From Chelativorans xinjiangensis (GTDB lineage Bacteria > Pseudomonadota > Alphaproteobacteria > Rhizobiales > Rhizobiaceae), in assembly GCF_009812055.1 (NCBI RefSeq), contig NZ_WQNH01000009.1, positions 62,001 through 126,000 of the forward strand: 64,000 bases of DNA, in the 5' to 3' direction. Shown here one piece after another: positions 1 through 64,000 of this stretch. Positions within the stretch are counted from its first letter, which is position 1. The number at the start of each line of letters is the position of its first letter. The notes under the pieces are model-generated. The model made no database searches and was not told where the DNA came from. It saw nothing but the letters and a program-made list of their open reading frames with translations. Made by a program: the position numbers and the translations under genes.

Positions 1-572
1 CACAGGATGTTGGCCGCGACGATGACTGCCATCAGCGGGTCGAGCCACAGCCAGCCTGTGGCGAGCGCCAGGAGAAGGCCGACGATAACACCGGCCGACG
101 TGATGACGTCGGTCCACAGATGACGGCTGTCGGCCACCAGCGCCGGCGAGCGGGCGGTGCGGCCGACGCGCATGAGGACGACCGCCCAGATGCCGTTGCC
201 AACCGCCGCGACAGCCGTAATCGCAAGGCCGATCCCCGGCGCCTCCAGCGCGTGCGGCAGGGAGAAGGCGAGCCCCGCCTCGCGCAGGATGAGGAGTGCC
301 GCGACGACGATCAGCACGCCTTCCAGCACTGCGGAAAGGTACTCCGCCTTGTGGTGCCCGAAGGGGTGGTTTTCGTCGGCCGGGATGTACGCCACGCGGA
401 TGGCGAAAAAGGCCGCACCCGACGCCACGACGTTGACGATGGATTCCATCGCGTCGGAGAACAGCGCGACGGAGCCCGTCAGCCACCAGGCGCCGAGCTT
501 CAGGGCGAAAATCGCCATGCCGACGACGATGGACCAGAAGGAGAGGCGCCGGACTGTCTTTGCGGATGTCAT
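1..572 (-). CDS. Cation diffusion facilitator (CDF) metal efflux transporter, C-terminus cut by window edge
   Basis: The first 190 residues of a CDF-family transporter are read from an ATG at 572; the gene runs off the window at base 1. CDF proteins are inner-membrane antiporters that export Zn, Fe, Co or Mn. Visible signatures are a first membrane helix with FSDAMES, the loop sequence HPFGHHKAEY, and the helix-5 metal-site pattern DSRHLWTD. The cytoplasmic C-terminal domain lies outside the window, and the metal cannot be told from this part. It is transcribed in the same direction as trpE(G), with about 57 bp between them. Confidence 0.9.
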   Translation of the reverse strand, partial: MTSAKTVRRLSFWSIVVGMAIFALKLGAWWLTGSVALFSDAMESIVNVVASGAAFFAIRVAYIPADENHPFGHHKAEYLSAVLEGVLIVVAALLILREAGLAFSLPHALEAPGIGLAITAVAAVGNGIWAVVLMRVGRTARSPALVADSRHLWTDVITSAGVIVGLLLALATGWLWLDPLMAVIVAANIL

Positions 573-629
573 GGTTCGCCGCACCCTCGCAAATTTGCCG
601 TCACGCGCGGGCGTCGCGGCCGGCACCCC

Positions 630-2819
630 TCACGCCGCCTTCACCTTCGCCTTGCCCGGCAGATGCGCGACCACGTTCTCGATCATGCGCATGCCGGCGT
701 TCTGGCCCAGCGTCATAATGGATTCGGGGTGGAACTGCACGGCCGCCACCGGCTCGCTCTCGTGCTCGATGGCCATCACCACGCCGTCCTCGGTTTCCGC
801 CGTGACGACGAAGGCCTCGGGCATGCGCGAAGGATCGGCGAAGATGGAGTGGTAGCGCCCCACCGTCACCTCGTGCGGCAGGCCGGAGAAGACGAGGCTG
901 TTGCCGCCGGCACGGATGCGCGACGGCTTGCCGTGCACGGGCTCGCGCAGGTGGCGCAGCGCGCCGCCATAGGCCTCCACCAGCGCCTGCAGCCCCAGAC
1001 ACACGCCGAAGATCGGCAGGTTGCGCGCCCGCGCCTTGGCGATCGTCGCTGCGCAATCGAAATCGGCCGGCGTACCCGGTCCCGGCGAAAGCACCACGAG
1101 ATCGGGATCGACGCGGTCGAAGACGGCCTCGGCCACCGGCGTGCGCACGGTGGTGACGGCCGCTCCCGTCTGGCGGAAATAGTTGGCCAGGGTGTGGACG
1201 AAGGAATCCTCGTGGTCGACAAGCAGGATCTTCACGCCCTCGCCGACCTTCGCCGCCTCTCTCGCCTCTTGTCCCATGTTGGTTTTCCCTGCCTCGCGGA
1301 TGGCCGACAGCATGGCGGAGGCCTTCAGCTCCGTCTCTGCCTCTTCCTCCGCTCCGTCGGAATCGAAAAGGAGCGTTGCACCCGCCCGCACCTCGGCCGT
1401 GCCGTCCTTGATGCGGATGGTCCGGAGTGTCAGCCCCGTGTTCATGTCGCCGTTGAAATGGACCATGCCGACGGCGCCTCCGTACCAGGCGCGCGGACTC
1501 TTCTCGTTGTCCTCGATAAAGCGCATGGCCCACAGCTTCGGCGCGCCGGTGACGGTAACCGCCCAGGCATGGGAGAGGAAGGCATCGAAAGCGTCCATGC
1601 CCTCGCGCAGGCGGCCCTCGATGTGGTCGACCGTGTGGATGAGGCGCGAATACATCTCGATCTGGCGCCGGCCGATCACGCGCACCGAGCCCGGCTCGCA
1701 CACGCGGCTCTTGTCGTTGCGGTCGACGTCGGAGCACATGGTCAGCTCCGACTCGTCCTTCTTGGAATTCAGGAGCTTCAGGATCTGCTCGGAATCGGAG
1801 ATGGCATCGCCGCCGCGCTTGATGGTGCCGGAAATAGGGCAGGTCTCCACGCGCCTTCCCGACACGCGCACGAACATCTCCGGAGAGGCGCCGATGAGAT
1901 ACTCGCGCTCGCCAAGGTTGATGAAGAACGAATAGGGCGAGGGGTTGATCTGTTTCAGGCGGCGGGAGATTGCCGACGGGCGGTTCTGGCAGTGCTCGAA
2001 GAACATCTGCCCCGGAACGACTTCGAAGAGATCGCCGCGCCGGAAGCTTTCCTTCGCCTTTTCCACCAGTTTCGCGTATTCGCCTGGCTCGTGATCGGCG
2101 CGCGGCGGCACGCGGATTCCTGGCTGGAACGGCTCTTCACGGCCCTCGCGCGGCTGGCCTTCGGTGGAAAAACCCTTGCCCGAATAGTCGTAGCGGTCGT
2201 GCCAGGCCTTGGCCGCATGGTGGTCGACGACGAGGATTTCGTCCGGCAGGTAGAGAACGAGGTCGCGCTGGCTTTCCGGCCGATCGAGCTTCAGCGCCAC
2301 GGGATCGAACTGGAAGGCGAGATCGTAGCCGAAGGCGCCGTAAAGCCCGAGATTGTCATCGTTCTCCGTATGGAAGAGGCTCGTGACGGCCCTGAGCACG
2401 GTGAAGACGGAAGGAACGCGCGAGCGCTCCTCCTCCGATACGATTTCCCTCGGCTCGGCAACCGCAACCTCGAGCAGACGCGGGCCTCGCGCCGTCATGG
2501 CGACGTCCGGCAGGCCTTCGATGGCCGTGCCCAGCGCCGGCAGCATGACCTCCCCACGCCCGTTCAGCGCCTCGACCTTCATGGCCCGTCCGCGCGCCGA
2601 AATCACCAGCGGCGGGTCGATGATGGCGGTATCCCAGCGCGTATAGCGGCCCGGATATTCGTAGTTGGAGGAGAAGACGGCGCCGCGGCGCGCATCCAGC
2701 GCATCGATATAGGTGTCGATGGCGCCGCCATAGGGCGTCTCGCTGCGGGTGCGGACAACGCTTATGCCGCCCGCCGTGACGAACCGCTCGCCGCCGTTTT
2801 CCAAGACTTCCACGCTCAT
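630..2819 (-). CDS. trpE(G): Anthranilate synthase, fused TrpE-TrpG
   Basis: A 729-residue single-chain anthranilate synthase converts chorismate and glutamine to anthranilate, the first step of tryptophan synthesis. Residues about 1-510 are the chorismate-binding TrpE part, including [25 protein letters not shown] and GAPKLWAM. Residues about 530-729 are a class I glutamine amidotransferase with catalytic Cys near 606 (FGVCLGLQ) and the His/Glu pair in QFHPES. The one-chain form is typical of rhizobia and relatives. The ATG at 2819 follows a good AGGGAGCGGAG ribosome-binding site. An attenuator and leader peptide lie directly upstream, so tryptophan supply probably controls expression. Confidence 0.97.
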
Positions 2820-2858
2820 TCTCCGCTCCCTTTCAAGCGCCGCCGGGAAGCCCTCATA

Positions 2859-2931
2859 ATGAAAATGGCCGCCCGGTTTTCACCTGCGGCCAATCGTCGA
2901 AGTTGCACGCAAATGCTTGCGCCGGCCGCAG
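2859..2931 (-). promoter_or_regulatory. trp attenuator: alternative antiterminator/terminator hairpins
   Basis: Reading the minus strand, CTGCGGCC (2931-2924) lies just after the leader stop codon and is an exact complement of GGCCGCAG (2891-2884). That same segment can instead pair with GCGGCC (2872-2867), which is followed by ATTTTCATT (2866-2858). Segment 3 therefore has two possible partners: an antiterminator or an intrinsic-type terminator. A further upstream pairing, GGCCCGC within and after the Trp codons with GCGGCC, gives the protector arm. This is classic transcription attenuation, as known for rhizobial trpE(G). The pairings are visible; function is inferred. Confidence 0.8.
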
Positions 2932-2976
2932 TCAGCGGGCCCACCACCAAAGCTTTGCGTTCGCAACCGTGTTCAT
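2932..2976 (-). CDS. trpL: trp leader peptide
   Basis: A 14-codon open frame encodes MNTVANAKLWWWAR and ends in TGA at 2932. The three consecutive TGG codons near the 3' end are the stall site expected of a ribosome-mediated tryptophan attenuator. The Sinorhizobium trpE(G) leader also ends in three Trp followed by Ala-Arg. The stop codon abuts the first attenuator arm and lies about 110 bp before trpE(G). Such short frames are usually missed in automatic annotation. Confidence 0.88.
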   Translation of the reverse strand: MNTVANAKLWWWAR

Positions 2977-3020
2977 GCGCCTTCCATAGCCGCGAAAGGG
3001 CGCATGCGCAACTGCTTTGG

Positions 3021-3812
3021 TCATGCACCGCCATCCTGGCCGTCGCCGTCCTGGCGGTGCCCGCTCCTCTTCGCCGCATTGCCGCGGCGGTACTGGAGCA
3101 GCGAAGCGACGAGCCATGTGAGGCTTGCCCAAGCCGCGCCCAGCGCCCAGCCGGCCGCCACATCGCTCGGCCAATGGACGCCGAGATAGACACGGGTGAT
3201 GCCGACGGCGACCGAAATGACGAGAGCCATGAAGAGCACATAAAGCCGCACCCGCAGATCGCCGAAGAAGCGTATGACGAGGGCGGCCAGCGTAAGATAG
3301 GCGACGGTGGCCACGAGGGCGTGGCCGCTCGGGAAGCTGGGCGTGTGGACGATGTCGAGATGGGCGGCGAGATCGGGCCTCGGGCGCTCATAATACCGCT
3401 TCAGAAAATGCGATACGAGCGCGCCCGATCCGACCGAAAGCACGGCGTAAAGCGCCGGCCCGTGGCGCCGTGTGACAACCAGCAGGCCGACGACAGCGGC
3501 AAGCGCGAGAAGGACGAGCGTGTAGCCGCCGAGCGCGGTGATCTCCAGCGCCACCTCCTCCAGCCAAGGCGGTCCGAGCGGATCGGAGGGGTCGGCGGGA
3601 TTGCGCAGGGCGAGGAAAAGCCACCGGTCGAGGGCGCGGATCTCGCCCTCGGCCACCTCGTCGGCGATCGCGAGAAAGGCATAGACGCCGAAGGCGAGCA
3701 CCGCCAGCACGACGACCGGCCCCACGGCCTCCCGGCGCTGCTTCATGCCGCGCACGAGGCCGGTCACGGCCGTAACAATCGCGTTGTCCGCCAAATGCCT
3801 GCGCCTCCACAT
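3021..3812 (-). CDS. PAP2-family membrane phosphatase
   Basis: An integral membrane phosphatase of the PAP2/phosphatidic acid phosphatase superfamily with several hydrophobic helices. The three family motifs appear in order: KRYYERPRP, PSFPSGHA and TRVYLGVHWPSD, which supply the phosphate-binding Lys/Arg and the two catalytic histidines. Likely substrates are lipid phosphates or undecaprenyl pyrophosphate; the sequence does not decide which. The frame is open back to 3887, only 9 bp from the divergent protease gene. I prefer the internal ATG at 3812 (MWRRR), which leaves room for a promoter, but the start is uncertain. A charged C-terminal tail ends the protein. Confidence 0.85.
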   Translation of the reverse strand: MWRRRHLADNAIVTAVTGLVRGMKQRREAVGPVVVLAVLAFGVYAFLAIADEVAEGEIRALDRWLFLALRNPADPSDPLGPPWLEEVALEITALGGYTLVLLALAAVVGLLVVTRRHGPALYAVLSVGSGALVSHFLKRYYERPRPDLAAHLDIVHTPSFPSGHALVATVAYLTLAALVIRFFGDLRVRLYVLFMALVISVAVGITRVYLGVHWPSDVAAGWALGAAWASLTWLVASLLQYRRGNAAKRSGHRQDGDGQDGGA

Positions 3813-3895
3813 CGAAATGCCGCGCTTGAAAATGGTGCCGCGGCGACAAATGTCCCCTATGTTGGGATATAGGTCCCGCGGGAGCATGATGCACG

Positions 3896-5026
3896 ATGAT
3901 ATGGTCTTTCAATATCGGCAGGATCCTCGGCACGACGGTGCGCATCCACGTCACCTTCCTGCTCCTGCTCGTCTGGATCTGGTTCATGCACTACCGGATC
4001 GGCGGCGCGGCCGCTGCCTGGGAGGGCGTGGCATTCATCCTTGCCGTCTTCGCCTGCGTGGTGCTGCACGAGTTCGGCCATGCCCTTGCCGCGCGCCGCT
4101 ACGGCATCAGGACGCCGGACATCACGCTTTTGCCGATCGGCGGACTGGCGCGTCTGGAACGCATGCCCGAGGAACCGGGCCAGGAGTTCGTCATCGCCGT
4201 GGCAGGCCCTCTGGTCAATGTCGTCATCGCCGTCCTCATCTTCCTGGCGCTCGGCGGTTCGGCCGGCATCGAACAGATGATGCAGGTGGAGGACCCGCGC
4301 GCCGATTTTCTCGTGCGGCTTGCCGGCGTCAACGTCTTCCTGGTGCTGTTCAACATGATCCCCGCCTTTCCCATGGACGGCGGGCGCGTGCTGCGCGCCC
4401 TTCTCGCCACGCGGATGACCTGGGCGCGGGCCACCCAGATCGCGGCCAATATCGGCCAGGGGCTCGCCTTCCTGTTCGGCTTCCTGGGGCTGCTCTACAA
4501 TCCACTGCTCATCTTCATCGCCATCTTCGTCTATCTGGCAGCGGCGGCCGAGGCGCAGAACGCGCAGATCCGCGACATCGCCAACAGCGTTCTGACGGGC
4601 GACGTGATGGTGACGGAGTTCGCCGCCCTCGACCGCTCCGCGAGTATCGGCGAGGCCATCGAGCGGCTGCTCGCCACCACGCAAAACGAGTTTCCCATCC
4701 TCGACGCATACGGCCGCATGGAAGGACTTCTGACGCGCAACGACATGATCGCCGCGCTGAAGGAGACCGGCCCCGAGACGCCCGTGGTCGGCGCCATGCG
4801 CACCGACCTTCCCTCCGTCCATCGGCGCCAGAGCCTGACGGAGGGTTTTCGCCTGATGCAGGAGAAGAACGCGCCTGCCGTCGCCGTGGTCGACAGCGAC
4901 GGCCGCCTGGTCGGGCTGCTCACCCACGAAACCATCGGTGAGATGATGATGGTGCGGGCGGCCATGCCCGAAGGCTTCCGCTTCGGCCGCCTGAGAAGGC
5001 CGCCGCCGATGCCCCGCCGTCCTTGA
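3896..5026 (+). CDS. Site-2 protease (M50 family) with two CBS domains
   Basis: A 376-residue intramembrane zinc metalloprotease resembling the Rip3 subgroup. The zinc motif HEFGH lies near residue 57 inside a membrane helix, and the third ligand motif PMDGGR near residue 159 inside another. After about residue 220 the chain carries two CBS domains, which often bind adenine nucleotides and could regulate the protease. Such enzymes cut membrane-bound proteins such as anti-sigma factors. The ATG at 3896 follows GGGAG at 3880-3884. The gene is divergent from the PAP2 gene. No partner anti-sigma factor is adjacent, so the substrate is unknown. Confidence 0.92.
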   Translation: MIWSFNIGRILGTTVRIHVTFLLLLVWIWFMHYRIGGAAAAWEGVAFILAVFACVVLHEFGHALAARRYGIRTPDITLLPIGGLARLERMPEEPGQEFVIAVAGPLVNVVIAVLIFLALGGSAGIEQMMQVEDPRADFLVRLAGVNVFLVLFNMIPAFPMDGGRVLRALLATRMTWARATQIAANIGQGLAFLFGFLGLLYNPLLIFIAIFVYLAAAAEAQNAQIRDIANSVLTGDVMVTEFAALDRSASIGEAIERLLATTQNEFPILDAYGRMEGLLTRNDMIAALKETGPETPVVGAMRTDLPSVHRRQSLTEGFRLMQEKNAPAVAVVDSDGRLVGLLTHETIGEMMMVRAAMPEGFRFGRLRRPPPMPRRP

Positions 5027-5266
5027 CACGGGCCCCGCCCTGACCCACTTTCTTTTTATGGTGCGGAATTTGATTTCTCCCCTCTACCTTCTTCGGGTGT
5101 GTCCCCTCGCGGGACGCTAACCCCGGGGTCCGGTGCCATGCGCCTCCGGATCGCGGGGCGCAACGAAGCCGCAGCCCTAATGGGATCGTGGCGGACAAGA
5201 GCACTTCCAGGCGCAATCACAAAAGAACAAAAGCCGCAGATGGCGGCAGTCCTTGGATCGAAAGCC

Positions 5267-5677
5267 ATGCAGAAGAAGGCCGGACGCAAGCCCAAGATCA
5301 TCGTTTCCAGAACCGACCACGACCGCCTGCTCGGTCTCGCCACGGCGATGGAGGAGCACGACCCCGTGTTTGCGGAAACCATGATCGCCGAACTGGAGCG
5401 CGCCCGCGTGGTCGAGGATTCCGCACTCCCCGAAACGGTGGTGCGCATGGGATCCACCCTCACCTACACGGCCGATGAGGCCCCGCCCACCACCGTGACA
5501 CTCGTCTTCCCCGTGGAGGCGGATATCGCCCAGGGCAAGATTTCCGTGACGACGCCGGTCGGCGCCGTGCTGGTCGGTCTGTCGGCCGGCCAGTCGATCG
5601 ACTGGACAGCGCGCAACGGACGTACCCACCGGCTTACGGTCACCGACGTTCGCCAGCCGGTGAAGAAGGCGAGCTAA
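5267..5677 (+). CDS. rnk: Regulator of nucleoside diphosphate kinase (Rnk/GreA-C family)
   Basis: With the ATG at 5267 the protein is 136 residues, the usual Rnk length. An N-terminal helical segment is followed by a GreA/GreB-type C-terminal FKBP-like domain (TLVFPVEADIAQGKISV, then TPVGAVLVGLSAGQSI). Rnk proteins bind RNA polymerase and affect transcription and nucleoside diphosphate kinase levels. The frame is open back to 5099, but that part has no family similarity that I can see. The 240 bp before the gene hold no other recognisable feature. Confidence 0.85.
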   Translation: MQKKAGRKPKIIVSRTDHDRLLGLATAMEEHDPVFAETMIAELERARVVEDSALPETVVRMGSTLTYTADEAPPTTVTLVFPVEADIAQGKISVTTPVGAVLVGLSAGQSIDWTARNGRTHRLTVTDVRQPVKKAS

Positions 5678-5719
5678 TGCCAGCGGCCCTTATGTTTGAC
5701 CGCTGGTGGTGCGTCGATG

Positions 5720-5764
5720 TTCAGGCATGGATCCTCGGGCTTGACCCGAGGATCCATGCCTGAA
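5720..5764. repeat. Perfect 20-bp-arm palindrome, REP/RIME-like intergenic repeat
   Basis: Arms 5720-5739 and 5745-5764 are exact reverse complements around a 5-base loop (CTTGA). The arm contains GGCATGGATCCTCGGG. Highly similar short palindromes containing GGATCCTCGGG are scattered through many Hyphomicrobiales genomes, so it is probably a dispersed repeat. It sits between the convergent rnk and choV genes, where it could also end transcription, although there is no clear T-run. Confidence 0.75.
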
Positions 5765-5866
5765 CGGTCCAATAGACAAAACAGTCAAGCTAAGGGCCAT
5801 TGGTTGGGAAGCCCGTTCGAGTGGGCTCGGCTGGACGAAAAGGCGGAGCCGCACCGCCCTCGGCCG

Positions 5867-7069
5867 TCAGTCCTCCCCGGGGCTGCCCCTGACGATCGCC
5901 TTCAGAACGTCGCGCACGCCGATGGCGCCGAGAAAACGGGAGGCTTCGTCGAACACCGCAACGGGCGCCGTTTCCGACTGGTGCATGGCCTGCATCACCG
6001 TCTTCAGCGATGTGCCGGCATGCGCCCAGTAGACCTTCGGCTTGTTTTCCGGCAGCTCTTCCGTGTTGTCGCACGAGACCCAGATGGCCGGCTGGCCGTC
6101 ACGCTCGGCGTCCACCACGAGCATGTTCTCGTCGAACTTGAAACGCGTCGTCTGCCGGCGGTCGAGCCACAGCCAGCCCTCGCCGGCACCTTTGAGATCG
6201 CGCGCGTCCCGCATCACGTTCCACGCCGTCAGCACCGACAACGGGTTCACATTGGCGATGAAGTCGCGCACGTAGTCGTTCTGGGGCCTGAGCACGATGT
6301 CCTCCGGAGTGCCGGTCTGGACGATGCGCCCGCCCTCCATGATGGAGATGCGGTTGCCGATCTTCAGCGCCTCCTCGAGGTCGTGGCTGACGAAGAGGAT
6401 GGTCTTCTTCAGCCGCTCCTGCAGTTCGATCAGCTCGTCCTGCAGCTTGGTGCGGATCAGCGGGTCGAGCGCGGAGAAGGGCTCGTCCATCAGGAGGATG
6501 GGCGCCTCCGTGGCAAAGGCGCGGGCAAGGCCCACGCGCTGCTGCATACCGCCGGAAAGCTCATGTGCGTATTTGCCCGCCCAATCCTCCAGATGCACCA
6601 GCTCGAGCTGCGCCATCACGCGCTCCTGGCGCTCCTTCGCCGGCACGCCCGAAAGCTCCAGCCCGAAGCCGACATTCTCCGCCACCGTGCGCCAGGGCAG
6701 AAGCGCGAACTGCTGGAACACCATGGCTACGCACTCGCGGCGGATCTTCCTGAGCTCGCTCTCCGAGCAGTTTACGACGCTGGCCGACCAGTCGCCGTCG
6801 TGAACGATCACCTCGCCGCGCGCCACCTTGTTGAGCCGGTTGACGGCGCGCAACAGCGTCGATTTTCCGGAGCCCGAAAGCCCCATCAGCACGGAGATCT
6901 CGCCGCGCTCGACCGCCAGGTCGCAACCGGCGCAGCCGAGCACCGCGCCGGTCTTCTCCAGGATCTCGGCGCGGCTCGCGCCTGCGTCCACCATGGGCAG
7001 TGCCGCGGCGCGCTCCCGGTCGGTGCCGAAGATGATATCGACGGCACGGAAATCGACGGCCGGTCTCAT
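5867..7069 (-). CDS. choV: Choline ABC transporter ATP-binding protein
   Basis: A 400-residue ATPase of the glycine betaine/proline/choline importer family. The Walker A motif GLSGSGKST lies near residues 63-71, followed by signature LSGGMQQR and Walker B ILLMDEPFSALDP. After the ATPase core a C-terminal CBS-like extension of about 120 residues is present, as usual for ProV/ChoV proteins. It overlaps choW by 4 bp (ATGA) and is the last gene of the choX-choW-choV unit. Function as a choline importer is inferred from ChoX similarity. Confidence 0.92.
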   Translation of the reverse strand: MRPAVDFRAVDIIFGTDRERAAALPMVDAGASRAEILEKTGAVLGCAGCDLAVERGEISVLMGLSGSGKSTLLRAVNRLNKVARGEVIVHDGDWSASVVNCSESELRKIRRECVAMVFQQFALLPWRTVAENVGFGLELSGVPAKERQERVMAQLELVHLEDWAGKYAHELSGGMQQRVGLARAFATEAPILLMDEPFSALDPLIRTKLQDELIELQERLKKTILFVSHDLEEALKIGNRISIMEGGRIVQTGTPEDIVLRPQNDYVRDFIANVNPLSVLTAWNVMRDARDLKGAGEGWLWLDRRQTTRFKFDENMLVVDAERDGQPAIWVSCDNTEELPENKPKVYWAHAGTSLKTVMQAMHQSETAPVAVFDEASRFLGAIGVRDVLKAIVRGSPGED

Positions 7070-7920
7070 CGCTCGCCCTCCTTGCCGATGCGGGCCATGC
7101 GGTCGAGGATGATGGCCAGGACGACGATGGCGAGCCCCGCTTCAAGCCCCAGCGGGATATTGACGGAGTTCAAGGCCCGCACCACCGGCTTGCCGAGGCC
7201 GTTGGCGCCGATGAGGGCGGCGATGACCACCATGGACAGCGACAGCATGATGCACTGGGTGAGCCCCGCCATGATGGAGGGAAGTGCCGCCGGCAGCTCC
7301 ACCTTCCACAGAAGCTGGTTGCGCGTCGCCCCGAAGGCGTGGCCCGCCTCCAGCATCGGCTTCGGCACCGAGGTGATGCCGAGATAGGTGAGCCGGATGG
7401 GCGCCGGCGAGGCGAAAATGACGGTGACGATGAGGCCCGGCGCCGCACCCAGGCCGAAAAGGATAAGCACCGGAATGAGATAGACGAAGGTCGGCAGGGT
7501 CTGCATGAGGTCAAGGACGGGGCGCAGGACCTGGTAGACCCGCTCGCTGTGGGCTGCCCAGATGCCGACGGGAACGCCGATCGCCATGGAGGCAGCGGCC
7601 GCGGCGACGACGAGGACCAGCGTCTCCACCGTCTCCTTCCACAGGCCCTGATTGACGATGAAGAGGAGCCCGATGGCGACGCCCAGCGCCAGTTTCCACG
7701 AGCGCTGCAGGAGAAAAGCGAGGACGGCGACCGCCACCACGACCACGCTCGGCGGCAGCCACAAAAGGAACCCGGCCATCCCGTCGAGGACGGTTGCAAG
7801 CCCGCTGGCCAGATTGTCGAAAAGCCAAGCGAAATTGGTTGTCAGAAAGTCGAAAAATTCGCGGCCCCATCTGCCGATGGGAATTTTCCAGGCCGCGATC
7901 CATTGTGTCAGGGGATCCAT
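7066..7920 (-). CDS. choW: Choline ABC transporter permease
   Basis: A 284-residue inner-membrane permease of the ProW/ChoW type with six or more hydrophobic helices. The cytoplasmic coupling loop includes GATRNQLLWKVELPAALPSIMAGL, given here as the EAA-like region near residues 200-222. It lies between choX and choV, overlapping choV by 4 bp and about 80 bp downstream of choX. The N-terminus (MDPLTQWIAAWKIPIG) is typical of the family. Confidence 0.92.
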   Translation of the reverse strand: MDPLTQWIAAWKIPIGRWGREFFDFLTTNFAWLFDNLASGLATVLDGMAGFLLWLPPSVVVVAVAVLAFLLQRSWKLALGVAIGLLFIVNQGLWKETVETLVLVVAAAAASMAIGVPVGIWAAHSERVYQVLRPVLDLMQTLPTFVYLIPVLILFGLGAAPGLIVTVIFASPAPIRLTYLGITSVPKPMLEAGHAFGATRNQLLWKVELPAALPSIMAGLTQCIMLSLSMVVIAALIGANGLGKPVVRALNSVNIPLGLEAGLAIVVLAIILDRMARIGKEGER

Positions 7921-7999
7921 TGGGTTGGCGGTCTCCTGTTATCGGTGGAGGAAGGGAGGCGGGAAAGCGGACGCCCGAGAGGCGGCGCCCGCGCTCAAC

Positions 8000-8947
8000 T
8001 CACATCCCCAGATGCGCCTTGACGGCTTCCATCGCGTCGCCGCCATCGAAGGTGGTCACGCCTTCGAGCCAGGGGCCCAGCGCGTCCGGGTTCTCCTTCA
8101 GCCAGGCGGCGGCCGCGGCCTCGGGATCCTCGCCCTCGTCGAGGATGGCACCCATGATCTCGTTTTCCATCTGCAGCGAGAAGACCATGTTCTTCAGAAG
8201 CTGTCCGAGATTGGGGCACTCCTCGGTCAGCCCCGCGCGCACGTTCGTGTGCACCGTGGCGCCGCCGTAGTTCGGGCCGAACACCTCGTCGCCGCCTTCC
8301 AGGTAGGCCATGTCGATATTGGCGTTCATCGGGTGCGGCTCCCAGCCAAGGAAGACCACGTGCTCTTCGCGCTGCACGGCGCGGCGCACCTGCGAGAGCA
8401 TGCCTGCCTCCGAGCTTTCCACGACCTCGAAACCGGCAAGATCGAATGTATCGTTCTCGATCATGTCGAGGATCAGCCGGTTGCCGTCGTTGCCCGGCTC
8501 GATGCCGTAGATCTCGCCACCCAGCTCGTCGCGGAATTTGGCGATGTCGGCGAAGCTCTTGAGGCCCGCGTCATAGGTGTATTGGGGCACGGCGAGCGTG
8601 TATTTGGCACCTTCCAGGTTGGTGACGACGGTCTCCACCGAGCCGTCCGCGCGATAGGGCGCGATGTCGGCTTCCATGGTGGGCATCCAGTTGCCGAGGA
8701 AGACGTCGACGTCGCCGTTCTTGAGCGAAGCGTAGGTTACCGGCACGGAGAGCACTTGCGTTTCCGGCTGGTAGCCGAGCCCTTCCAGAACCGTGGAAGC
8801 CGTCGCCGTGGTGGCGGTGATGTCGGTCCAGCCGACATCGGAGAAGGTGATGGAGCGGCATTCCTCCGGCTCGGCGGCAAGGGCCGTACCCGTGCAAAGG
8901 CCGATGGCCACGCCGAAGCCGGCCGCGGTGCGTTTAAGGTAGGACAT
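8000..8947 (-). CDS. choX: Choline ABC transporter periplasmic binding protein
   Basis: A 315-residue periplasmic solute-binding protein with signal peptide MSYLKRTAAGFGVAIGLCTG...ALAA. The mature chain begins AEPEECRSITFSDVGWTDIT, typical of choline-binding ChoX. The ATG at 8947 is preceded by AGGGGAG. In rhizobia ChoX delivers choline (with weak acetylcholine binding) to ChoWV, supporting glycine betaine synthesis or use as carbon source. The whole unit is divergent from tdk. Confidence 0.92.
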   Translation of the reverse strand: MSYLKRTAAGFGVAIGLCTGTALAAEPEECRSITFSDVGWTDITATTATASTVLEGLGYQPETQVLSVPVTYASLKNGDVDVFLGNWMPTMEADIAPYRADGSVETVVTNLEGAKYTLAVPQYTYDAGLKSFADIAKFRDELGGEIYGIEPGNDGNRLILDMIENDTFDLAGFEVVESSEAGMLSQVRRAVQREEHVVFLGWEPHPMNANIDMAYLEGGDEVFGPNYGGATVHTNVRAGLTEECPNLGQLLKNMVFSLQMENEIMGAILDEGEDPEAAAAAWLKENPDALGPWLEGVTTFDGGDAMEAVKAHLGM

Positions 8948-9183
8948 GACGGTTCTCCCCTGGAAAGTTGTTCGACATATTTTTTTGCACCAGCGCCGTT
9001 TAACCGGCTTCACTGTTTTGTTCAAACGCAAGCATCATTTGAGGCCGGCCGCAAGCAGAAAGGACGATCTCAAAGCCGCGCTGCCCCGCCCGCCGCGGCG
9101 CCATTCCGGTGGAAGACCGTCGTCGCCGCGTTTCACAAGCCGCTGATGCTGTTATCAGGCAATGGACCGGAACGGCGAAGACG

Positions 9184-9798
9184 ATGGCCAAGCTCTATTT
9201 CCACTACGCGACGATGAATGCCGGCAAGACCACCATGCTCCTGCAGGCGTCCTACAACTACCGCGAGCGCGGCATGTCGACCATGCTGTTCGTCGCCGGC
9301 CACTACCGCAAGGACGGGGCCGGCCACATCGCCTCGCGCATCGGGCTGGAGGCGGATGCCGAGATGTTCCGCGACGGCGACGACCTCTTCGCGCGCGTCG
9401 CCGAGCATCACCGGCACACCACCACCCACTGCGTCTTCATCGACGAGGCGCAGTTCCTGGCCGACGAGCAGGTGTGGCAGCTTGCGCGCATCGCCGACCG
9501 GCTCGACATCCCCGTCATGTGCTACGGCCTGCGCACCGATTTTCAGGGCAAGCTCTTCACCGGCTCGCGCGCGCTTCTGGCGATCGCCGACGAGTTGCGC
9601 GAGGTGCGCACCATCTGCCGCTGCGGCCGCAAGGCGACCATGGTCGTGCGGCTGGGCCCCGACGGCAAGGTGGCCAAGGAAGGCGAGCAGGTGGCCATCG
9701 GCAAGGACGTCTACGTGTCGCTGTGCCGCAGGCATTGGGAGGAGGAGATGGGCCGCTGGCGGGCGGAGGACCTTATCGGCTTTACCGGGGCGGAATAG
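9184..9798 (+). CDS. tdk: Thymidine kinase
   Basis: A 204-residue type II thymidine kinase that phosphorylates thymidine to dTMP in the salvage pathway. The ATG at 9184 opens MAKLYFHYATMNAGKT, containing the P-loop NAGKTT. The conserved FIDEAQFL (Walker B, catalytic Glu) and YGLRTDFQGKLF follow. The zinc-binding cysteines are seen in ICRCGRKA and in a later SLCRRH. Length agrees with the family. Confidence 0.95.
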   Translation: MAKLYFHYATMNAGKTTMLLQASYNYRERGMSTMLFVAGHYRKDGAGHIASRIGLEADAEMFRDGDDLFARVAEHHRHTTTHCVFIDEAQFLADEQVWQLARIADRLDIPVMCYGLRTDFQGKLFTGSRALLAIADELREVRTICRCGRKATMVVRLGPDGKVAKEGEQVAIGKDVYVSLCRRHWEEEMGRWRAEDLIGFTGAE

Positions 9799-9822
9799 CG
9801 GCGGACGGTCCAGTGGTGCGAT

Positions 9823-9855
9823 CCTGACAGATGGTACCCATCTGTTTGGGTCAGG
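9823..9855. repeat. Nested hairpin between tdk and DUF2333 gene
   Basis: CAGATGG (9828-9834) and CCATCTG (9838-9844) form a perfect 7-bp stem with a 3-base loop. Outside it CCTGAC (9823-9828) and GTCAGG (9850-9855) can pair as well. No T-run follows, so it may be a weak terminator or an RNA processing structure. Confidence 0.5.
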
Positions 9856-9947
9856 CCACCAGGTTGTGGAAGTGCCGAAAAGTGCTTATCTCAACGCACT
9901 TGGCGCTTCTGAGGCGTCTCTGCGGTTTCGCCTGAGGGAGGCGCTTG

Positions 9948-11069
9948 GTGTCCGGTTCGATCGTCGATTTCTTTGCCCGCATATTCGCCGCGCTCGGCCG
10001 CGGCATCGGCCGCTTCCTGGCGTGGCTTGTCTGGCCGTTCTTGGCGCTCGGCCGCTGGTACAAGCGCCGGGGGTGGATCGTGCGCGGCGTGGTGGGCGCC
10101 GTCGTTGTCCTTTTCATCGGGCTTTACGCCTATTTCTTCTGGCAGACCCAGGTGTGGACCGGCTTCGACCGGGATTACGTTCAGGCCTATGATCTGACGA
10201 ACCGAGGCGTATCGGCCGGCGAGCCGGTGGCCGCGACGGGCGAGGAGGGACCGCGCACATGCGGCCGCGCGGCCATCGCCGACGTCGCCGCCGATCTCAC
10301 CGATATCAACGTCAACCAGAACGCGTGGATATCCTCCATGCTTCTCTACAAGCTCGGCTTCTTCGGCCTCGACTGGGACGACACGCCATTCTTCGACAAC
10401 AAGGCCTCCTTCCAGCGCGGCGTCAACCAGGCGGTGCGGCGGACCTCGGTGGAACTGGTCGACGCGCTCGGCCGCGTGCGCGGCACCTCGCAGATCGACG
10501 GCGACCTGCAGAAGGCGCGCGAGAGCATCCAGTTCTCGGAGGACGCCTGGTATTTCGGGCTTTCCCCGTTCGGCCCCAAGACGCCGACGCCGGGATTCTA
10601 CCGCACGGCGATCACCTCGCTGCGCGCCTTCAACGACCGGCTGGAGGCCTGCGACGCCGTGTTCGACGCACGCGCCGACAATCTCATCCAGTTTCTCGAC
10701 CGCATCGCCAACGACATCGGCTCCACCTCGGCCATCCTGCGCGAGCGCTCGGAGAACTATAACAGCGGCTGGTTCGACACACGCGCCGACGACCGCTTCT
10801 GGTTCGCCTACGGCCAGCTCTACGGCTATTACGGCCTGCTTCACGCGGCACGGGCGGATTTCGAGGATGTCGTGGCGCAACGCTCGCTGGGCTCGCTGTG
10901 GGACACGACAGAGAACCAGCTCCGCGCCGCCCTCAACATCACCCCTTTCATCATCTCCAACGGGCGCGAAGCCGGCTGGATCATGCCCACGCATCTGGCG
11001 ACCATGGGGTTCTATATCCTGCGGGTTCGGTCGAACCTGGTGGAGCTGAGGCAGGTGCTGGATCGGTGA
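9948..11069 (+). CDS. DUF2333 family membrane-anchored protein
   Basis: A 373-residue protein with one clear membrane helix near residues 43-66 (WIVRGVVGAVVVLFIGLYAYFF) after an N-terminal amphipathic hydrophobic stretch. The remainder is predicted to be periplasmic. It matches the DUF2333 family pattern (ADVAADLTDINVNQNAWIS, then the WMPT-like IMPTHLATMGFY near the end). Function is unknown. I chose GTG at 9948 because GGGAGG at 9935-9940 gives 7-base spacing; TTG at 9945 is also possible. Confidence 0.78.
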   Translation: MSGSIVDFFARIFAALGRGIGRFLAWLVWPFLALGRWYKRRGWIVRGVVGAVVVLFIGLYAYFFWQTQVWTGFDRDYVQAYDLTNRGVSAGEPVAATGEEGPRTCGRAAIADVAADLTDINVNQNAWISSMLLYKLGFFGLDWDDTPFFDNKASFQRGVNQAVRRTSVELVDALGRVRGTSQIDGDLQKARESIQFSEDAWYFGLSPFGPKTPTPGFYRTAITSLRAFNDRLEACDAVFDARADNLIQFLDRIANDIGSTSAILRERSENYNSGWFDTRADDRFWFAYGQLYGYYGLLHAARADFEDVVAQRSLGSLWDTTENQLRAALNITPFIISNGREAGWIMPTHLATMGFYILRVRSNLVELRQVLDR

Positions 11070-11077
11070 CACGGAGT

Positions 11078-11187
11078 GAGTGGTGAATAGTGAGTAGTGG
11101 GACGCGGAGATGCCGGCGCTTCCCTCTACAACGCAAGCACGGCAACGCCGCTCGGCACCACTACTCTCTACTCACTATTCACCACTC
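11078..11187. repeat. Long inverted repeat with 70-bp spacer
   Basis: The 20-bp arms 11078-11097 (begins GAGTGGTGAATAGTGAG) and 11168-11187 are exact reverse complements. Each arm also contains a short internal direct repeat of the type GTGAATA/GTGAGTAG. The unit lies between the DUF2333 gene and fhs, and its size resembles a small non-autonomous repeat element. No coding frame is evident inside it. Confidence 0.65.
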
Positions 11188-11320
11188 CCTCCCTCTGTCG
11201 CATTTCGCGCATTATCCGCCTTTTTCGGGATGGCACGGAGCAGCCTTGCGGGCCCTTATTGCCTGAAACCGGCAGGTGTGGCAGGCACATCCCAGCCGAC
11301 GGCAATCGAGGAGGAGACGC

Positions 11321-13000
11321 ATGGCCGAGGTGAAGTCCGATATTGAAATCGCGCGCGCGGCAAGGAAGAAGCCGATCCAGGAGATCGGCGCGAGGCTCGG
11401 CATCCCGCCTGAGCACCTTCTGCCGTACGGCCACGACAAGGCGAAGGTCTCGGCCGAATTCATCGCCGAGGCGCGCAGGAACGGCGACGGCAAGCTCATC
11501 CTCGTGACGGCCATCAACCCCACGCCCGCCGGCGAAGGCAAGACGACGACCACCGTCGGCCTCGGCGACGGCCTCAACCGCATCGGCAAGAAGACTGCCG
11601 TGTGCATCCGCGAAGCCTCTCTCGGCCCCTGCTTCGGCATGAAAGGGGGAGCTGCCGGCGGCGGCTATGCGCAGGTCGTGCCCATGGAGGACATGAACCT
11701 GCATTTCACCGGCGATTTCCACGCCATCACCTCGGCCCACAATCTTCTGTCCGCCCTCATCGACAATCACATCTACTGGGGCAACGCGGAAAACATCGAC
11801 ACACGCCGCATCGCCTGGCGCCGCGTCATGGACATGAACGACCGGGCACTGCGCCAGATCGTCGTCTCGCTAGGCGGCGTGGCCAACGGCTTTCCGCGCG
11901 AGACCGGCTTCGACATCACCGTCGCTTCGGAGGTGATGGCCATCCTGTGCCTTGCCACCGACTTGCATGATCTCGAAAAGCGCCTCGGCGACATCATCGT
12001 CGGCTACCGCCGCGACAAGAGCGCGGTCTTCGCCCGCGACATCAAGGCCGACGGCGCCATGGCCGTGCTCCTGAAGGACGCGCTGCAGCCCAATCTCGTG
12101 CAGACGCTGGAGAACAATCCCGCCTTCGTCCACGGCGGGCCCTTCGCCAACATCGCGCACGGCTGCAACTCCGTCATGGCCACCACGACGGCCTTGAAAC
12201 TCGCAGACTACGTGGTGACGGAGGCCGGCTTCGGCGCCGACCTCGGCGCGGAAAAATTCTTCGACATCAAGTGCCGCAAGGCCGGCCTCAAACCCTCGGC
12301 CGCCGTCATCGTCGCCACCATACGGGCGCTGAAGATGAACGGCGGGGTGAAGAAGGAGGAACTGGGCGCGGAGGATGTCGAGGCGGTGACGAAGGGCTGC
12401 GCCAATCTCGGCCGCCACATCGAGAACGTGAAGCAGTTCGGCGTGCCGGCCATCGTCGCCATCAACCATTTCCATACCGACACCGAGGCCGAGATCGAGG
12501 CGGTGAAGGCTTATGTGGCGGCGCAGGGCGAGGAGGCGGTGCTGTGCCGGCACTGGGCCGAGGGCTCCGCAGGGATCGAGGAATTGGCGCGCAAGGTGGT
12601 GGCGCTCGCCGAGGGCGGCACCTCGCAATTCGCCCCGCTCTACCGCGAGGACATGCCGCTCTTCGAGAAGATCGACACCATCGTCAAGCGCATCTATCGC
12701 GGCTCGGAGGCGATCGCCGACAAATCCGTGCGCGCCCAGCTCAAGCAGTGGGAGGATCAGGGCTACGGCAACCTCCCGGTATGCATGGCGAAGACGCAGT
12801 ATTCCTTCTCGACGGATCCGAACCTGCGCGGCGCGCCGACGGGGCACGTGGTGCCGGTGCGCGAGGTGCGGCTTTCGGCGGGCGCGGGCTTCATCGTCGC
12901 CATCTGCGGTGAGATCATGACCATGCCGGGCTTGCCCCGCACGCCATCGGCGGAGAAGATATTCCTTAACGAGCAAGGCTATATCGAAGGGCTGTTCTAG
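11321..13000 (+). CDS. fhs: Formate-tetrahydrofolate ligase
   Basis: A 559-residue ligase that makes 10-formyl-tetrahydrofolate from formate, THF and ATP in one-carbon metabolism. The P-loop [14 protein letters not shown] lies near residue 67, and [25 protein letters not shown] (near residues 100-124) is a family hallmark. ATG at 11321 follows GAGGAGGA. The next gene begins 29 bp downstream on the same strand, so fhs may lead a five-gene transcription unit. Confidence 0.97.
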
Positions 13001-13029
13001 AGACGGCCGCAATCCAAGGGAGGCAATTC

Positions 13030-13791
13030 ATGAACCCATCCGGCATCACCGCGTTCGTCACGGGCGGCGGTTCGGGCCTTGGCGAGGCGACGGCCAGGGC
13101 GCTGGCGGAAAGAGGCGCCAAGGTGGCGCTTGCCGATGTCGGCATGGAACGGGCGGAAAAGGTGGCCGGCGAGATCGGCGGGCTGGCGGTCAGGTGCGAC
13201 GTGACAAGTGCGGAGGATGGCGAGGCGGCGATTGCCGCGGTCACGGAGAAGCTCGGTAGCCCGCGCATTCTCGTTAACTGCGCCGGCATTGCCGTCGCCA
13301 TGAAGACGGTGGGCAAGGAGGGGCCGCATCCGCTCGACCTCTACCGCAAGGTGATCGAGGTTAACCTCATCGGTTCCTTCAACATGATCCGCCTCTTTGC
13401 CGCTCAGGCGCAGGAGTTGGAGCCGCTCGAGGGCGAGGAGCGCGGCGTCATCGTCAACACGGCGTCCGTCGCAGCTTTCGACGGGCAGATCGGCCAGGCC
13501 GCCTATTCGGCCTCGAAGGGCGGCATTGTTGGCATGACGCTGCCTGTCGCGCGTGACCTCGCCCGCGCCGGCATCCGCGTGTGCACCATCGCGCCCGGCA
13601 TCTTCAAGACGCCGATGCTGGCCGGCCTGCCGGAAGACGCGCAGGCCTCGCTCGGCCAACAGGTGCCCTTCCCGCCGCGGCTGGGCGAGCCTTCGGAATA
13701 TGCAGCGCTTGCCTGCCACATCGTGGAGAACCAGATGCTGAACGGCGAGACGATCAGGCTCGACGGCGCCATCCGGATGGCGCCGCGATAG
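13030..13791 (+). CDS. Short-chain dehydrogenase, 3-hydroxyacyl-CoA dehydrogenase type II-like
   Basis: A 253-residue SDR. It shows the NAD-binding TGGGSGLG at residues 11-18, NCAG in the middle, and the catalytic triad Ser in [10 protein letters not shown] with YSASK. Its insertion pattern ([26 protein letters not shown], near residues 138-163) resembles HSD17B10-type enzymes that oxidise 2-methyl-3-hydroxybutyryl-CoA in isoleucine or branched-chain breakdown. It is followed, after one base, by a racemase gene for methyl-branched acyl-CoA, which supports that role. Confidence 0.88.
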
Positions 13792-13792
13792 G

Positions 13793-14950
13793 ATGGGAGA
13801 CGCCGGCAGAAGCGGCCCGCTATCCGGCCTGACCGTTGTCGAGATGGCGGGACTTGGGCCGGTGCCGCTGGCCGGCCTGATGCTGGCGGAGATGGGCGCG
13901 GACGTGCTGCGCATCGAACGCAAGAACGCCGGCCGCGCCTTCCTCGACGCGCCGCGCGAATACGATCTTGAACGCCATGGCCGGAAGATCCTGAAGCTCG
14001 ATCTCAAAAACCCGGAGGGCTGCGCGCTGCTGCTGCGGCTCCTTGAGGGTGCGGACGTGCTTCTGGAGGGGTTTCGCCCGGGCGTGATGGAACGGTTGGG
14101 AGCCGGGCCGGAGGTGGCGCTGACGCGCAATCCACGGCTCGTCTACGGCCGCATGACTGGCTTCGGCCAGGACGGGCCGCTCAGCGCCCGCGCCGGCCAC
14201 GACCTCACCTACCTCGCCTGGGCGGGCGTCCTTTCCACAATCGGGCCGAAGGGCGGCAAGCCCGTGCCGCCGCTTAATCTCGTCGGCGACTATGGCGGCG
14301 GCACCATGTTTCTCATTGCCGGCGTGCTGGCCGCCCTTTTCGAGCGGGAGCGGTCGGGCAAAGGGCAGGTGGTGGACGCGGCGATGGTCGACGGGGCGTC
14401 GATGCTGGCAGCCCCCTTCTTCGGCTTCATGGCGGCGGGGTTCTGGCGCGAAGGGCGCGGTGAAAACCTGCTCGACGGCGGCGCGCCGTTTTACGATACC
14501 TACGAAACGGCGGATGGCGGTCATGTCGCGGTCGCCTGCCTGGAGCCGCAGTTCTTTGCCGAATTCGCACGGCTCCTGCCGCTGGAGGAGCGGTTTGTCG
14601 AGGGACAATACGAGCGCGCGTTGTGGCCGGAGATGCGGGCGGCGGTCGCTGCGCGCTTCCGCGAGAAAAGCCGCGACGCGTGGACGGCCCTGTTCGAGGC
14701 GACGGATGCATGCGTGGCGCCGGTGCTCTCGCTCAAGGAAGCGACGGATCATCCGCACAATCGCGTCCGCGCGGTGCATCAGACGCGGGACGGCTTCACC
14801 CGCCCTGCGCCCGCGCCGCGCTTTACACGCACGCCCTCGCAGCGGGCGGAGCCGGCGGAGCCCGCCGTGTCGCTTTCTCGTTTCGGCGTCTCCGCCGCGG
14901 AACGGAAAACCCTTGAAGAGGCAGGCGTTATCGGCGAAGGCTCCGAATAG
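13793..14950 (+). CDS. Alpha-methylacyl-CoA racemase (CaiB/BaiF family)
   Basis: A 385-residue class III CoA-transferase fold protein. Catalytic residues match the racemase subgroup rather than true transferases: His in RAGHDLTYL, Asp in VGDYGGGT and Glu in CLEPQFF correspond to His126, Asp156 and Glu241 of mycobacterial MCR. Such enzymes interconvert 2R- and 2S-methylacyl-CoA for beta-oxidation. The ATG is one base after the stop of the SDR gene, so the two are probably translated together. Confidence 0.88.
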   Translation: MGDAGRSGPLSGLTVVEMAGLGPVPLAGLMLAEMGADVLRIERKNAGRAFLDAPREYDLERHGRKILKLDLKNPEGCALLLRLLEGADVLLEGFRPGVMERLGAGPEVALTRNPRLVYGRMTGFGQDGPLSARAGHDLTYLAWAGVLSTIGPKGGKPVPPLNLVGDYGGGTMFLIAGVLAALFERERSGKGQVVDAAMVDGASMLAAPFFGFMAAGFWREGRGENLLDGGAPFYDTYETADGGHVAVACLEPQFFAEFARLLPLEERFVEGQYERALWPEMRAAVAARFREKSRDAWTALFEATDACVAPVLSLKEATDHPHNRVRAVHQTRDGFTRPAPAPRFTRTPSQRAEPAEPAVSLSRFGVSAAERKTLEEAGVIGEGSE

Positions 14951-14964
14951 AAGGAGCATGGGCT

Positions 14965-15714
14965 ATGGCGAAGGCCGATCCATTTCTTGAAACCGACGCG
15001 GAGGCGATCCGGCTGGCGAAGACGCTTCTGCGCACCGCCCGCTTCGGCGCGCTGGCCACGCTCGACGCCGACGGCGCGCCGCTGGCAACGCGGGTGGCGG
15101 TTGCGACCGATATGGATGGAGCGCCGCTGATCCTCATCTCCGCGCTATCGGCCCACACGGCGGCACTTGCGGCGGACCCGCGCTGTTCGCTGCTGGTCGG
15201 CGAGCCCGGCAAGGGCGACCCGCTCGCCCACCCGCGCCTGACGCTGAAAGCGCGAGCGGAGAGGCTGGCGCGCGGTACTGCCGATGCGGCGCATGCGGAA
15301 CGGCGGTATCTGAACCGGCATCCGAAGGCGAAGCTTTATGCCGGCTTTGCGGATTTCTCCTTCTTCCGCCTGGAGCCGGAGGGCGGACTGCTCAACGGCG
15401 GCTTCGCCCGCGCCTATAGGCTGAAGCGCGAGGAGCTTCTGGCCGAGGGCACTGCCTCGGCGGCGCTTCTGGAGATGGAGCAGAGGGCCGTCGAGCATAT
15501 GAACGAGGACCACGCGGACGCGGTGGAGAACTACGCAACCGCATTCGGCGACGCCGAGGCGGGAAGCTGGGTGCTGACGGGCATCGATCCGGAAGGTATC
15601 GACCTTGCCAAGGGCGACGAAGCGCGGCGCGTCTTCTTCGAGGCACCGCTGAAGGATGCCTCCGAGGTGCGGTCGGTGCTGGTTGCGATGGCGAAGAAGG
15701 CGCGCGGCGGCTGA
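14965..15714 (+). CDS. HugZ-like FMN-binding split-barrel protein with DUF2470 domain
   Basis: A 249-residue protein. Residues about 12-150 form a pyridoxamine-phosphate-oxidase-like flavin split barrel (TARFGALATLDADGAPLATRVAV). The C-terminal 80 residues are a DUF2470 domain starting AVEHMNEDHADAVENYA. Together they give the architecture of HugZ-type heme-binding/degrading proteins. It sits 15 bp after the racemase and 5 bp before the TrmH-like gene. A heme role is inferred from the family. Confidence 0.82.
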   Translation: MAKADPFLETDAEAIRLAKTLLRTARFGALATLDADGAPLATRVAVATDMDGAPLILISALSAHTAALAADPRCSLLVGEPGKGDPLAHPRLTLKARAERLARGTADAAHAERRYLNRHPKAKLYAGFADFSFFRLEPEGGLLNGGFARAYRLKREELLAEGTASAALLEMEQRAVEHMNEDHADAVENYATAFGDAEAGSWVLTGIDPEGIDLAKGDEARRVFFEAPLKDASEVRSVLVAMAKKARGG

Positions 15715-15718
15715 GGCC

Positions 15719-16525
15719 ATGTCCCGCGCGCTCATCCCCATAGACGATCCGCAAGACCCACGGATTTCCGCCTACCGCGACATCCGCGAGCGTGACCTTG
15801 TCGGCCGCGAGCGCCGGTTCGTCGCCGAGGGCAAGGTGGTGCTGAACGTACTCTTCTCCACCGCCCGCTTTAAAGCCGAGTCCGTGCTTCTGCGCGAGAG
15901 CCGGGTGGCTGGGATGGGCGAACTCATCGACCACGTGCCGCAGGACGTGCCGGTCTATGTGGCGGGCGGTGCGGTGATGGACGCCATTGCCGGCTTTCCG
16001 ATGCATCGCGGCGTGCTGGCCATCGGCAAACGCGGAGAGGAAGAGAGTGTGGAGGCGCTTATCGCCCGCCTGCCGGAGCGGGCGCTGGTGGTGGCGCTTT
16101 CGGGCATTGCCAACCACGACAACATGGGCGCGATCCTCCGCAACGCGGCTGCCTTCGGCGCCGACGCGGTGCTGATGGACGCCGGCTGCTGCGACCCGCT
16201 CTACCGCAAGGCGATCCGCGTTTCGGTGGGCGCTGCGCTCAAAGTGCCCTTTGCGCGGGGCGACAGCGCGGAAGCGCTTGTCGAAGCACTCTCAGAGAGC
16301 GATTTCAAGATTCTCGCTTTGAGCCCCCGGGGGACGCGGGAGATCGACACCGTGAAGCGGGCACCGCGTACAGCGCTCCTGCTCGGTGCGGAGGGGCCGG
16401 GACTGCCGGCAACGCTGCTCGACCGCCTTCCCTCGGTGCGCATCGGCATGCGCGAAGACTTCGACAGCCTGAACGTGGCCGCCGCATCGGCCATCGCGCT
16501 GCATCGGCTTTGGGTGGAAACGTAG
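15719..16525 (+). CDS. SpoU/TrmH-family RNA 2'-O-methyltransferase
   Basis: A 268-residue SPOUT methyltransferase. The three SpoU motifs are visible near the C-terminus: NHDNMGAILRNAAAFGADAV, LLLGAEGPGLP and DSLNVAAASAIALHRL. The N-terminal region resembles the substrate-binding extension of rRNA-type members. The ATG at 15719 is 5 bp after the previous stop, making it last in the fhs-led run. Target tRNA or rRNA position is not evident. Confidence 0.88.
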   Translation: MSRALIPIDDPQDPRISAYRDIRERDLVGRERRFVAEGKVVLNVLFSTARFKAESVLLRESRVAGMGELIDHVPQDVPVYVAGGAVMDAIAGFPMHRGVLAIGKRGEEESVEALIARLPERALVVALSGIANHDNMGAILRNAAAFGADAVLMDAGCCDPLYRKAIRVSVGAALKVPFARGDSAEALVEALSESDFKILALSPRGTREIDTVKRAPRTALLLGAEGPGLPATLLDRLPSVRIGMREDFDSLNVAAASAIALHRLWVET

Positions 16526-16534
16526 AGCCTATCT

Positions 16535-16609
16535 CTACAGTTGCCTTTTGTCGGCATTGGTAAAGCGACCCGCATGCGCTTTTCTCGCGCTCTTTAGGTG
16601 CAACTGTAG
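16535..16609. repeat. Inverted repeat between convergent genes
   Basis: CTACAGTTGC (16535-16544) and GCAACTGTAG (16600-16609) are exact reverse complements separated by 55 bases. The pair fills the gap between the stops of the TrmH-like gene and the convergent coiled-coil gene. It could form a long-loop terminator; no T-run is seen. Confidence 0.55.
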
Positions 16610-16611
16610 TG

Positions 16612-17826
16612 CTACTCTGCCGGCGCCGAGCCCTCGCGGAGGGTGCGGACGCGATCGGCCAGGCTTGGTGGGCGGATCTCGTCCTCGGGCGGTGCCGGCG
16701 GCAGCTCCGAAAGCGCCTTTTCGATGGGCGAGCCGGGACCTTCGAGGGCGGCGGCCATGTTCACCACTTCCGCCGCCAAGCTGGAGATTTGCTCGCGCAG
16801 GGCGTCGTCGCCCGGCCCCTCGTCCGCAGCGGCGATCGCCGCCCGCAGCTTCTTGTTCTCGCGCATCAAGGCGGCAAGCCGCGACTGCAGCCGTTCCACC
16901 TCCGATTTCCTTGCTGTGGACATCTCACCTCCTTCCCCACCTTCCTGGGCCAGTAGGGTCGATATTTGCAGTGAAAGATCGGCCACCTGCATCTCCAGCC
17001 GCGCCTTTGCCTCTTCCGCGTCAACGAGCAGGCTCGACCTCCCGTCATCGCCGCCCGCGGCTTCCCTGATCTTCCGCTTCAGGCGCGCGATCTCCTTTTC
17101 CTGCCGCTCCAACCGTTCGTCGCGCGTCGACAGATTGGTCATCATACGCTCGAGCTTGCGTTCCAGTTCCTCGGAACGCTTGCGCGCGACGTTCAGGGCC
17201 TCCTCCACCTTGGTCTTCTCGGAGGCCGCGGCACGTCTCGCCCGATCGGCTTCCCTGGCCTCGTTGCGCAAGCGCGTGATCGTGTCGTTGAGCCGCTCGA
17301 TATCGGCTTCGCGCGCCACCAGCTCTACCTGGTGGCTGCTGGCGATAAGGCTCGACTCCTCGTAGAGGCGCGAAAGCTCCTCGACTTCCGCCGTCCGCTC
17401 GGCCAGGCTCCGCTCGGCCGCCGGCAGTTTCGCCGACAATGCCTTCATCCCCGCCTCACGCTCGGAAAGCTGCCTGGCGATATCGTCGTGCCGCGCCTGC
17501 AGGGCGGCCAGCGCCTCGTCGCGCGCGGCGCACTCTTCGCCAAGCCGCCTCGCCTCCTCGCGCTGGACGTTGATCTCAACCAGATCCTGGGCGGCCTTTT
17601 TCTTGATGGCTTCCGCCTTCATCTCCAGCCGCCGCGTCGTCATGGCATACCCGGCCCTGACGGCGTCGATCTCGGCCTGCAATTCCTCGCGCGACAGCGG
17701 CATCGACGCCTCGATGCGCTTGCGCGCGAGCACGCCGGCACGCCGCCACAGCGCCGGCGCCACCGCTAGAGCCAGCGCGGCCGCGACGAGGAAACCGAGA
17801 ATGAATGATAGAACGGTCTGAATCAC
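16612..17826 (-). CDS. Membrane-anchored coiled-coil protein of unknown function
   Basis: A 404-residue protein. An N-terminal membrane helix (IQTVLSFILGFLVAAALAL) is followed by about 270 residues rich in Glu, Arg, Lys, Ala and Leu with clear heptad character, for example IARLKRKIREAA. A Pro-rich acidic tail ends it. I do not recognise a named family; the architecture suits a cytoplasm-facing structural or scaffolding protein. It is convergent with the TrmH-like gene and in the same direction as eipA. Confidence 0.75.
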   Translation of the reverse strand: MIQTVLSFILGFLVAAALALAVAPALWRRAGVLARKRIEASMPLSREELQAEIDAVRAGYAMTTRRLEMKAEAIKKKAAQDLVEINVQREEARRLGEECAARDEALAALQARHDDIARQLSEREAGMKALSAKLPAAERSLAERTAEVEELSRLYEESSLIASSHQVELVAREADIERLNDTITRLRNEAREADRARRAAASEKTKVEEALNVARKRSEELERKLERMMTNLSTRDERLERQEKEIARLKRKIREAAGGDDGRSSLLVDAEEAKARLEMQVADLSLQISTLLAQEGGEGGEMSTARKSEVERLQSRLAALMRENKKLRAAIAAADEGPGDDALREQISSLAAEVVNMAAALEGPGSPIEKALSELPPAPPEDEIRPPSLADRVRTLREGSAPAE

Positions 17827-17927
17827 AGGGGCATATCCGTCGGCGATTGTCGGCCGCTACTGTGCCACGGCGGGCAGCGGCAAATCCAGTGTCCCGGTGG
17901 ATTTGCCGGTTTGCCCGCCAGTCCGCC

Positions 17928-18530
17928 TCAGAAAGGATTCCAAGTCGGCCGTTGGGTTATCTTCAAATAACCGAGATTGACGCCCAACCGGGCGCCGACG
18001 CCGGTGCGGATCGGCACGATGAGCACGGGGCCGTTCTTGAGCACGTTGAAACCCAGGCCGGCGACGAGATAGGCGGAGCCGGCAACGCCCGCATAGCGCC
18101 GATAGAGCTCGCCCACGTCGTTGAGATTATAGACCAGAACCATGACGCGCGAGCCCTGGCCGCCAAAGTCCCAGCCGATGGACGGTCCCTGCCAATAGGT
18201 TGGATGATCGCCCGCATTCTTGGTGTAGAGCGTCCCCTCGCCATAGGTAAGGCCGCCGATGAGGGCACCGGATCCCTCCTCGCCCAGCACGTAGCCGTTG
18301 GGCAGCCCGTAGGTGGAAAAGACCTTTTCCACCACCGTCGCCAGGCCGCCGGTGGTGGTGCCGAAGAAATTGCTTCCGGCGTCGATGATCTCGTCCATCG
18401 TATAGCCGTTCTGGGCGTGAGCAGAGGGCGCGGGCAAGAGGATCGCCGCGCCCAGCATCGCCAGCGCCACAACGGCAAGGCGCGCCTTGGCGCGGCTAAA
18501 GAGGCTGGTTAGCATCGCTTTCATCTCCAT
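17928..18530 (-). CDS. eipA: DUF1134 periplasmic envelope protein (EipA-like)
   Basis: A 200-residue secreted protein with a signal peptide ending near PAPSAHAQ (about residue 39) and a DUF1134 domain (GYTMDEIIDAGSNFFG; GYVLGEEGSGALIGGLTYG; GWDFGGQGSRVMVLVYNL). The Brucella member EipA is a small periplasmic beta-barrel needed for envelope stress resistance. ATGs exist at 18530, 18524 and 18515. The last has GGAG at good spacing, so the mature protein is certain but the signal-peptide start is not. Confidence 0.87.
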   Translation of the reverse strand: MEMKAMLTSLFSRAKARLAVVALAMLGAAILLPAPSAHAQNGYTMDEIIDAGSNFFGTTTGGLATVVEKVFSTYGLPNGYVLGEEGSGALIGGLTYGEGTLYTKNAGDHPTYWQGPSIGWDFGGQGSRVMVLVYNLNDVGELYRRYAGVAGSAYLVAGLGFNVLKNGPVLIVPIRTGVGARLGVNLGYLKITQRPTWNPF

Positions 18531-18623
18531 TGCGAAGCGGCAGCAGCTCGAGGCCCATTGCGGCTTGGCTGCCTCTTACGAAAATTGGAAGGTAATCCGT
18601 AATCCTTTTTCAACCATTAAGCT

Positions 18624-18641
18624 GACGCCAAAAATGGCGTC
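18624..18641. repeat. Short perfect hairpin upstream of chpT
   Basis: GACGCCA (18624-18630) and TGGCGTC (18635-18641) pair around AAAA. It lies in the 278-bp divergent region between eipA and chpT, which also holds a doubled GTAATCC at 18595-18608. A regulatory role is possible but untested. Confidence 0.45.
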
Positions 18642-18808
18642 GCCATGGTACGTTTCAGAGGGCATGCCGCGCCGAATATGGCCGCGCTTTGTTGCCGGCC
18701 AGCCCGCGATATGTAACGACAGTCGCGCCTGTCGATATGGCGATTCGCAGGCGTGGGCCCGGTTTCGCCCGCTAGGGGATTGGGATTTTGACTGGGGACG
18801 GTTCAAAG

Positions 18809-19438
18809 ATGAATGACATTCTCTCGCTGAGTGCAACCGATCTGGCTGCGTTGCTGTGCAGCCGCGTGTGCCACGACATCATCTCGCCGGTGGGGGCGAT
18901 CAGCAACGGCCTGGAGCTTCTGGACGAAGGGGGCGCGGACGAGGATGCGATGCAGCTCATCCGTACCAGCGCCAGGAATGCCTCTGCACGGCTGCAATTC
19001 GCCCGCATCGCCTTCGGCGCAGCGGGTTCGGCAGGCATGCAGATCGACACCGGCGATGCGCAGACTGTTGCCATGGCCTTCATCCACAATGAAAAGCCGG
19101 AGCTGGAATGGATCGGCGGCCGGGCGCTGTTGCCCAAGAACAAGGTGAAGCTGCTCCTGAACCTAGTCCTGGTGGCCAATACGGCCATTCCGCGCGGCGG
19201 CAAGCTGACGGTGCGGCTCGAGGATGTCGAGACGGCGCCGAAATTCACCGTCGCCGCGCACGGACCCATGATGCGTGTACCGCCAAAATTCCTCGAACTG
19301 CATTCGGGCCGGCCGCCCGAGGAGCCGATCGACGCGCACAGCGTGCAGTACTACTATACGCTGCTTCTTGCCCGCGAGACGGGCATGACCGTCTCCATCC
19401 ATGCTTCCGCCGAAGAGATCGTGCTGACGGCAAATTAG
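18809..19438 (+). CDS. chpT: Histidine phosphotransferase ChpT
   Basis: A 209-residue protein of the ChpT family, which relays phosphate from the hybrid kinase CckA to CtrA and CpdR in the alphaproteobacterial cell-cycle circuit. The phospho-accepting His22 is in CSRVCHDIISPVGAISNG, the typical DHp helix. The C-terminal part is a degenerate ATPase-like domain (PKNKVKLLLNLVLVANTAIPRGG) without ATP-binding boxes, as in known ChpT. It is 0.6 kb from ctrA, its likely final target. Confidence 0.92.
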   Translation: MNDILSLSATDLAALLCSRVCHDIISPVGAISNGLELLDEGGADEDAMQLIRTSARNASARLQFARIAFGAAGSAGMQIDTGDAQTVAMAFIHNEKPELEWIGGRALLPKNKVKLLLNLVLVANTAIPRGGKLTVRLEDVETAPKFTVAAHGPMMRVPPKFLELHSGRPPEEPIDAHSVQYYYTLLLARETGMTVSIHASAEEIVLTAN

Positions 19439-19443
19439 CGAAC

Positions 19444-19476
19444 AATTTACCAAGCCCGTTTGCGACGAATTTACCA
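19444..19476 (+). repeat. Paired AATTTACCA motifs upstream of response regulator
   Basis: AATTTACCA occurs at 19444-19452 and again at 19468-19476, with a related GTTACCAT at 19483-19490. The spacing of the two copies is 24 bp. They lie in the promoter region of the response regulator at 19537. They resemble degenerate CtrA half-sites (TTAACCAT), but the match is weak. Confidence 0.35.
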
Positions 19477-19536
19477 GGCTTCGTTACCATACGCTCCCGG
19501 GGGTTGCGGCCACCGCCGGTTTGAAGGGAGCGGAAG

Positions 19537-19905
19537 ATGAAGCGCTGTTTGATCGTCGACGACTCGAGCGTGATCCGCAGGGTCGCCAAGCGCATTCTTG
19601 CCGGTCCCGACATGCTGGTCGGGGAAGCCGCCACCGCTCACGAGGCTATCGACATCTGCCGGCACGAGATGCCGGAGATCATGATCGTCGACGGCCTTCT
19701 GCCCGACATGGATTCGGCCGACCTCATCCGGCGGCTTGTGGCGCTCGATCCCGAGGCCAAGCCGCACATCGTGTTGTGCATCAGCCAGTTCGACGTCGGC
19801 CGCATCATGCGCGCCAAGCGGGCCGGCGCCAGGGGGTTCATCCTGAAACCCTTCACCCGCGCCCAGCTTCTGGAAAGTTTTCGCGAGTTGGATGTGGCGG
19901 CATAG
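19537..19905 (+). CDS. Single-domain response regulator
   Basis: A 122-residue stand-alone receiver domain. Acidic pocket Asp8-Asp9, phospho-acceptor Asp52 (IMIVDGLLP) and Lys104 (FILKPFTR) are all present. There is no output domain, so it acts by phospho-relay or protein binding, like DivK or CpdR. It is not clearly either of these by sequence. Its position between chpT and ctrA suggests that it takes phosphate from ChpT or modulates the CtrA branch; this is inference. Confidence 0.85.
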   Translation: MKRCLIVDDSSVIRRVAKRILAGPDMLVGEAATAHEAIDICRHEMPEIMIVDGLLPDMDSADLIRRLVALDPEAKPHIVLCISQFDVGRIMRAKRAGARGFILKPFTRAQLLESFRELDVAA

Positions 19906-19992
19906 GGCGCTGTGTTTTTGCGGGGGTCCGGCCCTTCGGAAAAGCTCAGGACGGAGGGGGGCGCGAAGGGGCGCCGAGCCGGCCAATAAAAA

Positions 19993-20010
19993 ACCCGGCA
20001 TAAGCCGGGT
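19993..20010 (-). terminator. ctrA rho-independent terminator (possibly bidirectional)
   Basis: ACCCGGC (19993-19999) and GCCGGGT (20004-20010) pair around ATAA. On the minus strand the hairpin is followed by TTTTTTATT, fitting termination 25 bp after the ctrA stop. On the plus strand only CTTTC follows, so it is weaker for the response-regulator transcript. Confidence 0.85.
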
Positions 20011-20034
20011 CTTTCGGGGGACGCGCGTCGCCGA

Positions 20035-20730
20035 TCAGGCGCTTTCGCGGATTTCCTCGGGCTCACGCAGCACATAGCCGCGGCCCCACACGGTCTCGAT
20101 GTAGTTCTGGCCACCGGATGCCGTGTCCAGCTTCTTGCGCAGCTTGCAGATGAAGACGTCGATGATCTTCAGCTCCGGCTCGTCCATGCCGCCATAAAGA
20201 TGGTTGAGGAACATTTCCTTGGTCAGCGTGGTGCCCTTCCGCAGGGAAAGCAGCTCCAGCATCTGGTATTCCTTGCCCGTCAGATGCACGCGCTGGCCGG
20301 CGACCTCGACGGTCTTGGCGTCCAGGTTCACCACCAGGTCTCCGGTGGTGATGATCGATTGGGCGTGACCCTTGGAGCGGCGCACGATGGCGTGGATGCG
20401 GGCGACCAGCTCGTCCTTGTGGAACGGCTTGGTCATATAATCGTCGGCACCGAAGCCGAGCCCCCTCACCTTGTCCTCGATGCCGGCCATGCCCGACAGG
20501 ATGAGGATCGGCGTCTTGACCTTGGAAAGGCGCAGCGTCCTGAGCACCTCGTAGCCCGACATGTCGGGCAGGTTGAGGTCGAGAAGGATTATGTCGTAGT
20601 CGTAAAGCTTGCCGAGATCGACGCCCTCCTCGCCGAGGTCGGTCGTATAGACGTTGAAGCTTTCCGATTTCAGCATCAATTCGATGCTTTGTGCGGTCGC
20701 ACTATCGTCTTCAATCAGCAGAACGCGCAT
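20035..20730 (-). CDS. ctrA: Cell cycle transcriptional regulator CtrA
   Basis: A 231-residue OmpR-family response regulator, the usual CtrA length. The receiver domain has Asp51 ([16 protein letters not shown]) and Lys in [17 protein letters not shown]. The DNA-binding winged helix has [20 protein letters not shown] and [16 protein letters not shown], near-invariant in CtrA. CtrA binds TTAA-N7-TTAA sites and controls division, flagella and replication in this class. The upstream region has GANTC methylation sites. Neighbouring chpT and sciP complete the circuit. Confidence 0.97.
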
Positions 20731-21181
20731 TTCCTGTCCCCTTTCCGCCGCCGAACCGGGTCTGGCAGACATCCGGGCACCGCAGCAGTGATGCCTTGAA
20801 TCGGAAGCTGCCATTTAATGGTTAACAAAATCTGATTCGTCCTTGCAAGTGCTAAGATCGCCTTTCAGCTTTCCCAGTCACACTGTTGAATCCAAATACG
20901 GAATCGCGCCCACCCATTTTCCTGCTCCAGCCGCCTTCTCACATCGATCACGGAGCCCGGAAAGCGGGCGATGAACCTTTGATCCCGTGCGCATCTTTAC
21001 CGCGCCTTAAGTCCTGCGCCTTATGATTAACAACGCCCGTAAACGAATGGTTACCGTCGGCGGCGATTCTTAGGGTTTTGTTTTCCAAGATCGGCGGGAT
21101 CGAGGCTGACGGGCACAAAAGACACGACGTTGGCCGGTGACGGATTTGCAGTATGGGGCCGCGTTTTCTGGGAGTCTGGAG
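20731..21181. promoter_or_regulatory. ctrA/fliJ-like divergent control region with GANTC and CtrA-like sites
   Basis: This 451-bp gap has five GANTC sites, the CcrM methylation target: 20798-20802, 20834-20838, 20888-20892, 20901-20905 and 21065-21069. ATGGTTAA, the reverse complement of the CtrA half-site TTAACCAT, lies at 20818-20825 within TTAATGGTTAAC. GATTAACAACGCCCGTAAAC (21025-21044) is a looser TTAA-type element. In related bacteria ctrA transcription depends on CcrM methylation and CtrA feedback, so this is probably the regulated promoter region. No further gene is seen here. Confidence 0.65.
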
Positions 21182-21556
21182 ATGAAGTCACGTACGAACC
21201 TCGTCCGGCTGAAGCAGTTTCAGGTGAACGAAAAACGCCGCCGTATCGCCCAGCTCGACGCCATGATCGCCGAGTTCAACCGCATGGCAGACGAGCTGGA
21301 AGCACAGGTTGCCGCCGAGGAGGCCAAGGCCGGCATCACCGACCAGAACCATTTCGCCTACCCCACCTTCGCCAAGGCGGCGCGGCTGCGCCGCGACAAC
21401 CTGCGCACCTCCCAGACCGAGCTCGCCCAGCAAAAGGAGCAGGCCGAGGACGAACTGGCCGAGACCGAAGTCGAGCTCAGAAAAGCCGAGGCGCTGGAAT
21501 CGCGCGACGGCAAGCAGCGCGGCGGCGAGGAGGGCGCGCACGCGCTGACCGGTTGA
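21182..21556 (+). CDS. FliJ-like coiled-coil protein
   Basis: A 124-residue, highly charged and almost wholly helical protein (MKSRTNLVRLKQFQVNEKRRR at the N-terminus; QTELAQQKEQAEDELAETEV further on). It resembles the flagellar export chaperone FliJ family. The ATG at 21182 follows GGGAGTCTGGAG. Genes of this type next to ctrA are known in related genomes; no other flagellar gene is in the window. FliJ function is inferred from shape more than from motifs. Confidence 0.65.
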   Translation: MKSRTNLVRLKQFQVNEKRRRIAQLDAMIAEFNRMADELEAQVAAEEAKAGITDQNHFAYPTFAKAARLRRDNLRTSQTELAQQKEQAEDELAETEVELRKAEALESRDGKQRGGEEGAHALTG

Positions 21557-21712
21557 GACGCGGGCACTAGCAGCGCTTGGAATCCTCATCCTTTCCCGGA
21601 ACGCGGCACGATTTCCACGCGACCATATCCCTCTCCCGGTAATGCCTCATTGGTGCCGGAATTGCTCGTTCCTCGATGGCCGGTCCGCCCCGCAATCGAT
21701 TCGGAGCCTCGC

Positions 21713-22591
21713 ATGACAGTCGGTATCTCCCGGCGCACGGTGCTTGCCGGCATTGCGCTTCCCCTTTTTGCCGCGACTCCGCTTGCCGATGCATATGCCT
21801 CGGAGAACCAGTTGCGCGAACGCATCGCCGCACTGGAGAAGCAGTCGGGCGGCAGGCTCGGACTGGCACTGCTCGACACGCGGAGCGGCACCAGCATCGC
21901 CCACCGCGCAGACGAGCGCTTTGCGATGTGCAGCACTTTCAAATTGCTTGCATGCGCGGCGGTGCTGGCGCGCGTGGATGCGGGCAAGGAACGGCTCGAC
22001 CGCCGCATCGTCTATTCGAAGGTGGATCTGGTCGAATGGTCGCCGGTGACCGAAAAGCACGCCGATGGTTCGGGAATGGCACTGGCGGATATTTGCGAGG
22101 CGGCGATGACGCTGAGCGACAACACCGCAGGCAATCTTCTGCTCCAGAGCCTCGGCGGCCCCGCCGGCCTGACTGCCTTTGCGCGCTCGTTGGGCGACGA
22201 GGTGAGCCGGCTCGACCGGTACGAGACGGCACTCAACGACGTGTCCCCCGGCGATCCGCGCGACACGACCACGCCCGCCGCCATGCTCTCCAACCTGCGA
22301 AAGATCGTCCTCGGAACGGCGCTGTCGGCCCCGTCCCGCAAGCAGATCACACAATGGCTGCTCGCCAACAAGACCGGTGACAGGCGCCTTCGTGCCGGCC
22401 TCCCCTCCGGCTGGCGCGTCGGCGACAAGACCGGCACCAACCGGGACGGTGCCAACGATATCGCAATCGCTTGGCCGCCCGACCGCGCGCCGATCGTCAT
22501 TTCCGCCTATCTGGCGGAAATGGATGTTCCCATGCGGGAACGAGACGCGGTTATCGAGAAACTTGGAGCGATCGCAGCGGCACTGGGCTGA
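21713..22591 (+). CDS. Class A beta-lactamase, Tat-type signal
   Basis: A 292-residue serine beta-lactamase. The N-terminus ISRRTVLAGIALPLFA has a twin-arginine signal. Active-site motifs: Ser74-x-x-Lys77 in CSTFK, SDN in LSDNTAGN, RYETALN (general-base Glu and Asn170 equivalent), and KTGT. A cysteine precedes the active serine as in KPC/SME enzymes, but the disulfide partner after KTG is Asn, not Cys. It is flanked by core genes, so it looks like a resident chromosomal enzyme rather than a recent acquisition. Confidence 0.93.
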   Translation: MTVGISRRTVLAGIALPLFAATPLADAYASENQLRERIAALEKQSGGRLGLALLDTRSGTSIAHRADERFAMCSTFKLLACAAVLARVDAGKERLDRRIVYSKVDLVEWSPVTEKHADGSGMALADICEAAMTLSDNTAGNLLLQSLGGPAGLTAFARSLGDEVSRLDRYETALNDVSPGDPRDTTTPAAMLSNLRKIVLGTALSAPSRKQITQWLLANKTGDRRLRAGLPSGWRVGDKTGTNRDGANDIAIAWPPDRAPIVISAYLAEMDVPMRERDAVIEKLGAIAAALG

Positions 22592-22624
22592 CCAGCCGGT
22601 GCCGGCGGCCCGCCGCCCTGGCGC

Positions 22625-22900
22625 TCAGTGGCGGTATTGCTGGATGCGGGTCGTGCGCAGGCCCTGAAGGCCGTATTCGTCGATGGAGGCCTGCCAGGAC
22701 AGGAACTCCTCCACCGTCAGGCGATAGCGCTGGCAAGCCTCTTCCAGGCTCAACAGACCGCCGCGCACCGCGGCCACCACCTCCGCCTTGCGGCGGATGA
22801 CCCAGCGACGCGTATTGGACGGCGGCAGGTCGGCTATCGTCAGCGGGCTGCCGTCAGGCCCAATCACATATTTCACGCGCGGTCGCACCAGATCGGTCAT
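22625..22900 (-). CDS. sciP: CtrA inhibitory protein SciP (DUF1153)
   Basis: A 91-residue protein starting MTDLVRPRVKYVIGPDGSPL, nearly diagnostic for SciP. A helix-turn-helix-like part follows (RKAEVVAAVRGGLLSLEEAC, then QRYRLTVEEFLSWQ). In Caulobacter SciP binds CtrA and blocks transcription of CtrA-activated genes late in the cycle. It is convergent with the beta-lactamase, with 33 bp between stops. A near-consensus CtrA site lies 58 bp upstream of its start. Confidence 0.93.
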   Translation of the reverse strand: MTDLVRPRVKYVIGPDGSPLTIADLPPSNTRRWVIRRKAEVVAAVRGGLLSLEEACQRYRLTVEEFLSWQASIDEYGLQGLRTTRIQQYRH

Positions 22901-22957
22901 CGTACTCTCTACACTGAACCAAGACCCAATCAATCGCTGGGACGATATCGCCGCAGC

Positions 22958-22974
22958 TTTAAGAATTGCCTAAA
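22958..22974 (-). promoter_or_regulatory. Candidate CtrA box upstream of sciP
   Basis: TTAAGAATTGCCTAAAC matches TTAA-N7-TTAAC except for C in place of the first T of the second half. It is 58-74 bp before the sciP start codon. GANTC sites lie further upstream at 23003-23007 and 23034-23038. In Caulobacter sciP is CtrA-activated, so feedback control here is plausible. Confidence 0.6.
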
Positions 22975-23097
22975 CGCGTGGTAAGAGTAGCGTAATACAA
23001 GTGAATCCGGCGTTAGGGATTTGCTCGGATTTTGATTCGAATGCCGACAATGCGCCGAGGCGGCATGGCGGCCATCTTGACCCGGCCGCGCCGCGTT

Positions 23098-23138
23098 GCC
23101 ATTTAGCTTGGGCCATTTAGATTGGCCATGTAGCTTGC
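23098..23138 (+). repeat. Triple tandem 14-bp repeat before mnmA
   Basis: GCCATTTAGCTTGG (23098-23111), GCCATTTAGATTGG (23112-23125) and the degenerate CCATGTAGCTTGC (23126-23138) follow each other directly. They end 24 bp before the mnmA start. No known operator is recognised. Confidence 0.6.
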
Positions 23139-23161
23139 GATCAGGAACGGAATTGAGAGCA

Positions 23162-24337
23162 ATGAACAGCCTCGACCTGCCGGGAGCGCCCAAGGACACA
23201 CGCGTCGTCGTCGCCATGTCGGGCGGCGTCGATTCTTCCGTCGTGGCCGGCATTCTGGCGAGCGAAGGCTATGAGGTGGTCGGCGTCACGCTGCAGCTCT
23301 ACGATCACGGTGCGGCCGTCCACCGGGCCGGCTCCTGCTGCGCCGGCCAGGACATCGACGACGCGCGCCGTGTGGCCGAGACGCTGGGCATCGCCCACTA
23401 TGTGCTCAACTACGAGGAGCGCTTCCGCAAGGCCGTCATCGACCCCTTTGCCGAGAGCTACGTGTCCGGCGAGACGCCCATCCCTTGCGTTTCCTGCAAT
23501 CAGACGGTGAAGTTCTCCGACCTTCTGGAGACCGCCCGCGACCTCGGCGCCGACGCGCTGGCCACCGGCCACTATATCCGCTCGAAGACCAACGGCGCAC
23601 ACAGGGCGCTCTATCGGCCGGTCGACGCCGACCGCGACCAGAGCTATTTCCTCTTCGCCACGACACAGGAGCAGATCGATTATCTGCGCTTTCCGCTGGG
23701 CGGTCTTTCCAAGCCCGAGGTCCGCAAGATCGCCGGGGAGATGGGCCTGTCCGTTGCCGCCAAGCAGGACAGCCAGGATATCTGCTTCGTCCCGCGCGGC
23801 AAGTATTCCGACATCATCGCCAAGCTGAAGCCGGAGGCTGCCACCCCCGGCGAGATCGTGCACATCGACGGCCGCGTCCTCGGTCGGCACGAAGGCATCC
23901 TGCGCTACACGATCGGCCAGCGCCGGGGCATCGGCATAGCCGCCGGCGAGCCGCTCTACGTCGTGCATCTCGACGCCGAACGGGCACGCGTCGTGGTCGG
24001 CCCGCGCGAGGCGCTGGAGACGCGACGGCTCACCCTGCGCCAGGTGAACTGGCTGGGCGACGGGCCGCTGGAGACGATACCCGAGGAAGGCATGGATCTC
24101 TACGCGAAGGTGCGCTCGACCCGCCCGCCGGCGCCGGCCACCCTTTACCACCGGGACGGCACCGCGTTCGTGGAGTTGCACGAGGGCGAGGCCGGGGTGG
24201 CGCCGGGCCAGGCCTGCGTGCTCTATTCCGACGACGGAGAGGAAGCGCGTGTCTTCGGCGGCGGCTTCATCGAGCGCTCGGAGCGACGCGCCGAGGCGGA
24301 GGCACAATTGGCGCGCCTGGTAGGCCTGCCGGCCTGA
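23162..24337 (+). CDS. mnmA: tRNA-specific 2-thiouridylase MnmA
   Basis: A 391-residue enzyme that thiolates U34 of tRNAs for Lys, Glu and Gln. The PP-loop SGGVDSS lies at residues 20-26. Catalytic cysteines are in [11 protein letters not shown] and in [11 protein letters not shown]. An OB-like C-terminal domain follows. The alphaproteobacterial N-terminal extension [14 protein letters not shown] is normal. The ATG at 23162 is preferred over upstream in-frame codons. Confidence 0.96.
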
Positions 24338-24403
24338 GGGCCGTTCAGCTCAAGCTCGTCTTGCCCGTCCACCGGTCGCCTCAGCGGCCGGTGAAAGGCG
24401 CCT

Positions 24404-25357
24404 TCAGTCGTGCGACACCGTGCCGGCGGTGAGGATGCGCAGCACCTCGATCGCTTCCTCGCCCGTGGTGCGTGGCTCGCTGCGCGTCTCGATGCAGTCG
24501 ATGAAATGCTCCAGCTCGCGCGTCAGCGGCATGCCCTCCTCGACCGGCACGTAGGTCGGCTCGTTGGTCGTGAAGGCCCACTGGCCGCTGTCCTGCCAGA
24601 CGGCGTGGCGATAGACGGCGAGCTTGCGCCCCCACGGCTCGACATCGTCGAACACGGCCATCGCCTTGGTGCCCACCACCGTCAGCCGCCGCTCGCGATA
24701 GGGATTGAGGCGCGAGGCGAAGAGGTGGCTCCTCAGCCCGTTCTCGAAAAGCATGTGCAGATGCGCGAAGTCGCTTAAATGATCGAGCAGCGCCGCCCCC
24801 TCGCCCCGCACCTCGACCGGCGCAGAACCGGTGATCGCCAGGATCATCGAGAGATCGTGCGGCGCCAGGTCCCACAGCGCATCGTTCTCGGTGTGGAATT
24901 TTCCAAGCCCCAGGCGGTGCGAGTGGATGTAGCGCACCTCGCCGAGCTCGCCCGCATCGATGAGCGTTTTCAGCGTCTCGAAGGCAGGGTGAAAGCGCAG
25001 CACGTGGCCGACCATGTAGATGCGGTTCGCCTTGCGCGCGGCCTTCACCGCCCTTTCGGCATCCTCGACGGTCAACGCGATCGGCTTTTCGACCAGCAGG
25101 TCCTTGCCGGCGGCGATGGCCTTCATCGCATAGTCGGCATGGAACTGCGGCGGCAGCGCCATCACCACGGCATCGATTTCCTTGTCCTCGAACAGGTCTT
25201 CCGGGTCGACGACGCGGCAGTCCTGCTCGCTGGCGAAGCCCTCGGCCCGCGGCCGATTGGCATCCGACACGGCGCTCAGAACGTCGAGCGACTTAAGCGT
25301 GCGGATATGGTTCGACCCCCAATACCCGCACCCCAGGACTGCGATTCGCGGCTTCAT
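24404..25357 (-). CDS. Gfo/Idh/MocA-family dehydrogenase
   Basis: A 317-residue NAD(P)-dependent oxidoreductase. The Rossmann motif GCGYWGSNHIRTLK is at the N-terminus, VEKPIALTVEDAE carries the conserved EKP, and LWDLAPHDLSMIL gives the substrate-side His. Members of this subgroup often act on UDP-sugars or related 3-keto sugars. No sugar-biosynthesis neighbours are in the window, so the substrate is not assigned. It is divergent from the tRNA gene. Confidence 0.85.
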   Translation of the reverse strand: MKPRIAVLGCGYWGSNHIRTLKSLDVLSAVSDANRPRAEGFASEQDCRVVDPEDLFEDKEIDAVVMALPPQFHADYAMKAIAAGKDLLVEKPIALTVEDAERAVKAARKANRIYMVGHVLRFHPAFETLKTLIDAGELGEVRYIHSHRLGLGKFHTENDALWDLAPHDLSMILAITGSAPVEVRGEGAALLDHLSDFAHLHMLFENGLRSHLFASRLNPYRERRLTVVGTKAMAVFDDVEPWGRKLAVYRHAVWQDSGQWAFTTNEPTYVPVEEGMPLTRELEHFIDCIETRSEPRTTGEEAIEVLRILTAGTVSHD

Positions 25358-25583
25358 ATAATCGTCACAAGATTTAGCGTTGCCGACACATATCGGCGCC
25401 GGCGCCGCAACTCAAGCCCCAGGCTGATGAAGGCCACGACGAAGGGTCGCAGCCACCCAGCCGAAATGCTTCTTTGCAAACAGCCGAGCCGCTTGACACC
25501 ACCACGCGCACAACCTTATATCCGCCCGTCCTCGAAGGCGCCTGGCCCCGTCACCCACCGGCGATGCCCTGTGCGCCTCCTGC

Positions 25584-25660
25584 GGCGGAGTAGCTCAGTT
25601 GGTTAGAGCAGAGGAATCATAATCCTTGTGTCGGGGGTTCGAGTCCCTCCTCCGCTACCA
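25584..25660 (+). tRNA. tRNA-Met (CAU)
   Basis: A 77-base tRNA with encoded CCA. The acceptor stem GGCGGAG pairs with CTCCGCT (one G-U pair), the D-arm is AGCTCAGTTGGTTAGAGC, the anticodon loop carries CAT flanked by AGAGGAAT and AATCCTT, and the T-arm has GGTTCGAGTCC. The anticodon and overall sequence fit alphaproteobacterial elongator tRNA-Met; an Ile2 (lysidine) identity is less likely. Its 3' end appears to be an island integration site. Confidence 0.96.
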
Positions 25661-25694
25661 CATAATAAAATCAGTAACTTAGCTGAATTTCCAA

Positions 25695-25713
25695 TCCGCT
25701 ACCACCGTTCCCC
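25695..25713. repeat. Left att-like repeat next to tRNA-Met
   Basis: TCCGCTACCACCGTTCCCC repeats the last bases of the tRNA gene (TCCGCTACCAC, 25651-25661). It matches 18 of 19 bases with 35966-35984 inside the recombinase gene. The position 35 bp after the tRNA suits an attachment-site scar. Confidence 0.5.
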
Positions 25714-26116
25714 CCGATGCTGGGGCGAGGTCATGCCGTCAGCACGAGGCCAGTTGCCCATCAGTGGTCGCTCTGCGACGGGAGAATGACCGTCTTGGGG
25801 CCGAAAGACTGTCCGCTATCGGGACGAACTTACCAGCAAGCGGCCGTTCCTTTAACCTCGCTACCGCGACAAAAACGAACCGGAAGTTCCGACCCGTTGC
25901 TGTCATTGGCGTCCGGGGCTACGAACGGTGCGATTGAGCCCACAACTGCATAATGGTGCACTTTGCCTAACCGACAGCGATCTCGCGCAAAGCTGCCATT
26001 GTGCAATACACAGGCAGCATTTCAAAAGCACGCCAAGAGCGTCTACCATCGCACCGCCTTGGATTGCGGGACATCTAATCATCCGTATGTTTGCGAAAAA
26101 GAGCTTTCATGTAGAA
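25714..26116. other. Gene-free stretch at island left end
   Basis: No convincing gene. The segment contains AAGCGGCCGTTC at 25838-25849, which recurs at 32253-32264 in another gene-free part of the island. It probably represents decayed sequence. Confidence 0.5.
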
Positions 26117-26440
26117 TGGTCAGTCAGCTTCTGGCTTGTCGACGCGCTGAGGATGATGGGCCGGCTGGATGAGGCGGAGGCGCTATTCGAGCATTTGCTG
26201 TCGCTGCGGAACGACCTCGGGTTGCTTCCGGAAGAGTACGATTCCGGCGCGCGAAGGCAGCTCGGCAATTTCCCGCAGGCGTTCAGCCATGTCGGTCTTG
26301 TGAACGCGGCCAACAATTTGATCTCGGCTCGGGGCCCGGCGGAGCAGCGGGCGGACCGGACTGGTCCTGGTGGACACGCGTCCGACGACGCGGGACAGGA
26401 GCCAAGAAAGGTGGAACAAGGCCCCAGGCTCCGCTCCTGA
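26117..26440 (+). pseudogene. GH15 glucoamylase/trehalase family, C-terminal fragment
   Basis: From about 26120 the frame reads SFWLVDALRMMGRLDEAEAL, then EEYDSGARRQLGNFPQAFSH. This is the conserved C-terminus of glycoside hydrolase family 15 proteins (about 600 residues when complete). Only about 85 residues remain and there is no catalytic domain or proper start upstream. It then runs into unrelated sequence to a stop at 26440. A truncated remnant. Confidence 0.7.
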
Positions 26441-26555
26441 AGCGGAAGCCGGGGTACGGCGCCATCCAGTTCGATGGTGCCGCAATCGGGTCATACCCGC
26501 ACACGCGGATAGCGCAACCCGACTTCATTCCTTCCCGCTCGATGGAGTCTCACCC

Positions 26556-27806
26556 CTGGTACTATCCGCCTTCGATCTGATCGCGATCCTCCTGGTGCTC
26601 ACGGCCACCTTCGGCTGGATCAATCATCGTCTCATCGGATTGCCGCACACAATCGGCGTGCTCGCGATGAGTCTTGTCGCCTCTCTCGTGCTGATCGGGA
26701 TCGAACTCGCCGTCCCTGACATCGCGCTCTATGAAGATCTCACCGGGCTGGTGCGGCGGGTCGATTTTCAGGACGCGGTCCTCGACGGTATGCTGGCCTT
26801 TCTCTTGTTCGCCGGGGCGCTTCATGTGGATCTCGCGATCCTCCGCCGGCGAGCATGGGCCGTCGGTTCGATGGCGACCATCGGGGTGATGATCTCGACG
26901 GTGATCGTGAGCGTCGGGTTCTGGTTCGCAGCTGGCGCGATCGGCGCGAACGTATCTTTCGCTTGGGCCTTGGTCTTCGGCGCGCTCATCAGCCTGACTG
27001 ATCCGGTCGCGGTGCTCTCCACGCTGAAGGAGGTTCAAGTACCCGAGACCCTGGAGATCGACATGGCCGGCGAGTCTCTCTTCAACGATGGCGTGGGCGT
27101 GGTGGTCTTCACCGTGCTGCTGGCGGCGGCCGTTGGAGAAGGAGGCGGCGGTCTCAGTGCTCTCCAAATTGGGGAGATGTTCTTTGTCGAGGCGCTCGGA
27201 GGCGCTGCCCTTGGCATTGGCGCAGGGTTCGTTTCCTACAGAGCCATGCGAGCGATCGACGATTATCCGGTCGAAGTCCTCATCTCGCTCGCGCTCGTCG
27301 CGGGCACCTACACGCTCGCAACCAAGGTCCACATGAGCGGCCCGATCGCGGTCGTCGTCGCCGGATTGCTGATCGGCGGCCGCGGTCCGCGTGATGCGCT
27401 GAGTGAGGAAACGCAGAGATATCTTTTCGGATTCTGGACGCTCATCGACGAGGTGCTCAACTCGGTGCTATTTCTCCTCATCGGGCTTGAGGTCCTGGTA
27501 ATACGATTCAGCCCAGATTTTGCCTGGTTGGCTCTGATCGCGGTCCCGCTGGTCCTCTGCGGACGCTTTTTCGCCGTGGTGGTTCCGGTTTCGGCGCTGA
27601 GGGCGACCCATTCCTTCGTTCATGGCACCATCCCAGTTCTGACGTGGGGTGGATTGCGAGGCGGGATATCCATCGCGTTGGCGCTTTCGATCCCGGAAGT
27701 AGCGGAAAAATCGGTGATCCTCGCCGCCACCTACGCTGTGGTTCTCTTCACCATCATTGTTCAGGGTCTGAGTCTGCGGGCTCTGGTCAAACATGTCGTC
27801 AGGTGA
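26556..27806 (+). CDS. CPA1-family Na+/H+ antiporter
   Basis: About 416 residues with 11-12 hydrophobic segments. Key motifs are GALISLTDPVAVLSTLK and MAGESLFNDGVGVVVF, holding the ion-binding Asp residues, and later WGGLRGGISIALAL. It exports Na+ in exchange for protons. The family N-terminus should fall at about LVLSAFDLIAIL, where the codon is CTG (26556) with GGAG at 26544-26547. The only standard start upstream is GTG at 26370, which adds 62 unrelated residues. I therefore place the start at CTG, with moderate confidence. Confidence 0.8.
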   Translation: MVLSAFDLIAILLVLTATFGWINHRLIGLPHTIGVLAMSLVASLVLIGIELAVPDIALYEDLTGLVRRVDFQDAVLDGMLAFLLFAGALHVDLAILRRRAWAVGSMATIGVMISTVIVSVGFWFAAGAIGANVSFAWALVFGALISLTDPVAVLSTLKEVQVPETLEIDMAGESLFNDGVGVVVFTVLLAAAVGEGGGGLSALQIGEMFFVEALGGAALGIGAGFVSYRAMRAIDDYPVEVLISLALVAGTYTLATKVHMSGPIAVVVAGLLIGGRGPRDALSEETQRYLFGFWTLIDEVLNSVLFLLIGLEVLVIRFSPDFAWLALIAVPLVLCGRFFAVVVPVSALRATHSFVHGTIPVLTWGGLRGGISIALALSIPEVAEKSVILAATYAVVLFTIIVQGLSLRALVKHVVR

Positions 27807-27851
27807 GAGGGGCTTGAGTACCATCATGGCATCCGAGGCACGGAGAACGCC

Positions 27852-29636
27852 CTGACCGACCTTGTCACCGGCTATCAACCCTATCTTGCCCTTGGGCTGC
27901 TGCTGATCCTGTTTGCGGGATTCGTGTATGGGCGCTTCGCGCCAGACGTGACCGCCGCCGGGGCCGCGGCGCTGTTTGTGGTCTTCGGCCTGGTGCCCAC
28001 CGAAGAGGTTCTGGCGGCGTTCGCGAATCCGGCGCCCATCACGATTGCGGCAATGTTCATAATCAGCGGTGCGCTGGTCCGGACCGGGCTACTCGATGCG
28101 CTCGCGAACCGCGTCGTCGCCGCAGCGAGCCATAGACCGGGCGTGGGTACAGCCGTGTTCCTGTTGGCGACGCTGCTGGCGTCTGCCCTGATGAACAACA
28201 CGCCGGTTGTGCTCGTCCTGATCCCGGTGGCGATCCGTCTGGCGCAGAGCCTCAATCTTGCGGCGACGCGTCTGCTGATTCCGCTTTCCTACATGGCGGT
28301 TCTGGGTGGAACCTGCACGTTGATCGGAACCTCGACGAACCTGCTTGTGGACGGCGTGGCCCGCGAGACCGGGATGGAGCCATTCTCAATTCTCGAGATC
28401 ACTCCGGTGGGCCTGATTGCCGCGGCCACGGGAGGGTTAGCCCTGCTGATCCTGGGCCCGCTGTTGTTGCCCGACCGGAGGGATCAGGCTGACCCGGGAG
28501 ATGAGGGAGAAGCGACCTTCCTGACGGAGCTGCGTCCGCGGGAGGGGTACGGAGGTCTCGGCACGCCCATCGGCCAGATCGACGACCTGAACCGCCGGGG
28601 AGTGGAGATCGTCGGCATCCGCACGCGATCGAGTGTCATACGGGAGGGCGTGAACAAACACGTGCTCGAGCTAGGCGACAGGATCATCGCCATGGTGACG
28701 ACGTCCGAACTTCTGACCTTCAGGAACCTCCGAGGCCTGGATATCGGACTGCGTCAGGGACCGGTTGCCGAGGATGCCTCGAATCTGACGGTTGCCGAGG
28801 CCATCGTGACTCTCTCGCGCCGAAGCCGGGGCCTGCGTATTGCCCAGCTTGCGATGGGTCACCGCTACGGAATGCGCGTGCTTGGCGCCCACCACCATGG
28901 CGAGAGTCTCGGCCCCGACCTGTCGACCGCACTCCTGCGCCCGGCAGACAAGTTGCTGCTGGAAGGAACGCCCGAAGGCTTCGCCCGCCTGACCGAGGCG
29001 GGCGATCTTGCTGCGATCACACAAGCAGGGGGTCGTGCTTTCCGTCGACGCAAGGCGCCGCTCGCTCTGCTTGCGCTTATCGCGGTTGTCGGGCTCGCCG
29101 CCGTCGGCCTTGCCGAGATCAGCGTGCTCGCCCTGATCGCGGTCGCCTCAATTCTCGTGCTTCGGTGCATAGACAATGACGAAGCGTGGGCCTCGATCGA
29201 CGCTGGTGTCCTGGTGCTCATCTTCTCCATGCTGATCGTTGGGACGGGATTGCAGCACTCGGGGGCCGTCGCCCTCATCGTCGAGGCGATGGCGCCGGCG
29301 CTGGAGGGGCTACCACCGCTTATGGCGCTGGCCGCGGTGTATGTGCTGGCGTCGGTGCTGACCGAAGCGGTCACCAACAATGCCGTGGCGGTCGTGGTGA
29401 CGCCGCTCGCCATCGGCCTCGCCGCTCAGCTCGGGGTCGACCCGCGCCCATTCGTGGTGGCGGTGATGTTCGGCGCGAGCGTGAGCTTCGCGACCCCGAT
29501 CGGCTACCAGACCAACACGCTGGTGTATGGCGCCGGAAACTACAGGTTCACCGACTTTGTGAAGATCGGGCTGCCGATGAACGTGATCGTCGGCGTGGCC
29601 GCGGTCCTGTCGATCCCTGTATTCTTCCCCTTATAA
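27852..29636 (+). CDS. SLC13/DASS-type anion transporter with central RCK_C (TrkA-C) domains
   Basis: About 594 residues: two blocks of membrane helices separated by a soluble region (about residues 215-400) with two TrkA-C-like domains, for example RRGVEIVGIRTRSSVIREGV. The signatures LIGTSTNLLVDG and SFATPIGYQTNTLVYG are the paired SNT motifs of DASS transporters. Members carry sulfate, dicarboxylates or similar anions. The first standard start is GTG at 27924, but that would cut helix 1. CTG at 27852 (reads as CTG-ACC-GAC) has GGAG 6 bases before it and restores the helix. It is 45 bp after the antiporter. Confidence 0.8.
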   Translation: MTDLVTGYQPYLALGLLLILFAGFVYGRFAPDVTAAGAAALFVVFGLVPTEEVLAAFANPAPITIAAMFIISGALVRTGLLDALANRVVAAASHRPGVGTAVFLLATLLASALMNNTPVVLVLIPVAIRLAQSLNLAATRLLIPLSYMAVLGGTCTLIGTSTNLLVDGVARETGMEPFSILEITPVGLIAAATGGLALLILGPLLLPDRRDQADPGDEGEATFLTELRPREGYGGLGTPIGQIDDLNRRGVEIVGIRTRSSVIREGVNKHVLELGDRIIAMVTTSELLTFRNLRGLDIGLRQGPVAEDASNLTVAEAIVTLSRRSRGLRIAQLAMGHRYGMRVLGAHHHGESLGPDLSTALLRPADKLLLEGTPEGFARLTEAGDLAAITQAGGRAFRRRKAPLALLALIAVVGLAAVGLAEISVLALIAVASILVLRCIDNDEAWASIDAGVLVLIFSMLIVGTGLQHSGAVALIVEAMAPALEGLPPLMALAAVYVLASVLTEAVTNNAVAVVVTPLAIGLAAQLGVDPRPFVVAVMFGASVSFATPIGYQTNTLVYGAGNYRFTDFVKIGLPMNVIVGVAAVLSIPVFFPL

Positions 29637-29877
29637 TTCGGCTCGGAGGCTTTTCGCCGGCGATAATCCCGTTGATCAACGCCGTCGCGGCGCGATCCAT
29701 CTCTCTGTCAGCGTCGGCACCGGCGGCGATGGCGGCGTTCTCGTGCGTCGCGGCGGCGTCCTTGAGAACACCCACGATTTCGCTCTCGGGAAGAAGTCTG
29801 CGGTCGTTCAGCGCAAGGAAGACCGGCCGGCAGATCGATCGGGACGCAACCGACGTGCCTCTGACGCAAGCCTTCAA
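29548..29877 (-). CDS. Small hypothetical protein
   Basis: A 109-residue frame on the minus strand. Its middle, RPVFLALNDRRLLPESEIVG and VLKDAAATHENAAIAAGADADREMDRAA (about residues 40-68), is a helical, protein-like sequence. The last 29 codons overlap the end of the anion transporter gene. I do not recognise the family. It may be shorter, or decayed. Confidence 0.4.
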   Translation of the reverse strand: MKACVRGTSVASRSICRPVFLALNDRRLLPESEIVGVLKDAAATHENAAIAAGADADREMDRAATALINGIIAGEKPPSRIIRGRIQGSTGPRPRRRSRSSAARSSQSR

Positions 29878-30220
29878 GCCGCCCGCGCTGACCGGTTTAA
29901 GGTCTGGACAGAGAAGACCGCATAGATTGCAACGATGATTCCCGGCGCTCCATAGGAAAACCTCTGCTGAGTACCTACATCATTTCGGTGTGCAGATGGC
30001 TGCAGACACCCATAGGAGCTATGCCATGTCGTTTGCTTGAAAACGAGCAGCAGGCCACGCCAATGAAGTCTGTGCCTCCCACGGGCTCTAAAGCAGAGGC
30101 GGAGATGAAAGCACCGGCTTCTGGACCGCCTGGCGTACGCAGCGCCGGCCGGTACAGGCGGCTTGCGGCGGCGATGAAGCGATCTGAACTGGCGGGGATC
30201 ACTCGGACCGGAATTTCCGC
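29878..30220. other. Gene-free stretch
   Basis: No supported gene. An 81-codon plus-strand frame (29988-30233) has no recognisable features. Confidence 0.4.
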
Positions 30221-30451
30221 GTGCAACTGCTGACCACGTTCCACAGGGCGGTCTATTCCTATCGCTACCCGGTCTCGCTCGGCCCGCATCGGCTGATGCT
30301 GCGCCCGCGCGAAACCCGTGACCTCAGGCTCGTCTCGCACGAGATCGACCTCACGCCGGGGGCCGAGATCGCGTGGTCGGAGGACGTGGCGGGCAACGCA
30401 ATCGCGTCCGTAACGTTTCGCTCCCAGACTGATCGTTTGACGATCAATCAT
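30221..30451 (+). pseudogene. Transglutaminase-family protein, N-terminal fragment
   Basis: From the GTG at 30221 the frame reads LLTTFHRAVYSYRYPVSLGP, then HRLMLRPRETRDLRLVSHEI, and WSEDVAGNAIASVTF. These are the N-terminal beta-domain signatures of bacterial transglutaminase-like proteins, which are normally about 290 residues with a Cys-His-Asp core. Similarity stops at about 30451 (RLTINHS), and the remaining codons to 30565 look unrelated. No catalytic domain survives. Confidence 0.7.
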
Positions 30452-30807
30452 AGCCCTGCTGCGCAAGCCTGTTCCACTAGCGTTCCGACGCCATCTATCC
30501 GGGCGGCACTCACGCTGACAGAACAGACTTGCGACCTCATGCAGCGCCACGGTACCGCGATTTAGAACAACCACTGGCTCCACACCTCCCGCGAACGCTA
30601 GATAGGGTGCATAATCAAGCTAGGTGATCTTGATCGGGACCCTAACACCGTGCCCTCCGTCTCTCTCGGGAAGCAACGACCAACGTCCCGCCGAAGAAGA
30701 AACGAAGCACGCGAAGAGAAAGGCTGGCTTGAGCTGTCGACCCGCATCGCGCCACTGCCAAACTCGCCCATTGGCACCGGCAGGCCAAACCCAGGAGGAT
30801 GGCGCAA
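30452..30807. other. Gene-free stretch before plsC
   Basis: Nothing recognised except the AGGAGG ribosome-binding site at 30793-30798. Confidence 0.4.
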
Positions 30808-31806
30808 ATGACCCAAGAGCTACGCGAAAGAATGGCGCGCGCCATCGCGGCCGCGATGTTCAGATCGCAAGGCGGCACGGAGGATGACCAGAAAGAGCCT
30901 GTCATGGCGGACAGGCGTCTAGCCGCGGAAAGCGCCGCCGATGCCGCCCTCTCGGTCATCGAAGCCGGCGATGATCTCGGCAATGGACTGGTCGCGGTTG
31001 ACGCGGCCAACAGGGAGCGCCCACCGGTGAGGAAGGAAGCCCTCTCGATCGGTATCGGCCGAAGCGCCGCGCATAGCTCCTGGTGGGAGAATGCTGCTCG
31101 AAGTATCCGGTCCCGACTTTTCGATCTGCTGTTGGCCGTGTGGACCGGATTGTTCGGCCTCGCCGTTCCCATTCTGACGCTGTTGCGCGCGCGCGATCAC
31201 ACGATCAGGATGGTCACGCGGTATTGGGCTCGCGGCGTGCTCTTCGGCTTGAAGCACGTCGTGGGCCTCGATCACGTCGAACACGGACGTGAAGCCCTCC
31301 CCGACGAACCATCCCTGATCGTCTGCAACCATCAATCAACGTGGGAGACAATCGCCTTCCTCCTTCTCGTTCCCGACGTGGCGATCATTGCAAAGGACGA
31401 GCTCATCCGGATTCCGGTCTTCGGCTGGTATCTGAGGCGATCCCCCATGATCGTCATCGATCGAGAGGAGGGCATGCGCGCGCTGAAGACCATGGTTGAT
31501 GAAAGTCGAGCAGCCCTGGCACAGGGCCGTTCGGTTCTTGTCTTTCCGGAAGGCACGCGCGGCAGCGGCAAGGACGAATTGGCCTTCAAGCGCGGCGTGG
31601 GGATGCTCTACTCCAGGCTGAACGTTTCCGTGGTGCCCGTTGCGGTGAACTCTGGCAGGTTCTGGGGCTGCAATCAGCCGTTCAAGCGGCCGGGGACGAT
31701 AATCGTCTCGTACCGTCCTCCGATCCCCCCAGGTCTCTCGGCCAAGGAGTTCATCAGAGCCGCCGAAGCTTCGGTCGAACCTGGACGGGAGGGCCCTGAA
31801 CGGTGA
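30808..31806 (+). CDS. PlsC-type acyltransferase with N-terminal extension
   Basis: A 332-residue protein. Residues about 105-310 form a 1-acyl-glycerol-3-phosphate acyltransferase domain with a membrane-associated helix (LLAVWTGLFGLAVPILTLL), NHQSTWE (the HX4D box with Glu for Asp), FPEGTRGSG and VPVAVNSG. It would transfer an acyl chain to lysophosphatidate at the membrane. The first 60 residues (ELRERMARAIAAAMF; ESAADAALSVIEAG) are not part of PlsC and resemble a small helical module seen in phage-type hypothetical proteins. AGGAGG favours ATG 30808 over 30799. Confidence 0.85.
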   Translation: MTQELRERMARAIAAAMFRSQGGTEDDQKEPVMADRRLAAESAADAALSVIEAGDDLGNGLVAVDAANRERPPVRKEALSIGIGRSAAHSSWWENAARSIRSRLFDLLLAVWTGLFGLAVPILTLLRARDHTIRMVTRYWARGVLFGLKHVVGLDHVEHGREALPDEPSLIVCNHQSTWETIAFLLLVPDVAIIAKDELIRIPVFGWYLRRSPMIVIDREEGMRALKTMVDESRAALAQGRSVLVFPEGTRGSGKDELAFKRGVGMLYSRLNVSVVPVAVNSGRFWGCNQPFKRPGTIIVSYRPPIPPGLSAKEFIRAAEASVEPGREGPER

Positions 31807-32317
31807 TCGTGGACTGGCACGCGATCTTAGCGCGCAATGCGGCCGGCCGGTGTGACCGGCAAAGCCGGCTCCGCAGATATCAGGCACCTTGGGTGAAAGC
31901 GCCCTCCAATCCTCCCCGTGTCGCGCCAGAATGGCACTGACGATACTCCCAACCCAGAGAAGGTTTGACGATAGTCGCGTTCCCTCCGCCGTTTGCCGCA
32001 CAAACTGATCCATTATCTCTCTGATTATTAAACATGATAGTCGGGCGTTTTGCGGTGCGATCAAAACTGCGGTTCACGCACCCCACCGGGCGGAATAGCT
32101 TCCGCCGGGTATAACCGCCGATCATACGCCACAGCCCGCCTCTCTCAGCCACCGTGGCTGGGGCATGACAGCTTGACGCCAAGGCGTTATTCAGGTGCGT
32201 GACCGGATTGGGGCCGGAACCGGACGGTCCGTCATCGGAACGAAATAGCGATAAGCGGCCGTTCAGCTGACGGACCCTGAGCCATTCTAGCCTCTTCGGG
32301 TCGAAGGCCGCCCTTTT
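31807..32317. other. Gene-free stretch
   Basis: About 510 bp without a supported gene. It contains AAGCGGCCGTTC at 32253-32264, also present at 25838-25849. Probably decayed island sequence. Confidence 0.45.
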
Positions 32318-33217
32318 TCATGTCATGTGCTTGGGCAATGCTGCCGCCAGCGCGTCGATGGAGAGACGGGTCTTCAACGGCAGGTGAGGGGTCTCCAGCC
32401 AAAGCGCATAGGCGTTGTAAAGAAATCCTGGCTCATCGGGCAGGAGCTCGACCAGTGCGCCAGCCAGAATGCGTTCGCGAACCAACCAATAGGGCAGCCA
32501 AGCCAGTCCGATGCCAGTGGTTATGGCATCTGCGATGGCGTCGAGGTCATCAAGCCGCAACCGGTTGGGCGGCGTGACCGCCACGTCAGGCTGGCCGCTG
32601 CGCGGAAACAGCCACGGCGGAACTGGGCCCGACCGGCGGTAGACGACGGCTTGGTGCCTGCTCAAATCCTCGATCTGCCGCGGCCGGCCGTGCCTCTCGA
32701 TATAATCCGGCGATGCACAGACCACCATGCGCTGGTTCGCGATGCGGCGCGCAATCACCCCGGCCTTGTCCTGCAGACTGCCGGTCCGGATGGCGAGATC
32801 GTAGCTACCTTCTGCAAGGTCGACGATACTGTCATTGAACGACAGATCGAGCTCCAATGCAGGATATTGCTGCGCGAGGTCCAGCAGCACGGGGGCAACG
32901 CAGCGCCGGCCGAAGTGCACGGGCATCGTGACACGCAGCTTCCCGCGCGGCTCGGCAAGCTGGTCCGCCGCAAGGGCATCGGCCGCTTCGGCTTCGGCCA
33001 GCACCACCCGGCAGCGTTCGTAGTAGGCACGCCCGAGCTCCGTCAGGCTCTGGCGGCGGGTGGTGCGGTTGATGAGGCGCACGCCCAGACGGTCTTCGAG
33101 AAACCGGATGTGCTTGCCGACCATCGGTCCCGACAAATCGAGCGCCATTGCGGCAGCCGCGAACGATCCCAGGTCGGCGGCCTTGACGAACACGGCCATG
33201 CTGGTCAGGCGATCCAT
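32318..33217 (-). CDS. LysR-family transcriptional regulator
   Basis: A 299-residue regulator with an N-terminal winged helix (MDRLTSMAVFVKAADLGSFA, then HIRFLEDRLGVRLINRTTRR) and a periplasmic-binding-like effector domain (LDLSFNDSIVDLAEGSYDLA). It belongs to the group that starts MDRLxxM and often controls adjacent oxidoreductases. It is divergent from the quinone oxidoreductase gene 106 bp away, the usual layout of a LysR and its target. Confidence 0.9.
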   Translation of the reverse strand: MDRLTSMAVFVKAADLGSFAAAAMALDLSGPMVGKHIRFLEDRLGVRLINRTTRRQSLTELGRAYYERCRVVLAEAEAADALAADQLAEPRGKLRVTMPVHFGRRCVAPVLLDLAQQYPALELDLSFNDSIVDLAEGSYDLAIRTGSLQDKAGVIARRIANQRMVVCASPDYIERHGRPRQIEDLSRHQAVVYRRSGPVPPWLFPRSGQPDVAVTPPNRLRLDDLDAIADAITTGIGLAWLPYWLVRERILAGALVELLPDEPGFLYNAYALWLETPHLPLKTRLSIDALAAALPKHMT

Positions 33218-33322
33218 GATTAAAAACCTTTGGTTCCGACTGCGCTGCTCTTGCAGCTCTTTATCCGCGTTTTGCGCCTTGGCATAGCTCATTCAGTTCA
33301 AACGTTTTGGAGTTGTAGCCGG

Positions 33323-34312
33323 ATGGCACGCGTTGTTCGCATTCACGAGCATGGTGGTCCCGAAGTTCTGCGCATCGAGCATGTTGATGTTCCGCCGCCC
33401 GGTCGGGGAGAGATCCAGATCCGTGTAAAGGCGCTGGGCCTCAACCGCGCGGAGGTTCTTCTGCGCAAGGGCACCTACATCGAGACCCCGACGCTGCCGT
33501 CCGGTCTCGGCCTTGAGGCTGCCGGCCGCGTCGAAGCGATCGGCGAGGGGGTGGATGGTTTTGCGCCGGGCGACGCCGTCAGCGTTGTACCGCCGGTATC
33601 GATGGTCCGCTGGCCGGCCTACGGCGAAATCGCTACGTTTCCCGCCGAACTGGTCGTCAAGCACCCGCCGTCGCTTGGTTGGGAGGCAGCGGCGGCCGTT
33701 TGGATGCCGTTTCTCACTGCTTACGGTGCACTGGTCGACCTCGCCAAGCTTCGCAGCGAGGATTTCGTTGTCATCACTGCGGCATCAAGCAGTGTCGGTC
33801 TCGCTGCAATCCAGATCGCCAATATGGTTGGCGCAACTCCCATCGCGGTCACGCGGACATCTGCCAAGAAAGGGGCCTTGCTCGAAGCCCGCGCGGCCCA
33901 TGTCATCGCCTCCGACGAGGAGGATCTGAAATCCCGGCTGAAGGATATCGCCGGGCCGGAGGGTGTAAAGGTCGTGTTCGATCCTATAGGCGGCCCGATC
34001 TTCGAGCCATTGACGGCCGCGATGTCACGGGGCGGCATACTCATCGAATATGGCGGATTGAGCCCCGAGGAAACGCCATTCCCGCTATTCGCCGTCTTGA
34101 GCAAAACACTGACGCTGCGCGGCTACCTCGTCCATGAGGTCGTCGGCGATCCGGCGCGGCTGGAGGCGGCCAAGGCATTCATCCTCGAAGGCCTGGAGGT
34201 AGGCGCTCTTAAGCCCGTCATCGCCAAAATCTTCGCGTTCGACCGGATCGTCGAGGCGCATCGCTTTTTGGAATCGAATGAACAATTCGGCAAAATCGTC
34301 GTGACGGTTTGA
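33323..34312 (+). CDS. Zinc-independent alcohol dehydrogenase / quinone oxidoreductase family (MDR)
   Basis: A 329-residue medium-chain reductase. The N-terminal GroES-like domain starts MARVVRIHEHGGPEVLRIE. The nucleotide-binding domain has ITAASSSVGLAAIQIANMVG, whose Ser-rich loop suits NADPH. The Cys/His residues for catalytic zinc are absent, so it is nearer to quinone oxidoreductase (Qor) than to zinc ADH. It is probably regulated by the divergent LysR. Confidence 0.88.
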   Translation: MARVVRIHEHGGPEVLRIEHVDVPPPGRGEIQIRVKALGLNRAEVLLRKGTYIETPTLPSGLGLEAAGRVEAIGEGVDGFAPGDAVSVVPPVSMVRWPAYGEIATFPAELVVKHPPSLGWEAAAAVWMPFLTAYGALVDLAKLRSEDFVVITAASSSVGLAAIQIANMVGATPIAVTRTSAKKGALLEARAAHVIASDEEDLKSRLKDIAGPEGVKVVFDPIGGPIFEPLTAAMSRGGILIEYGGLSPEETPFPLFAVLSKTLTLRGYLVHEVVGDPARLEAAKAFILEGLEVGALKPVIAKIFAFDRIVEAHRFLESNEQFGKIVVTV

Positions 34313-34431
34313 CCGATCCTACGCACTTCGGTTCGCAAGGGCCGAGTGCGGTCCGCCCGGTTCCGGTACGCATTCTTCGGCAAGCTGCGAGCGCGTATTG
34401 ACGCACGCCCACTCCCATGTCACTCTGCGAA

Positions 34432-34447
34432 TAGACCGACCGGTCTA
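34432..34447. promoter_or_regulatory. TetR-type operator upstream of cupin gene
   Basis: TAGACCGACCGGTCTA is a 16-bp near-perfect palindrome 62 bp before the cupin gene. Sequences of the form TAGACCG-N-CGGTCTA are typical operators of small TetR regulators that sense electrophiles or acrylate (NemR/AcuR group). The TetR gene lies downstream in the same unit, suggesting autoregulation. Confidence 0.75.
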
Positions 34448-34509
34448 ATAGTGCGTGAATAGCCGCAATCGACGCCAATTCGTCATTAGGTAGCAGAGAG
34501 GATGATGTC

Positions 34510-34872
34510 ATGACAGCAATTGAGACTCGCCGCTTCGATAAACCCGACGACCTGCTCGATATGAAAGAATGCGGCGGTATCGCCATCGTCAATATGGGGA
34601 CCGGAGCGACCGGCATGCACGCGGTGTTCGAACCGGGCTGGACCTGGGAAAAGAACGAAAAGCCCCTGCTCGGCAATCCGGATTCATGCCCGATGCACCA
34701 CACCGGTTATTGCATCGCCGGCACCCTCGTCGTTCGCATGCTCGATACCGGAGCGAGCACGAGGATTACACCCGGTGATTTTTTTGAGATCCCGCCAGGC
34801 CACGACGCGCATGTCGAAGGGGATAACCGAGTGGAACTGATCCTCTTCGCGCCGCCCGAACACCAGCACTGA
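34510..34872 (+). CDS. Small cupin-domain protein
   Basis: A 120-residue single cupin. GWTWEKNEKPLLGNPDSCPM precedes MHHTGYCIAGTLVVRM, then the second cupin motif ITPGDFFEIPPGHDAHVEGD. One expected metal His is present in each motif; metal binding is likely but not certain. It lies behind the TetR operator and 100 bp before the TetR gene, so it is probably a member of a stress-induced unit. Confidence 0.82.
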   Translation: MTAIETRRFDKPDDLLDMKECGGIAIVNMGTGATGMHAVFEPGWTWEKNEKPLLGNPDSCPMHHTGYCIAGTLVVRMLDTGASTRITPGDFFEIPPGHDAHVEGDNRVELILFAPPEHQH

Positions 34873-34972
34873 CCGGCGGTACCGCTGGTGCTATGCATGC
34901 GTGAGAACCTTGACCTTCGGCGCCCGAAGACCGACCTTTTGTGTCGAAGGATGATGGACTGGATATTTCTTG

Positions 34973-35587
34973 ATGAGTGATTCCACCAAGGAACGCATGC
35001 TCAAGGCGGGATTAAGCATGCTTCTGCGCCACGGCTACAACGACCTCGGCATCCAGGCGGTGCTCAAGGAAACGGGTACGCCCAAGGGGTCGTTCTATCA
35101 CCACTTCGCCAGCAAGGAAGATTTTGCCCTGCAGGTGGTCGAGCGCTACATGGTCGAGGTCCACGATGGCCTCGATCAAACGCTCGGCGACCGTTCCCTT
35201 CCGCCGCTCGACCGTGTTCGCAAATTCTTCGAGTCGACGCGCGACAAGTATCACGACGATGGCTATCTCGGATGCATGCTCGGCGGGCTCGGCCAGGAGC
35301 TTTCGGGCGTTAGCCCCGTCTTCCAGGAAAAGATCGAGGAGTGCCTGAGCGCTATCGCCAGCCGCATCGCTGACTGCATGGAGCAGGCGCAAGCCAGGGG
35401 TGACCTGCCGCCGGACGCAGATCCGCGCCACATGGCTAACCTTGTGGTCAATTGCTGGGAGGGCGCCGCCCTGCGCAGTCGCCTGTGGCGGGATCCGGCG
35501 CCGCTCAACGCGATGCTCGACTTCTATTTCTCGGCCGTTGCTGCGGTACCGAAATCCCGATCCGATCCCGCCGCGGCACAGCATTGA
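34973..35587 (+). CDS. TetR-family transcriptional regulator
   Basis: A 204-residue repressor. The helix-turn-helix near residues 25-45 reads GIQAVLKETGTPKGSFYHHF, followed by ASKEDFALQVVERYM. The C-terminal part has CMLGGLGQELSGVSPVFQE, including a Cys typical of NemR/AcuR-like proteins. It probably binds the palindrome at 34432-34447 and represses the cupin gene and itself. ATG at 34973 is chosen over TTG at 34970. Confidence 0.9.
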   Translation: MSDSTKERMLKAGLSMLLRHGYNDLGIQAVLKETGTPKGSFYHHFASKEDFALQVVERYMVEVHDGLDQTLGDRSLPPLDRVRKFFESTRDKYHDDGYLGCMLGGLGQELSGVSPVFQEKIEECLSAIASRIADCMEQAQARGDLPPDADPRHMANLVVNCWEGAALRSRLWRDPAPLNAMLDFYFSAVAAVPKSRSDPAAAQH

Positions 35588-35889
35588 AAAAAGAGCCAAC
35601 GCGGTGGGGCCAGCCGCTTGTCGGCCCAAATACAGCAGAGCGAGAAGCGTCAGCATTCTGCCGGGGTCGAACCAAAAACCGACCGCATACGGGCAAAAGC
35701 AAAGCCGCCCTCTACGGCCGACTTGGGGCGCACAGCTGCCGTTCACCCCGCAACAGGTGAGTCGGCTTCAAGGTCGAAGTGCGCCACTGCGTCGCGAATT
35801 CCGACTACCGATAAATCGTCATCTGCTGCGAACAAATCAGGGCGCGCTGCTTCCGGCAAGTTGAATCTCGGCGGCCAAACTACTCCAAA
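35588..35889. other. Gene-free stretch between TetR and recombinase
   Basis: No supported gene or repeat in these 302 bp. Confidence 0.4.
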
Positions 35890-37125
35890 TCAGGCTACGT
35901 TGATCTGTTCAATTTCGAGTGAAAACACCGGTTCTTGCTGTCGGGGGGAACGGCGGTAGCGGACCTCCGCTACCACCTTTCCCCACACTCCTTTCACTCC
36001 GTTCGGGTACGCTTTTTCACCCAGGAGCGCGGTTAGACGGCCAGAGATTTCGATCTCGATACCTCCCTTTCGAGACGGGTCTCGAAACACTGTGACCGTC
36101 TCCACCAGATCTCGCATTGCTTCAGCGGATTCCGTGTCACCTGCCCGGATACCTTGCGACAATGCTTCTTGTAGACGAGTAAGTTGCTGCTCATATCGAG
36201 CCAGCATCGCAGGATGCAGAGCGACGACTTCAGTGGGCGGAGGGACCTTATCAAGCTCCGCTTCAATCCCCTTTCGCTCTTCATGCAATGCCGTCGAGCG
36301 TGGCCCCAGTACGGCGGGATCCCCCAAGCCCTTTGCGATAGCGTCGACCAGACGGTCAATTTCTCGAGTGAGTTCGCCCAGGCGCCGCTCGAGACGTATG
36401 CGGTTCGCGTCGGCTTCGGCTGCGAGGCGCTTTCGTTCCTCATAGAGCTCGTTCTGAAGGATCCCAGTCCCGCGCTGCGCGTTGCCGTTAATCGTAGATG
36501 CGTTCCATGCCCGGCCTCTCGGCGGCGCTATCCGCTCTCGATTCAGCCAGTGTGCGATATCGCGGGGCGTGCTGCCCGCCACATAGTCGTGAAATATCTG
36601 CCGAACGATTTCGGCTTCGGTTTCAACGATCTTTCTTCTTCCGGGATCACCTGGAACGGCAGCGTAGCCATATGTCAGACCACCGGCGTTGAGGCCTTGG
36701 CCCACACGGCCAGACTGACCCCGGCGCACCTTATGCGCATTATCTTCACGGTAGAGCTGACCAACCAATCCACGCAGGCCAACTACCACAGTGTTGATCA
36801 GGCCTTCGTGCACGGCTCGTATTTCGATGCCCAGAAACGTGAGCCTCTTATGAATGCCCGCCAGGTCCTCCATATCTCGGGACAGCCGATCGAGTGCCTC
36901 TACGACAAGCACGTCAAAGCCATGCTCGCGCGCTCGATCCAGAAGATGCAGCAACCCGTCACGTCCCAGTACCGACCCGCCCGATCGAGCGCGGTCCTCG
37001 AATACTGCAACTACGTTCAGGTTTTCCCGCTCAGCGTATTTTCGGCAAAGGGCAACCTGGTCCTCGATCGATCTCTCATCTTGCAGATCGGTCGAGAACC
37101 GAGCGTAGATCGCGGCGCTTTTCAT
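35890..37125 (-). CDS. Large serine recombinase, internally deleted
   Basis: A 411-residue site-specific recombinase. The resolvase catalytic domain begins MKSAAIYARFSTDLQDERS (catalytic Ser in YARFS), with DRLSRD near residue 100. The DUF4109-like recombinase domain includes NGNAQRGTGILQNELY. The next residues should be the zinc-ribbon region (family length about 550). Instead the chain jumps to a coiled-coil segment EERKRLAAEADANRIRLERR. About 110-140 residues are thus missing without a frame break. ATG at 37125 follows GGAAGG. Activity is doubtful. Confidence 0.85.
   Translation of the reverse strand: MKSAAIYARFSTDLQDERSIEDQVALCRKYAERENLNVVAVFEDRARSGGSVLGRDGLLHLLDRAREHGFDVLVVEALDRLSRDMEDLAGIHKRLTFLGIEIRAVHEGLINTVVVGLRGLVGQLYREDNAHKVRRGQSGRVGQGLNAGGLTYGYAAVPGDPGRRKIVETEAEIVRQIFHDYVAGSTPRDIAHWLNRERIAPPRGRAWNASTINGNAQRGTGILQNELYEERKRLAAEADANRIRLERRLGELTREIDRLVDAIAKGLGDPAVLGPRSTALHEERKGIEAELDKVPPPTEVVALHPAMLARYEQQLTRLQEALSQGIRAGDTESAEAMRDLVETVTVFRDPSRKGGIEIEISGRLTALLGEKAYPNGVKGVWGKVVAEVRYRRSPRQQEPVFSLEIEQINVA
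35964..35984. repeat. Right att-like repeat inside recombinase gene
   Basis: CCTCCGCTACCAC (35964-35976) is identical to tRNA-Met bases 25649-25661, and 35966-35984 matches 25695-25713 at 18 of 19 bases. It is also the right arm of a small palindrome (GGTAGCGGA/TCCGCTACC) in the recombinase coding sequence, so chance or coding constraint is possible. Confidence 0.45.
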
Positions 37126-37360
37126 GGCAGGCCTTCCGGGCTTGTTCACGCGCGTGATCTTCTCGCGCTGCTTGGCGTGCGAGGGCGCGTGCAAGCCGCA
37201 GGATCACCTCATTTGGCGGCTTCCGCAAGAGTCTTGGGTCGCGCCTTGCAGCCATTTCAAGCCGAAGCCATCCGAGCAATTTACCCGGTGGATGGCTTAT
37301 GAACTCTCGCGGCGGACGGCCCTGCGGCAACGCGCACGCAAATCCGCAGGGACCACTCAT
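37076..37360 (-). CDS. Hypothetical protein preceding recombinase
   Basis: A 94-residue frame, basic and Arg-rich, with REFISHPPGKLLGWLRLEMA and KPPNEVILRLARALARQAAR. Its end overlaps the recombinase start by 50 bp. Small basic genes often precede serine recombinases of this type in mobile elements. I do not recognise the family and the start is uncertain. Confidence 0.4.
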   Translation of the reverse strand: MSGPCGFACALPQGRPPREFISHPPGKLLGWLRLEMAARRDPRLLRKPPNEVILRLARALARQAAREDHAREQARKACHEKRRDLRSVLDRSAR

Positions 37361-37594
37361 CCGGAACGATGCAAATGTGTACCCGCAGGCGGCTGATGAT
37401 TTCGCGTCCAAACAGCATCGCCTGCATGGTGGCGATCTGCAGCAACAAGAAAAGCTCGGCATAAGGCGATGCGCGCCATGACCTGCAAAAGCCTGTTATT
37501 GGGATTGGAGGCCTGCCCCAATCAAACTACTGCCAATGCTCCGCTCCGACCCAGCCAATCTGCGTGAATTTGGGGTCGAATAGGTTCAAATCGA

Positions 37595-37625
37595 GGGCTC
37601 GCAACGACCGATACCGACACTCGCT
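37595..37625 (+). repeat. 31-bp direct repeat, left copy flanking the catabolic cluster
   Basis: The 31 bases starting GGGCTCGCAAC match 57373-57403 at 29 of 31 positions (differences at positions 12 and 26 of the unit). The copies are in the same orientation and enclose the 20-kb cluster from the LysR gene to the GntR gene. Nothing else is seen in 37361-37663. Confidence 0.75.
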
Positions 37626-37663
37626 ATCCATATCGGTGTGAGATCGCCCATGCCCTACGCGGA

Positions 37664-38578
37664 TCAGGAATGATTGTGCTTCTGTAGTTCCTCGATCCGC
37701 CGTATCGCCTCCTTGCGGAAGATCGAGATGAACTCGTTAGTGTGCCGCGACGGCACCCGTTGCTTCGGCAGGATCGCCGACAGGTGCAGCCGCACACGCG
37801 GCTGGAACGGTCGGATTGCGAGGTCCGAGTAACGTCCGGTCGACACCGTCATCTCATCGAGCAACGCCGAGCCCCAGCCCTCCTGCACGAGCCGCGCCGC
37901 CACGTTGAGGAAGCGGACCTCGACGGAGGGGGAGTAGGGGGTAGACGCCTTGGCGAAGGCCTCCGCGATGAGCACGCCGATGCTGTTGCTCGTGTGCGGT
38001 GCGATCAGCGTCTGGTCGCGAAGGTCGGCCGGCGTGACGAAAGGTAATGTCGCCAGCGGACTGCCGGGCTGGCATACGCACGCGGTCGTCAGTTCCGCGA
38101 TCGGCCGCAGGGTGATGCCATGCTGGTCGTGCGCCTCCATGCCGAAGCCGACATCGGCGAGACCCATCTCGACGGCATCGAGCACGCTGGTCAGCGGCCT
38201 CGTGTCGAGCGAGAGATAGACCGACGGATGCGCTGTGAGGAACTTCCTGATCACGCTCGGAAGAATCGATTCCGAGAGCTCCGCGGTCGAGGCGACACGG
38301 ATACGGCCGATCCGGCCCGCGCGCAGATCGGCGGCACGCTGGTTGACCGCCTGCTGGTGCATGAACAGGGGCTCGGATTCCTCAAGCAGAATCTTCGCCT
38401 CCTCGGTCGGGACGAGCCGGTTGCTGACACGCTCGAAAAGCCTGAACCCGAGTTGGGATTCCATGTGCTTGATGGCGTTGCTGACGGCCGACTGCGACAT
38501 CGACAACTCCTCAGCCGCTGCGATGGTCGTGCGGAAGCGCATCACCGCGCTGAAAATCTCAAGCTGCCTGAGGTTCAT
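37664..38578 (-). CDS. LysR-family transcriptional regulator of the catabolic cluster
   Basis: A 304-residue regulator. The DNA-binding domain is MNLRQLEIFSAVMRFRTTIA, then SMSQSAVSNAIKHMESQLGF. The effector domain follows (IRVASTAELSESILPSVIRK). It is the last gene on the minus strand of a long co-directional run and probably senses a pathway intermediate. The DNA site is not evident. Confidence 0.9.
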   Translation of the reverse strand: MNLRQLEIFSAVMRFRTTIAAAEELSMSQSAVSNAIKHMESQLGFRLFERVSNRLVPTEEAKILLEESEPLFMHQQAVNQRAADLRAGRIGRIRVASTAELSESILPSVIRKFLTAHPSVYLSLDTRPLTSVLDAVEMGLADVGFGMEAHDQHGITLRPIAELTTACVCQPGSPLATLPFVTPADLRDQTLIAPHTSNSIGVLIAEAFAKASTPYSPSVEVRFLNVAARLVQEGWGSALLDEMTVSTGRYSDLAIRPFQPRVRLHLSAILPKQRVPSRHTNEFISIFRKEAIRRIEELQKHNHS

Positions 38579-38608
38579 GCCGGTTCTTGTAGCGCTATCG
38601 CGCCGGCC

Positions 38609-38911
38609 CTAGTCTGGCGACGCCGGGAGCGCGAGGGGTGAGAGGCGCAGTCGCTTGAAATTCGAGACATGGCTTTCAAAAGGTCCGAAACCCTTGATGG
38701 CATGAAATTCCGGCGTCTCATAGGCGTCCGAGCCGGTGATCTCGTAGACGGCAGCATATTTCGGCCCGCCCTCTACACAGACGTGGCGTTGCGCCGAGAG
38801 CCATCCCGGACAGGCGAGTATCTCGGGGATATGCACCGTCTCGTACCACTCGTTGAACGCGTCTTCGACCGCGGGGTCGACATCGACAAGGACAATGTGG
38901 AACTGCGACAT
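38609..38911 (-). CDS. Dimeric alpha-beta barrel protein (DUF4286-like)
   Basis: A 100-residue protein. MSQFHIVLVDVDPAVEDAFN and EWYETVHIPEILACPGWLSA show the pattern of small ferredoxin-fold enzymes of the EthD/DUF4286 type. HIPE is the usual active-site-like motif. Members take part in ring-cleavage or quinone metabolism, but many are uncharacterised. It sits 14 bp after the DHDPS-like gene and 30 bp before LysR. Confidence 0.7.
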   Translation of the reverse strand: MSQFHIVLVDVDPAVEDAFNEWYETVHIPEILACPGWLSAQRHVCVEGGPKYAAVYEITGSDAYETPEFHAIKGFGPFESHVSNFKRLRLSPLALPASPD

Positions 38912-38925
38912 CAGCTCGCCGGTCC

Positions 38926-39900
38926 CTATGCAAAAGCACCGGCGGCGATGAGCGCGTTGTGCAACTGCCCGATCTCCTCGTCCGACAGCGCGGCGATCGG
39001 GGAACGGGACGTCGCGGCGCCAAGCCGACCGAGCAGAACGAGGCACGTCTTTAGCCTCAAGGTCGCCAGGTGCCCCGGCACGCCGTACACGACGCGCGCC
39101 AGATCATAGAGCCTGTCATGGATCGCCCTTGCCTCGGCCAGATCGCCGCCCGCCACCGCCCGGTCGAGCGCGACAATCAGTTCCGGAACGACCGTTGCGA
39201 GGCTGACCAGGCTGCCCTCGCTGCCAATTGCGAAGCAAGCGAACAGATGTTCGTCGCCCGACGCCATCACGCCGACATCCGGGCGCAGACGCTTCGTCAG
39301 CCTACGGGTTAAGTCATAGGCCGCCGTCTCCCAGCTTCCCTCCTTGATGCCGATGACGCTCTCGATCTCGAGCAGGCCGGCGAGCGTGCGCGCCGAGAAT
39401 GCCGTCTTGCCCGCGCCGACCGCGCCCTGGAACAGAAACAGCGGCAGGCCCGAGGCGCGCGCCACCGCCCGGTGATGCTCCTGGATCACGCGCTCGTCGG
39501 CGCCGAGCGCCCAAGAGAAGGGCGGAAACACCATGACGGCGTCGGCGCCGGCGCGCGCCGCATCCTGCGCCAGAACCGCGGCGCGGTCGGTCCGCTCCAC
39601 GTTGATGCCGGCAACGATCCGTCGCGTTCCCGCGACCGCGCGGGCCACACGCACGACCAGCGCGAGCTCGTCGCGGTCGAGCGCGGCGTTCTCGCCGGCA
39701 TGGCCGTTGACGAGCAGCCCCGCCATGCCGTCGGTGCCGACGACATCGCCGAGATGGCGGGCGAGCATTTCCTCGTCGATGCAGCCGTCGGGGCGCATCG
39801 GACAGACCGTGGAGGCATAGACGCCGCCAAACGGGTGCGGTGCAGCGGACGCACGGGGGGCAGGCCTCTCGCCTGCAATTACGGAGTTGCGCAGGTTCAT
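38926..39900 (-). CDS. DHDPS/N-acetylneuraminate lyase family protein, divergent paralogue A
   Basis: A 324-residue TIM-barrel protein. The Schiff-base Lys is in SVIGIKEGSWETAAY. The usual GTTGE loop is LVNGHAGE, and the YNxP motif that supplies the catalytic Tyr reads LFLFQGAVGAG, so the Tyr is replaced. It therefore differs from real dihydrodipicolinate synthase and may be a pyruvate-type aldolase or hydratase-aldolase of the cluster. It overlaps the next paralogue by 4 bp. Confidence 0.85.
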   Translation of the reverse strand: MNLRNSVIAGERPAPRASAAPHPFGGVYASTVCPMRPDGCIDEEMLARHLGDVVGTDGMAGLLVNGHAGENAALDRDELALVVRVARAVAGTRRIVAGINVERTDRAAVLAQDAARAGADAVMVFPPFSWALGADERVIQEHHRAVARASGLPLFLFQGAVGAGKTAFSARTLAGLLEIESVIGIKEGSWETAAYDLTRRLTKRLRPDVGVMASGDEHLFACFAIGSEGSLVSLATVVPELIVALDRAVAGGDLAEARAIHDRLYDLARVVYGVPGHLATLRLKTCLVLLGRLGAATSRSPIAALSDEEIGQLHNALIAAGAFA

Positions 39901-40823
39901 CGTCTTAGCCCGCTTTCCTCGATCGCCGCCCGGACCAGGGTCTCGGCCTCCGCCGATGCCGGTATCAGCGGCAGGCGCGGCCGCGCATTGGCGATCACGC
40001 CCAGCGCCTTCAGGCCGACCTTGATACGCGTGTGCATGTCGATGATCGGCGCGGGACCGTAGATCGCCCGCACCGCCGGATGGAGCCTGTCGCTGGCCTT
40101 GCGCATGGCGGCGAGGTCGAACGCCTCCGCCGCCGTCCAGAGATCGGCGAGCCAGTGTGGGGTGAGGCTCGCCAGGCCGGACAGCAGCCCGTCCGCGCCG
40201 ACTGCGAGCTGCGGCAGAAACCAGTCGTAGTTGGAGGGCAGCATCGCCACGTCCGGCGCGGCAGCCCTGAGCGCCCGGAAATTCTCCTCATAGGCGAGCA
40301 TCATGTTGCTGCCCTCCTTGACCGCGATGACGCGCGGCAGCGCGGCGATGGCCGCGAGCACGCGCGTCGAATAGCCGAAACCCGAAGCGAGCGGGAACTG
40401 GAAGACCGAAGCCGGAATATTGACCGCCGCGGTCACCGCCTCGAAGAACGCGCGCGGTGCATCGGTCGCCGCCGCGCCGCCGCCGAGCGCAGCCGGCGGA
40501 AAGACCACGTAGCAGTCAGCGCCGGCCGCCTGCGCAGCCCTGGCCTGCGCGATCGCGTCGTCGACGCCGTGCGGAATCACCCCGGCGAGCAGCGGCTTGT
40601 CCTTCCCGATGAGTGCCCTCGTGCGGCGGATCACCTCGGACCGCTCCGCCTCGGAGAGCGACGTCGCCTCGCCGGCATGGCCGTTGACGAAGATGGCCGT
40701 CGCGGACCCGGAGCAGTAGGCGATGAGGTTCTCGTAGCCGCGCCAATCGATCGCGCCTGCGTCGTCGAAGGGAAGCACGGTCGCGACGGTGACGCCGCGC
40801 AGGTCGGAGGATGTCAGTGTCAT
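39897..40823 (-). CDS. DHDPS/N-acetylneuraminate lyase family protein, divergent paralogue B
   Basis: A 308-residue protein. The Lys motif is RVIAVKEGSNMMLAY, the loop is FVNGHAGEAT, and the Tyr position reads ASVFQFPLASG. It shares the NGHAGE loop and FQ replacement with paralogue A, so the two arose by duplication within this subgroup and may form a complex or act on related substrates. The start at 40823 is one base after the stop of the MaoC-like gene at 40825. Confidence 0.85.
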   Translation of the reverse strand: MTLTSSDLRGVTVATVLPFDDAGAIDWRGYENLIAYCSGSATAIFVNGHAGEATSLSEAERSEVIRRTRALIGKDKPLLAGVIPHGVDDAIAQARAAQAAGADCYVVFPPAALGGGAAATDAPRAFFEAVTAAVNIPASVFQFPLASGFGYSTRVLAAIAALPRVIAVKEGSNMMLAYEENFRALRAAAPDVAMLPSNYDWFLPQLAVGADGLLSGLASLTPHWLADLWTAAEAFDLAAMRKASDRLHPAVRAIYGPAPIIDMHTRIKVGLKALGVIANARPRLPLIPASAEAETLVRAAIEESGLRR

Positions 40824-40824
40824 G

Positions 40825-41256
40825 TCATTGAACTCTTGGTCGTGGATATTTGAGGGTGGCGCGCGCCTTGAGCACCTCCCTGCCCTCTTCGTTGACGGCC
40901 GAGGCTTCCCAGATGAGTGTGCGAGTCTCCTCGTCGCGCTCGGCGATCCAGACATGGATCGCGATGGTGTCGCCGTAGAAGACGGGGCCGGTGAACCAGA
41001 ACCGGTCCTCGATCGAGACGCCGAGCACGCCGGCGAGCTCGGCCGTCAGCACGCTCGTGCACAGGCCTGCGACCATGATGCCGGGTGCGAGGCGGCGGCC
41101 GAACCGCGTACCGGCGGCATAGGCCTCGTCGATGTGCACCGGCCCGAAATCGCCCGTCGCGGCGATGTAGAGCGCGCCGTCGGCCTCGGTCACGGTCTTG
41201 GTCACGACCGCCCTGTCGCCGACGTTCAGGTCGCTGAAGGGGATGACGTCATACAT
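40825..41256 (-). CDS. MaoC-like enoyl-CoA hydratase, catalytic subunit candidate
   Basis: A 143-residue hot-dog fold protein. TGDFGPVHIDEAYAAGTRFG holds the Asp-x4-His hydratase motif, and RLAPGIMVAGL the substrate-loop. It would add water to an enoyl-CoA. It is 12 bp after a second, shorter hot-dog gene that lacks the motif, suggesting an obligate pair. Confidence 0.85.
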   Translation of the reverse strand: MYDVIPFSDLNVGDRAVVTKTVTEADGALYIAATGDFGPVHIDEAYAAGTRFGRRLAPGIMVAGLCTSVLTAELAGVLGVSIEDRFWFTGPVFYGDTIAIHVWIAERDEETRTLIWEASAVNEEGREVLKARATLKYPRPRVQ

Positions 41257-41268
41257 CGCCCGACCTCC

Positions 41269-41673
41269 TCAGACCGGCTCCAGCCGCGCCTCGCCGGCCG
41301 TATAGGCGGCGCCGTCGGCGGTCATCGACAGCGCGCAGACGAAGCTCGCGCCCTGCCGCCCCGACACGGTCGCCGTCGCCTCGATGTTCGCGCCGACGGG
41401 GATCGCCCGGTCGAAGGCGAGGCTGACGGCGCCGATGCGGAAGCCGGGCCCGGCCAGCCGCGCCAGGCAGGTGGACAGGAGAGACGAGGCGGCCATCTCG
41501 AAGACGGCCATGTCAGCGAGCCCCGCCGCGCAGGCCCAGGTGCGGTCGACATAGAGGCCGCCCAGATTGCCGCTGATGCCGGTAAACATCGCCTGTTCGG
41601 CGACCGTCATCGTCTTGCGGAAGGTGACGCGGGCGCCGACCTTCGGCCCTTCGGATGGTGTCGCTGACGTCAT
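41269..41673 (-). CDS. MaoC-like protein lacking hydratase residues
   Basis: A 134-residue hot-dog fold protein. At the hydratase-motif position it reads TGISGNLGGLYVDRTWA, with Asn and Tyr where Asp and His are expected. It is probably non-catalytic or the structural partner of the MaoC protein encoded next to it, as in HadAB-type heterodimers. It lies between the acyl-CoA dehydrogenase (10 bp) and its partner (12 bp). Confidence 0.78.
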   Translation of the reverse strand: MTSATPSEGPKVGARVTFRKTMTVAEQAMFTGISGNLGGLYVDRTWACAAGLADMAVFEMAASSLLSTCLARLAGPGFRIGAVSLAFDRAIPVGANIEATATVSGRQGASFVCALSMTADGAAYTAGEARLEPV

Positions 41674-41683
41674 GATTTCGTCC

Positions 41684-42844
41684 TCACAGCGACAGGCCGT
41701 TGCGGATCACGCCGCGCGCGACCAGCATGCGGTGGATCTCGGAGGTCCCGTCATAGATGCGCGTCACGCGCGCGTCGCGGTAGATGCGTTCCAGCGGCAG
41801 TTCCTTGGTGAAGCCGTAGCCGCCGAAGACCTGGATGCCGCGGTCGGCGACGCGTCCGAGCGTCTCGGAGGCATGTACCTTGATCATCGACACCTTGTTG
41901 CGCGGGTCGAGCCCGGCGTCGATGTCGGCCGCGCAGTCGAGCACCATGCTGCGCGTGGCATAGATCTCGATCGCGGAGTCGGCGATCATCTGCTGGATCA
42001 TCTGGTAGTCGCCGATCGGCTGGCCGAACTGGCGGCGCGTAGCGGCGTGCTGGCGCATCATCTCCAGCACGCGCTGGGCCATGCCGGCGCAGCGGGCCCC
42101 TATATGGGCGAGCCGGATCGCCGAGACGCTCTGCATGATCAGCTTGAAGCCCTGGCCGACCTCGCCCAGCACCGCGTCACGGGGTATGCGGCAATCCTGG
42201 AAGACGAGTTCGGCATGGCCGTAACCCCGATGGCCCATCATCGGCTGCGTGCGGGCGACCGAGAAGCCGGGCGTGTCCCGGTCGACGAGGAAAAGCGTGA
42301 TGCCGCCGCGCGCGCGCTTTTCGGCGTCGGTCAGGGCCATGACGATGACGTAGTCGGCGATGTCGCCGTCGCTGATGAAGTGCTTGCTGCCGTCGAGCAC
42401 GAAGTGGTCGCCGTCGAGGCGCGCCGTGGTGGAGATCGAAGCGGCGTCGGAACCGGCGCCAGGCTCGGTGATGGCCATGGCGCAGATCAGGTCGCCGGCG
42501 ACCGTGGGCTTCAGGTAACGCTCGCGCTGGGCGGGATCGCAGGCCATCAGCATCGGATAGACTTGGCCGAAGATGCGCCGGATCAGCGCGTCGGAAGTCT
42601 GGCCGAGCTGTTCCTCGACCAGGCACATGTCGCGAGCGCCGAGACCGCCGCCGCCGACCTCGGCCGGCATGTTGAGAGCGTAGAGGCCGAGTGCGATCGC
42701 CTCCTGCTTGAGCGCCGCCAGCTTCTCCGGCGGGATACGGCCGAGCGCCTCGACCTCCATCTCCAGCGGTTGGACCTTGTCGCGGACGAAGCGGCGGACC
42801 GTCTCGACCACCATGCGGCATTCGTCGGTCGTCATCTGGGTCAT
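41684..42844 (-). CDS. Acyl-CoA dehydrogenase (cluster copy 1)
   Basis: A 386-residue FAD enzyme forming an enoyl-CoA. AMAITEPGAGSDAASISTTA is the flavin/substrate signature, and YGFTKELPLERIYRDARVTR the C-terminal one. At the common catalytic-Glu site the protein reads IYDGTSE, i.e. Asp for Glu, as in some CaiA-like members. It overlaps the CoA-transferase gene by 4 bp, so the two are probably made together. Electron acceptor (ETF) genes are not in the window. Confidence 0.9.
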   Translation of the reverse strand: MTQMTTDECRMVVETVRRFVRDKVQPLEMEVEALGRIPPEKLAALKQEAIALGLYALNMPAEVGGGGLGARDMCLVEEQLGQTSDALIRRIFGQVYPMLMACDPAQRERYLKPTVAGDLICAMAITEPGAGSDAASISTTARLDGDHFVLDGSKHFISDGDIADYVIVMALTDAEKRARGGITLFLVDRDTPGFSVARTQPMMGHRGYGHAELVFQDCRIPRDAVLGEVGQGFKLIMQSVSAIRLAHIGARCAGMAQRVLEMMRQHAATRRQFGQPIGDYQMIQQMIADSAIEIYATRSMVLDCAADIDAGLDPRNKVSMIKVHASETLGRVADRGIQVFGGYGFTKELPLERIYRDARVTRIYDGTSEIHRMLVARGVIRNGLSL

Positions 42845-44076
42845 CGGGCAACAGCCTCCCGTCGCGTCATGGTTTCGGCAGCCGCCTCCGGCGGTAGGCC
42901 GATCGCGCCTGCTGCCGCGAGCCGCGTGATCTCTTCGCCGGAGAATCCGGCCTCCGCGAACACCTCGCGCGTCTGCGCGCCAAGCGGCTGCGGCACGCGC
43001 GAGATGTCGGGCGCCGCGCCGTCGTAGCGGACGGGGTGGGCGACCAGCGTCACCGGCGCGCCGGTCGCGCCCTCGACGGTGCGGAACACCTGGAGATGAC
43101 GAAGCTGGGGATTGTCCGGGAGCGCGTCGTAGTCCTCGACCGGCGCGTTCCAGATGCCGCCGGCGTCGAGACGTGCGGCAGCCTCGGCGGTGCTCTGGCC
43201 AGCGAGCGCCTCGCCGACGAGGCGGTTAACCTCCTCGCGGCGGGAGAGACCGTCGCCCGCGGACATCGGCAGGAGCGCCTCGACACCGAGAGCCTTGCCG
43301 AGATCGGCCGGCGTCGCCATCGACACGGCGATGTGGCCGTCGGAGGTGGCATGGATGCCGTAGCCGCCGGCGCTGAACCAGCCGGCCACGCCGCCCGGAC
43401 CGCGCGGCGAGGAATGCGGTGCGCCGTTCATCCAGGCCGTGATCGGCTCGCCCTGGAGGTCGATCGCCGCCTGGAGCAGGTTCGCCTCGACGCGGCCGCC
43501 CTTGCCCGTCCGTTCACGCCGGTAGAGCGCGGTGACGATCCCGATGACCAGAAGCGCCGCCGTGTGGTGATCGATGACGACGGAACCGACCGCGACCGGG
43601 GGCCCCTCGGCCCTGCCGGTATGCGCGGCGAGGCCGGACATCGCCTGCAGCAGAAGGTCCTGTCCCGGCCGCGCGGCATACGGACCGTCGGACCCGTAGC
43701 CCGTCGCCGCCGCATAGATCAGGCGCGGATGCTCTTTGAGCAGAGCGTCCGGATCGAAGCCCAGCCGGGCCATGGTGCCGGGCCTGAAATTCTCCATCAC
43801 CACGTCGGCCGAGGCGATGAGACGGCGCACCGCCGCCCTGGCGTCGGGATGTTTGAGGTCCACGGCGACGCTGCGCTTGTTGCGCCCCGTCGAGAGGAAG
43901 TTGACGCTCTGCCCGTCGACATAGTGGCCGGCAACCGCCCAATTGCGCTGGAAGGCGCCTTCGAGCGGTTCGATCGCGATGACGTCGGCACCAAGATCGC
44001 CGAGGATCTGCGCCGCGGCGGGACCGGCGAGGAAGTGGTTGAAGCTGAGAACCCTGACGTCTCTGAGCGCGTCCAT
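42841..44076 (-). CDS. Class III CoA-transferase (CaiB/BaiF)
   Basis: About 411 residues. The catalytic Asp is in RPGQDLLLQAMSG, as in formyl-CoA transferase, in contrast to the racemase in region 1. NKRSVAVDLKHPDARAAVRR and ENFRPGTMARLGFD are family signatures. It would move CoA to a carboxylate taken up or formed in the pathway. I chose ATG 44076 (MDALRDVRVLSFN); an upstream codon at 44109 is possible. Confidence 0.9.
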   Translation of the reverse strand: MDALRDVRVLSFNHFLAGPAAAQILGDLGADVIAIEPLEGAFQRNWAVAGHYVDGQSVNFLSTGRNKRSVAVDLKHPDARAAVRRLIASADVVMENFRPGTMARLGFDPDALLKEHPRLIYAAATGYGSDGPYAARPGQDLLLQAMSGLAAHTGRAEGPPVAVGSVVIDHHTAALLVIGIVTALYRRERTGKGGRVEANLLQAAIDLQGEPITAWMNGAPHSSPRGPGGVAGWFSAGGYGIHATSDGHIAVSMATPADLGKALGVEALLPMSAGDGLSRREEVNRLVGEALAGQSTAEAAARLDAGGIWNAPVEDYDALPDNPQLRHLQVFRTVEGATGAPVTLVAHPVRYDGAAPDISRVPQPLGAQTREVFAEAGFSGEEITRLAAAGAIGLPPEAAAETMTRREAVAR

Positions 44077-44194
44077 CGCTGATGTCCCTATTTCGACCGA
44101 CCTTAACAAGCGGTCCGGAGCGGCATAAGTATCGAGACTTATGATGTTTCAGGCCTGATGTATTTGCTGTATGAATAGTCTCGAGAAGCCGGCG

Positions 44195-45601
44195 TCAGTT
44201 CGCGTAACTGCCGACCTCCCGCTGCAGGATGCCGCCATGGCCCTTCGCGCCGACGATGCGTCCTTCCTCCATCACGACCTCGCCGCGCACCAGCGTCATC
44301 ACCGGCCAGCCGGTGACCTCGAACCCCTCCCAGGGCGTGTAGTCGGCGCCGTGATGCAGGATCTCCTGGCGGATCGTCTCCTTGCGATTCGGATCCCACA
44401 GCGCGATGTCGGCGTCGAAGCCAATGCCGATCGAGCCCTTGCGCGGGTAGAGCCCGTATATCTTTGCATGATTGGTGGCAGAGAGTTCCACGAAGCGCTG
44501 CAGCGAGATGCGGCCCTTGGAGACGCCTTCGGAGAACAGGACGGGCAATCGCGTCTCGACGCCCGGAATGCCGTTCGGCACCCAGCGGAACGAGGACCGC
44601 GCCTTCGGGTTCAGCTTGCCGTCAGCCGCCTCGTAGCGGAACGGGCAGTGATCCGAGGAAAAGGTCTGGAAGACGCCCTGGACGATGCCCTCCCAGATAG
44701 CCTTCTGGCTCTCGGCGTCGCGCGGCGGCGGCGAGCAGACATATTTGGCGCCTTCCATGTCGAGACCCTTCAGATCGTCGGCGGTCAGCGTGATGTATTG
44801 CGGGCAGGTCTCGGCCAGCACCTTGAGCCCGCGCCGCTGCGCCCAGCGGATCTGCTCCATTGCCTCGCGCCCGGAGACGTGGACGATCATCATGGGCAGG
44901 TCGACCAGTTCGGCGTGGCTGATGGCGCGGTGCGCCGCCTCGCGCTCGACGATCTCAGGCCGCGACAGCGCATGCCCGTAGGGTTCGGTGCGGCCCGACC
45001 GTTCCAGCCTCTCGGTCATGAAGCGTATCGCGTCGTATCCCTCGCAATGGACCATGACGAGCGCCCTCTCGCGGCGGGCGAGGTCGAACACCTCGAGGAG
45101 CTGGCGGTCGTCGAGGACGAGATCGTCATAGGTCATGAAGACCTTGAACGAGGTGTAGCCGTCCTTCACCAGCGCCGGCAGTTCCTGCCCGAGCACTGCA
45201 GGCGTCGGGTCCGAAACGATCAGGTGGAAAGACGCGTCCACATGGCACTCTCCTTCGGCCTTGGTCCGGTAAGCCTCGACCGCTCCGCGCAGCGACTGGC
45301 CGCGCTGCTGGAGCGCAAACGGCATGACCAGCGTGTTGCCGCCCGCCGCGGCCGCCGCCGTCGCCGAGGCAAAATCGTCTGCCATGACGATGCCCGGCCC
45401 GGACGGCTGGGCGATATGGACATGGCTGTCGATGCCCCCCGGCATGACGAGTAGCCCCCTGGCGTCGATCTCCCGCGCCGCCCCCTTCACCTCGTCGGCA
45501 ATGAGGCAGATGCGGCCGTCGGCGATCCCGACATCGGCCCGGAAAGTGTCGCTGGCGGTGACGACGGTGCCGCCGCGGATAGCGAGGTCGATCTTGCTCA
45601 T
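44195..45601 (-). CDS. Dihydropyrimidinase/D-hydantoinase-type cyclic amidohydrolase
   Basis: A 468-residue amidohydrolase. Metal ligands: HVH in GGIDSHVHIAQPSG, carboxylated Lys in YTSFKVFMTYDD, His in VMVHCEGYD, His in MIVHVSGREA, and Asp in FSSDHCPFRYE. Such enzymes open hydantoin, dihydropyrimidine or related cyclic imides, or hydrolyse allantoin-like ureides. The presence of CoA and TRAP genes suggests that the product is a carboxylate. The exact substrate is not evident. Confidence 0.9.
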   Translation of the reverse strand: MSKIDLAIRGGTVVTASDTFRADVGIADGRICLIADEVKGAAREIDARGLLVMPGGIDSHVHIAQPSGPGIVMADDFASATAAAAAGGNTLVMPFALQQRGQSLRGAVEAYRTKAEGECHVDASFHLIVSDPTPAVLGQELPALVKDGYTSFKVFMTYDDLVLDDRQLLEVFDLARRERALVMVHCEGYDAIRFMTERLERSGRTEPYGHALSRPEIVEREAAHRAISHAELVDLPMMIVHVSGREAMEQIRWAQRRGLKVLAETCPQYITLTADDLKGLDMEGAKYVCSPPPRDAESQKAIWEGIVQGVFQTFSSDHCPFRYEAADGKLNPKARSSFRWVPNGIPGVETRLPVLFSEGVSKGRISLQRFVELSATNHAKIYGLYPRKGSIGIGFDADIALWDPNRKETIRQEILHHGADYTPWEGFEVTGWPVMTLVRGEVVMEEGRIVGAKGHGGILQREVGSYAN

Positions 45602-45633
45602 GGTTTCTGTTCCCCTGCCGGACATGGCATCTC

Positions 45634-46617
45634 TCAAACGTGGTTGTCTTCGTCCGGCGCTGCCGGAGCGCTACGCACCTTGAAAAGCCGCGCCGGATTG
45701 TCCGCGGACATGGCCCGCAGTTCGTGACCGAAGAAGCCGCAGCTCTCGAACATGACTAGGAACTCGCGGAACGCTTCCACCGGTGGCGGCAGCACGACCG
45801 CCCCACTGTCACTGGACAGGATGACGTTCCCGACCCCTACGGACCGGACGATCGAGAGCGCGCGGGAGAAATCGGCGCGCGCGAAGCGATGCCGTTCGGC
45901 GTCGATCATCGTCTGCGGGATGTCGGTGGCGTGGGTGAAAACGAAGAAGGAATATTCGAGCAGACAGCCGGCCCCGACAATCGCAGTCGCTTCGTCCGGC
46001 GACAGATAACCGGCTGGCGCGAGCAAACGACGACAGCCCCGCCTGGCCGCCTGTTCCGCGACCTTGACCGCCTCAGGTCCCGAAATGTGCCCCAGGTTGA
46101 AGACGACATCCGCCTCGACACAGAGATCAATGATCTCGGGTAGCGGATCGGGCAGTTCGCCGGCTTCGGGGATGGCGAGGCAGGTGTCGACATAGGCGGG
46201 GCTGCGCCTTTCCGAGCAGGCGACGAAGGCGGTGTGGTGGCAGGGCAGAGAGACAAAGCGCGCGCCGCCGTCCCCATAGCCCATACCGAGCGCCGTCCTC
46301 ACCGATCGTGGCGACAAACCTCCGGCATAGGGCTCGAGGATGATGCCGCCGAACACATCGACGCCGAGCCGCCCCAGTTCCCGGTTGGCGAGCGCCGCCA
46401 GGCCGGAAGTGTTGGCGAAGACGTCCATCAGGCCGAGCCCGCGCAGGCCCGCCCGGGCGGCCTGCCTGACGGCTTCGAACACGCTCACGGTGCGGCGGTT
46501 GATGTGCGGACAACAATGGACGTGGCTGTCCACCGCGCCGGCGAGGAGGTCCATGCCGGGAACGCCGGATGCAGCCTGAGGCTCCGAGTCCGTCGTGGGT
46601 TGATGGATCATGACCAT
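45634..46617 (-). CDS. Amidohydrolase-like protein (DUF6282-type)
   Basis: About 327 residues. The N-terminal GAVDSHVHCCPHINRRTVS resembles the metal site of amidohydrolases, followed by AGLRGLGLMDVFANTSGLAA and, near the C-terminus, VILSSDSGAVVLPPPVEAF (late Asp). It looks related to DUF6282 proteins with unknown activity. It is 32 bp upstream of the hydantoinase, so both may act on the same ring system. Two ATGs (46617, 46611) compete. Confidence 0.7.
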   Translation of the reverse strand: MVMIHQPTTDSEPQAASGVPGMDLLAGAVDSHVHCCPHINRRTVSVFEAVRQAARAGLRGLGLMDVFANTSGLAALANRELGRLGVDVFGGIILEPYAGGLSPRSVRTALGMGYGDGGARFVSLPCHHTAFVACSERRSPAYVDTCLAIPEAGELPDPLPEIIDLCVEADVVFNLGHISGPEAVKVAEQAARRGCRRLLAPAGYLSPDEATAIVGAGCLLEYSFFVFTHATDIPQTMIDAERHRFARADFSRALSIVRSVGVGNVILSSDSGAVVLPPPVEAFREFLVMFESCGFFGHELRAMSADNPARLFKVRSAPAAPDEDNHV

Positions 46618-46687
46618 GCGGCTGAGCTGGAAATCGAGAGTGCCGGCGCCGGGCGGTGCGACCCGGTGCCGTCGCACCGAGCTGTCT

Positions 46688-47662
46688 TCACTCGCCTTTT
46701 GCCAACGCCTCGAACAGCTTACGCTGGGATTCAGTCTCGAGGAACTTCTCGTAGAGCGGCTTCGAGGCCTCCTTGAATGCCGCAAGCTCCGGTTGGACGA
46801 TATTGACGCCCTTGCCCTTCAGCTCGGCCAGAAGCGGTTGCTCCTGCTCAATCACGTACTGGCGCTGCCAGACCGCCGATTCCTGGCCTGCCTCGAGCAG
46901 CGCCGTCTGCACGTCCTCAGGCATACTCTCGAACTTGGACGTACTCATGGCGACATGCGCCGTCAGGTTGAGCCAGCCGACCAGCGAGAAATGGCTGGCG
47001 ACCTCGTAGAAGCGCTGGGCGTTGTAGTCGGAGGTGGCGCCTTCGGCGCCGTCGACCACGCCGGTCTGCAGCGCGCCGTAGAGTTCGGCATAGGCCATCG
47101 GGGTCGGATTGGCGCCATAGGCCCGGAAAGCCTCGACATGCATCGGCTGCTGCATGGTGCGGATCTTCAGGTTGGCGAGGTCGCCGATCGAGGCGATGTC
47201 CTTCTTGGTCATCAGGTGGCGGATGCCCGAGGAATAGGTGCCAATGAGCTGGAAGCCGGAGGCTTTGGCCGCCTCCTGCATCAGCGGCTTGGCCGGTCCC
47301 TCCAGCGCGTCGCTGAGGACGGCGATGTTCTCGAACATGAACGGCATGTCGAGCACGCGGAAGTCGTTGACGAAGTTGCTCAGGATCGAATTCGACGTCA
47401 TCGACATCTCCACTGTGCCGAGCACCACCCCCTCGACGAGCTGGCCCTCGTCGCCTAGTTGGCCGTTCGGGAAGATCTCGATCGTCGCCTTGCCGCCGGT
47501 CTTGGCTTCCAGCAGCTCGCGCAGCTTCTGCAGCCCCATGTCCTGGATCGCGTCGGTCTTGTTGGTGTGGCCGACTTTGATCGTGATCTCGGCGGCCTGC
47601 GCGGCCGGCGCCGGCGACAGCGCAAGCAGCGAAAGGAGTGCAGCCTTCACAAGCGTTTTCAT
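46688..47662 (-). CDS. TRAP transporter substrate-binding protein DctP (copy 1)
   Basis: A 324-residue periplasmic protein with signal peptide to about AQAA (residue 23). The DctP signatures are NLKIRTMQQPMHVEAFRAYG and NPTPMAYAELYGALQTGVVD, with the Arg that binds a carboxylate. The gene lies 51 bp after DctM. It hands ligand to DctQM in the membrane. Confidence 0.93.
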   Translation of the reverse strand: MKTLVKAALLSLLALSPAPAAQAAEITIKVGHTNKTDAIQDMGLQKLRELLEAKTGGKATIEIFPNGQLGDEGQLVEGVVLGTVEMSMTSNSILSNFVNDFRVLDMPFMFENIAVLSDALEGPAKPLMQEAAKASGFQLIGTYSSGIRHLMTKKDIASIGDLANLKIRTMQQPMHVEAFRAYGANPTPMAYAELYGALQTGVVDGAEGATSDYNAQRFYEVASHFSLVGWLNLTAHVAMSTSKFESMPEDVQTALLEAGQESAVWQRQYVIEQEQPLLAELKGKGVNIVQPELAAFKEASKPLYEKFLETESQRKLFEALAKGE

Positions 47663-47713
47663 CGGAGTTCCCCTTTTTTGAAGTTGATTGAGACCGACCG
47701 CATGGATTGCGAC

Positions 47714-48994
47714 CTACCGAAAGAACAGGCGCGGCAGCGTCAGCACGACCGCCGGCACATAGGCGGCGAGAAGCAGCACCACGACCATCGGCGCGAGCGG
47801 TATCCAGACTCGCCGCACCACCTGGTCGACGCTGCGACCCGAAACCATCGCCGAGACGTAAAGGCAGATGCCGTAGGGTGGCGTGATCAGACCGACCGAC
47901 AGGTTGAGCGCCGTCATCACTCCGAACTGGACCGGGTCGATGCCGTAGCCGATGGCGATCGGCATCAGCACCGGCATGAGGATCAGGATCGCCGAGATGC
48001 TCTCCATGAACATGCCGATGACGAGCAGCAGCAGGTTGACCATGAGTAGGAAGACGACGGGCGATTCCGTCGTCGTCCTGAACCACTGGTCGAGCATCTG
48101 CGGCGCGCCGAGCGCCGAGATAATCCACGAGAACAGGCTTGCCGTGCCGACGATGGCCAGTACCGCGGCCGACAGGCTGACTGATTTCAGCAGAAGCGGC
48201 GGCAGGTCACCGAAGCCGATCTCGCGGTAGACGAAGACCGAGACAAGCACGGTGACGATGAGAGCGATGCAGGCGGCTTCCGTCGCCGTGAAGACGCCCC
48301 CGACGATGCCGCCGACGATGATAACCGGCAGCGTCAGCGCCGGCAGCGCGGCGATGAAGGCGCTGCCCAGGCGCGGCAGCGAGAACGGCTCGCTGTCGCG
48401 ATAGGCGACACCCCCGCGCTTGGCGAACGCGAAGCAGGTGAGGGCAAGCGCGACCGCGATGAGCAGGCCGGGCAGAATGCCGCCCATGAACATGGCGCCG
48501 ATCGACTGGTTGGTGGTGATGGCGATCACCACCATGATGATGCTGGGCGGGATGATCGGCGCGAGCGAACCCGAGGCGGCGATGATCGCGGCCGAGAGAT
48601 CGATGTCGTAGCCGCGCTTCTTCATCTCCGGCGTCAGGATCGACCCGACGGCCGCCGTGTCGGCCGAGCCGGACCCGGAGATCGCCGCGAGCCCCGTGCC
48701 GGTGACGATGGCCACCAGGAACAGGCTGCCGGTGATCCAGCCGACCAAGGCGGCGGCGAGGTCGATGAACCTGCGCGCGATGCCGCCCGCCGCCATGATC
48801 ACCCCTGCCGCGACGAAGAACGGGATCGCCATCAGTGGGAAGGAGTTGGCGCCGCCGAACACCCGTTGGGCGACGATGGTCAGCGGCGCGTCCGTCAGCA
48901 AGATGACTGCGAGCAGGGCCGCCACGCCAAGCGCGAAGACGATCGGCATGCCGGAAAAGATGAGCAGCAGGAAGCCGCCGAACGCGATGCTCAT
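47714..48994 (-). CDS. TRAP transporter large permease DctM
   Basis: A 426-residue membrane protein with 11-12 hydrophobic segments. GSGSADTAAVGSILTPEMKK and IPPSIIMVVIAITTNQSIGA are DctM family hallmarks, as is LNLSVGLITPPYGICLYV near the C-terminus. It drives secondary import coupled to Na+. It overlaps DctQ by 4 bp. Confidence 0.95.
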   Translation of the reverse strand: MSIAFGGFLLLIFSGMPIVFALGVAALLAVILLTDAPLTIVAQRVFGGANSFPLMAIPFFVAAGVIMAAGGIARRFIDLAAALVGWITGSLFLVAIVTGTGLAAISGSGSADTAAVGSILTPEMKKRGYDIDLSAAIIAASGSLAPIIPPSIIMVVIAITTNQSIGAMFMGGILPGLLIAVALALTCFAFAKRGGVAYRDSEPFSLPRLGSAFIAALPALTLPVIIVGGIVGGVFTATEAACIALIVTVLVSVFVYREIGFGDLPPLLLKSVSLSAAVLAIVGTASLFSWIISALGAPQMLDQWFRTTTESPVVFLLMVNLLLLVIGMFMESISAILILMPVLMPIAIGYGIDPVQFGVMTALNLSVGLITPPYGICLYVSAMVSGRSVDQVVRRVWIPLAPMVVVLLLAAYVPAVVLTLPRLFFR

Positions 48995-49566
48995 TCGGAG
49001 ACTCCTTCTTCGACGGTGGAAGGCCGGTTCGGATCGCGGATCTCCGGCAGCACCGCGATCGCGAACTCGAGCAGGAAGTAGCTCATGCCGACCGGCAGAG
49101 CGAAATAGGGCACAGCCATCGGGATCTGCAGCGCCGCGGACTTCAGCATGAAGCCGATGCCGATCAGGCTGAAGCTGCCGACGATGACGACGATCAGGAA
49201 CCAGACGCCGAGCAGGAAGGAGGCCGAGCGCGCGAGTTGGCGTACCAGCGGCGGGCAGCGGGCAATGAGGAAGTCGACGCCGACATGGTGGCGATTGCGC
49301 ATCGCGATACCCGCCCCCAGCATGACCAGCCAGACTTGGGCGAAGATCGCCGCCTCCTCCGACCAGGAGATCGAATAGTTGAAGACGTAGCGGCCGAGGA
49401 TCTGGAACAGGATGAGGAACGTCATCACGCAGAGCAGGACGATGGCGACGAAGTCGACCACACCGCGGACGATGCCGAGGACGGCCTGTGAAATCCCGAC
49501 CAGTCGCAGCCAGATCGGCATGTCACCTCCTCCGGTCACTCGTGTCGCACTGGTGCTTTCCGCCAT
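48991..49566 (-). CDS. TRAP transporter small permease DctQ
   Basis: A 191-residue membrane protein with four hydrophobic helices. LQxxGRYVFNYSISWSEEAA, seen here as ILGRYVFNYSISWSEEAAIF, is the DctQ signature. ATG at 49566 follows GCAGGGAGCG. The first gene of the dctQMP unit, although DUF3830 may precede it in the transcript. Confidence 0.92.
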   Translation of the reverse strand: MAESTSATRVTGGGDMPIWLRLVGISQAVLGIVRGVVDFVAIVLLCVMTFLILFQILGRYVFNYSISWSEEAAIFAQVWLVMLGAGIAMRNRHHVGVDFLIARCPPLVRQLARSASFLLGVWFLIVVIVGSFSLIGIGFMLKSAALQIPMAVPYFALPVGMSYFLLEFAIAVLPEIRDPNRPSTVEEGVSE

Positions 49567-49922
49567 GGATCGCTCCCTGCTGGACCCTTCGGGCCCGAAT
49601 TCGACAGCCGCGCACAAACGCGCGGCGGCACCCGCTTGCGCCCCACCTGAACCTTGAAGTCCTTGCCCCATTGTCGACGCTGCCTCTTCGGCCTTGATCG
49701 CGTCGCTCGCCGGTCTCTTTTCTGTTCGCCGGCTTTCTTCTTCGTGTTCCTGGGTGGACTGTAGCAGCCACCTGCTTCACCGCCACTACCTGTCGCTATG
49801 ATATTCTACGGCAGGAGTATTCGAGAGATCGATAGAAGTGCCGCGCATGCGACCGTGCGCAACGGCGTTGCGCATGGCATCGAGGCCGCATTCGCGCACG
49901 GTGCATATGCCACGTTTGCCGG
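49567..49922. other. Gene-free region upstream of dctQ
   Basis: No supported gene in 356 bp. It could hold a promoter for dctQMP; no clear palindrome is seen. Confidence 0.4.
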
Positions 49923-50339
49923 TCATTCGACTTCCTCGAAGGTGATCGGCTGCGCACCTTTCCACAGCACCATGGTGCCGAGTTCGCGTAGCTTGTCCTG
50001 GCCCGACGTCAACGTGATGAAATGGTTGCCGGCGAGTTGTCCCATCTTCGAGGAGAAATCCACGCCGCCATAGGCGAGAAGGATTTCGGTTTCGCTGATG
50101 CCTCCGGGATAGAGGATGATCTGGCCGGGCGCCGGATGGCTGGTATGGTTCTCGTAGCCGACGCCGAAGTCGCGCTCGCCGAGCGGGATCCATATCCCCT
50201 CCCCGCTCCAGCGCACATGCACGATCTGGCCCGCGAACGGCATCGCCTTGCGGAATGCGGCCACGGTCTTGGGCGCATCCTCGGCCTCGAAGCGCGCGTC
50301 GAAGCGATAGGGGCCGGCGGTGACGATCAGCTTGGACAT
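49923..50339 (-). CDS. DUF3830 family protein
   Basis: A 138-residue protein resembling the DUF3830 cyclophilin-like fold: KTVAAFRKAMPFAGQIVHVR, then SGEGIWIPL and HPAPGQIILYPGGISETEIL. Genes of this family occur near TRAP and hydantoinase-type clusters, and their function is unknown. It lies between the second DctP and the DctQ gene. Confidence 0.8.
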   Translation of the reverse strand: MSKLIVTAGPYRFDARFEAEDAPKTVAAFRKAMPFAGQIVHVRWSGEGIWIPLGERDFGVGYENHTSHPAPGQIILYPGGISETEILLAYGGVDFSSKMGQLAGNHFITLTSGQDKLRELGTMVLWKGAQPITFEEVE

Positions 50340-50445
50340 GTCATGCGTTCCATCGGGTTGGGCTGGCCGGCGCGGCTACGCGCGCCGGACCTTCAGGTGG
50401 CGGTGCAGGAAAGGGTCCGGGCGGATCGGCCGCCCGGACGGCCGG

Positions 50446-51420
50446 TCATTTCGTCGACTTCAGCAGGTCGAGCAGCTTCTTTTGCTCGTCGGTGTCGACG
50501 TAGCTCGCATAGACCTTCTCGGCCTCGGCGCGGAACGGCGCGGCGTCGGGCCGTGTGACCTTGACGCCAGCGGCGATCAGATCGTCGTAGCGCTTCTGGT
50601 CGCTCTCGCGATAGGCCGCGCGCTGGAACAACGCCGCCTCGGTGCCGGCTTCGAGCAGGGCCTTCTGCATGTCCTCGGGCAGAGCCTTGAAGCGCTCCTC
50701 GCCCATGACGACGGGCGCGACGAGCTCGAGCCAGCCGAGGATCGCCCAGTTCGGCGCCACCTCGTAGAACTTCTTCGAGAAGTAGTTGGTGTTGGCGGCC
50801 TCGGCGCCGTCGACGACGCCAGTCTCCAGCGCGCCGTAGAGTTCGGCATAGGCGAGCGGGGTCGGATTGGCGCCGAAATTGCGGAAGGCCTCCAGATGGG
50901 CGGCGTTCTGCATGGTGCGGATCTTGAGGCCTGCGAGGTCAGCCATGCTCTCGACCGGCTTCTTGGTCATGATGTGCCGCGTGCCGGCCGAGAAGAAGCC
51001 GATCAGGCGGAAGCCCTTCTTGCCGAGCACTTGGTTGACGTAGTCGCGCACCTCCGGCGCGCTCAGCGCCTTGTCCATCTGTTCGGCGTTCTCGAACACG
51101 AAAGGCATGCTGAACACGCTCATCTCGGGCGCGAAGTTGACCAGCGTCTCGTTGGCAGTGATGGCGATGTCGATCGTGCCGAGCTGGGTGCCCTGGATGC
51201 TCTCCATCTCGTCGCCGAGCTGCGCGTTCGGGAACACGTGGATCTCGGCCTCGCCGCCGGTCTTCTCCTTGAGCAGCTCGCTCATCTTCAGCATGCCGAG
51301 ATGATAGGGCTCGTCCTGGTTGGCGTTGTGGCTGGCCTTGAGCGTGATCTCGGCGGCCACGGCCGGCGCGGCGATGGCGGCCGCGAGAAGCAGTCCCATG
51401 ATGGTCTTGATCGTTTTCAT
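50446..51420 (-). CDS. TRAP transporter substrate-binding protein DctP (copy 2)
   Basis: A 324-residue protein with signal peptide to AVAA (residue 23). LKIRTMQNAAHLEAFRNFGA and NPTPLAYAELYGALETGVVD match copy 1 at most positions. No second DctQM pair accompanies it, so it probably shares DctQM at 47714-49566. A second ligand specificity is possible. Confidence 0.93.
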   Translation of the reverse strand: MKTIKTIMGLLLAAAIAAPAVAAEITLKASHNANQDEPYHLGMLKMSELLKEKTGGEAEIHVFPNAQLGDEMESIQGTQLGTIDIAITANETLVNFAPEMSVFSMPFVFENAEQMDKALSAPEVRDYVNQVLGKKGFRLIGFFSAGTRHIMTKKPVESMADLAGLKIRTMQNAAHLEAFRNFGANPTPLAYAELYGALETGVVDGAEAANTNYFSKKFYEVAPNWAILGWLELVAPVVMGEERFKALPEDMQKALLEAGTEAALFQRAAYRESDQKRYDDLIAAGVKVTRPDAAPFRAEAEKVYASYVDTDEQKKLLDLLKSTK

Positions 51421-51495
51421 GTCGGTTCCCCTGTCTGTGCCTTGTTATGCGTATGCGTTGGCGTTTGCGCATCCTTTCCCGGAAGCGCGGCGGCA

Positions 51496-52383
51496 TCAGG
51501 GCTTTGCAAGAAGCCCCAGATCGGCGAGCACGGCGGCCAGGGGCGCGACGCGGCTTTCGGGCAGGGGCAGGCGCGGCGGGCGCGGCTCGCCCACCGGCAT
51601 GCCGGTCAGCCCCAGCGCGGCCTTGGTGGCGGAGACGTAGAGGTCGCCGGCGAGCGCCTCGAGCAGCGGCAGCACCTTGCGGTAGAGCGCGAGCCCTGCC
51701 TTCGCATCGCCCTCGTCCACCGTCAGCCGGAACAGTTCCGCCGACAGGCCGGGCGCGATGTTGGAGAACACGGAGACGTAGCCCTGCGCCCCGGCGAGAT
51801 AGCTTTCCCACGGGTGATAGCCGGCGAAGACCGTCATGCGCTCTTCGCACAGCCGCAGGATCTCGGTGACACGCGGCACGCTGCCGCTCGATTCCTTGAT
51901 GTAGGAGACGTTGTCGATCCCGGACAGCCGCGCGACGAAGGCGGCCTTGAGGTCGACATTGGCGGTGTTCGGATTGTTGTAGACCATCATCGGCACCGCG
52001 ATCGCCTCGGCGATGCGCTGGTAGTGGCGGAAGAGTTCGTCCTCGGTCGGCGAGGAATAATAGGGCGGCACCACCATGACGCCGTCGGCGCCGAGTTCCT
52101 CGGCCTCCCGGCTGAGCGCCACGGCCTCGTCGGTCCATTCGGCGGCCGTGCCTACCAGCACCGGCACGCGGCCCGCCGCCTGTTCGACGACGGTCGCCGC
52201 GACCATGCGGCGCTCGTCGCGCGTGAGGGACAGGAATTCGCCGGTGCTGCCGAGCGGGATCAGGCCGTGCACGCCGCCTTCGATCTGGGCGTCGACGAAG
52301 CGTCGCAGCGCCGCCTCGTCGACCCGCCCCTCGCTGTCGAAGGGCGTTACCATCACGGTATAGCTGCCACGGAACGTCGCCAT
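51496..52383 (-). CDS. DHDPS family protein with canonical motifs
   Basis: A 295-residue TIM-barrel lyase. It has the usual loop LGSTGEFLSL, Tyr in MMVYNNPNTANVD, and Schiff-base Lys in VSYIKESSGSV, so the catalytic set is complete, unlike the two paralogues at 38.9-40.8 kb. It could condense or cleave pyruvate-type aldols. ATG at 52383 is preferred to upstream codons in the operator region. Confidence 0.9.
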   Translation of the reverse strand: MATFRGSYTVMVTPFDSEGRVDEAALRRFVDAQIEGGVHGLIPLGSTGEFLSLTRDERRMVAATVVEQAAGRVPVLVGTAAEWTDEAVALSREAEELGADGVMVVPPYYSSPTEDELFRHYQRIAEAIAVPMMVYNNPNTANVDLKAAFVARLSGIDNVSYIKESSGSVPRVTEILRLCEERMTVFAGYHPWESYLAGAQGYVSVFSNIAPGLSAELFRLTVDEGDAKAGLALYRKVLPLLEALAGDLYVSATKAALGLTGMPVGEPRPPRLPLPESRVAPLAAVLADLGLLAKP

Positions 52384-52442
52384 GCGTCGTCTTCCCTTGC
52401 CTCGGCGTCCCGATCTATCTCGATCTAAATACGCCATATAAT

Positions 52443-52471
52443 GTTGACATTTGATCAGATTAAATGTCAAC
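52443..52471. promoter_or_regulatory. Palindromic operator candidate 1 of the cluster
   Basis: GTTGACATTT (52443-52452) and AAATGTCAAC (52462-52471) are exact reverse complements around a 9-bp spacer. The centre contains TTTGATCAGATT. It lies in the divergent region between the DHDPS gene (52383) and the tautomerase gene (52539), and suits a dimeric regulator, probably the GntR at 56391. Confidence 0.7.
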
Positions 52472-52538
52472 TTCTTTTTGTGATGATCGCATCGACGCGC
52501 TCGGAGATACGATTGCCTAAGGAATGAGCAGGGCCTTC

Positions 52539-52907
52539 ATGCCATTTTTTGAGATTTTCGACTTTGCCGCGTCCACCAAGCAGCGCCGCCATGCCGCGAC
52601 GGCAATGACCGATGCGCTGTGCGCCGCCTACGGCATCGGACCCGAAATCGTATCCTCCTATTTCGTCGATGTAGGCGGTGACAGCTATGGCCACGACCGC
52701 AAATTCGGGCTGGAAACGTCGGAAAGGCGCATTTTCATTAAAGTTCATGCCTTCCGGCGATCGGCGGCGTTGCGGCGCGAGGCCGCCTTGTCGGTGACGC
52801 GAGCGGCAGCCGAGGCTTACGAGACAAACGAGAAGTCCATCGTTGTCTATTTCTTCGATCGCGAACCGGACGAAGTCGCACATGGCGGAACGCTGGGCGG
52901 CGGGTAG
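52539..52907 (+). CDS. Tautomerase-superfamily protein
   Basis: A 122-residue protein. After Met1 the chain starts PFFEIFDFA, giving the N-terminal Pro used as base by tautomerases once Met is removed. Two beta-alpha-beta units appear (residues 1-60 and 65-122; RRIFIKVHAFRRSAALRREA). It would isomerise an enol or dienol in the pathway. The ATG at 52539 is required by Pro-2; an earlier codon at 52524 is rejected. Confidence 0.78.
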   Translation: MPFFEIFDFAASTKQRRHAATAMTDALCAAYGIGPEIVSSYFVDVGGDSYGHDRKFGLETSERRIFIKVHAFRRSAALRREAALSVTRAAAEAYETNEKSIVVYFFDREPDEVAHGGTLGGG

Positions 52908-52936
52908 TCTTTCACGCCTCCGCCTAAGAAACTGAC

Positions 52937-52948
52937 ATTTGATCAAAT
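52937..52948. promoter_or_regulatory. Palindromic operator candidate 2 of the cluster
   Basis: ATTTGATCAAAT is a perfect 12-bp palindrome. The longer context TGACATTTGATCA is identical to bases 52445-52457 of operator candidate 1. It lies 34 bp before the second acyl-CoA dehydrogenase gene, so one regulator could control both sides. Confidence 0.7.
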
Positions 52949-52981
52949 TTTGTGCCACAGGCGCTTATCGAGAGTGCAAAG

Positions 52982-54124
52982 ATGGATCGGTTTTATTCAG
53001 AGGAACAACGCCTGCTTCGCGACAGCGTGCGGCGCCATGTTGAGGAAACGGTGATGCCGGCGGCCCAGGCCGTCGACCGCGACGACGTCTTTCCGCGCGC
53101 GCTCTACAGGGGCCTCGCCGGGCTCGGCCTGTTCGGCGTCTCGCTGGCGGAAGAGGCCGGCGGCAGCGGCCTCGACACGATTGCGGCCTGCATCGTCATG
53201 GAAGAGATCGCACGCGGCTCCGGGGCGCTCGGCAACGCCTACGCAATTCCCGTCGAGGCCGCCCTTCTCCTCAGCGAGCACGGCGGCGACTTCCACCGCG
53301 GCTTCATCCCCGGCATCCTGGCCGGCGACGTCATTCCGGCGACCGCCGCGACGGAGCCGGATTGCGGCTCCGACGTTGCGGCGATGCGCACCACGGCCGA
53401 TCGCGACGGCGACGACTACATCATCAACGGCGTCAAGGCCTGGGTCACCTTCGGCGGCGTCGCCGATTTCGTCATGGTCTTCGCCAAGACCGACCGCAAC
53501 GCCGGCCAGAAGGGCATAAGCTGTGTCCTCGTCGAGATGGACCGCCCCGGCGTCTCGCGCGGCAAGCACGAGGAGCTTCTCGGCATGCATGGCCTCGCCG
53601 ACTGCCAGATCGCCTTCGACGATGTGCGCGTTCCCGTTGCCAACCGCATCGGCCCCGAGAACGAGGCCTTCAAGATGGCGATGGCCAACTTCAACTTCTC
53701 GCGCCTCATGATGTCGTCCATGGCGCTGGGCATGGCTCAAGCGGCGATGGAGGACGCGGTCGCCTATGCCAAGTCGCGCCGGCAGTTCGGCTCGGAGATC
53801 ATCAAGTTCCAGGCGATCCAGTTCATGCTGGCCGACATGTCGAAGGACGTGGCGGCGGCCAGGCTCCTGATCCATCATGCCGCCCGCCTGCACGACGCCG
53901 GCTACCCAATCGCCAAGGAGGCGGCGCACGCCAAGCTGTTCACCACCGACATGGCCATGACCCACGTCTCCAACGCGCTGCAGATTCACGGCGGCAACGG
54001 CTACTCGAAGGAGTACCGCATCGAGCGCATCTTCCGCGACATAAGGCTGGCCCAGATCTACGAAGGCACCAACCAGATCCAGCGGCTGATCATCGCGCGC
54101 CAGCTCGAGAAGGAGTTCGCATGA
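52982..54124 (+). CDS. Acyl-CoA dehydrogenase (cluster copy 2)
   Basis: A 380-residue FAD enzyme. ATAATEPDCGSDVAAMRTTA and HGGNGYSKEYRIERIFRDIR are family signatures, and IYEGTNQ has the catalytic Glu. It is only distantly like copy 1. It overlaps the CoA-transferase gene by 4 bp, so activation and dehydrogenation are linked in this half as well. Confidence 0.92.
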   Translation: MDRFYSEEQRLLRDSVRRHVEETVMPAAQAVDRDDVFPRALYRGLAGLGLFGVSLAEEAGGSGLDTIAACIVMEEIARGSGALGNAYAIPVEAALLLSEHGGDFHRGFIPGILAGDVIPATAATEPDCGSDVAAMRTTADRDGDDYIINGVKAWVTFGGVADFVMVFAKTDRNAGQKGISCVLVEMDRPGVSRGKHEELLGMHGLADCQIAFDDVRVPVANRIGPENEAFKMAMANFNFSRLMMSSMALGMAQAAMEDAVAYAKSRRQFGSEIIKFQAIQFMLADMSKDVAAARLLIHHAARLHDAGYPIAKEAAHAKLFTTDMAMTHVSNALQIHGGNGYSKEYRIERIFRDIRLAQIYEGTNQIQRLIIARQLEKEFA

Positions 54125-55737
54125 GACAGCCGGGCAAGATCAGCCTCATCTCCGCCGCCGAGGCCGCCGCGCTGGTCAAGGCTGGCGACGTGCTCGCCGT
54201 GGGCGGCAATGGCGGCAGCGGCGTCCCCGAGACCGTGCTGGAAGCGCTCGAGCAGCGCTTCCTCGACAACGGCGGACCCGGCGGCCTGACGCTGCTGCAC
54301 GTGACCGGGATCGGCGCCGTCACCGAGCACGGGCTCTGCCGCCTCGCCCATCCGGGCCTCGTCGCCCGCGTCTTCGGCGGCAATTTTGGCCTCCAGATGC
54401 CCTTCATGAAACGTATCCGGACCGGCGAAATTGAGGGCTACAACTTTCCGCAGGGCGTGATGGCCCAGCTCTTCCGCGCCATGGCCGGCAAGCAGCCCGG
54501 CGTCATCACCCATGTCGGGCTAGGCACCTATATGGACCCGCGCCAGGACGGAGCGCGCATGAACGAACGCACCACTGAGCCGATGGTCGAGCTGGTCGAA
54601 CTCGCCGGCCGCGAATGGCTGTTCTACCGCGCGCCGACGCCGAGCGTTGCCTTCATCCGCGGCACCAGCGCCGACGAGGACGGCTATGTCTCGATGGAGC
54701 ACGAGGCAACCACGCGCGAGGACCTCTCGATTGCCCAGGCGGTTCACAATGCCGGCGGCATCGTGATCTGCCAGGTCAAGCGGCTGGTCAAACGCGGCAG
54801 CCAGAACCCGCACATGGTCAAGATCCCCGGCTTCCTGATCGACCATTTCGTGCTCGTTCCCGACCAGATGCAGACCTATGCGACGCAGTACGACCCCAGC
54901 CGCTGCGGCGAGACGACCATTCCCGTCTCCAGCCTGACGCCCGATCCGCTGACGGAGCGGCGCGTGATCGCGCGGCGCGGCGCCTTCCAACTCCGGTCCG
55001 GCGACGTGATCAATCTCGGCGTCGGCATCTCGGCGATGATCCCCAACGTCGTCGCCGAGGAGGGCATGGACGAGATGATGACGCTGACGGTGGAATCCGG
55101 CGTCGTCGGCGGCGTCCCCGGCTACGCGCGCGAGTTCGGCACGGCCTACAATCCGCGCGCCATCCTCGACCAGGCCTATCAGTTCGACTTCTACGACGGC
55201 GGCGGCTTGGACTGCGCCTTCCTGTCCTTCGCCGAGGTCGACGGCGACGGCAACGTCAACGTGACCCGCTTCGGCGACCGCTATGACGGCTCGGGCGGCT
55301 TCATCAACATCTCGCAGAACGCGAGGCGCCTCGTGTTCAGCGGTTCGCTCACCGGCGGCGGGCTCGATGTCGCGGTCGAGAGCGGCCGCCTCGCCATCCG
55401 CAGCGAGGGCAAGTTCCGCAAGTTCGTGCCGGATGTCGGCCAGGTCAGCTTCAACGGCAGGCTGGCCCGCGAGCGCGGACAGGACGTCATCTACATCACC
55501 GAGCGCGCCGTCTTCCGGCTGGAGGCCGACGGCCTCGCGCTCGCCGAGATCGCGCCCGGCGTCAGGCTGAAGGAAGACGTGATCGACCAGGTCGGCTTCC
55601 CGCTGCGCGTCGACCCCGGCGTGAAGCTCATGGATCCGCGCATCTTCCGGCCGGGGCCGATGGGCCTGAGAGAGGACATTCTGGACGGCGCGGTCGGCGG
55701 AACCGGACCGGCGCTGCGCCTGGTGGGAGAACGCTGA
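54121..55737 (+). CDS. Acyl-CoA:acetate/3-ketoacid CoA-transferase (class I)
   Basis: A 538-residue single-chain class I CoA-transferase of the propionate CoA-transferase/YdiF type with fused alpha and beta parts. GDVLAVGGNGGSGVPE near the N-terminus is the CoA loop, and LTVESGVVGGVP holds the catalytic Glu of the ExG motif. It moves CoA from an acyl-CoA to a carboxylic acid. It overlaps the neighbours by 4 and 1 bp. Confidence 0.93.
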   Translation: MRQPGKISLISAAEAAALVKAGDVLAVGGNGGSGVPETVLEALEQRFLDNGGPGGLTLLHVTGIGAVTEHGLCRLAHPGLVARVFGGNFGLQMPFMKRIRTGEIEGYNFPQGVMAQLFRAMAGKQPGVITHVGLGTYMDPRQDGARMNERTTEPMVELVELAGREWLFYRAPTPSVAFIRGTSADEDGYVSMEHEATTREDLSIAQAVHNAGGIVICQVKRLVKRGSQNPHMVKIPGFLIDHFVLVPDQMQTYATQYDPSRCGETTIPVSSLTPDPLTERRVIARRGAFQLRSGDVINLGVGISAMIPNVVAEEGMDEMMTLTVESGVVGGVPGYAREFGTAYNPRAILDQAYQFDFYDGGGLDCAFLSFAEVDGDGNVNVTRFGDRYDGSGGFINISQNARRLVFSGSLTGGGLDVAVESGRLAIRSEGKFRKFVPDVGQVSFNGRLARERGQDVIYITERAVFRLEADGLALAEIAPGVRLKEDVIDQVGFPLRVDPGVKLMDPRIFRPGPMGLREDILDGAVGGTGPALRLVGER

Positions 55738-56219
55738 TGCAGTCGAGACCGCACGAGGAACTGGTGGACCTCTGCTACGAGGACGTGATCGTCGGCGAGG
55801 AAGTGATCACCGACAGTCACACGGTGACCTGGGAGGACGTGCAGTCCTTCGCCGCGCTCACCCGCGACCGCCATCCCCTGCACACGGATGCCGACTATTG
55901 CAGCCGCACCGCCTTCGGGCGGCCGATCGCGCATGGCCTCTACGGTGTGGCGCTGATCGAAGGGCTGAAGGCCGAACTGAAACTCTACCAGAACACCTCG
56001 ATCGCTTCGCTCGGCTGGGACAAGGTGCGCTTCAGGGCGCCCATCTTCCCCGGCGACACGCTTCATGTTCACGTGCGTTTCGCGAGCAAGCGCGAAAGCC
56101 AGAGCGGGCCGCACGGAATCGTTGTCGAACGGATCGAGATGCTGAATCAGCAAGGCATGGTCGTGATCGATGCGGAACACGCGGCCATGCTGGTGAAGCG
56201 CGCCGGGTCCATCGCTTGA
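55737..56219 (+). CDS. MaoC-family hydratase
   Basis: A 160-residue hot-dog hydratase. TRDRHPLHTDADYCSRTAFG includes the Asp-x4-His motif and FGRPIAHGLYGVAL the HG-L loop. It would hydrate the enoyl-CoA made by the adjacent dehydrogenase. The ATG shares a base with the CoA-transferase stop. Confidence 0.9.
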   Translation: MQSRPHEELVDLCYEDVIVGEEVITDSHTVTWEDVQSFAALTRDRHPLHTDADYCSRTAFGRPIAHGLYGVALIEGLKAELKLYQNTSIASLGWDKVRFRAPIFPGDTLHVHVRFASKRESQSGPHGIVVERIEMLNQQGMVVIDAEHAAMLVKRAGSIA

Positions 56220-56390
56220 ACCGGGTGGCCGCCTCTGGCACACAGGAATCGGTCTAGGGTCTGGCCCCGTAATAGGGCCAGACCCAAGTCCACGATGCGC
56301 GAATGGGGAGAGAAGGACGGCCATGAAAAGCGGATCGAGTTGCAACACCTGCGGCGGCCCTTCAGTCAACGGTGGCGGCCGGATACGCTC

Positions 56391-57101
56391 ATGAGCGGAA
56401 ACAACCGACGCGTCCGGACGAACGGCGGCCGCGACGCTGCTGTAGCGGACGAACTTTCCTCGACCTCGGTCGAGCAGGCGACGGCGATGATCCGCCAGGC
56501 GATCCTTTCCGGCCGCTACGGCCCCGGCGAGCGGATCAAGGTGGCGGACCTTTCCAATCAGTTCGGCTTCAGCCCGATGCCACTGCGCGAGGCTCTGCGC
56601 AAGCTGGAAGGCGAAGGGTTGGTCGAGGTGGAGCCGAACAGGGGCGCGATCGCACGCCGGCTTGATCGCCGCTTCGTCGAGGACCTGTTCGAGCTCAACA
56701 CCGAGTTGCGCATCTTCGCGCTCAGGCGCGGGCTGAAAGCGATGACCATGGATCGGCTGGATGAGCTGGAACGGATTGCGCAGGGTTATCAGGAAGCCGT
56801 CGACCGTGAGGAATTCGAGACAGGACTCGGACTCAACCGCGAATTCAACGAAAAGCTCGTCGAGACCGGCGGCAACTCCGAGGCGCTGCGCGTCTTCCAG
56901 CGCGGCTGGGAAATGATCAGCGCCTTCCGCCGCCGCTACGGCTATCGCGCGGGGCGCCAGCAGGGACAGGCACGCGAAAACCGCATGCTGGTCGATGCCC
57001 TTCGCCGCCAGGATCTGCAACTCGCCGAGGCGCTGCTGCGCATGCAGCACGCGGCGGCGGTCGAGGACCTGATCGACCGCCTGGAGGGCCAGGACGGCTG
57101 A
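56391..57101 (+). CDS. GntR-family (FCD) transcriptional regulator
   Basis: A 236-residue regulator. The winged helix includes MIRQAILSGRYGPGERIKVA and GFSPMPLREALRKLEGEGLV, followed by an FCD-type helical effector domain of about 140 residues. The operators at 52443-52471 and 52937-52948 are its likely targets. It ends the plus-strand half of the cluster. ATG at 56391 is preferred over 56295. Confidence 0.9.
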   Translation: MSGNNRRVRTNGGRDAAVADELSSTSVEQATAMIRQAILSGRYGPGERIKVADLSNQFGFSPMPLREALRKLEGEGLVEVEPNRGAIARRLDRRFVEDLFELNTELRIFALRRGLKAMTMDRLDELERIAQGYQEAVDREEFETGLGLNREFNEKLVETGGNSEALRVFQRGWEMISAFRRRYGYRAGRQQGQARENRMLVDALRRQDLQLAEALLRMQHAAAVEDLIDRLEGQDG

Positions 57102-57559
57102 CGCCAAGTCGGTCGGCTGCGGCAGTCAATCAGATCCGCCCAATGCCGGCTCAGCACAATACGCCAATCGTCGTGCTGCAGATCCGCGATGCTCGCAGAC
57201 GGCCCGCTCAAGCGATCCTCACGCTCACTTCCGCCGGCGCGCAATTGGGGGTGTTACGCGATGACTTTAACCTCCCGCGCAAGCGATCAATCTCATTGAG
57301 GTCGAGCGCAGACGCGAAAATAATTCCGGAAAATATTGAAATAGCGTATCTATTTCTGAAGCTTGGTTGCGGGGGCTCGCAACTACCGATACCGACATTC
57401 GCTGGTGGTTCCTGTGTGACGACCTAAGCGTTCGAGAACAGCCCGGTGGTTGTTTCCTTTACGCGTTCTTTATGCGCAGAAGCAGCCTTCCCTATGGCGC
57501 CCTTACGTCCCTCCCGCAGCGCCACCTATCGGGCCGACATCCACCAAAGGAGTCGGCTC
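57102..57559. other. Gene-free boundary region
   Basis: No supported gene. It contains the right 31-bp direct repeat and, at 57366-57383, GTTGCGGGGGCTCGCAAC, whose ends pair. Confidence 0.5.
57373..57403 (+). repeat. 31-bp direct repeat, right copy flanking the catabolic cluster
   Basis: Matches 37595-37625 at 29 of 31 bases in the same orientation. It sits between the GntR gene and the kdp remnant. Confidence 0.75.
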
Positions 57560-57643
57560 ATGCTCGACCTGATCTATATCGCGCTCGCCGTTGGCGGCTT
57601 TCTGGCTTTCGCGCTCGCCGTGCGCGCCTGCGAAAGCTTGTGA
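57560..57643 (+). CDS. Small membrane peptide upstream of kdpF
   Basis: A 27-residue peptide (MLDLIYIALAVGGFLAFALA, then VRACESL) forming one membrane helix. AAAGGAG lies 9 bases before the ATG. Short hydrophobic peptides are found before kdpF in related genomes. Its role, if any, would be in the Kdp complex, which is broken here. Confidence 0.6.
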   Translation: MLDLIYIALAVGGFLAFALAVRACESL

Positions 57644-57653
57644 GGTGCCGGCG

Positions 57654-57740
57654 ATGATCGAATATCTCATCGGCGGCGCTATCGCGCTGGCGCTTCTCGC
57701 CTACCTCATGGCCGCGCTGCTGCGGCCGGAACGGTTCTGA
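57654..57740 (+). CDS. kdpF: K+-transporting ATPase subunit KdpF
   Basis: A 28-residue single-helix peptide (MIEYLIGGAIALALLAYLMA, then ALLRPERF). The LLRPERF end is characteristic of KdpF, the small stabilising subunit of the Kdp potassium pump. It is intact, but the rest of the operon is lost, so it is probably without function. Confidence 0.85.
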   Translation: MIEYLIGGAIALALLAYLMAALLRPERF

Positions 57741-57745
57741 GGGAG

Positions 57746-58068
57746 GTGCACGTAGCAACCGATCTGCTTCAATTCTTGCTTTACGCCGTTATCCTCGTTG
57801 CGCTCGCCTAGCCGCTGGGCGCCTATATGGCGCGTGTTTTCCAGGGCGAGCGCACCCTGCCGTCGCCGGTCCTGGCGCCGGTAAAACGTGGCGTCCATGC
57901 CCTTGCCGGCAAGTGCGCCACGCAGAACCAGCACTGGACGCGCTATGCGCTGTTTAGCGTTCAACCCCGCCGGCTGGCTGTTCCTCTATGCCATCCTGCG
58001 GCTCCAACATCTCCTGCCATGGAACCCGGAAGGTTTGGCGTCCATGTCGCCGGACCTCGCCTTCAACA
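57746..58068 (+). pseudogene. kdpA: kdpA 5' fragment, frameshifted
   Basis: From about 57746 the frame reads ATDLLQFLLYAVILVALA, then TAG at 57809-57811 where Lys is expected, then [18 protein letters not shown]. After QHWTRYAL (near 57950) similarity continues in another frame as [16 protein letters not shown] and SMSPDLAFN. KdpA should be about 560 residues; only about the first 120 positions remain, with one internal stop and at least one frameshift. At about 58068 the sequence switches to kdpE. Confidence 0.82.
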
Positions 58069-58350
58069 TATCGACGTCGCCGCGCACGAGGTTCGCAAGG
58101 ACGGTCAGCCGCTGAAGCTGACACGCAAGGAGTTCGACGTTCTGTGGACGCTCGCCCGCCACGCCGGCCGCATCGTCACGCATCGCACGCTGCTCAGCGA
58201 GGTCTGGGGCAAGGCGCATGAGCACGACACGCAATATCTCAGGGTGTTCATCCGCCAGCTTCGCCAGAAGCGGGCGATGACCCGGCAAATCCCCGCTACA
58301 TTATGAACGATCCCGGTGTCGGCTACCGGATGCTCGACACTTTTGAATGA
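58069..58350 (+). pseudogene. kdpE: kdpE 3' fragment (DNA-binding domain), frameshifted
   Basis: [20 protein letters not shown], then [20 protein letters not shown] and [18 protein letters not shown] are the C-terminal winged helix of KdpE. A frameshift near 58275 moves the rest ([20 protein letters not shown]) into another frame, ending at TGA 58350. The join to kdpA at about 58068 implies deletion of the rest of kdpA, kdpB, kdpC, kdpD and the KdpE receiver. Confidence 0.82.
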
Positions 58351-58382
58351 CCCGGCCCGGCCGCCCAGGGCTTCTCTCCTCG

Positions 58383-59054
58383 TCAGCTCACGGCCGCGAA
58401 CTTCTCCACCAGCTTGGTCGGACCGGAGACAATCAGCAGGTCGCCCCGCTCGATCATGGTTTCCGGCGTCGCATAGGTGAACTCCGTCCGCGGCCGTTTC
58501 ACGCCCACGACGGTCACGCCATATTTGCTCCTGACGCCGGACTCTTCGAGCGTCTTGCCGACAGCCTCCCTCGGGGCCCGCGTTTTGGCGATGGCGAAGC
58601 CGTCGTCGAACTCGATGAAATCGATCATCTTGCCCGTGACCAGATGCGCCACCCGCTCGCCCATGGCGGCTTCCGGGTAGACGACATGATGCGCGCCGGT
58701 GCGCTCCAGGATGCGGCCATGCCGAGGGTTCACGGCCTTCGCCCAGATGTCCGGAACGCCCAGTTCGGAGAGCGCCAGCACGGTCAGAACGCTCGCCTCG
58801 ATATCGCTACCGATCCCCACCACGGCTCGGGAATAGTCCTCCACACCGAGACGGCGCAGGGCATCCGCGTTGCTGCTGTCGGCCTCCACCACATGGGTCA
58901 GGCGGTCGGCCCAGGTCTGCACCAGTTCCGTATCCTCGTCGATGGCAAGAACATCATGGCCCAGATGGACGAGGGACTGCGCGACGGCGCTGCCGAACCG
59001 GCCGAGACCGATGACGACGACGCCATTGTCATTGTGCGGGGTGTTCTTAGCCAA
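58383..59054 (-). CDS. ktrA: KtrA/TrkA-type potassium channel regulatory subunit
   Basis: A 223-residue RCK protein. The RCK_N Rossmann fold GLGRFGSAVAQSLVHLGHDV is followed by Asp in VLAIDEDTE, and the RCK_C domain covers about the last 80 residues. It gates the KtrB/TrkH channel. No ATG fits; TTG at 59054 begins MAKNTPHNDNGVVVIGLG and has GAGGAG 10 bases before it. It overlaps the end of ktrB by 8 bp. The protein is intact although its channel is broken. Confidence 0.85.
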   Translation of the reverse strand: MAKNTPHNDNGVVVIGLGRFGSAVAQSLVHLGHDVLAIDEDTELVQTWADRLTHVVEADSSNADALRRLGVEDYSRAVVGIGSDIEASVLTVLALSELGVPDIWAKAVNPRHGRILERTGAHHVVYPEAAMGERVAHLVTGKMIDFIEFDDGFAIAKTRAPREAVGKTLEESGVRSKYGVTVVGVKRPRTEFTYATPETMIERGDLLIVSGPTKLVEKFAAVS

Positions 59055-60568
59055 CGATTGGGCGCTCCTCTGGATAACGGAAGGGAACATAGCGCTCTTG
59101 CAGCGCAAGCGCGCTGGCGAGCGTGATGGTGCCGACCCGGCCGACGAACATCAGGACGATGATCGTCAACTGCCCTGCGGCAGGGAGATCCCCGGTGATG
59201 CCGGTGGACAGGCCGACCGTCGCAAAAGCCGAGACGGCTTCAAAAATGACATCCTGCAGAGGAAAGCTGGTCACGCTGAGAAGAACGAGCACGCCCGCGC
59301 CGATGATCCCCGCCGCCAGCAGCACGACGGTCAGGGCCTGGCGCTGGACATGGGCGCCGATGCGGCGGTTGAAAGCCGTCGCGTCGTTCTGCCCGCGAAT
59401 TTCCGCCCACACCACGAAACCGAGCAGGAAGAAGGTGGTGACCTTGATGCCGCCGGCCGTCCCGGCGCTGCCGCCGCCGATCAGCATCAGCGCATAGGTC
59501 ACGGTCAGCGTCTCGATCCGCATGCTGCCCACATCGATGCTGTTGAAGCCGGCCGTCCGGGTCATGACGGAATGGCTCGCGGCGTTCAAGAGCTTTTCGG
59601 GCCAGTCGAAGACGCCGAGGGTCGCCAGTGACCTTGATGCCGCCGGCCGTCCCGGCGCTGCCGCCGCCGATCAGCATCAGCGCATAGGTCACGGTCAGCG
59701 TCTCGATCCGCATGCCGCCCACATCGAAGCTGTTGAAGCCGGCCGTCCGGGTCATGACGGAATGGCTCGCGGCGTTCAAGAGCTTTTCGGGCCAGTCGAA
59801 GACGCCGAGGGTCGCCGGATTGCTCCACTCGTAGGCGGCGGTCGCGCCAAGGCCCAGAACCAGCAGGAAGGCAGTGCCCATGAGCGTGATCTTGGTGTGG
59901 ATCGACCAGCGCGCGGGCGTCAGCATTTCCTTGCGCAGTTCGAAGAGCACCGGGAAGCCCAGACCGCCGATCACCACGGCGGCCATGATCGGTGCAAGCA
60001 CTGCCGGATCGGTCGCAAATCCGGAAAGACTGTCGGAATAGGTGGAGAACCCCGCATTGTTGAAGGCCGAGACAGCCTGGAACAGGCCGTTCCAAAGCGC
60101 CTCGTCCCAGGGGTTGTCGTAGGAATAGCGCAATCGCAACGTAAGCATGAAAGTGGTCAGCAGTTCGACGATGACCGTCACCAGCAAGATGAGACGAAGT
60201 ATTCCGGTCACATCGCCAAGCGTCAGACTCTTCGTTTCCGCCTGGGCGACAAGACGGCTGGTCAGCTTGAGCCTTCGCGTGACCAGAAGCCCGAGCAGCG
60301 TTGCCCCGGTCATGATCCCGAAGCCGCCTACCTGAAACAGAACGAGGATCACGCCTTGGCCGAATGCTGACCAGTAGGTCGGTGTGTCCTGGACGATGAG
60401 GCCGGTGACGCAGATCGCTGAAGTGGCCGTAAACAGCGCCGTCAGGAACGGCGCTCCTTCCGGGCCGGACCGGGAAACCGGCAGCATCAGCAGTGCCGTG
60501 CCGACAAGAATGGCGATAAGGAAAGCCAGCGGCACCAGCCGGGCGGGGCGCTGAATCGGATGTCGCAA
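59047..60568 (-). pseudogene. ktrB: KtrB/TrkH potassium channel subunit, frameshifted by tandem duplication
   Basis: The N-terminal frame (60568 down to about 59627) codes for a KtrB with filter segments TATSAICVTGLIV, FQAVSAFNNAGFS and RTAGFNSFDVGG. It then runs into a duplicated 190-bp block and shifts frame after GGIKVT, giving nonsense to 59240. The correct C-terminal frame (TTFFLLGFVVWAEI; EAVSAFATVGLSTG) resumes from the second copy and ends at 59047. Removing one copy would restore about 440 codons. Confidence 0.88.
59438..59816. repeat. 190-bp tandem duplication inside ktrB
   Basis: 59438-59626 and 59628-59816 are copies with period 190. They differ at two positions only (59525/59715 and 59538/59728). 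As 190 is not a multiple of three, it breaks the frame. The differences suggest that it is a real, ageing duplication rather than a simple assembly echo. Confidence 0.92.
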
Positions 60569-60862
60569 TATGGCCGCTCGTCTTTTCGGGAAGATGCAGA
60601 GACTGGATAGGCCCTTGTGCTCGCCCTACAACACAGACCACATTTGGCCAGACCAGAAGCCCTCAATAAGCTGACCGGTTGATTGTCGGACCGCGCCTCA
60701 TCCCCCGCCGATGGTGACGTCCCAAGACGTGGTGTAACTGGTTAGCGCGGTGGTCATCGGCGCTTTCCGGTAGGGTCTGGTTGTCGAAGCCAACTCCTGA
60801 CTGGAAGGATCTCCATTCACCGGGAGGCAAGGAACATTCCATCCTTAGCCTCCAAACACCCT
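60569..60862. other. Gene-free stretch between livF and ktrB
   Basis: About 294 bp without a supported gene; it should hold the ktrB promoter. Confidence 0.4.
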
Positions 60863-61573
60863 TTAGACTCCTCCGTTGCCGATGTTGCCAAGATAGAGCT
60901 CCGCCGCCCTCTGGTCGGCCAAAAGCACGTCTGCCGCTCCGTCGAGAGCGACAAGACCGCCGTCGAGAATGCAGCCTCGGTCGGAAATAGCCAGAGACTG
61001 GCGGGCCCGCTGTTCGACGATCAGCACCGATACCCCAAGCGAGGGCAACTGACGGATGAGCGCAAAGGACGCGGCCACCTTGTTCGGCGAGAGGGCTGCC
61101 GTCGGTTCGTCGAGCAACATCAGCCGGGGTTTCGGCACCAGCGCCCGGGCAAAGGCAAGCTGCTGGCGCTCGCCGCCCGAAAGGCTGCCGGCACGCATCC
61201 GCCGCCTCTCGGCGAGAAGCGGGAAGGTCGCAAAAAGCTCCTCGATGCGCTGCCGGTTGCTGCTGGAAACCACCTGAAGGTTTTCGAGAATCGTCAGATT
61301 GGCAAAGACATTGGCCACCTGCGGCACGTAGCCGATGCCGAGCGCCATGCGCGCTTCGGCCGAGAGCGATGCGATATCCTTGCCCATGAAGGAGATCACG
61401 CCGCTCGAACGCGGCAAAAGGCCGACGATCGCCTTGGCGAGGGTTGATTTGCCCGCGCCGTTGGTGCCCGCGACGGTCAGGATCTCGCCGTCGGCCAGGT
61501 CAAGATCGATGCCGTTGAGGATATCGACTTCCGAATAGCCGCCGCGCAAATCGCGAATGGACAGGATGGTCAT
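60863..61573 (-). CDS. livF: Branched-chain amino acid type ABC transporter ATP-binding protein LivF
   Basis: A 236-residue ATPase. Walker A GTNGAGKST, signature LSGGERQQLAFARAL, and Walker B LMLLDEPTAALSP are present. It overlaps livG by 4 bp and ends the livHMGF run. The substrate is unknown because the binding-protein gene is outside the window. Confidence 0.93.
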   Translation of the reverse strand: MTILSIRDLRGGYSEVDILNGIDLDLADGEILTVAGTNGAGKSTLAKAIVGLLPRSSGVISFMGKDIASLSAEARMALGIGYVPQVANVFANLTILENLQVVSSSNRQRIEELFATFPLLAERRRMRAGSLSGGERQQLAFARALVPKPRLMLLDEPTAALSPNKVAASFALIRQLPSLGVSVLIVEQRARQSLAISDRGCILDGGLVALDGAADVLLADQRAAELYLGNIGNGGV

Positions 61574-62328
61574 GCCTCGCCTCCGAGATAAGCGTCGCGC
61601 ACCGCCTTGTCGGCAAGCACCGCCACCGGTTCCCCCTCGGCGAGGATCGCGCCCTGATCCATCACATAGAGACGGGAGACAAGCCGGGTCAGCGCGTCGA
61701 GATCGTGCTCGATGATGAGGAAACCGATGCCCCGGCCGTTGAGTTCGCGGATGCGCTCCATGATCTCGCCGATCAGGACCGGGTTCACTCCGGCGAAGGG
61801 TTCATCGAGAAGGATCAGCTTCGGCTCGACCATCAGCGCACGGCCGAGTTCGAGCAGCTTCTTCTGCCCGCCTGAAAGCAGCCCCGCTGAACTGTCGGCA
61901 ACCCGGTCGAGGCGCAGGAAGGAAATCACCGCGTCGGCGCGTTTGCGTAGTCCATCCTCCTGCCGGCGCACGAGTCCGGGCCGCAGGAAGAGACCGGTCA
62001 GATTCTCGCCGGCCTGTCCGGGGGCCGCCGCCATCAGGTTTTCCCTGACCGAAAGATGCGAGAACTCCTTCGGCACCTGGAAGGTGCGGACCATACCCGC
62101 GCGCGCCCTGGTCGAGGCGGACATGCCGTTCATGGAGACGCCGTCGAATGTCACATGGCCAGAACTGGGCGGCATGAACCCCGATATCACGGAAAACAGC
62201 GTCGACTTCCCCGCGCCATTCGGCCCGATCAGCCCGATGAGCCCGTCGAGCGGCATGGACATGCTCACATTCCTGAGAACTTCAAAGCCATCGAAGGCCT
62301 TGCAGATATCGACCGCTTCGAATGTCAT
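61570..62328 (-). CDS. livG: Branched-chain amino acid type ABC transporter ATP-binding protein LivG
   Basis: A 252-residue ATPase. Walker A GPNGAGKST, signature LSGGQKKLLELGRAL and Walker B LILLDEPFAGVNP are present, with the typical LivG helical insert (residues about 90-130). It overlaps livM and livF by 4 bp each. Confidence 0.93.
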   Translation of the reverse strand: MTFEAVDICKAFDGFEVLRNVSMSMPLDGLIGLIGPNGAGKSTLFSVISGFMPPSSGHVTFDGVSMNGMSASTRARAGMVRTFQVPKEFSHLSVRENLMAAAPGQAGENLTGLFLRPGLVRRQEDGLRKRADAVISFLRLDRVADSSAGLLSGGQKKLLELGRALMVEPKLILLDEPFAGVNPVLIGEIMERIRELNGRGIGFLIIEHDLDALTRLVSRLYVMDQGAILAEGEPVAVLADKAVRDAYLGGEA

Positions 62329-63212
62329 CGCTTCGTATAATCCCCCATGAGGCCCTGCGGGCGATAGAGCGTGAAGAGGACGAGCAGGAGACCGATCACG
62401 CCGATGCGCAGCGATGCCATCTCGACCTCCGACACGCCGGGGATGAAATCGCGCATGAAGCGCGAGCCCTCGAGAAAGGTCATGAGCAGGACCGTGCCGA
62501 CGATGGCGCCCGAGATGCGCCCCACACCGCCGATGATGATCGCCATCCAGACATAGAAGGTGACCAGCGGCACGAATTGCTCGGGGATGATGAAGGTGAT
62601 GTAGTGCGCATAGAACGCACCGGCGATTCCGGCCAGCGCCGCCGACAGCATCAGCACCTGGATCTTGAAGCGGGCAGGATCCTTGCCGAGTGCCTTCAGC
62701 GCATCCTCATTGTCGCGGATTGCCTGGATGACACGGCCGAAAGGGCTGTTGATGATGCGCCATATGGTGAACGCCGCCGCCGCGCAGACGAGAAGAAGCA
62801 GTGCCGCCGTTGCAAGTTGCGCCTCGAACCCTACCGGCAGGCTGGAGAAGAGACGCGGAATGCCCGGAACTCCCTGTACGCCGTTGGTCAGCCATTTCTC
62901 GCTGACGATGATAATGCGGACCGTTTCGGAAAACCCCAGTGTGACGATGGCGAAATAGTCGTCCCGTAATCTGAGCGATATGAGCCCGATCGGCCAGGCG
63001 GCGAGCCCCGCCGCGATTGCCGCCGCACAAAAGCTGGCAAGCAGCGGAACGCCGGAAAGCGCCAGCAATGCCGACGTATAAGCGCCGATGGCGAAGAACC
63101 CCACATGGCCGAAATTGATGAGGCCCACCGAACCGTATTGCAGCGACAGTCCGAAGGACAGGAGCAGGTAGATCAGCGTGATGATGACGATTGCCAGGAG
63201 ATAGCTCAGCAT
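62325..63212 (-). CDS. livM: Branched-chain amino acid type ABC transporter permease LivM
   Basis: A 295-residue permease with about 9 hydrophobic helices. GLINFGHVGFFAIGAYTSAL and FGRVIQAIRDNEDALKALGK (EAA loop) are LivM hallmarks. It starts at ATG 63212, overlapping the livH stop (TGATG). Confidence 0.93.
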   Translation of the reverse strand: MLSYLLAIVIITLIYLLLSFGLSLQYGSVGLINFGHVGFFAIGAYTSALLALSGVPLLASFCAAAIAAGLAAWPIGLISLRLRDDYFAIVTLGFSETVRIIIVSEKWLTNGVQGVPGIPRLFSSLPVGFEAQLATAALLLLVCAAAAFTIWRIINSPFGRVIQAIRDNEDALKALGKDPARFKIQVLMLSAALAGIAGAFYAHYITFIIPEQFVPLVTFYVWMAIIIGGVGRISGAIVGTVLLMTFLEGSRFMRDFIPGVSEVEMASLRIGVIGLLLVLFTLYRPQGLMGDYTKR

Positions 63213-64000
63213 CAGCGAACCCCCTCGATACGGCCCAGAAGCCCTGACGGGCGTTTGAGCAGAACAATGAGCATGATCGCGAAGGACAGGGCGATCTTGT
63301 AGGTAAAGCCGACAAAAGGCGTCGACATTTCCTGCGCAACACCCAGGATGAAGCCTGCGAGCAGCGCGCCGGCCGGGCTGCCGATTCCGCCGAAAATGGC
63401 GGCCGCGAAAGCCGGCATCAGCATGTCCCAACCCATTTCGGGGCCAACCACGGTCTTTACACCGAGCATCACGCCGCCCGCGCCCACAATGGCGCCCGCA
63501 AGCACCCAAAGCGCGGCCATCACTCGACCGGAACGGATGCCCGAAACGCGGGCAAGCGCGGGATTGTCGGCGACCGCGCGCATCTGCCTGCCGATGGGCG
63601 TCAGGTGCAGGATGGCGAAGGCCAGCACGAGCATAACCAACGCGAGCAGCGCAAGCTGCAGGTCGAGTGGATTGATTGCCAGACCGCCGAGCCGGTAGGG
63701 CCGGCTGAGCGGCATGCTGAACACCATCGGCTGGTGGCCGAAGGCCAGGCCCATGATGGAGCGCAGCACGAAGCCGACGCCGATGGATGCGACGAGCAGC
63801 GCGACCACCGAGCGTCCGGCCAGCCTGCGAAAGACCAGCAAGTGGCTTGCAAGCGCCACCGCGGCGGCGACGGCCACGGCGAAGACGCCGCTCAACAGGA
63901 GCGACCCAGTCAGCGGATAGACGATCAGCCCCGAAAACGCGCCGACCGTCATGACGTCGCCGGTCGCGGCATTGGGAAAGCGCACGATGCCGAACACCAG
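63212..64000 (-). CDS. livH: Branched-chain amino acid type ABC transporter permease LivH, N-terminus cut by window edge
   Basis: About 262 residues of a LivH permease; the first helix lies beyond base 64000. The visible start is FPNAATGDVMTVGAF, the variant of the LivH NFAHGELMMLGAY motif, then PIGRQMRAVADNPALARVSG, the EAA loop. With livM, livG and livF it makes a complete ABC membrane core. Confidence 0.9.
   Translation of the reverse strand: MVFGIVRFPNAATGDVMTVGAFSGLIVYPLTGSLLLSGVFAVAVAAAVALASHLLVFRRLAGRSVVALLVASIGVGFVLRSIMGLAFGHQPMVFSMPLSRPYRLGGLAINPLDLQLALLALVMLVLAFAILHLTPIGRQMRAVADNPALARVSGIRSGRVMAALWVLAGAIVGAGGVMLGVKTVVGPEMGWDMLMPAFAAAIFGGIGSPAGALLAGFILGVAQEMSTPFVGFTYKIALSFAIMLIVLLKRPSGLLGRIEGVR

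Follow-up and report, generated by a model that had tools for sequence, protein, structure and literature searches.

Background

Hydantoin utilisation comprises a racemase, a hydantoinase and a carbamoylase. The locus analysed here resembles it in a ring opening of the D-hydantoinase family, represented by a protein (HYD) above two curated NCBIfam cut-offs (Table 1); no carbamoylase or racemase Pfam family was identified among its 21 proteins, and CoA enzymes are present instead. Reductive pyrimidine catabolism uses dihydropyrimidine dehydrogenase, a dihydropyrimidinase-family enzyme and ureidopropionase. The dihydropyrimidinase-family enzyme is common to the locus, whereas the families of the other two are absent from the 21 proteins.

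In caprolactam degradation by Pseudomonas jessenii a cyclic amide is opened by caprolactamase, an ATP-dependent oxoprolinase-type pair, followed by a proposed CoA-transferase (an oxalate CoA-transferase homologue) and an acyl-CoA dehydrogenase (PMC6061476). The likeness lies in the opening of a cyclic amide followed by these two CoA enzymes; a TRAP importer, DHDPS-family proteins, a MaoC pair and DUF6282, all present in our locus, do not appear in the part of that account examined. A caprolactam-type ring opener was discarded, HYD being Amidohydro_1 and no oxoprolinase family being matched in the island. As the initial annotation had supposed, no described pathway with this gene set was found in the literature searched, judged by titles and abstract openings, and the names DUF6282 and DUF3830 retrieved no papers. 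At that level the cyclic-amide literature deals mostly with cyclic amidohydrolases, and work on fungal nicotinate breakdown mentions cyclic imides.

The locus is a 20-kb block (about 37595-57403) of the window, the whole stretch of 64,000 nucleotides analysed. Sequence comparison suggests a horizontally acquired island in which two modules belonging to a single CoA-dependent pathway have been joined; its substrate would be an acidic ring amide, with a cyclic ureide as the likeliest case. We give this reading about an even chance.

Gene content of the island

Import and catabolic genes were assigned to Pfam and NCBIfam families by profile search, with 21 island proteins scanned against Pfam (Table 1). 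By its sequence the block is a mosaic of two joined catabolic modules: the left extends from LysR to DctQ (37664-49566) and the right comprises DctP2, DHDPS3, the tautomerase-like protein, ACAD2, the class I CoA-transferase, MaoC3 and GntR. Every gene class named in the initial annotation was recovered, the tautomerase by homology. The DUF3830 and DUF4286 genes are members missing from its list, unless DUF4286 was its tautomerase.

Table 1. Features of the island and its borders in window coordinates
Feature	Position	Strand	Basis and remarks
Repeat, left copy, dispersed family	37592..37625	+	Repeat comparison
LysR regulator, left module	37664..38578	-	Pfam; 79-89% over part present in L038-L040 (loci end inside gene)
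DUF4286-like small protein	38609..38911	-	PF14114 26.1 bits, cut-off 25.8 (longer ORF); 64-78% in L038-L040; aligned with four others
DHDPS1	38926..39900	-	Pfam, motifs; NGHAGE, Schiff-base Lys motif kept
DHDPS2	39897..40823	-	Pfam, motifs; NGHAGE, Schiff-base Lys motif kept
MaoC1 hot-dog hydratase	40825..41256	-	Pfam, motif; GDFGPVHID intact
MaoC2 hot-dog	41269..41673	-	Pfam 21.9 bits, below cut-off 27; GNLGGLYVD (Asp/His replaced)
ACAD1	41684..42844	-	Pfam, motif; Asp at usual Glu base
CaiB/BaiF (class III) CoA-transferase	42841..44076	-	Pfam
Hydantoinase/dihydropyrimidinase (HYD)	44195..45625	-	NF009941 735.8 (cut-off 647), TIGR02033 519.1 (393.25); motifs
DUF6282, amidohydrolase-type TIM barrel (predicted)	45634..46617	-	PF19799; AlphaFold model pLDDT 89.7; Foldseek lactonase/PTE/dipeptidase
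DctP1, TRAP binding protein	46688..47662	-	Pfam/NCBIfam
DctM, TRAP large permease	47714..48994	-	Pfam/NCBIfam
DctQ, TRAP small permease	48991..49566	-	Pfam/NCBIfam
DUF3830, at module junction	49923..50339	-	PF12903
DctP2, second TRAP binding protein, right module	50446..51420	-	Pfam/NCBIfam; 59% on Thioclava p2, 48% in L100
DHDPS3	51496..52470	-	Pfam, motif; canonical GSTGE; start possibly 52383
Operator-like 25-bp inverted repeat, site 1	52445..52469	.	Sequence
Tautomerase-like protein	52539..52907	+	41% to L119 gene
Operator-like site 2	52933..52957	.	20/24 positions as in site 1
ACAD2	52982..54124	+	Pfam, motif; Glu base kept
Class I CoA-transferase, FadX-like (below FadX cut-off)	54121..55737	+	Profile match; 71-72% in G035 and G183
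MaoC3 hot-dog hydratase	55737..56219	+	Pfam, motif
GntR/FCD regulator	56295..57101	+	Pfam; 53% on Thioclava p2; start possibly 56391
Repeat, right copy, dispersed family	57370..57403	+	Repeat comparison

The TRAP set is formed by DctP1, DctM and DctQ in the left module and DctP2 in the right. As DctP2, DctQ and DctM lie together on Thioclava p2 and in genome G183, DctP2 is most simply read as a remnant of an importer that the right module would have had of its own. Relatives in the PDB gave many distant matches to the TRAP proteins, none pointing to a ligand. DUF3830, found between DUF6282 and HYD in loci L038-L040 and L044, gave no significant PDB match (3kop, E 0.081). The tautomerase-like protein has no Pfam match; it shares 48 of 117 residues with its positional counterpart on a Thioclava plasmid (L119), and the Comamonadaceae counterpart (L118) reaches 20.5 bits against PF01361 (cut-off 22).

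The operator consensus was taken from site 1; after site 2, the next best place in the window matches at 14 positions. The core ATTTGATCAAAT, with at most one mismatch, gave 2 matches against 0.08 expected, for a pattern chosen after the sites had been seen. No such site was found in seven other loci (best 16/24).

CoA enzymes and DHDPS-family proteins

ACAD1 carries Asp in place of the normal Glu base in 9 of 9 sequences. It is rare: at E<=1e-145 a match was obtained in three of 385 genomes of the class and two of 398 of the phylum, its own genome being included in both. MaoC2, one of three MaoC hot-dogs, is without the catalytic Asp and His in six of eight sequences (that of L118 retains the His), and is possibly a non-catalytic partner of MaoC1 in a heterodimer. 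Enzymes of the mesaconate/ethylmalonyl-CoA type were rejected because MaoC3 (PF19315, 24.5 against 26.5) and CaiB (NF041294, 162.6 against 700) miss the curated cut-offs.

DHDPS1 and DHDPS2 have NGHAGE in place of GSTGE and fall below the DapA cut-off (TIGR00674, 206.15) with 97.3 and 110, whereas DHDPS3 narrowly exceeds it (211.1). The retro-aldol cleavage of the initial annotation fits DHDPS3 best, the other two being without the canonical motif. The HpcH/HpaI aldolase of the relatives is missing from the window (best in the own genome, 32%), so the island pathway may differ from theirs.

Relatives and distribution

The 14 genes of the left module were all identified, in synteny and with 58-89% identity, in three of the eight named loci (L038-L040). 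Parts of the right module (DHDPS3, tautomerase-like, ACAD2, CoA-transferase, MaoC3 and GntR) recur with or without the TRAP importer. An 8-Mb genome (G035) and a Comamonadaceae plasmid each combine enzymes of both modules, and Thioclava GXIMD2076 has them on two plasmids; the modules therefore probably form one pathway. A point against it is that the TRAP, DUF6282, DUF3830 and GntR proteins had no match in the stretches searched of G035 and the Comamonadaceae plasmid. The recurrence of its parts in distant bacteria, in the same order or regrouped, makes the island look more like an undescribed pathway than a random gathering of genes. The search for the same gene order elsewhere, proposed at the outset, was thus successful in L038-L040, with parts in other genomes. 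Of the idea of one catabolic island, the catabolic nature was supported and the unity was not, the modules occurring elsewhere both apart and together. By the DUF6282 marker (E<=1e-50) the island is absent from 15 of 15 congeners.

Two separate pathways may instead adjoin, TRAP-HYD-DUF6282-DHDPS1 serving a cyclic amide and CoA-transferase/ACAD/MaoC/DHDPS an unrelated acid. Salinarimonas ramus (L044) has the ring-opening part without CaiB, ACAD or MaoC, showing that HYD and the CoA steps can be separate. In Thioclava the CoA modules lie on two plasmids with HYD homologues far away (p3, 49%, about 130 kb from the module; p2, 44%, about 64 kb), and G183 contains ACAD2-CoAT-MaoC3 and TRAP with no HYD match on its 14-kb contig. 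Against this, HYD stands inside a string with CaiB, ACAD1 and MaoC in L038-L040, and G035 has it clustered with them. We regard two pathways as possible, if on the unlikely side.

Every genome or record containing module parts (7 of 7) has a HYD homologue, which tests little because genes of this kind are widespread (76 plasmid records). The HYD adjoining the module enzymes on the Comamonadaceae plasmid is only about 40% identical, and another there 47%; that of G586 (55%) is about 16 kb away and has one internal stop codon. DUF6282 also occurs in clusters among L048-L058, with DAO, an FAD/[2Fe-2S] oxidoreductase (both presumably opine-oxidase-like) and an amino-acid-type ABC importer. Most contain a DHDPS1-like gene, and L050 and L058 a HYD at 70-75%; unlike the island, they had nothing matching ACAD, CaiB or MaoC at E<=1e-10.

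The ring-opening part and its substrate

The HYD motifs DSHVH, SFKVFMTY, CSPPPR and PNGIPGV, which we take to be metal- and ring-binding, are kept in the window and in five relatives. The probable reaction of the enzyme is ring opening of a cyclic ureide or a comparable amide. Around HYD relatives at 68-72%, ureide-type genes lie within about 8 kb in three of four annotated plasmid contexts (Asp/Glu racemases in one, ureidoglycolate lyase and asparaginase in another, N-carbamoyl-D-amino-acid hydrolase in the third) and none in the remaining one. Ureidoglycolate lyase (PF04115, above cut-off) is also present in L118 and L116, two relatives bearing ACAD1; in the source genome its single copy lies on C34 and not in the window.

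DUF6282 corresponds to the second amidohydrolase-like protein of the initial annotation. No PDB sequence matched it; by Foldseek its model is closest to a PTE-like lactonase (E 1.2e-7, TM 0.52-0.53, rmsd 7.5), with further matches to dipeptidase, TatD and NagA, and the predicted fold is a TIM barrel of the amidohydrolase superfamily. Residues D30, H32, H34, H177 and D270, invariant in 18 sequences, are candidate metal ligands.

This fold would also suit a lactam or plain cyclic imide, with ammonia released by DUF6282 or another amidase and the dicarboxylate oxidised through CoA. Such a reading keeps the single pathway and differs in substrate. The region upstream of the G035 cluster agrees with it, containing an amidase-like gene, recognised by eye, and a molybdenum hydroxylase represented by partial sequence (PF01315/PF02738); so does the best NCBIfam match of CaiB, succinate-glutarate CoA-transferase, far under its cut-off (175.2 against 750). 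Genes for ureidoglycolate lyase, carbamoylase and racemase in the neighbourhood of relatives favour ureides, and we consider a lactam or imide rather unlikely.

Borders and origin

The initial annotation described 31-bp direct repeats closing the block. The pair exists, with 31 of 34 positions identical and, over 37595-37625, 29 of 31 rather than all. It does not close a unit: at up to three mismatches the 5.69-Mb genome contains seven forward matches, the island pair included (control pattern, 0), and congeners have copies too, which rules out private island ends and leaves a dispersed family. At the genome density a 20-kb stretch should contain about 0.025 copies, so two around the block exceed chance. 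Copies lie near IS3-like genes in L005 and L104, as judged by eye, and close to the start of contigs in L001, L002 and L006; no mechanism emerged from these neighbourhoods.

Congeners share the DNA of the left flank up to about 34335 and, in patches, as far as about 35541; the right flank matches G298 from about 58379. The foreign stretch may therefore be larger than 37595-57403. A clean empty site was not found in congeners, the left and right matches of G298 being on different contigs. The recombinase beside the island is partial (54 of 102 positions of PF07508), and G309 matches part of this left-flank gene at 67%. The GC content is 0.604 in the left flank, 0.666 and 0.655 in the left and right modules, 0.631 in the right flank and 0.646 in window 1-32299, with 2-kb windows reaching 0.70 at 42-44 kb; GC is a weak mark of foreign origin here. 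Insertion at a tRNA was discarded, the only one of the window being at 25584, also the only Rfam match there at gathering thresholds.

A recombination remnant that has decayed and no longer functions would agree with the repeats, the partial recombinase, the missing HpcH and the displaced DUF3830, and is highly improbable given intact ORFs, operon-like overlaps and conserved active-site motifs.

Proposed pathway

Genes exist for each step class of the initial annotation (import, ring opening, CoA activation, dehydrogenation, hydration and lyase). For the single CoA-dependent pathway, we infer the substrate class, order of steps, MaoC1/MaoC2 heterodimer and regulation as follows. Import of the substrate would fall to the TRAP system and its binding proteins DctP1 and DctP2, HYD would open the ring, giving a ureido or amido acid, and DUF6282 may hydrolyse a second amide, carbamoyl or lactone bond. 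CaiB would form the CoA thioester from an acyl-CoA donor, ACAD1 would dehydrogenate it, the MaoC1/MaoC2 heterodimer would hydrate the product, and DHDPS1 and DHDPS2 would act on it as Schiff-base lyases. The right module (class I CoA-transferase, ACAD2 and MaoC3) would repeat activation, dehydrogenation and hydration on the remaining acid, with DHDPS3 cleaving a 2-oxo acid at the end. LysR would control the left module, and GntR would control the right through the two predicted 25-bp operators.

A more speculative version, which we think doubtful, has urea removed whole by a beta-oxidation-like route, CoA chemistry replacing the carbamoylase. The ureido acid made by HYD would become a CoA thioester and the Asp-base ACAD1 would convert it to an enamide; the MaoC1/MaoC2 dimer would add water at the nitrogen-bearing carbon, and the carbinolamine would yield urea and an oxo-acyl-CoA, spontaneously or via the ureidoglycolate-lyase homologue where present.

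The gene set of the island is apparently undescribed; it is rare among the sampled genomes, partly plasmid-borne and shared between Alpha- and Betaproteobacteria. It provides a context for DUF6282, DUF3830, DUF4286, DHDPS-like proteins without the usual motif and an Asp-base acyl-CoA dehydrogenase. The block seems to confer import and breakdown of a small nitrogen-ring compound and, if the ureide reading is true, this would be a CoA-dependent use of cyclic ureides.

Gene content and putative regulation

The 20 island proteins classified by Pfam and NCBIfam scans bear out the gene block of the initial annotation. MaoC2 scored below the Pfam cut-off, DUF4286 barely above it, and the tautomerase-like protein had no match in the Pfam scan. 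Neighbouring genes overlap or almost abut (42841/42844, 48991/48994, 39897/39900 and 45625/45634), an operon-like arrangement.

Features of the island and its borders (window positions)
Feature	Position	Strand	Basis or remark
LysR, DUF4286, DHDPS1, DHDPS2, MaoC1, MaoC2, ACAD1, CaiB		minus	Pfam/NCBIfam
Hydantoinase, DUF6282, DctP1, DctM, DctQ, DUF3830, DctP2, DHDPS3		minus	Pfam/NCBIfam
ACAD2, class I CoA-transferase, MaoC3, GntR		plus	Pfam/NCBIfam
Tautomerase-like gene	52539-52907
Inverted repeat (first operator-like site)	52445		25 bp
Second operator-like site	52933
Serine recombinase	35890-37194		directly outside left repeat
KdpF-like peptides, Trans_reg_C domain	57530-58306
Tandem duplication	59438-59816		189 bp, 99% identical
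Match to own contig start C1	58379-58516		93%
Match to own contig start C70	60470-60662		87%

The inverted repeat is situated between DHDPS3 and the divergently oriented tautomerase gene, and the second site, identical to it at 20 of 24 positions, directly precedes ACAD2; elsewhere in the window no place scores above 14 against the first. Their 12-bp core, picked after the sites were seen, matches twice where 0.08 matches would be expected. A scan of seven other loci did not recover the site (best 16/24), nor was it found upstream of the left module (LysR to DctQ), and it therefore links only the two right-module operons. The GntR/FCD protein at the operon end would likely bind both putative sites.

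The left module in other genomes

Genome contigs were scanned for DUF6282, giving eight named loci. The search for the same gene order elsewhere, proposed in the initial annotation, was successful for the left module: three of the eight, L038 (Salinarimonadaceae MAG), L039 (Aquamicrobium sp. LC103) and L040 (Rhodobacteraceae HLUCCA09), contain 14 window genes (LysR to DctQ and DUF3830) in one order at 58-89% identity, LysR being truncated by the locus end in each. These clusters differ from the window in a second CaiB (class III CoA-transferase) and in DUF3830 placed before the hydantoinase. An HpcH/HpaI aldolase gene was identified by Pfam after DUF6282 in L039; a gene of the same cluster is present in L041, a similar translation (read by eye) in L038, and a gap of corresponding size in L040 and L044. 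The window lacks this aldolase at the corresponding place, the best match in its own genome being 32%. L044 (Salinarimonas ramus) comprises only TRAP, DUF6282, DUF3830, hydantoinase, DHDPS1 and LysR; L041, TRAP, DUF6282 and a 49% DHDPS1-like gene; L042, a 5.9-kb contig, ACAD1, MaoC1, MaoC2, two weak MaoC3-like genes and DUF6282; and L043 and L045, DUF6282 only.

A further cluster type, of which no description was found, comprises L048-L058, with DUF6282, mostly a DHDPS1-like gene, and often genes for DAO, an FAD/[2Fe-2S] oxidoreductase and an amino-acid-type ABC importer. Two tandem DUF6282 genes adjoin a peptide-type ABC importer in a Qingshengfaniella plasmid (L121, 10938-12945).

The right module and the co-occurrence of both

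The class I CoA-transferase was identified at 71-72% in two of 297 genomes of the order besides our own (G035 and G183), the next best being about 50%. G183 contains MaoC3-CoA-transferase-ACAD2 with its own TRAP, and its best DHDPS3 match is 31%. G035 contains, in one cluster, the hydantoinase (77%), MaoC3-CoA-transferase-ACAD2, DHDPS3-CaiB-ACAD1-MaoC2-MaoC1-DHDPS2-DUF4286 and a 47% DHDPS1; an Asp/Glu-racemase/AMDase-like gene adjoins the hydantoinase, a molybdenum hydroxylase lies farther upstream, and the TRAP, DUF6282, DUF3830 and GntR proteins were unmatched within the 50 kb searched. On the Comamonadaceae OTU4NAUVB1 plasmid, the CoA enzymes of both modules are accompanied by DHDPS1, DHDPS3, a 37% DHDPS2, HpcH, ureidoglycolate lyase and a hydantoinase at 39-40%, with no TRAP, DUF6282, DUF3830 or GntR match in the stretch searched. 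Thioclava GXIMD2076 presents CaiB-ACAD1-MaoC2-MaoC1-DHDPS2-DUF4286 on p3 and TRAP-DHDPS3-tautomerase-ACAD2-CoA-transferase-MaoC3-GntR-DHDPS2 on p2; a further Thioclava record pair gave matching hits at search level. G586 contains ACAD1, DHDPS2, DUF4286, CaiB (40%), LysR and ureidoglycolate lyase. ACAD1 is rare, identified at E<=1e-145 in 3 of 385 genomes of the class and 2 of 398 of the phylum (the window's genome counted in both) and at E<=1e-100 in 5 of 72,556 plasmid records.

Given this distribution, DctP2 (the second TRAP binding protein) would most simply be a remnant of an importer proper to the right module, and the two modules are either one pathway or two pathways frequently combined.

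Substrate class and active sites

The hydantoinase exceeds both curated NCBIfam cut-offs. It has 76 plasmid relatives, and five among the 30 listed were examined, one being a record without annotation. Of the other four, three lie within about 8 kb of ureide-type genes (Asp/Glu racemases; ureidoglycolate lyase and asparaginase; N-carbamoyl-D-amino-acid hydrolase and Zn hydrolase) and the fourth has none. Together, cut-offs and neighbours favour a cyclic ureide as the probable substrate. Pfam/NCBIfam scans of the island proteins identified no carbamoylase family member. Hydantoinase homologues (E<=1e-60) in all seven genomes or records with module parts are weak support, since they are often distant from the modules and genes of this kind are common.

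For the motifs, the comparison covered the window and those relatives in 11 loci whose tblastn match reached 45% identity or more; weaker relatives were excluded. In ACAD1 the base position holds Asp (9/9), which aligns opposite the Glu of two solved acyl-CoA dehydrogenases; Glu at this position is the base in these enzymes, and ACAD2 retains it in 4/4. MaoC1 retains GDFGPVH[IV]D in 8/8. MaoC2 presents GNLGGLYVD in 6/8; the motif loss is not universal, since L118 (the Comamonadaceae plasmid locus) and L042 did not match this pattern, L118 having GNMAPLHVD (Asp lost, His retained). NGHAGE is found in DHDPS1 (7/7) and DHDPS2 (8/8), all with the Lys motif except L117 DHDPS2, and GSTGE in DHDPS3 (4/4). 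The predicted DUF6282 model (pLDDT 89.7) has its best Foldseek matches in lactonase/phosphotriesterase, dipeptidase and TatD-like proteins (TM about 0.5, rmsd 5-8 for most); all 18 sequences compared have D30, H32, H34, H177 and D270.

Repeats, borders and nature of the island

The flanking repeats, identical at 31/34 positions, had been taken to close the island. They are members of a dispersed family with seven forward matches in the 5.69-Mb genome, the island pair counted (control pattern, 0), and also matched in congeners. Near one congener copy (G301, L101, 5652) lies a LysR/ADH pair similar to the window's left flank, one of two such places in that genome, which lacks DUF6282 throughout at E<=1e-50. 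Another congener copy (L104, near 5104) lies downstream of genes that look IS3-like by eye, at a distance of about 1.2 kb.

Among 16 genomes of the genus, only the one that contains the window has the island by the DUF6282 marker (E<=1e-50). Left-flank DNA is common to congeners up to about 34335, with patches up to about 35541, and G309 has a 67% match across part of the recombinase gene; right-flank DNA is common to G298 from about 58379 onward. Sharing thus stops outside the repeats, and the foreign stretch may be larger than the repeat-bounded block. An empty site was not demonstrated in G298, because its two flanks are on different contigs.

The serine recombinase, with a nearly full-length Resolvase domain and 54/102 positions of the Recombinase domain, is possibly a relic. 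On the right, the short KdpF-like peptides (by eye) precede the C-terminal domain of a response regulator, an arrangement resembling a kdp locus without its middle. The tandem duplication lies within a TrkH-like gene, and G298 carries the stretch once; the duplication may be genuine or an error of assembly. The C1 and C70 matches suggest that the Trk region is present in a second copy.

Neither DUF6282 nor DUF3830 is named in the literature searched and, as the initial annotation held, no described pathway has this gene set in the parts of the literature covered, among the matches listed. Closest in logic, in the portion covered, is caprolactam degradation (PMC6061476), whose ring opener is unrelated to that of the island. 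We infer both the substrate and the order of steps. The catabolic gene set is real and transferable, apparently undescribed, and a mosaic of two modules describes it better than a unit that repeats of its own would close.
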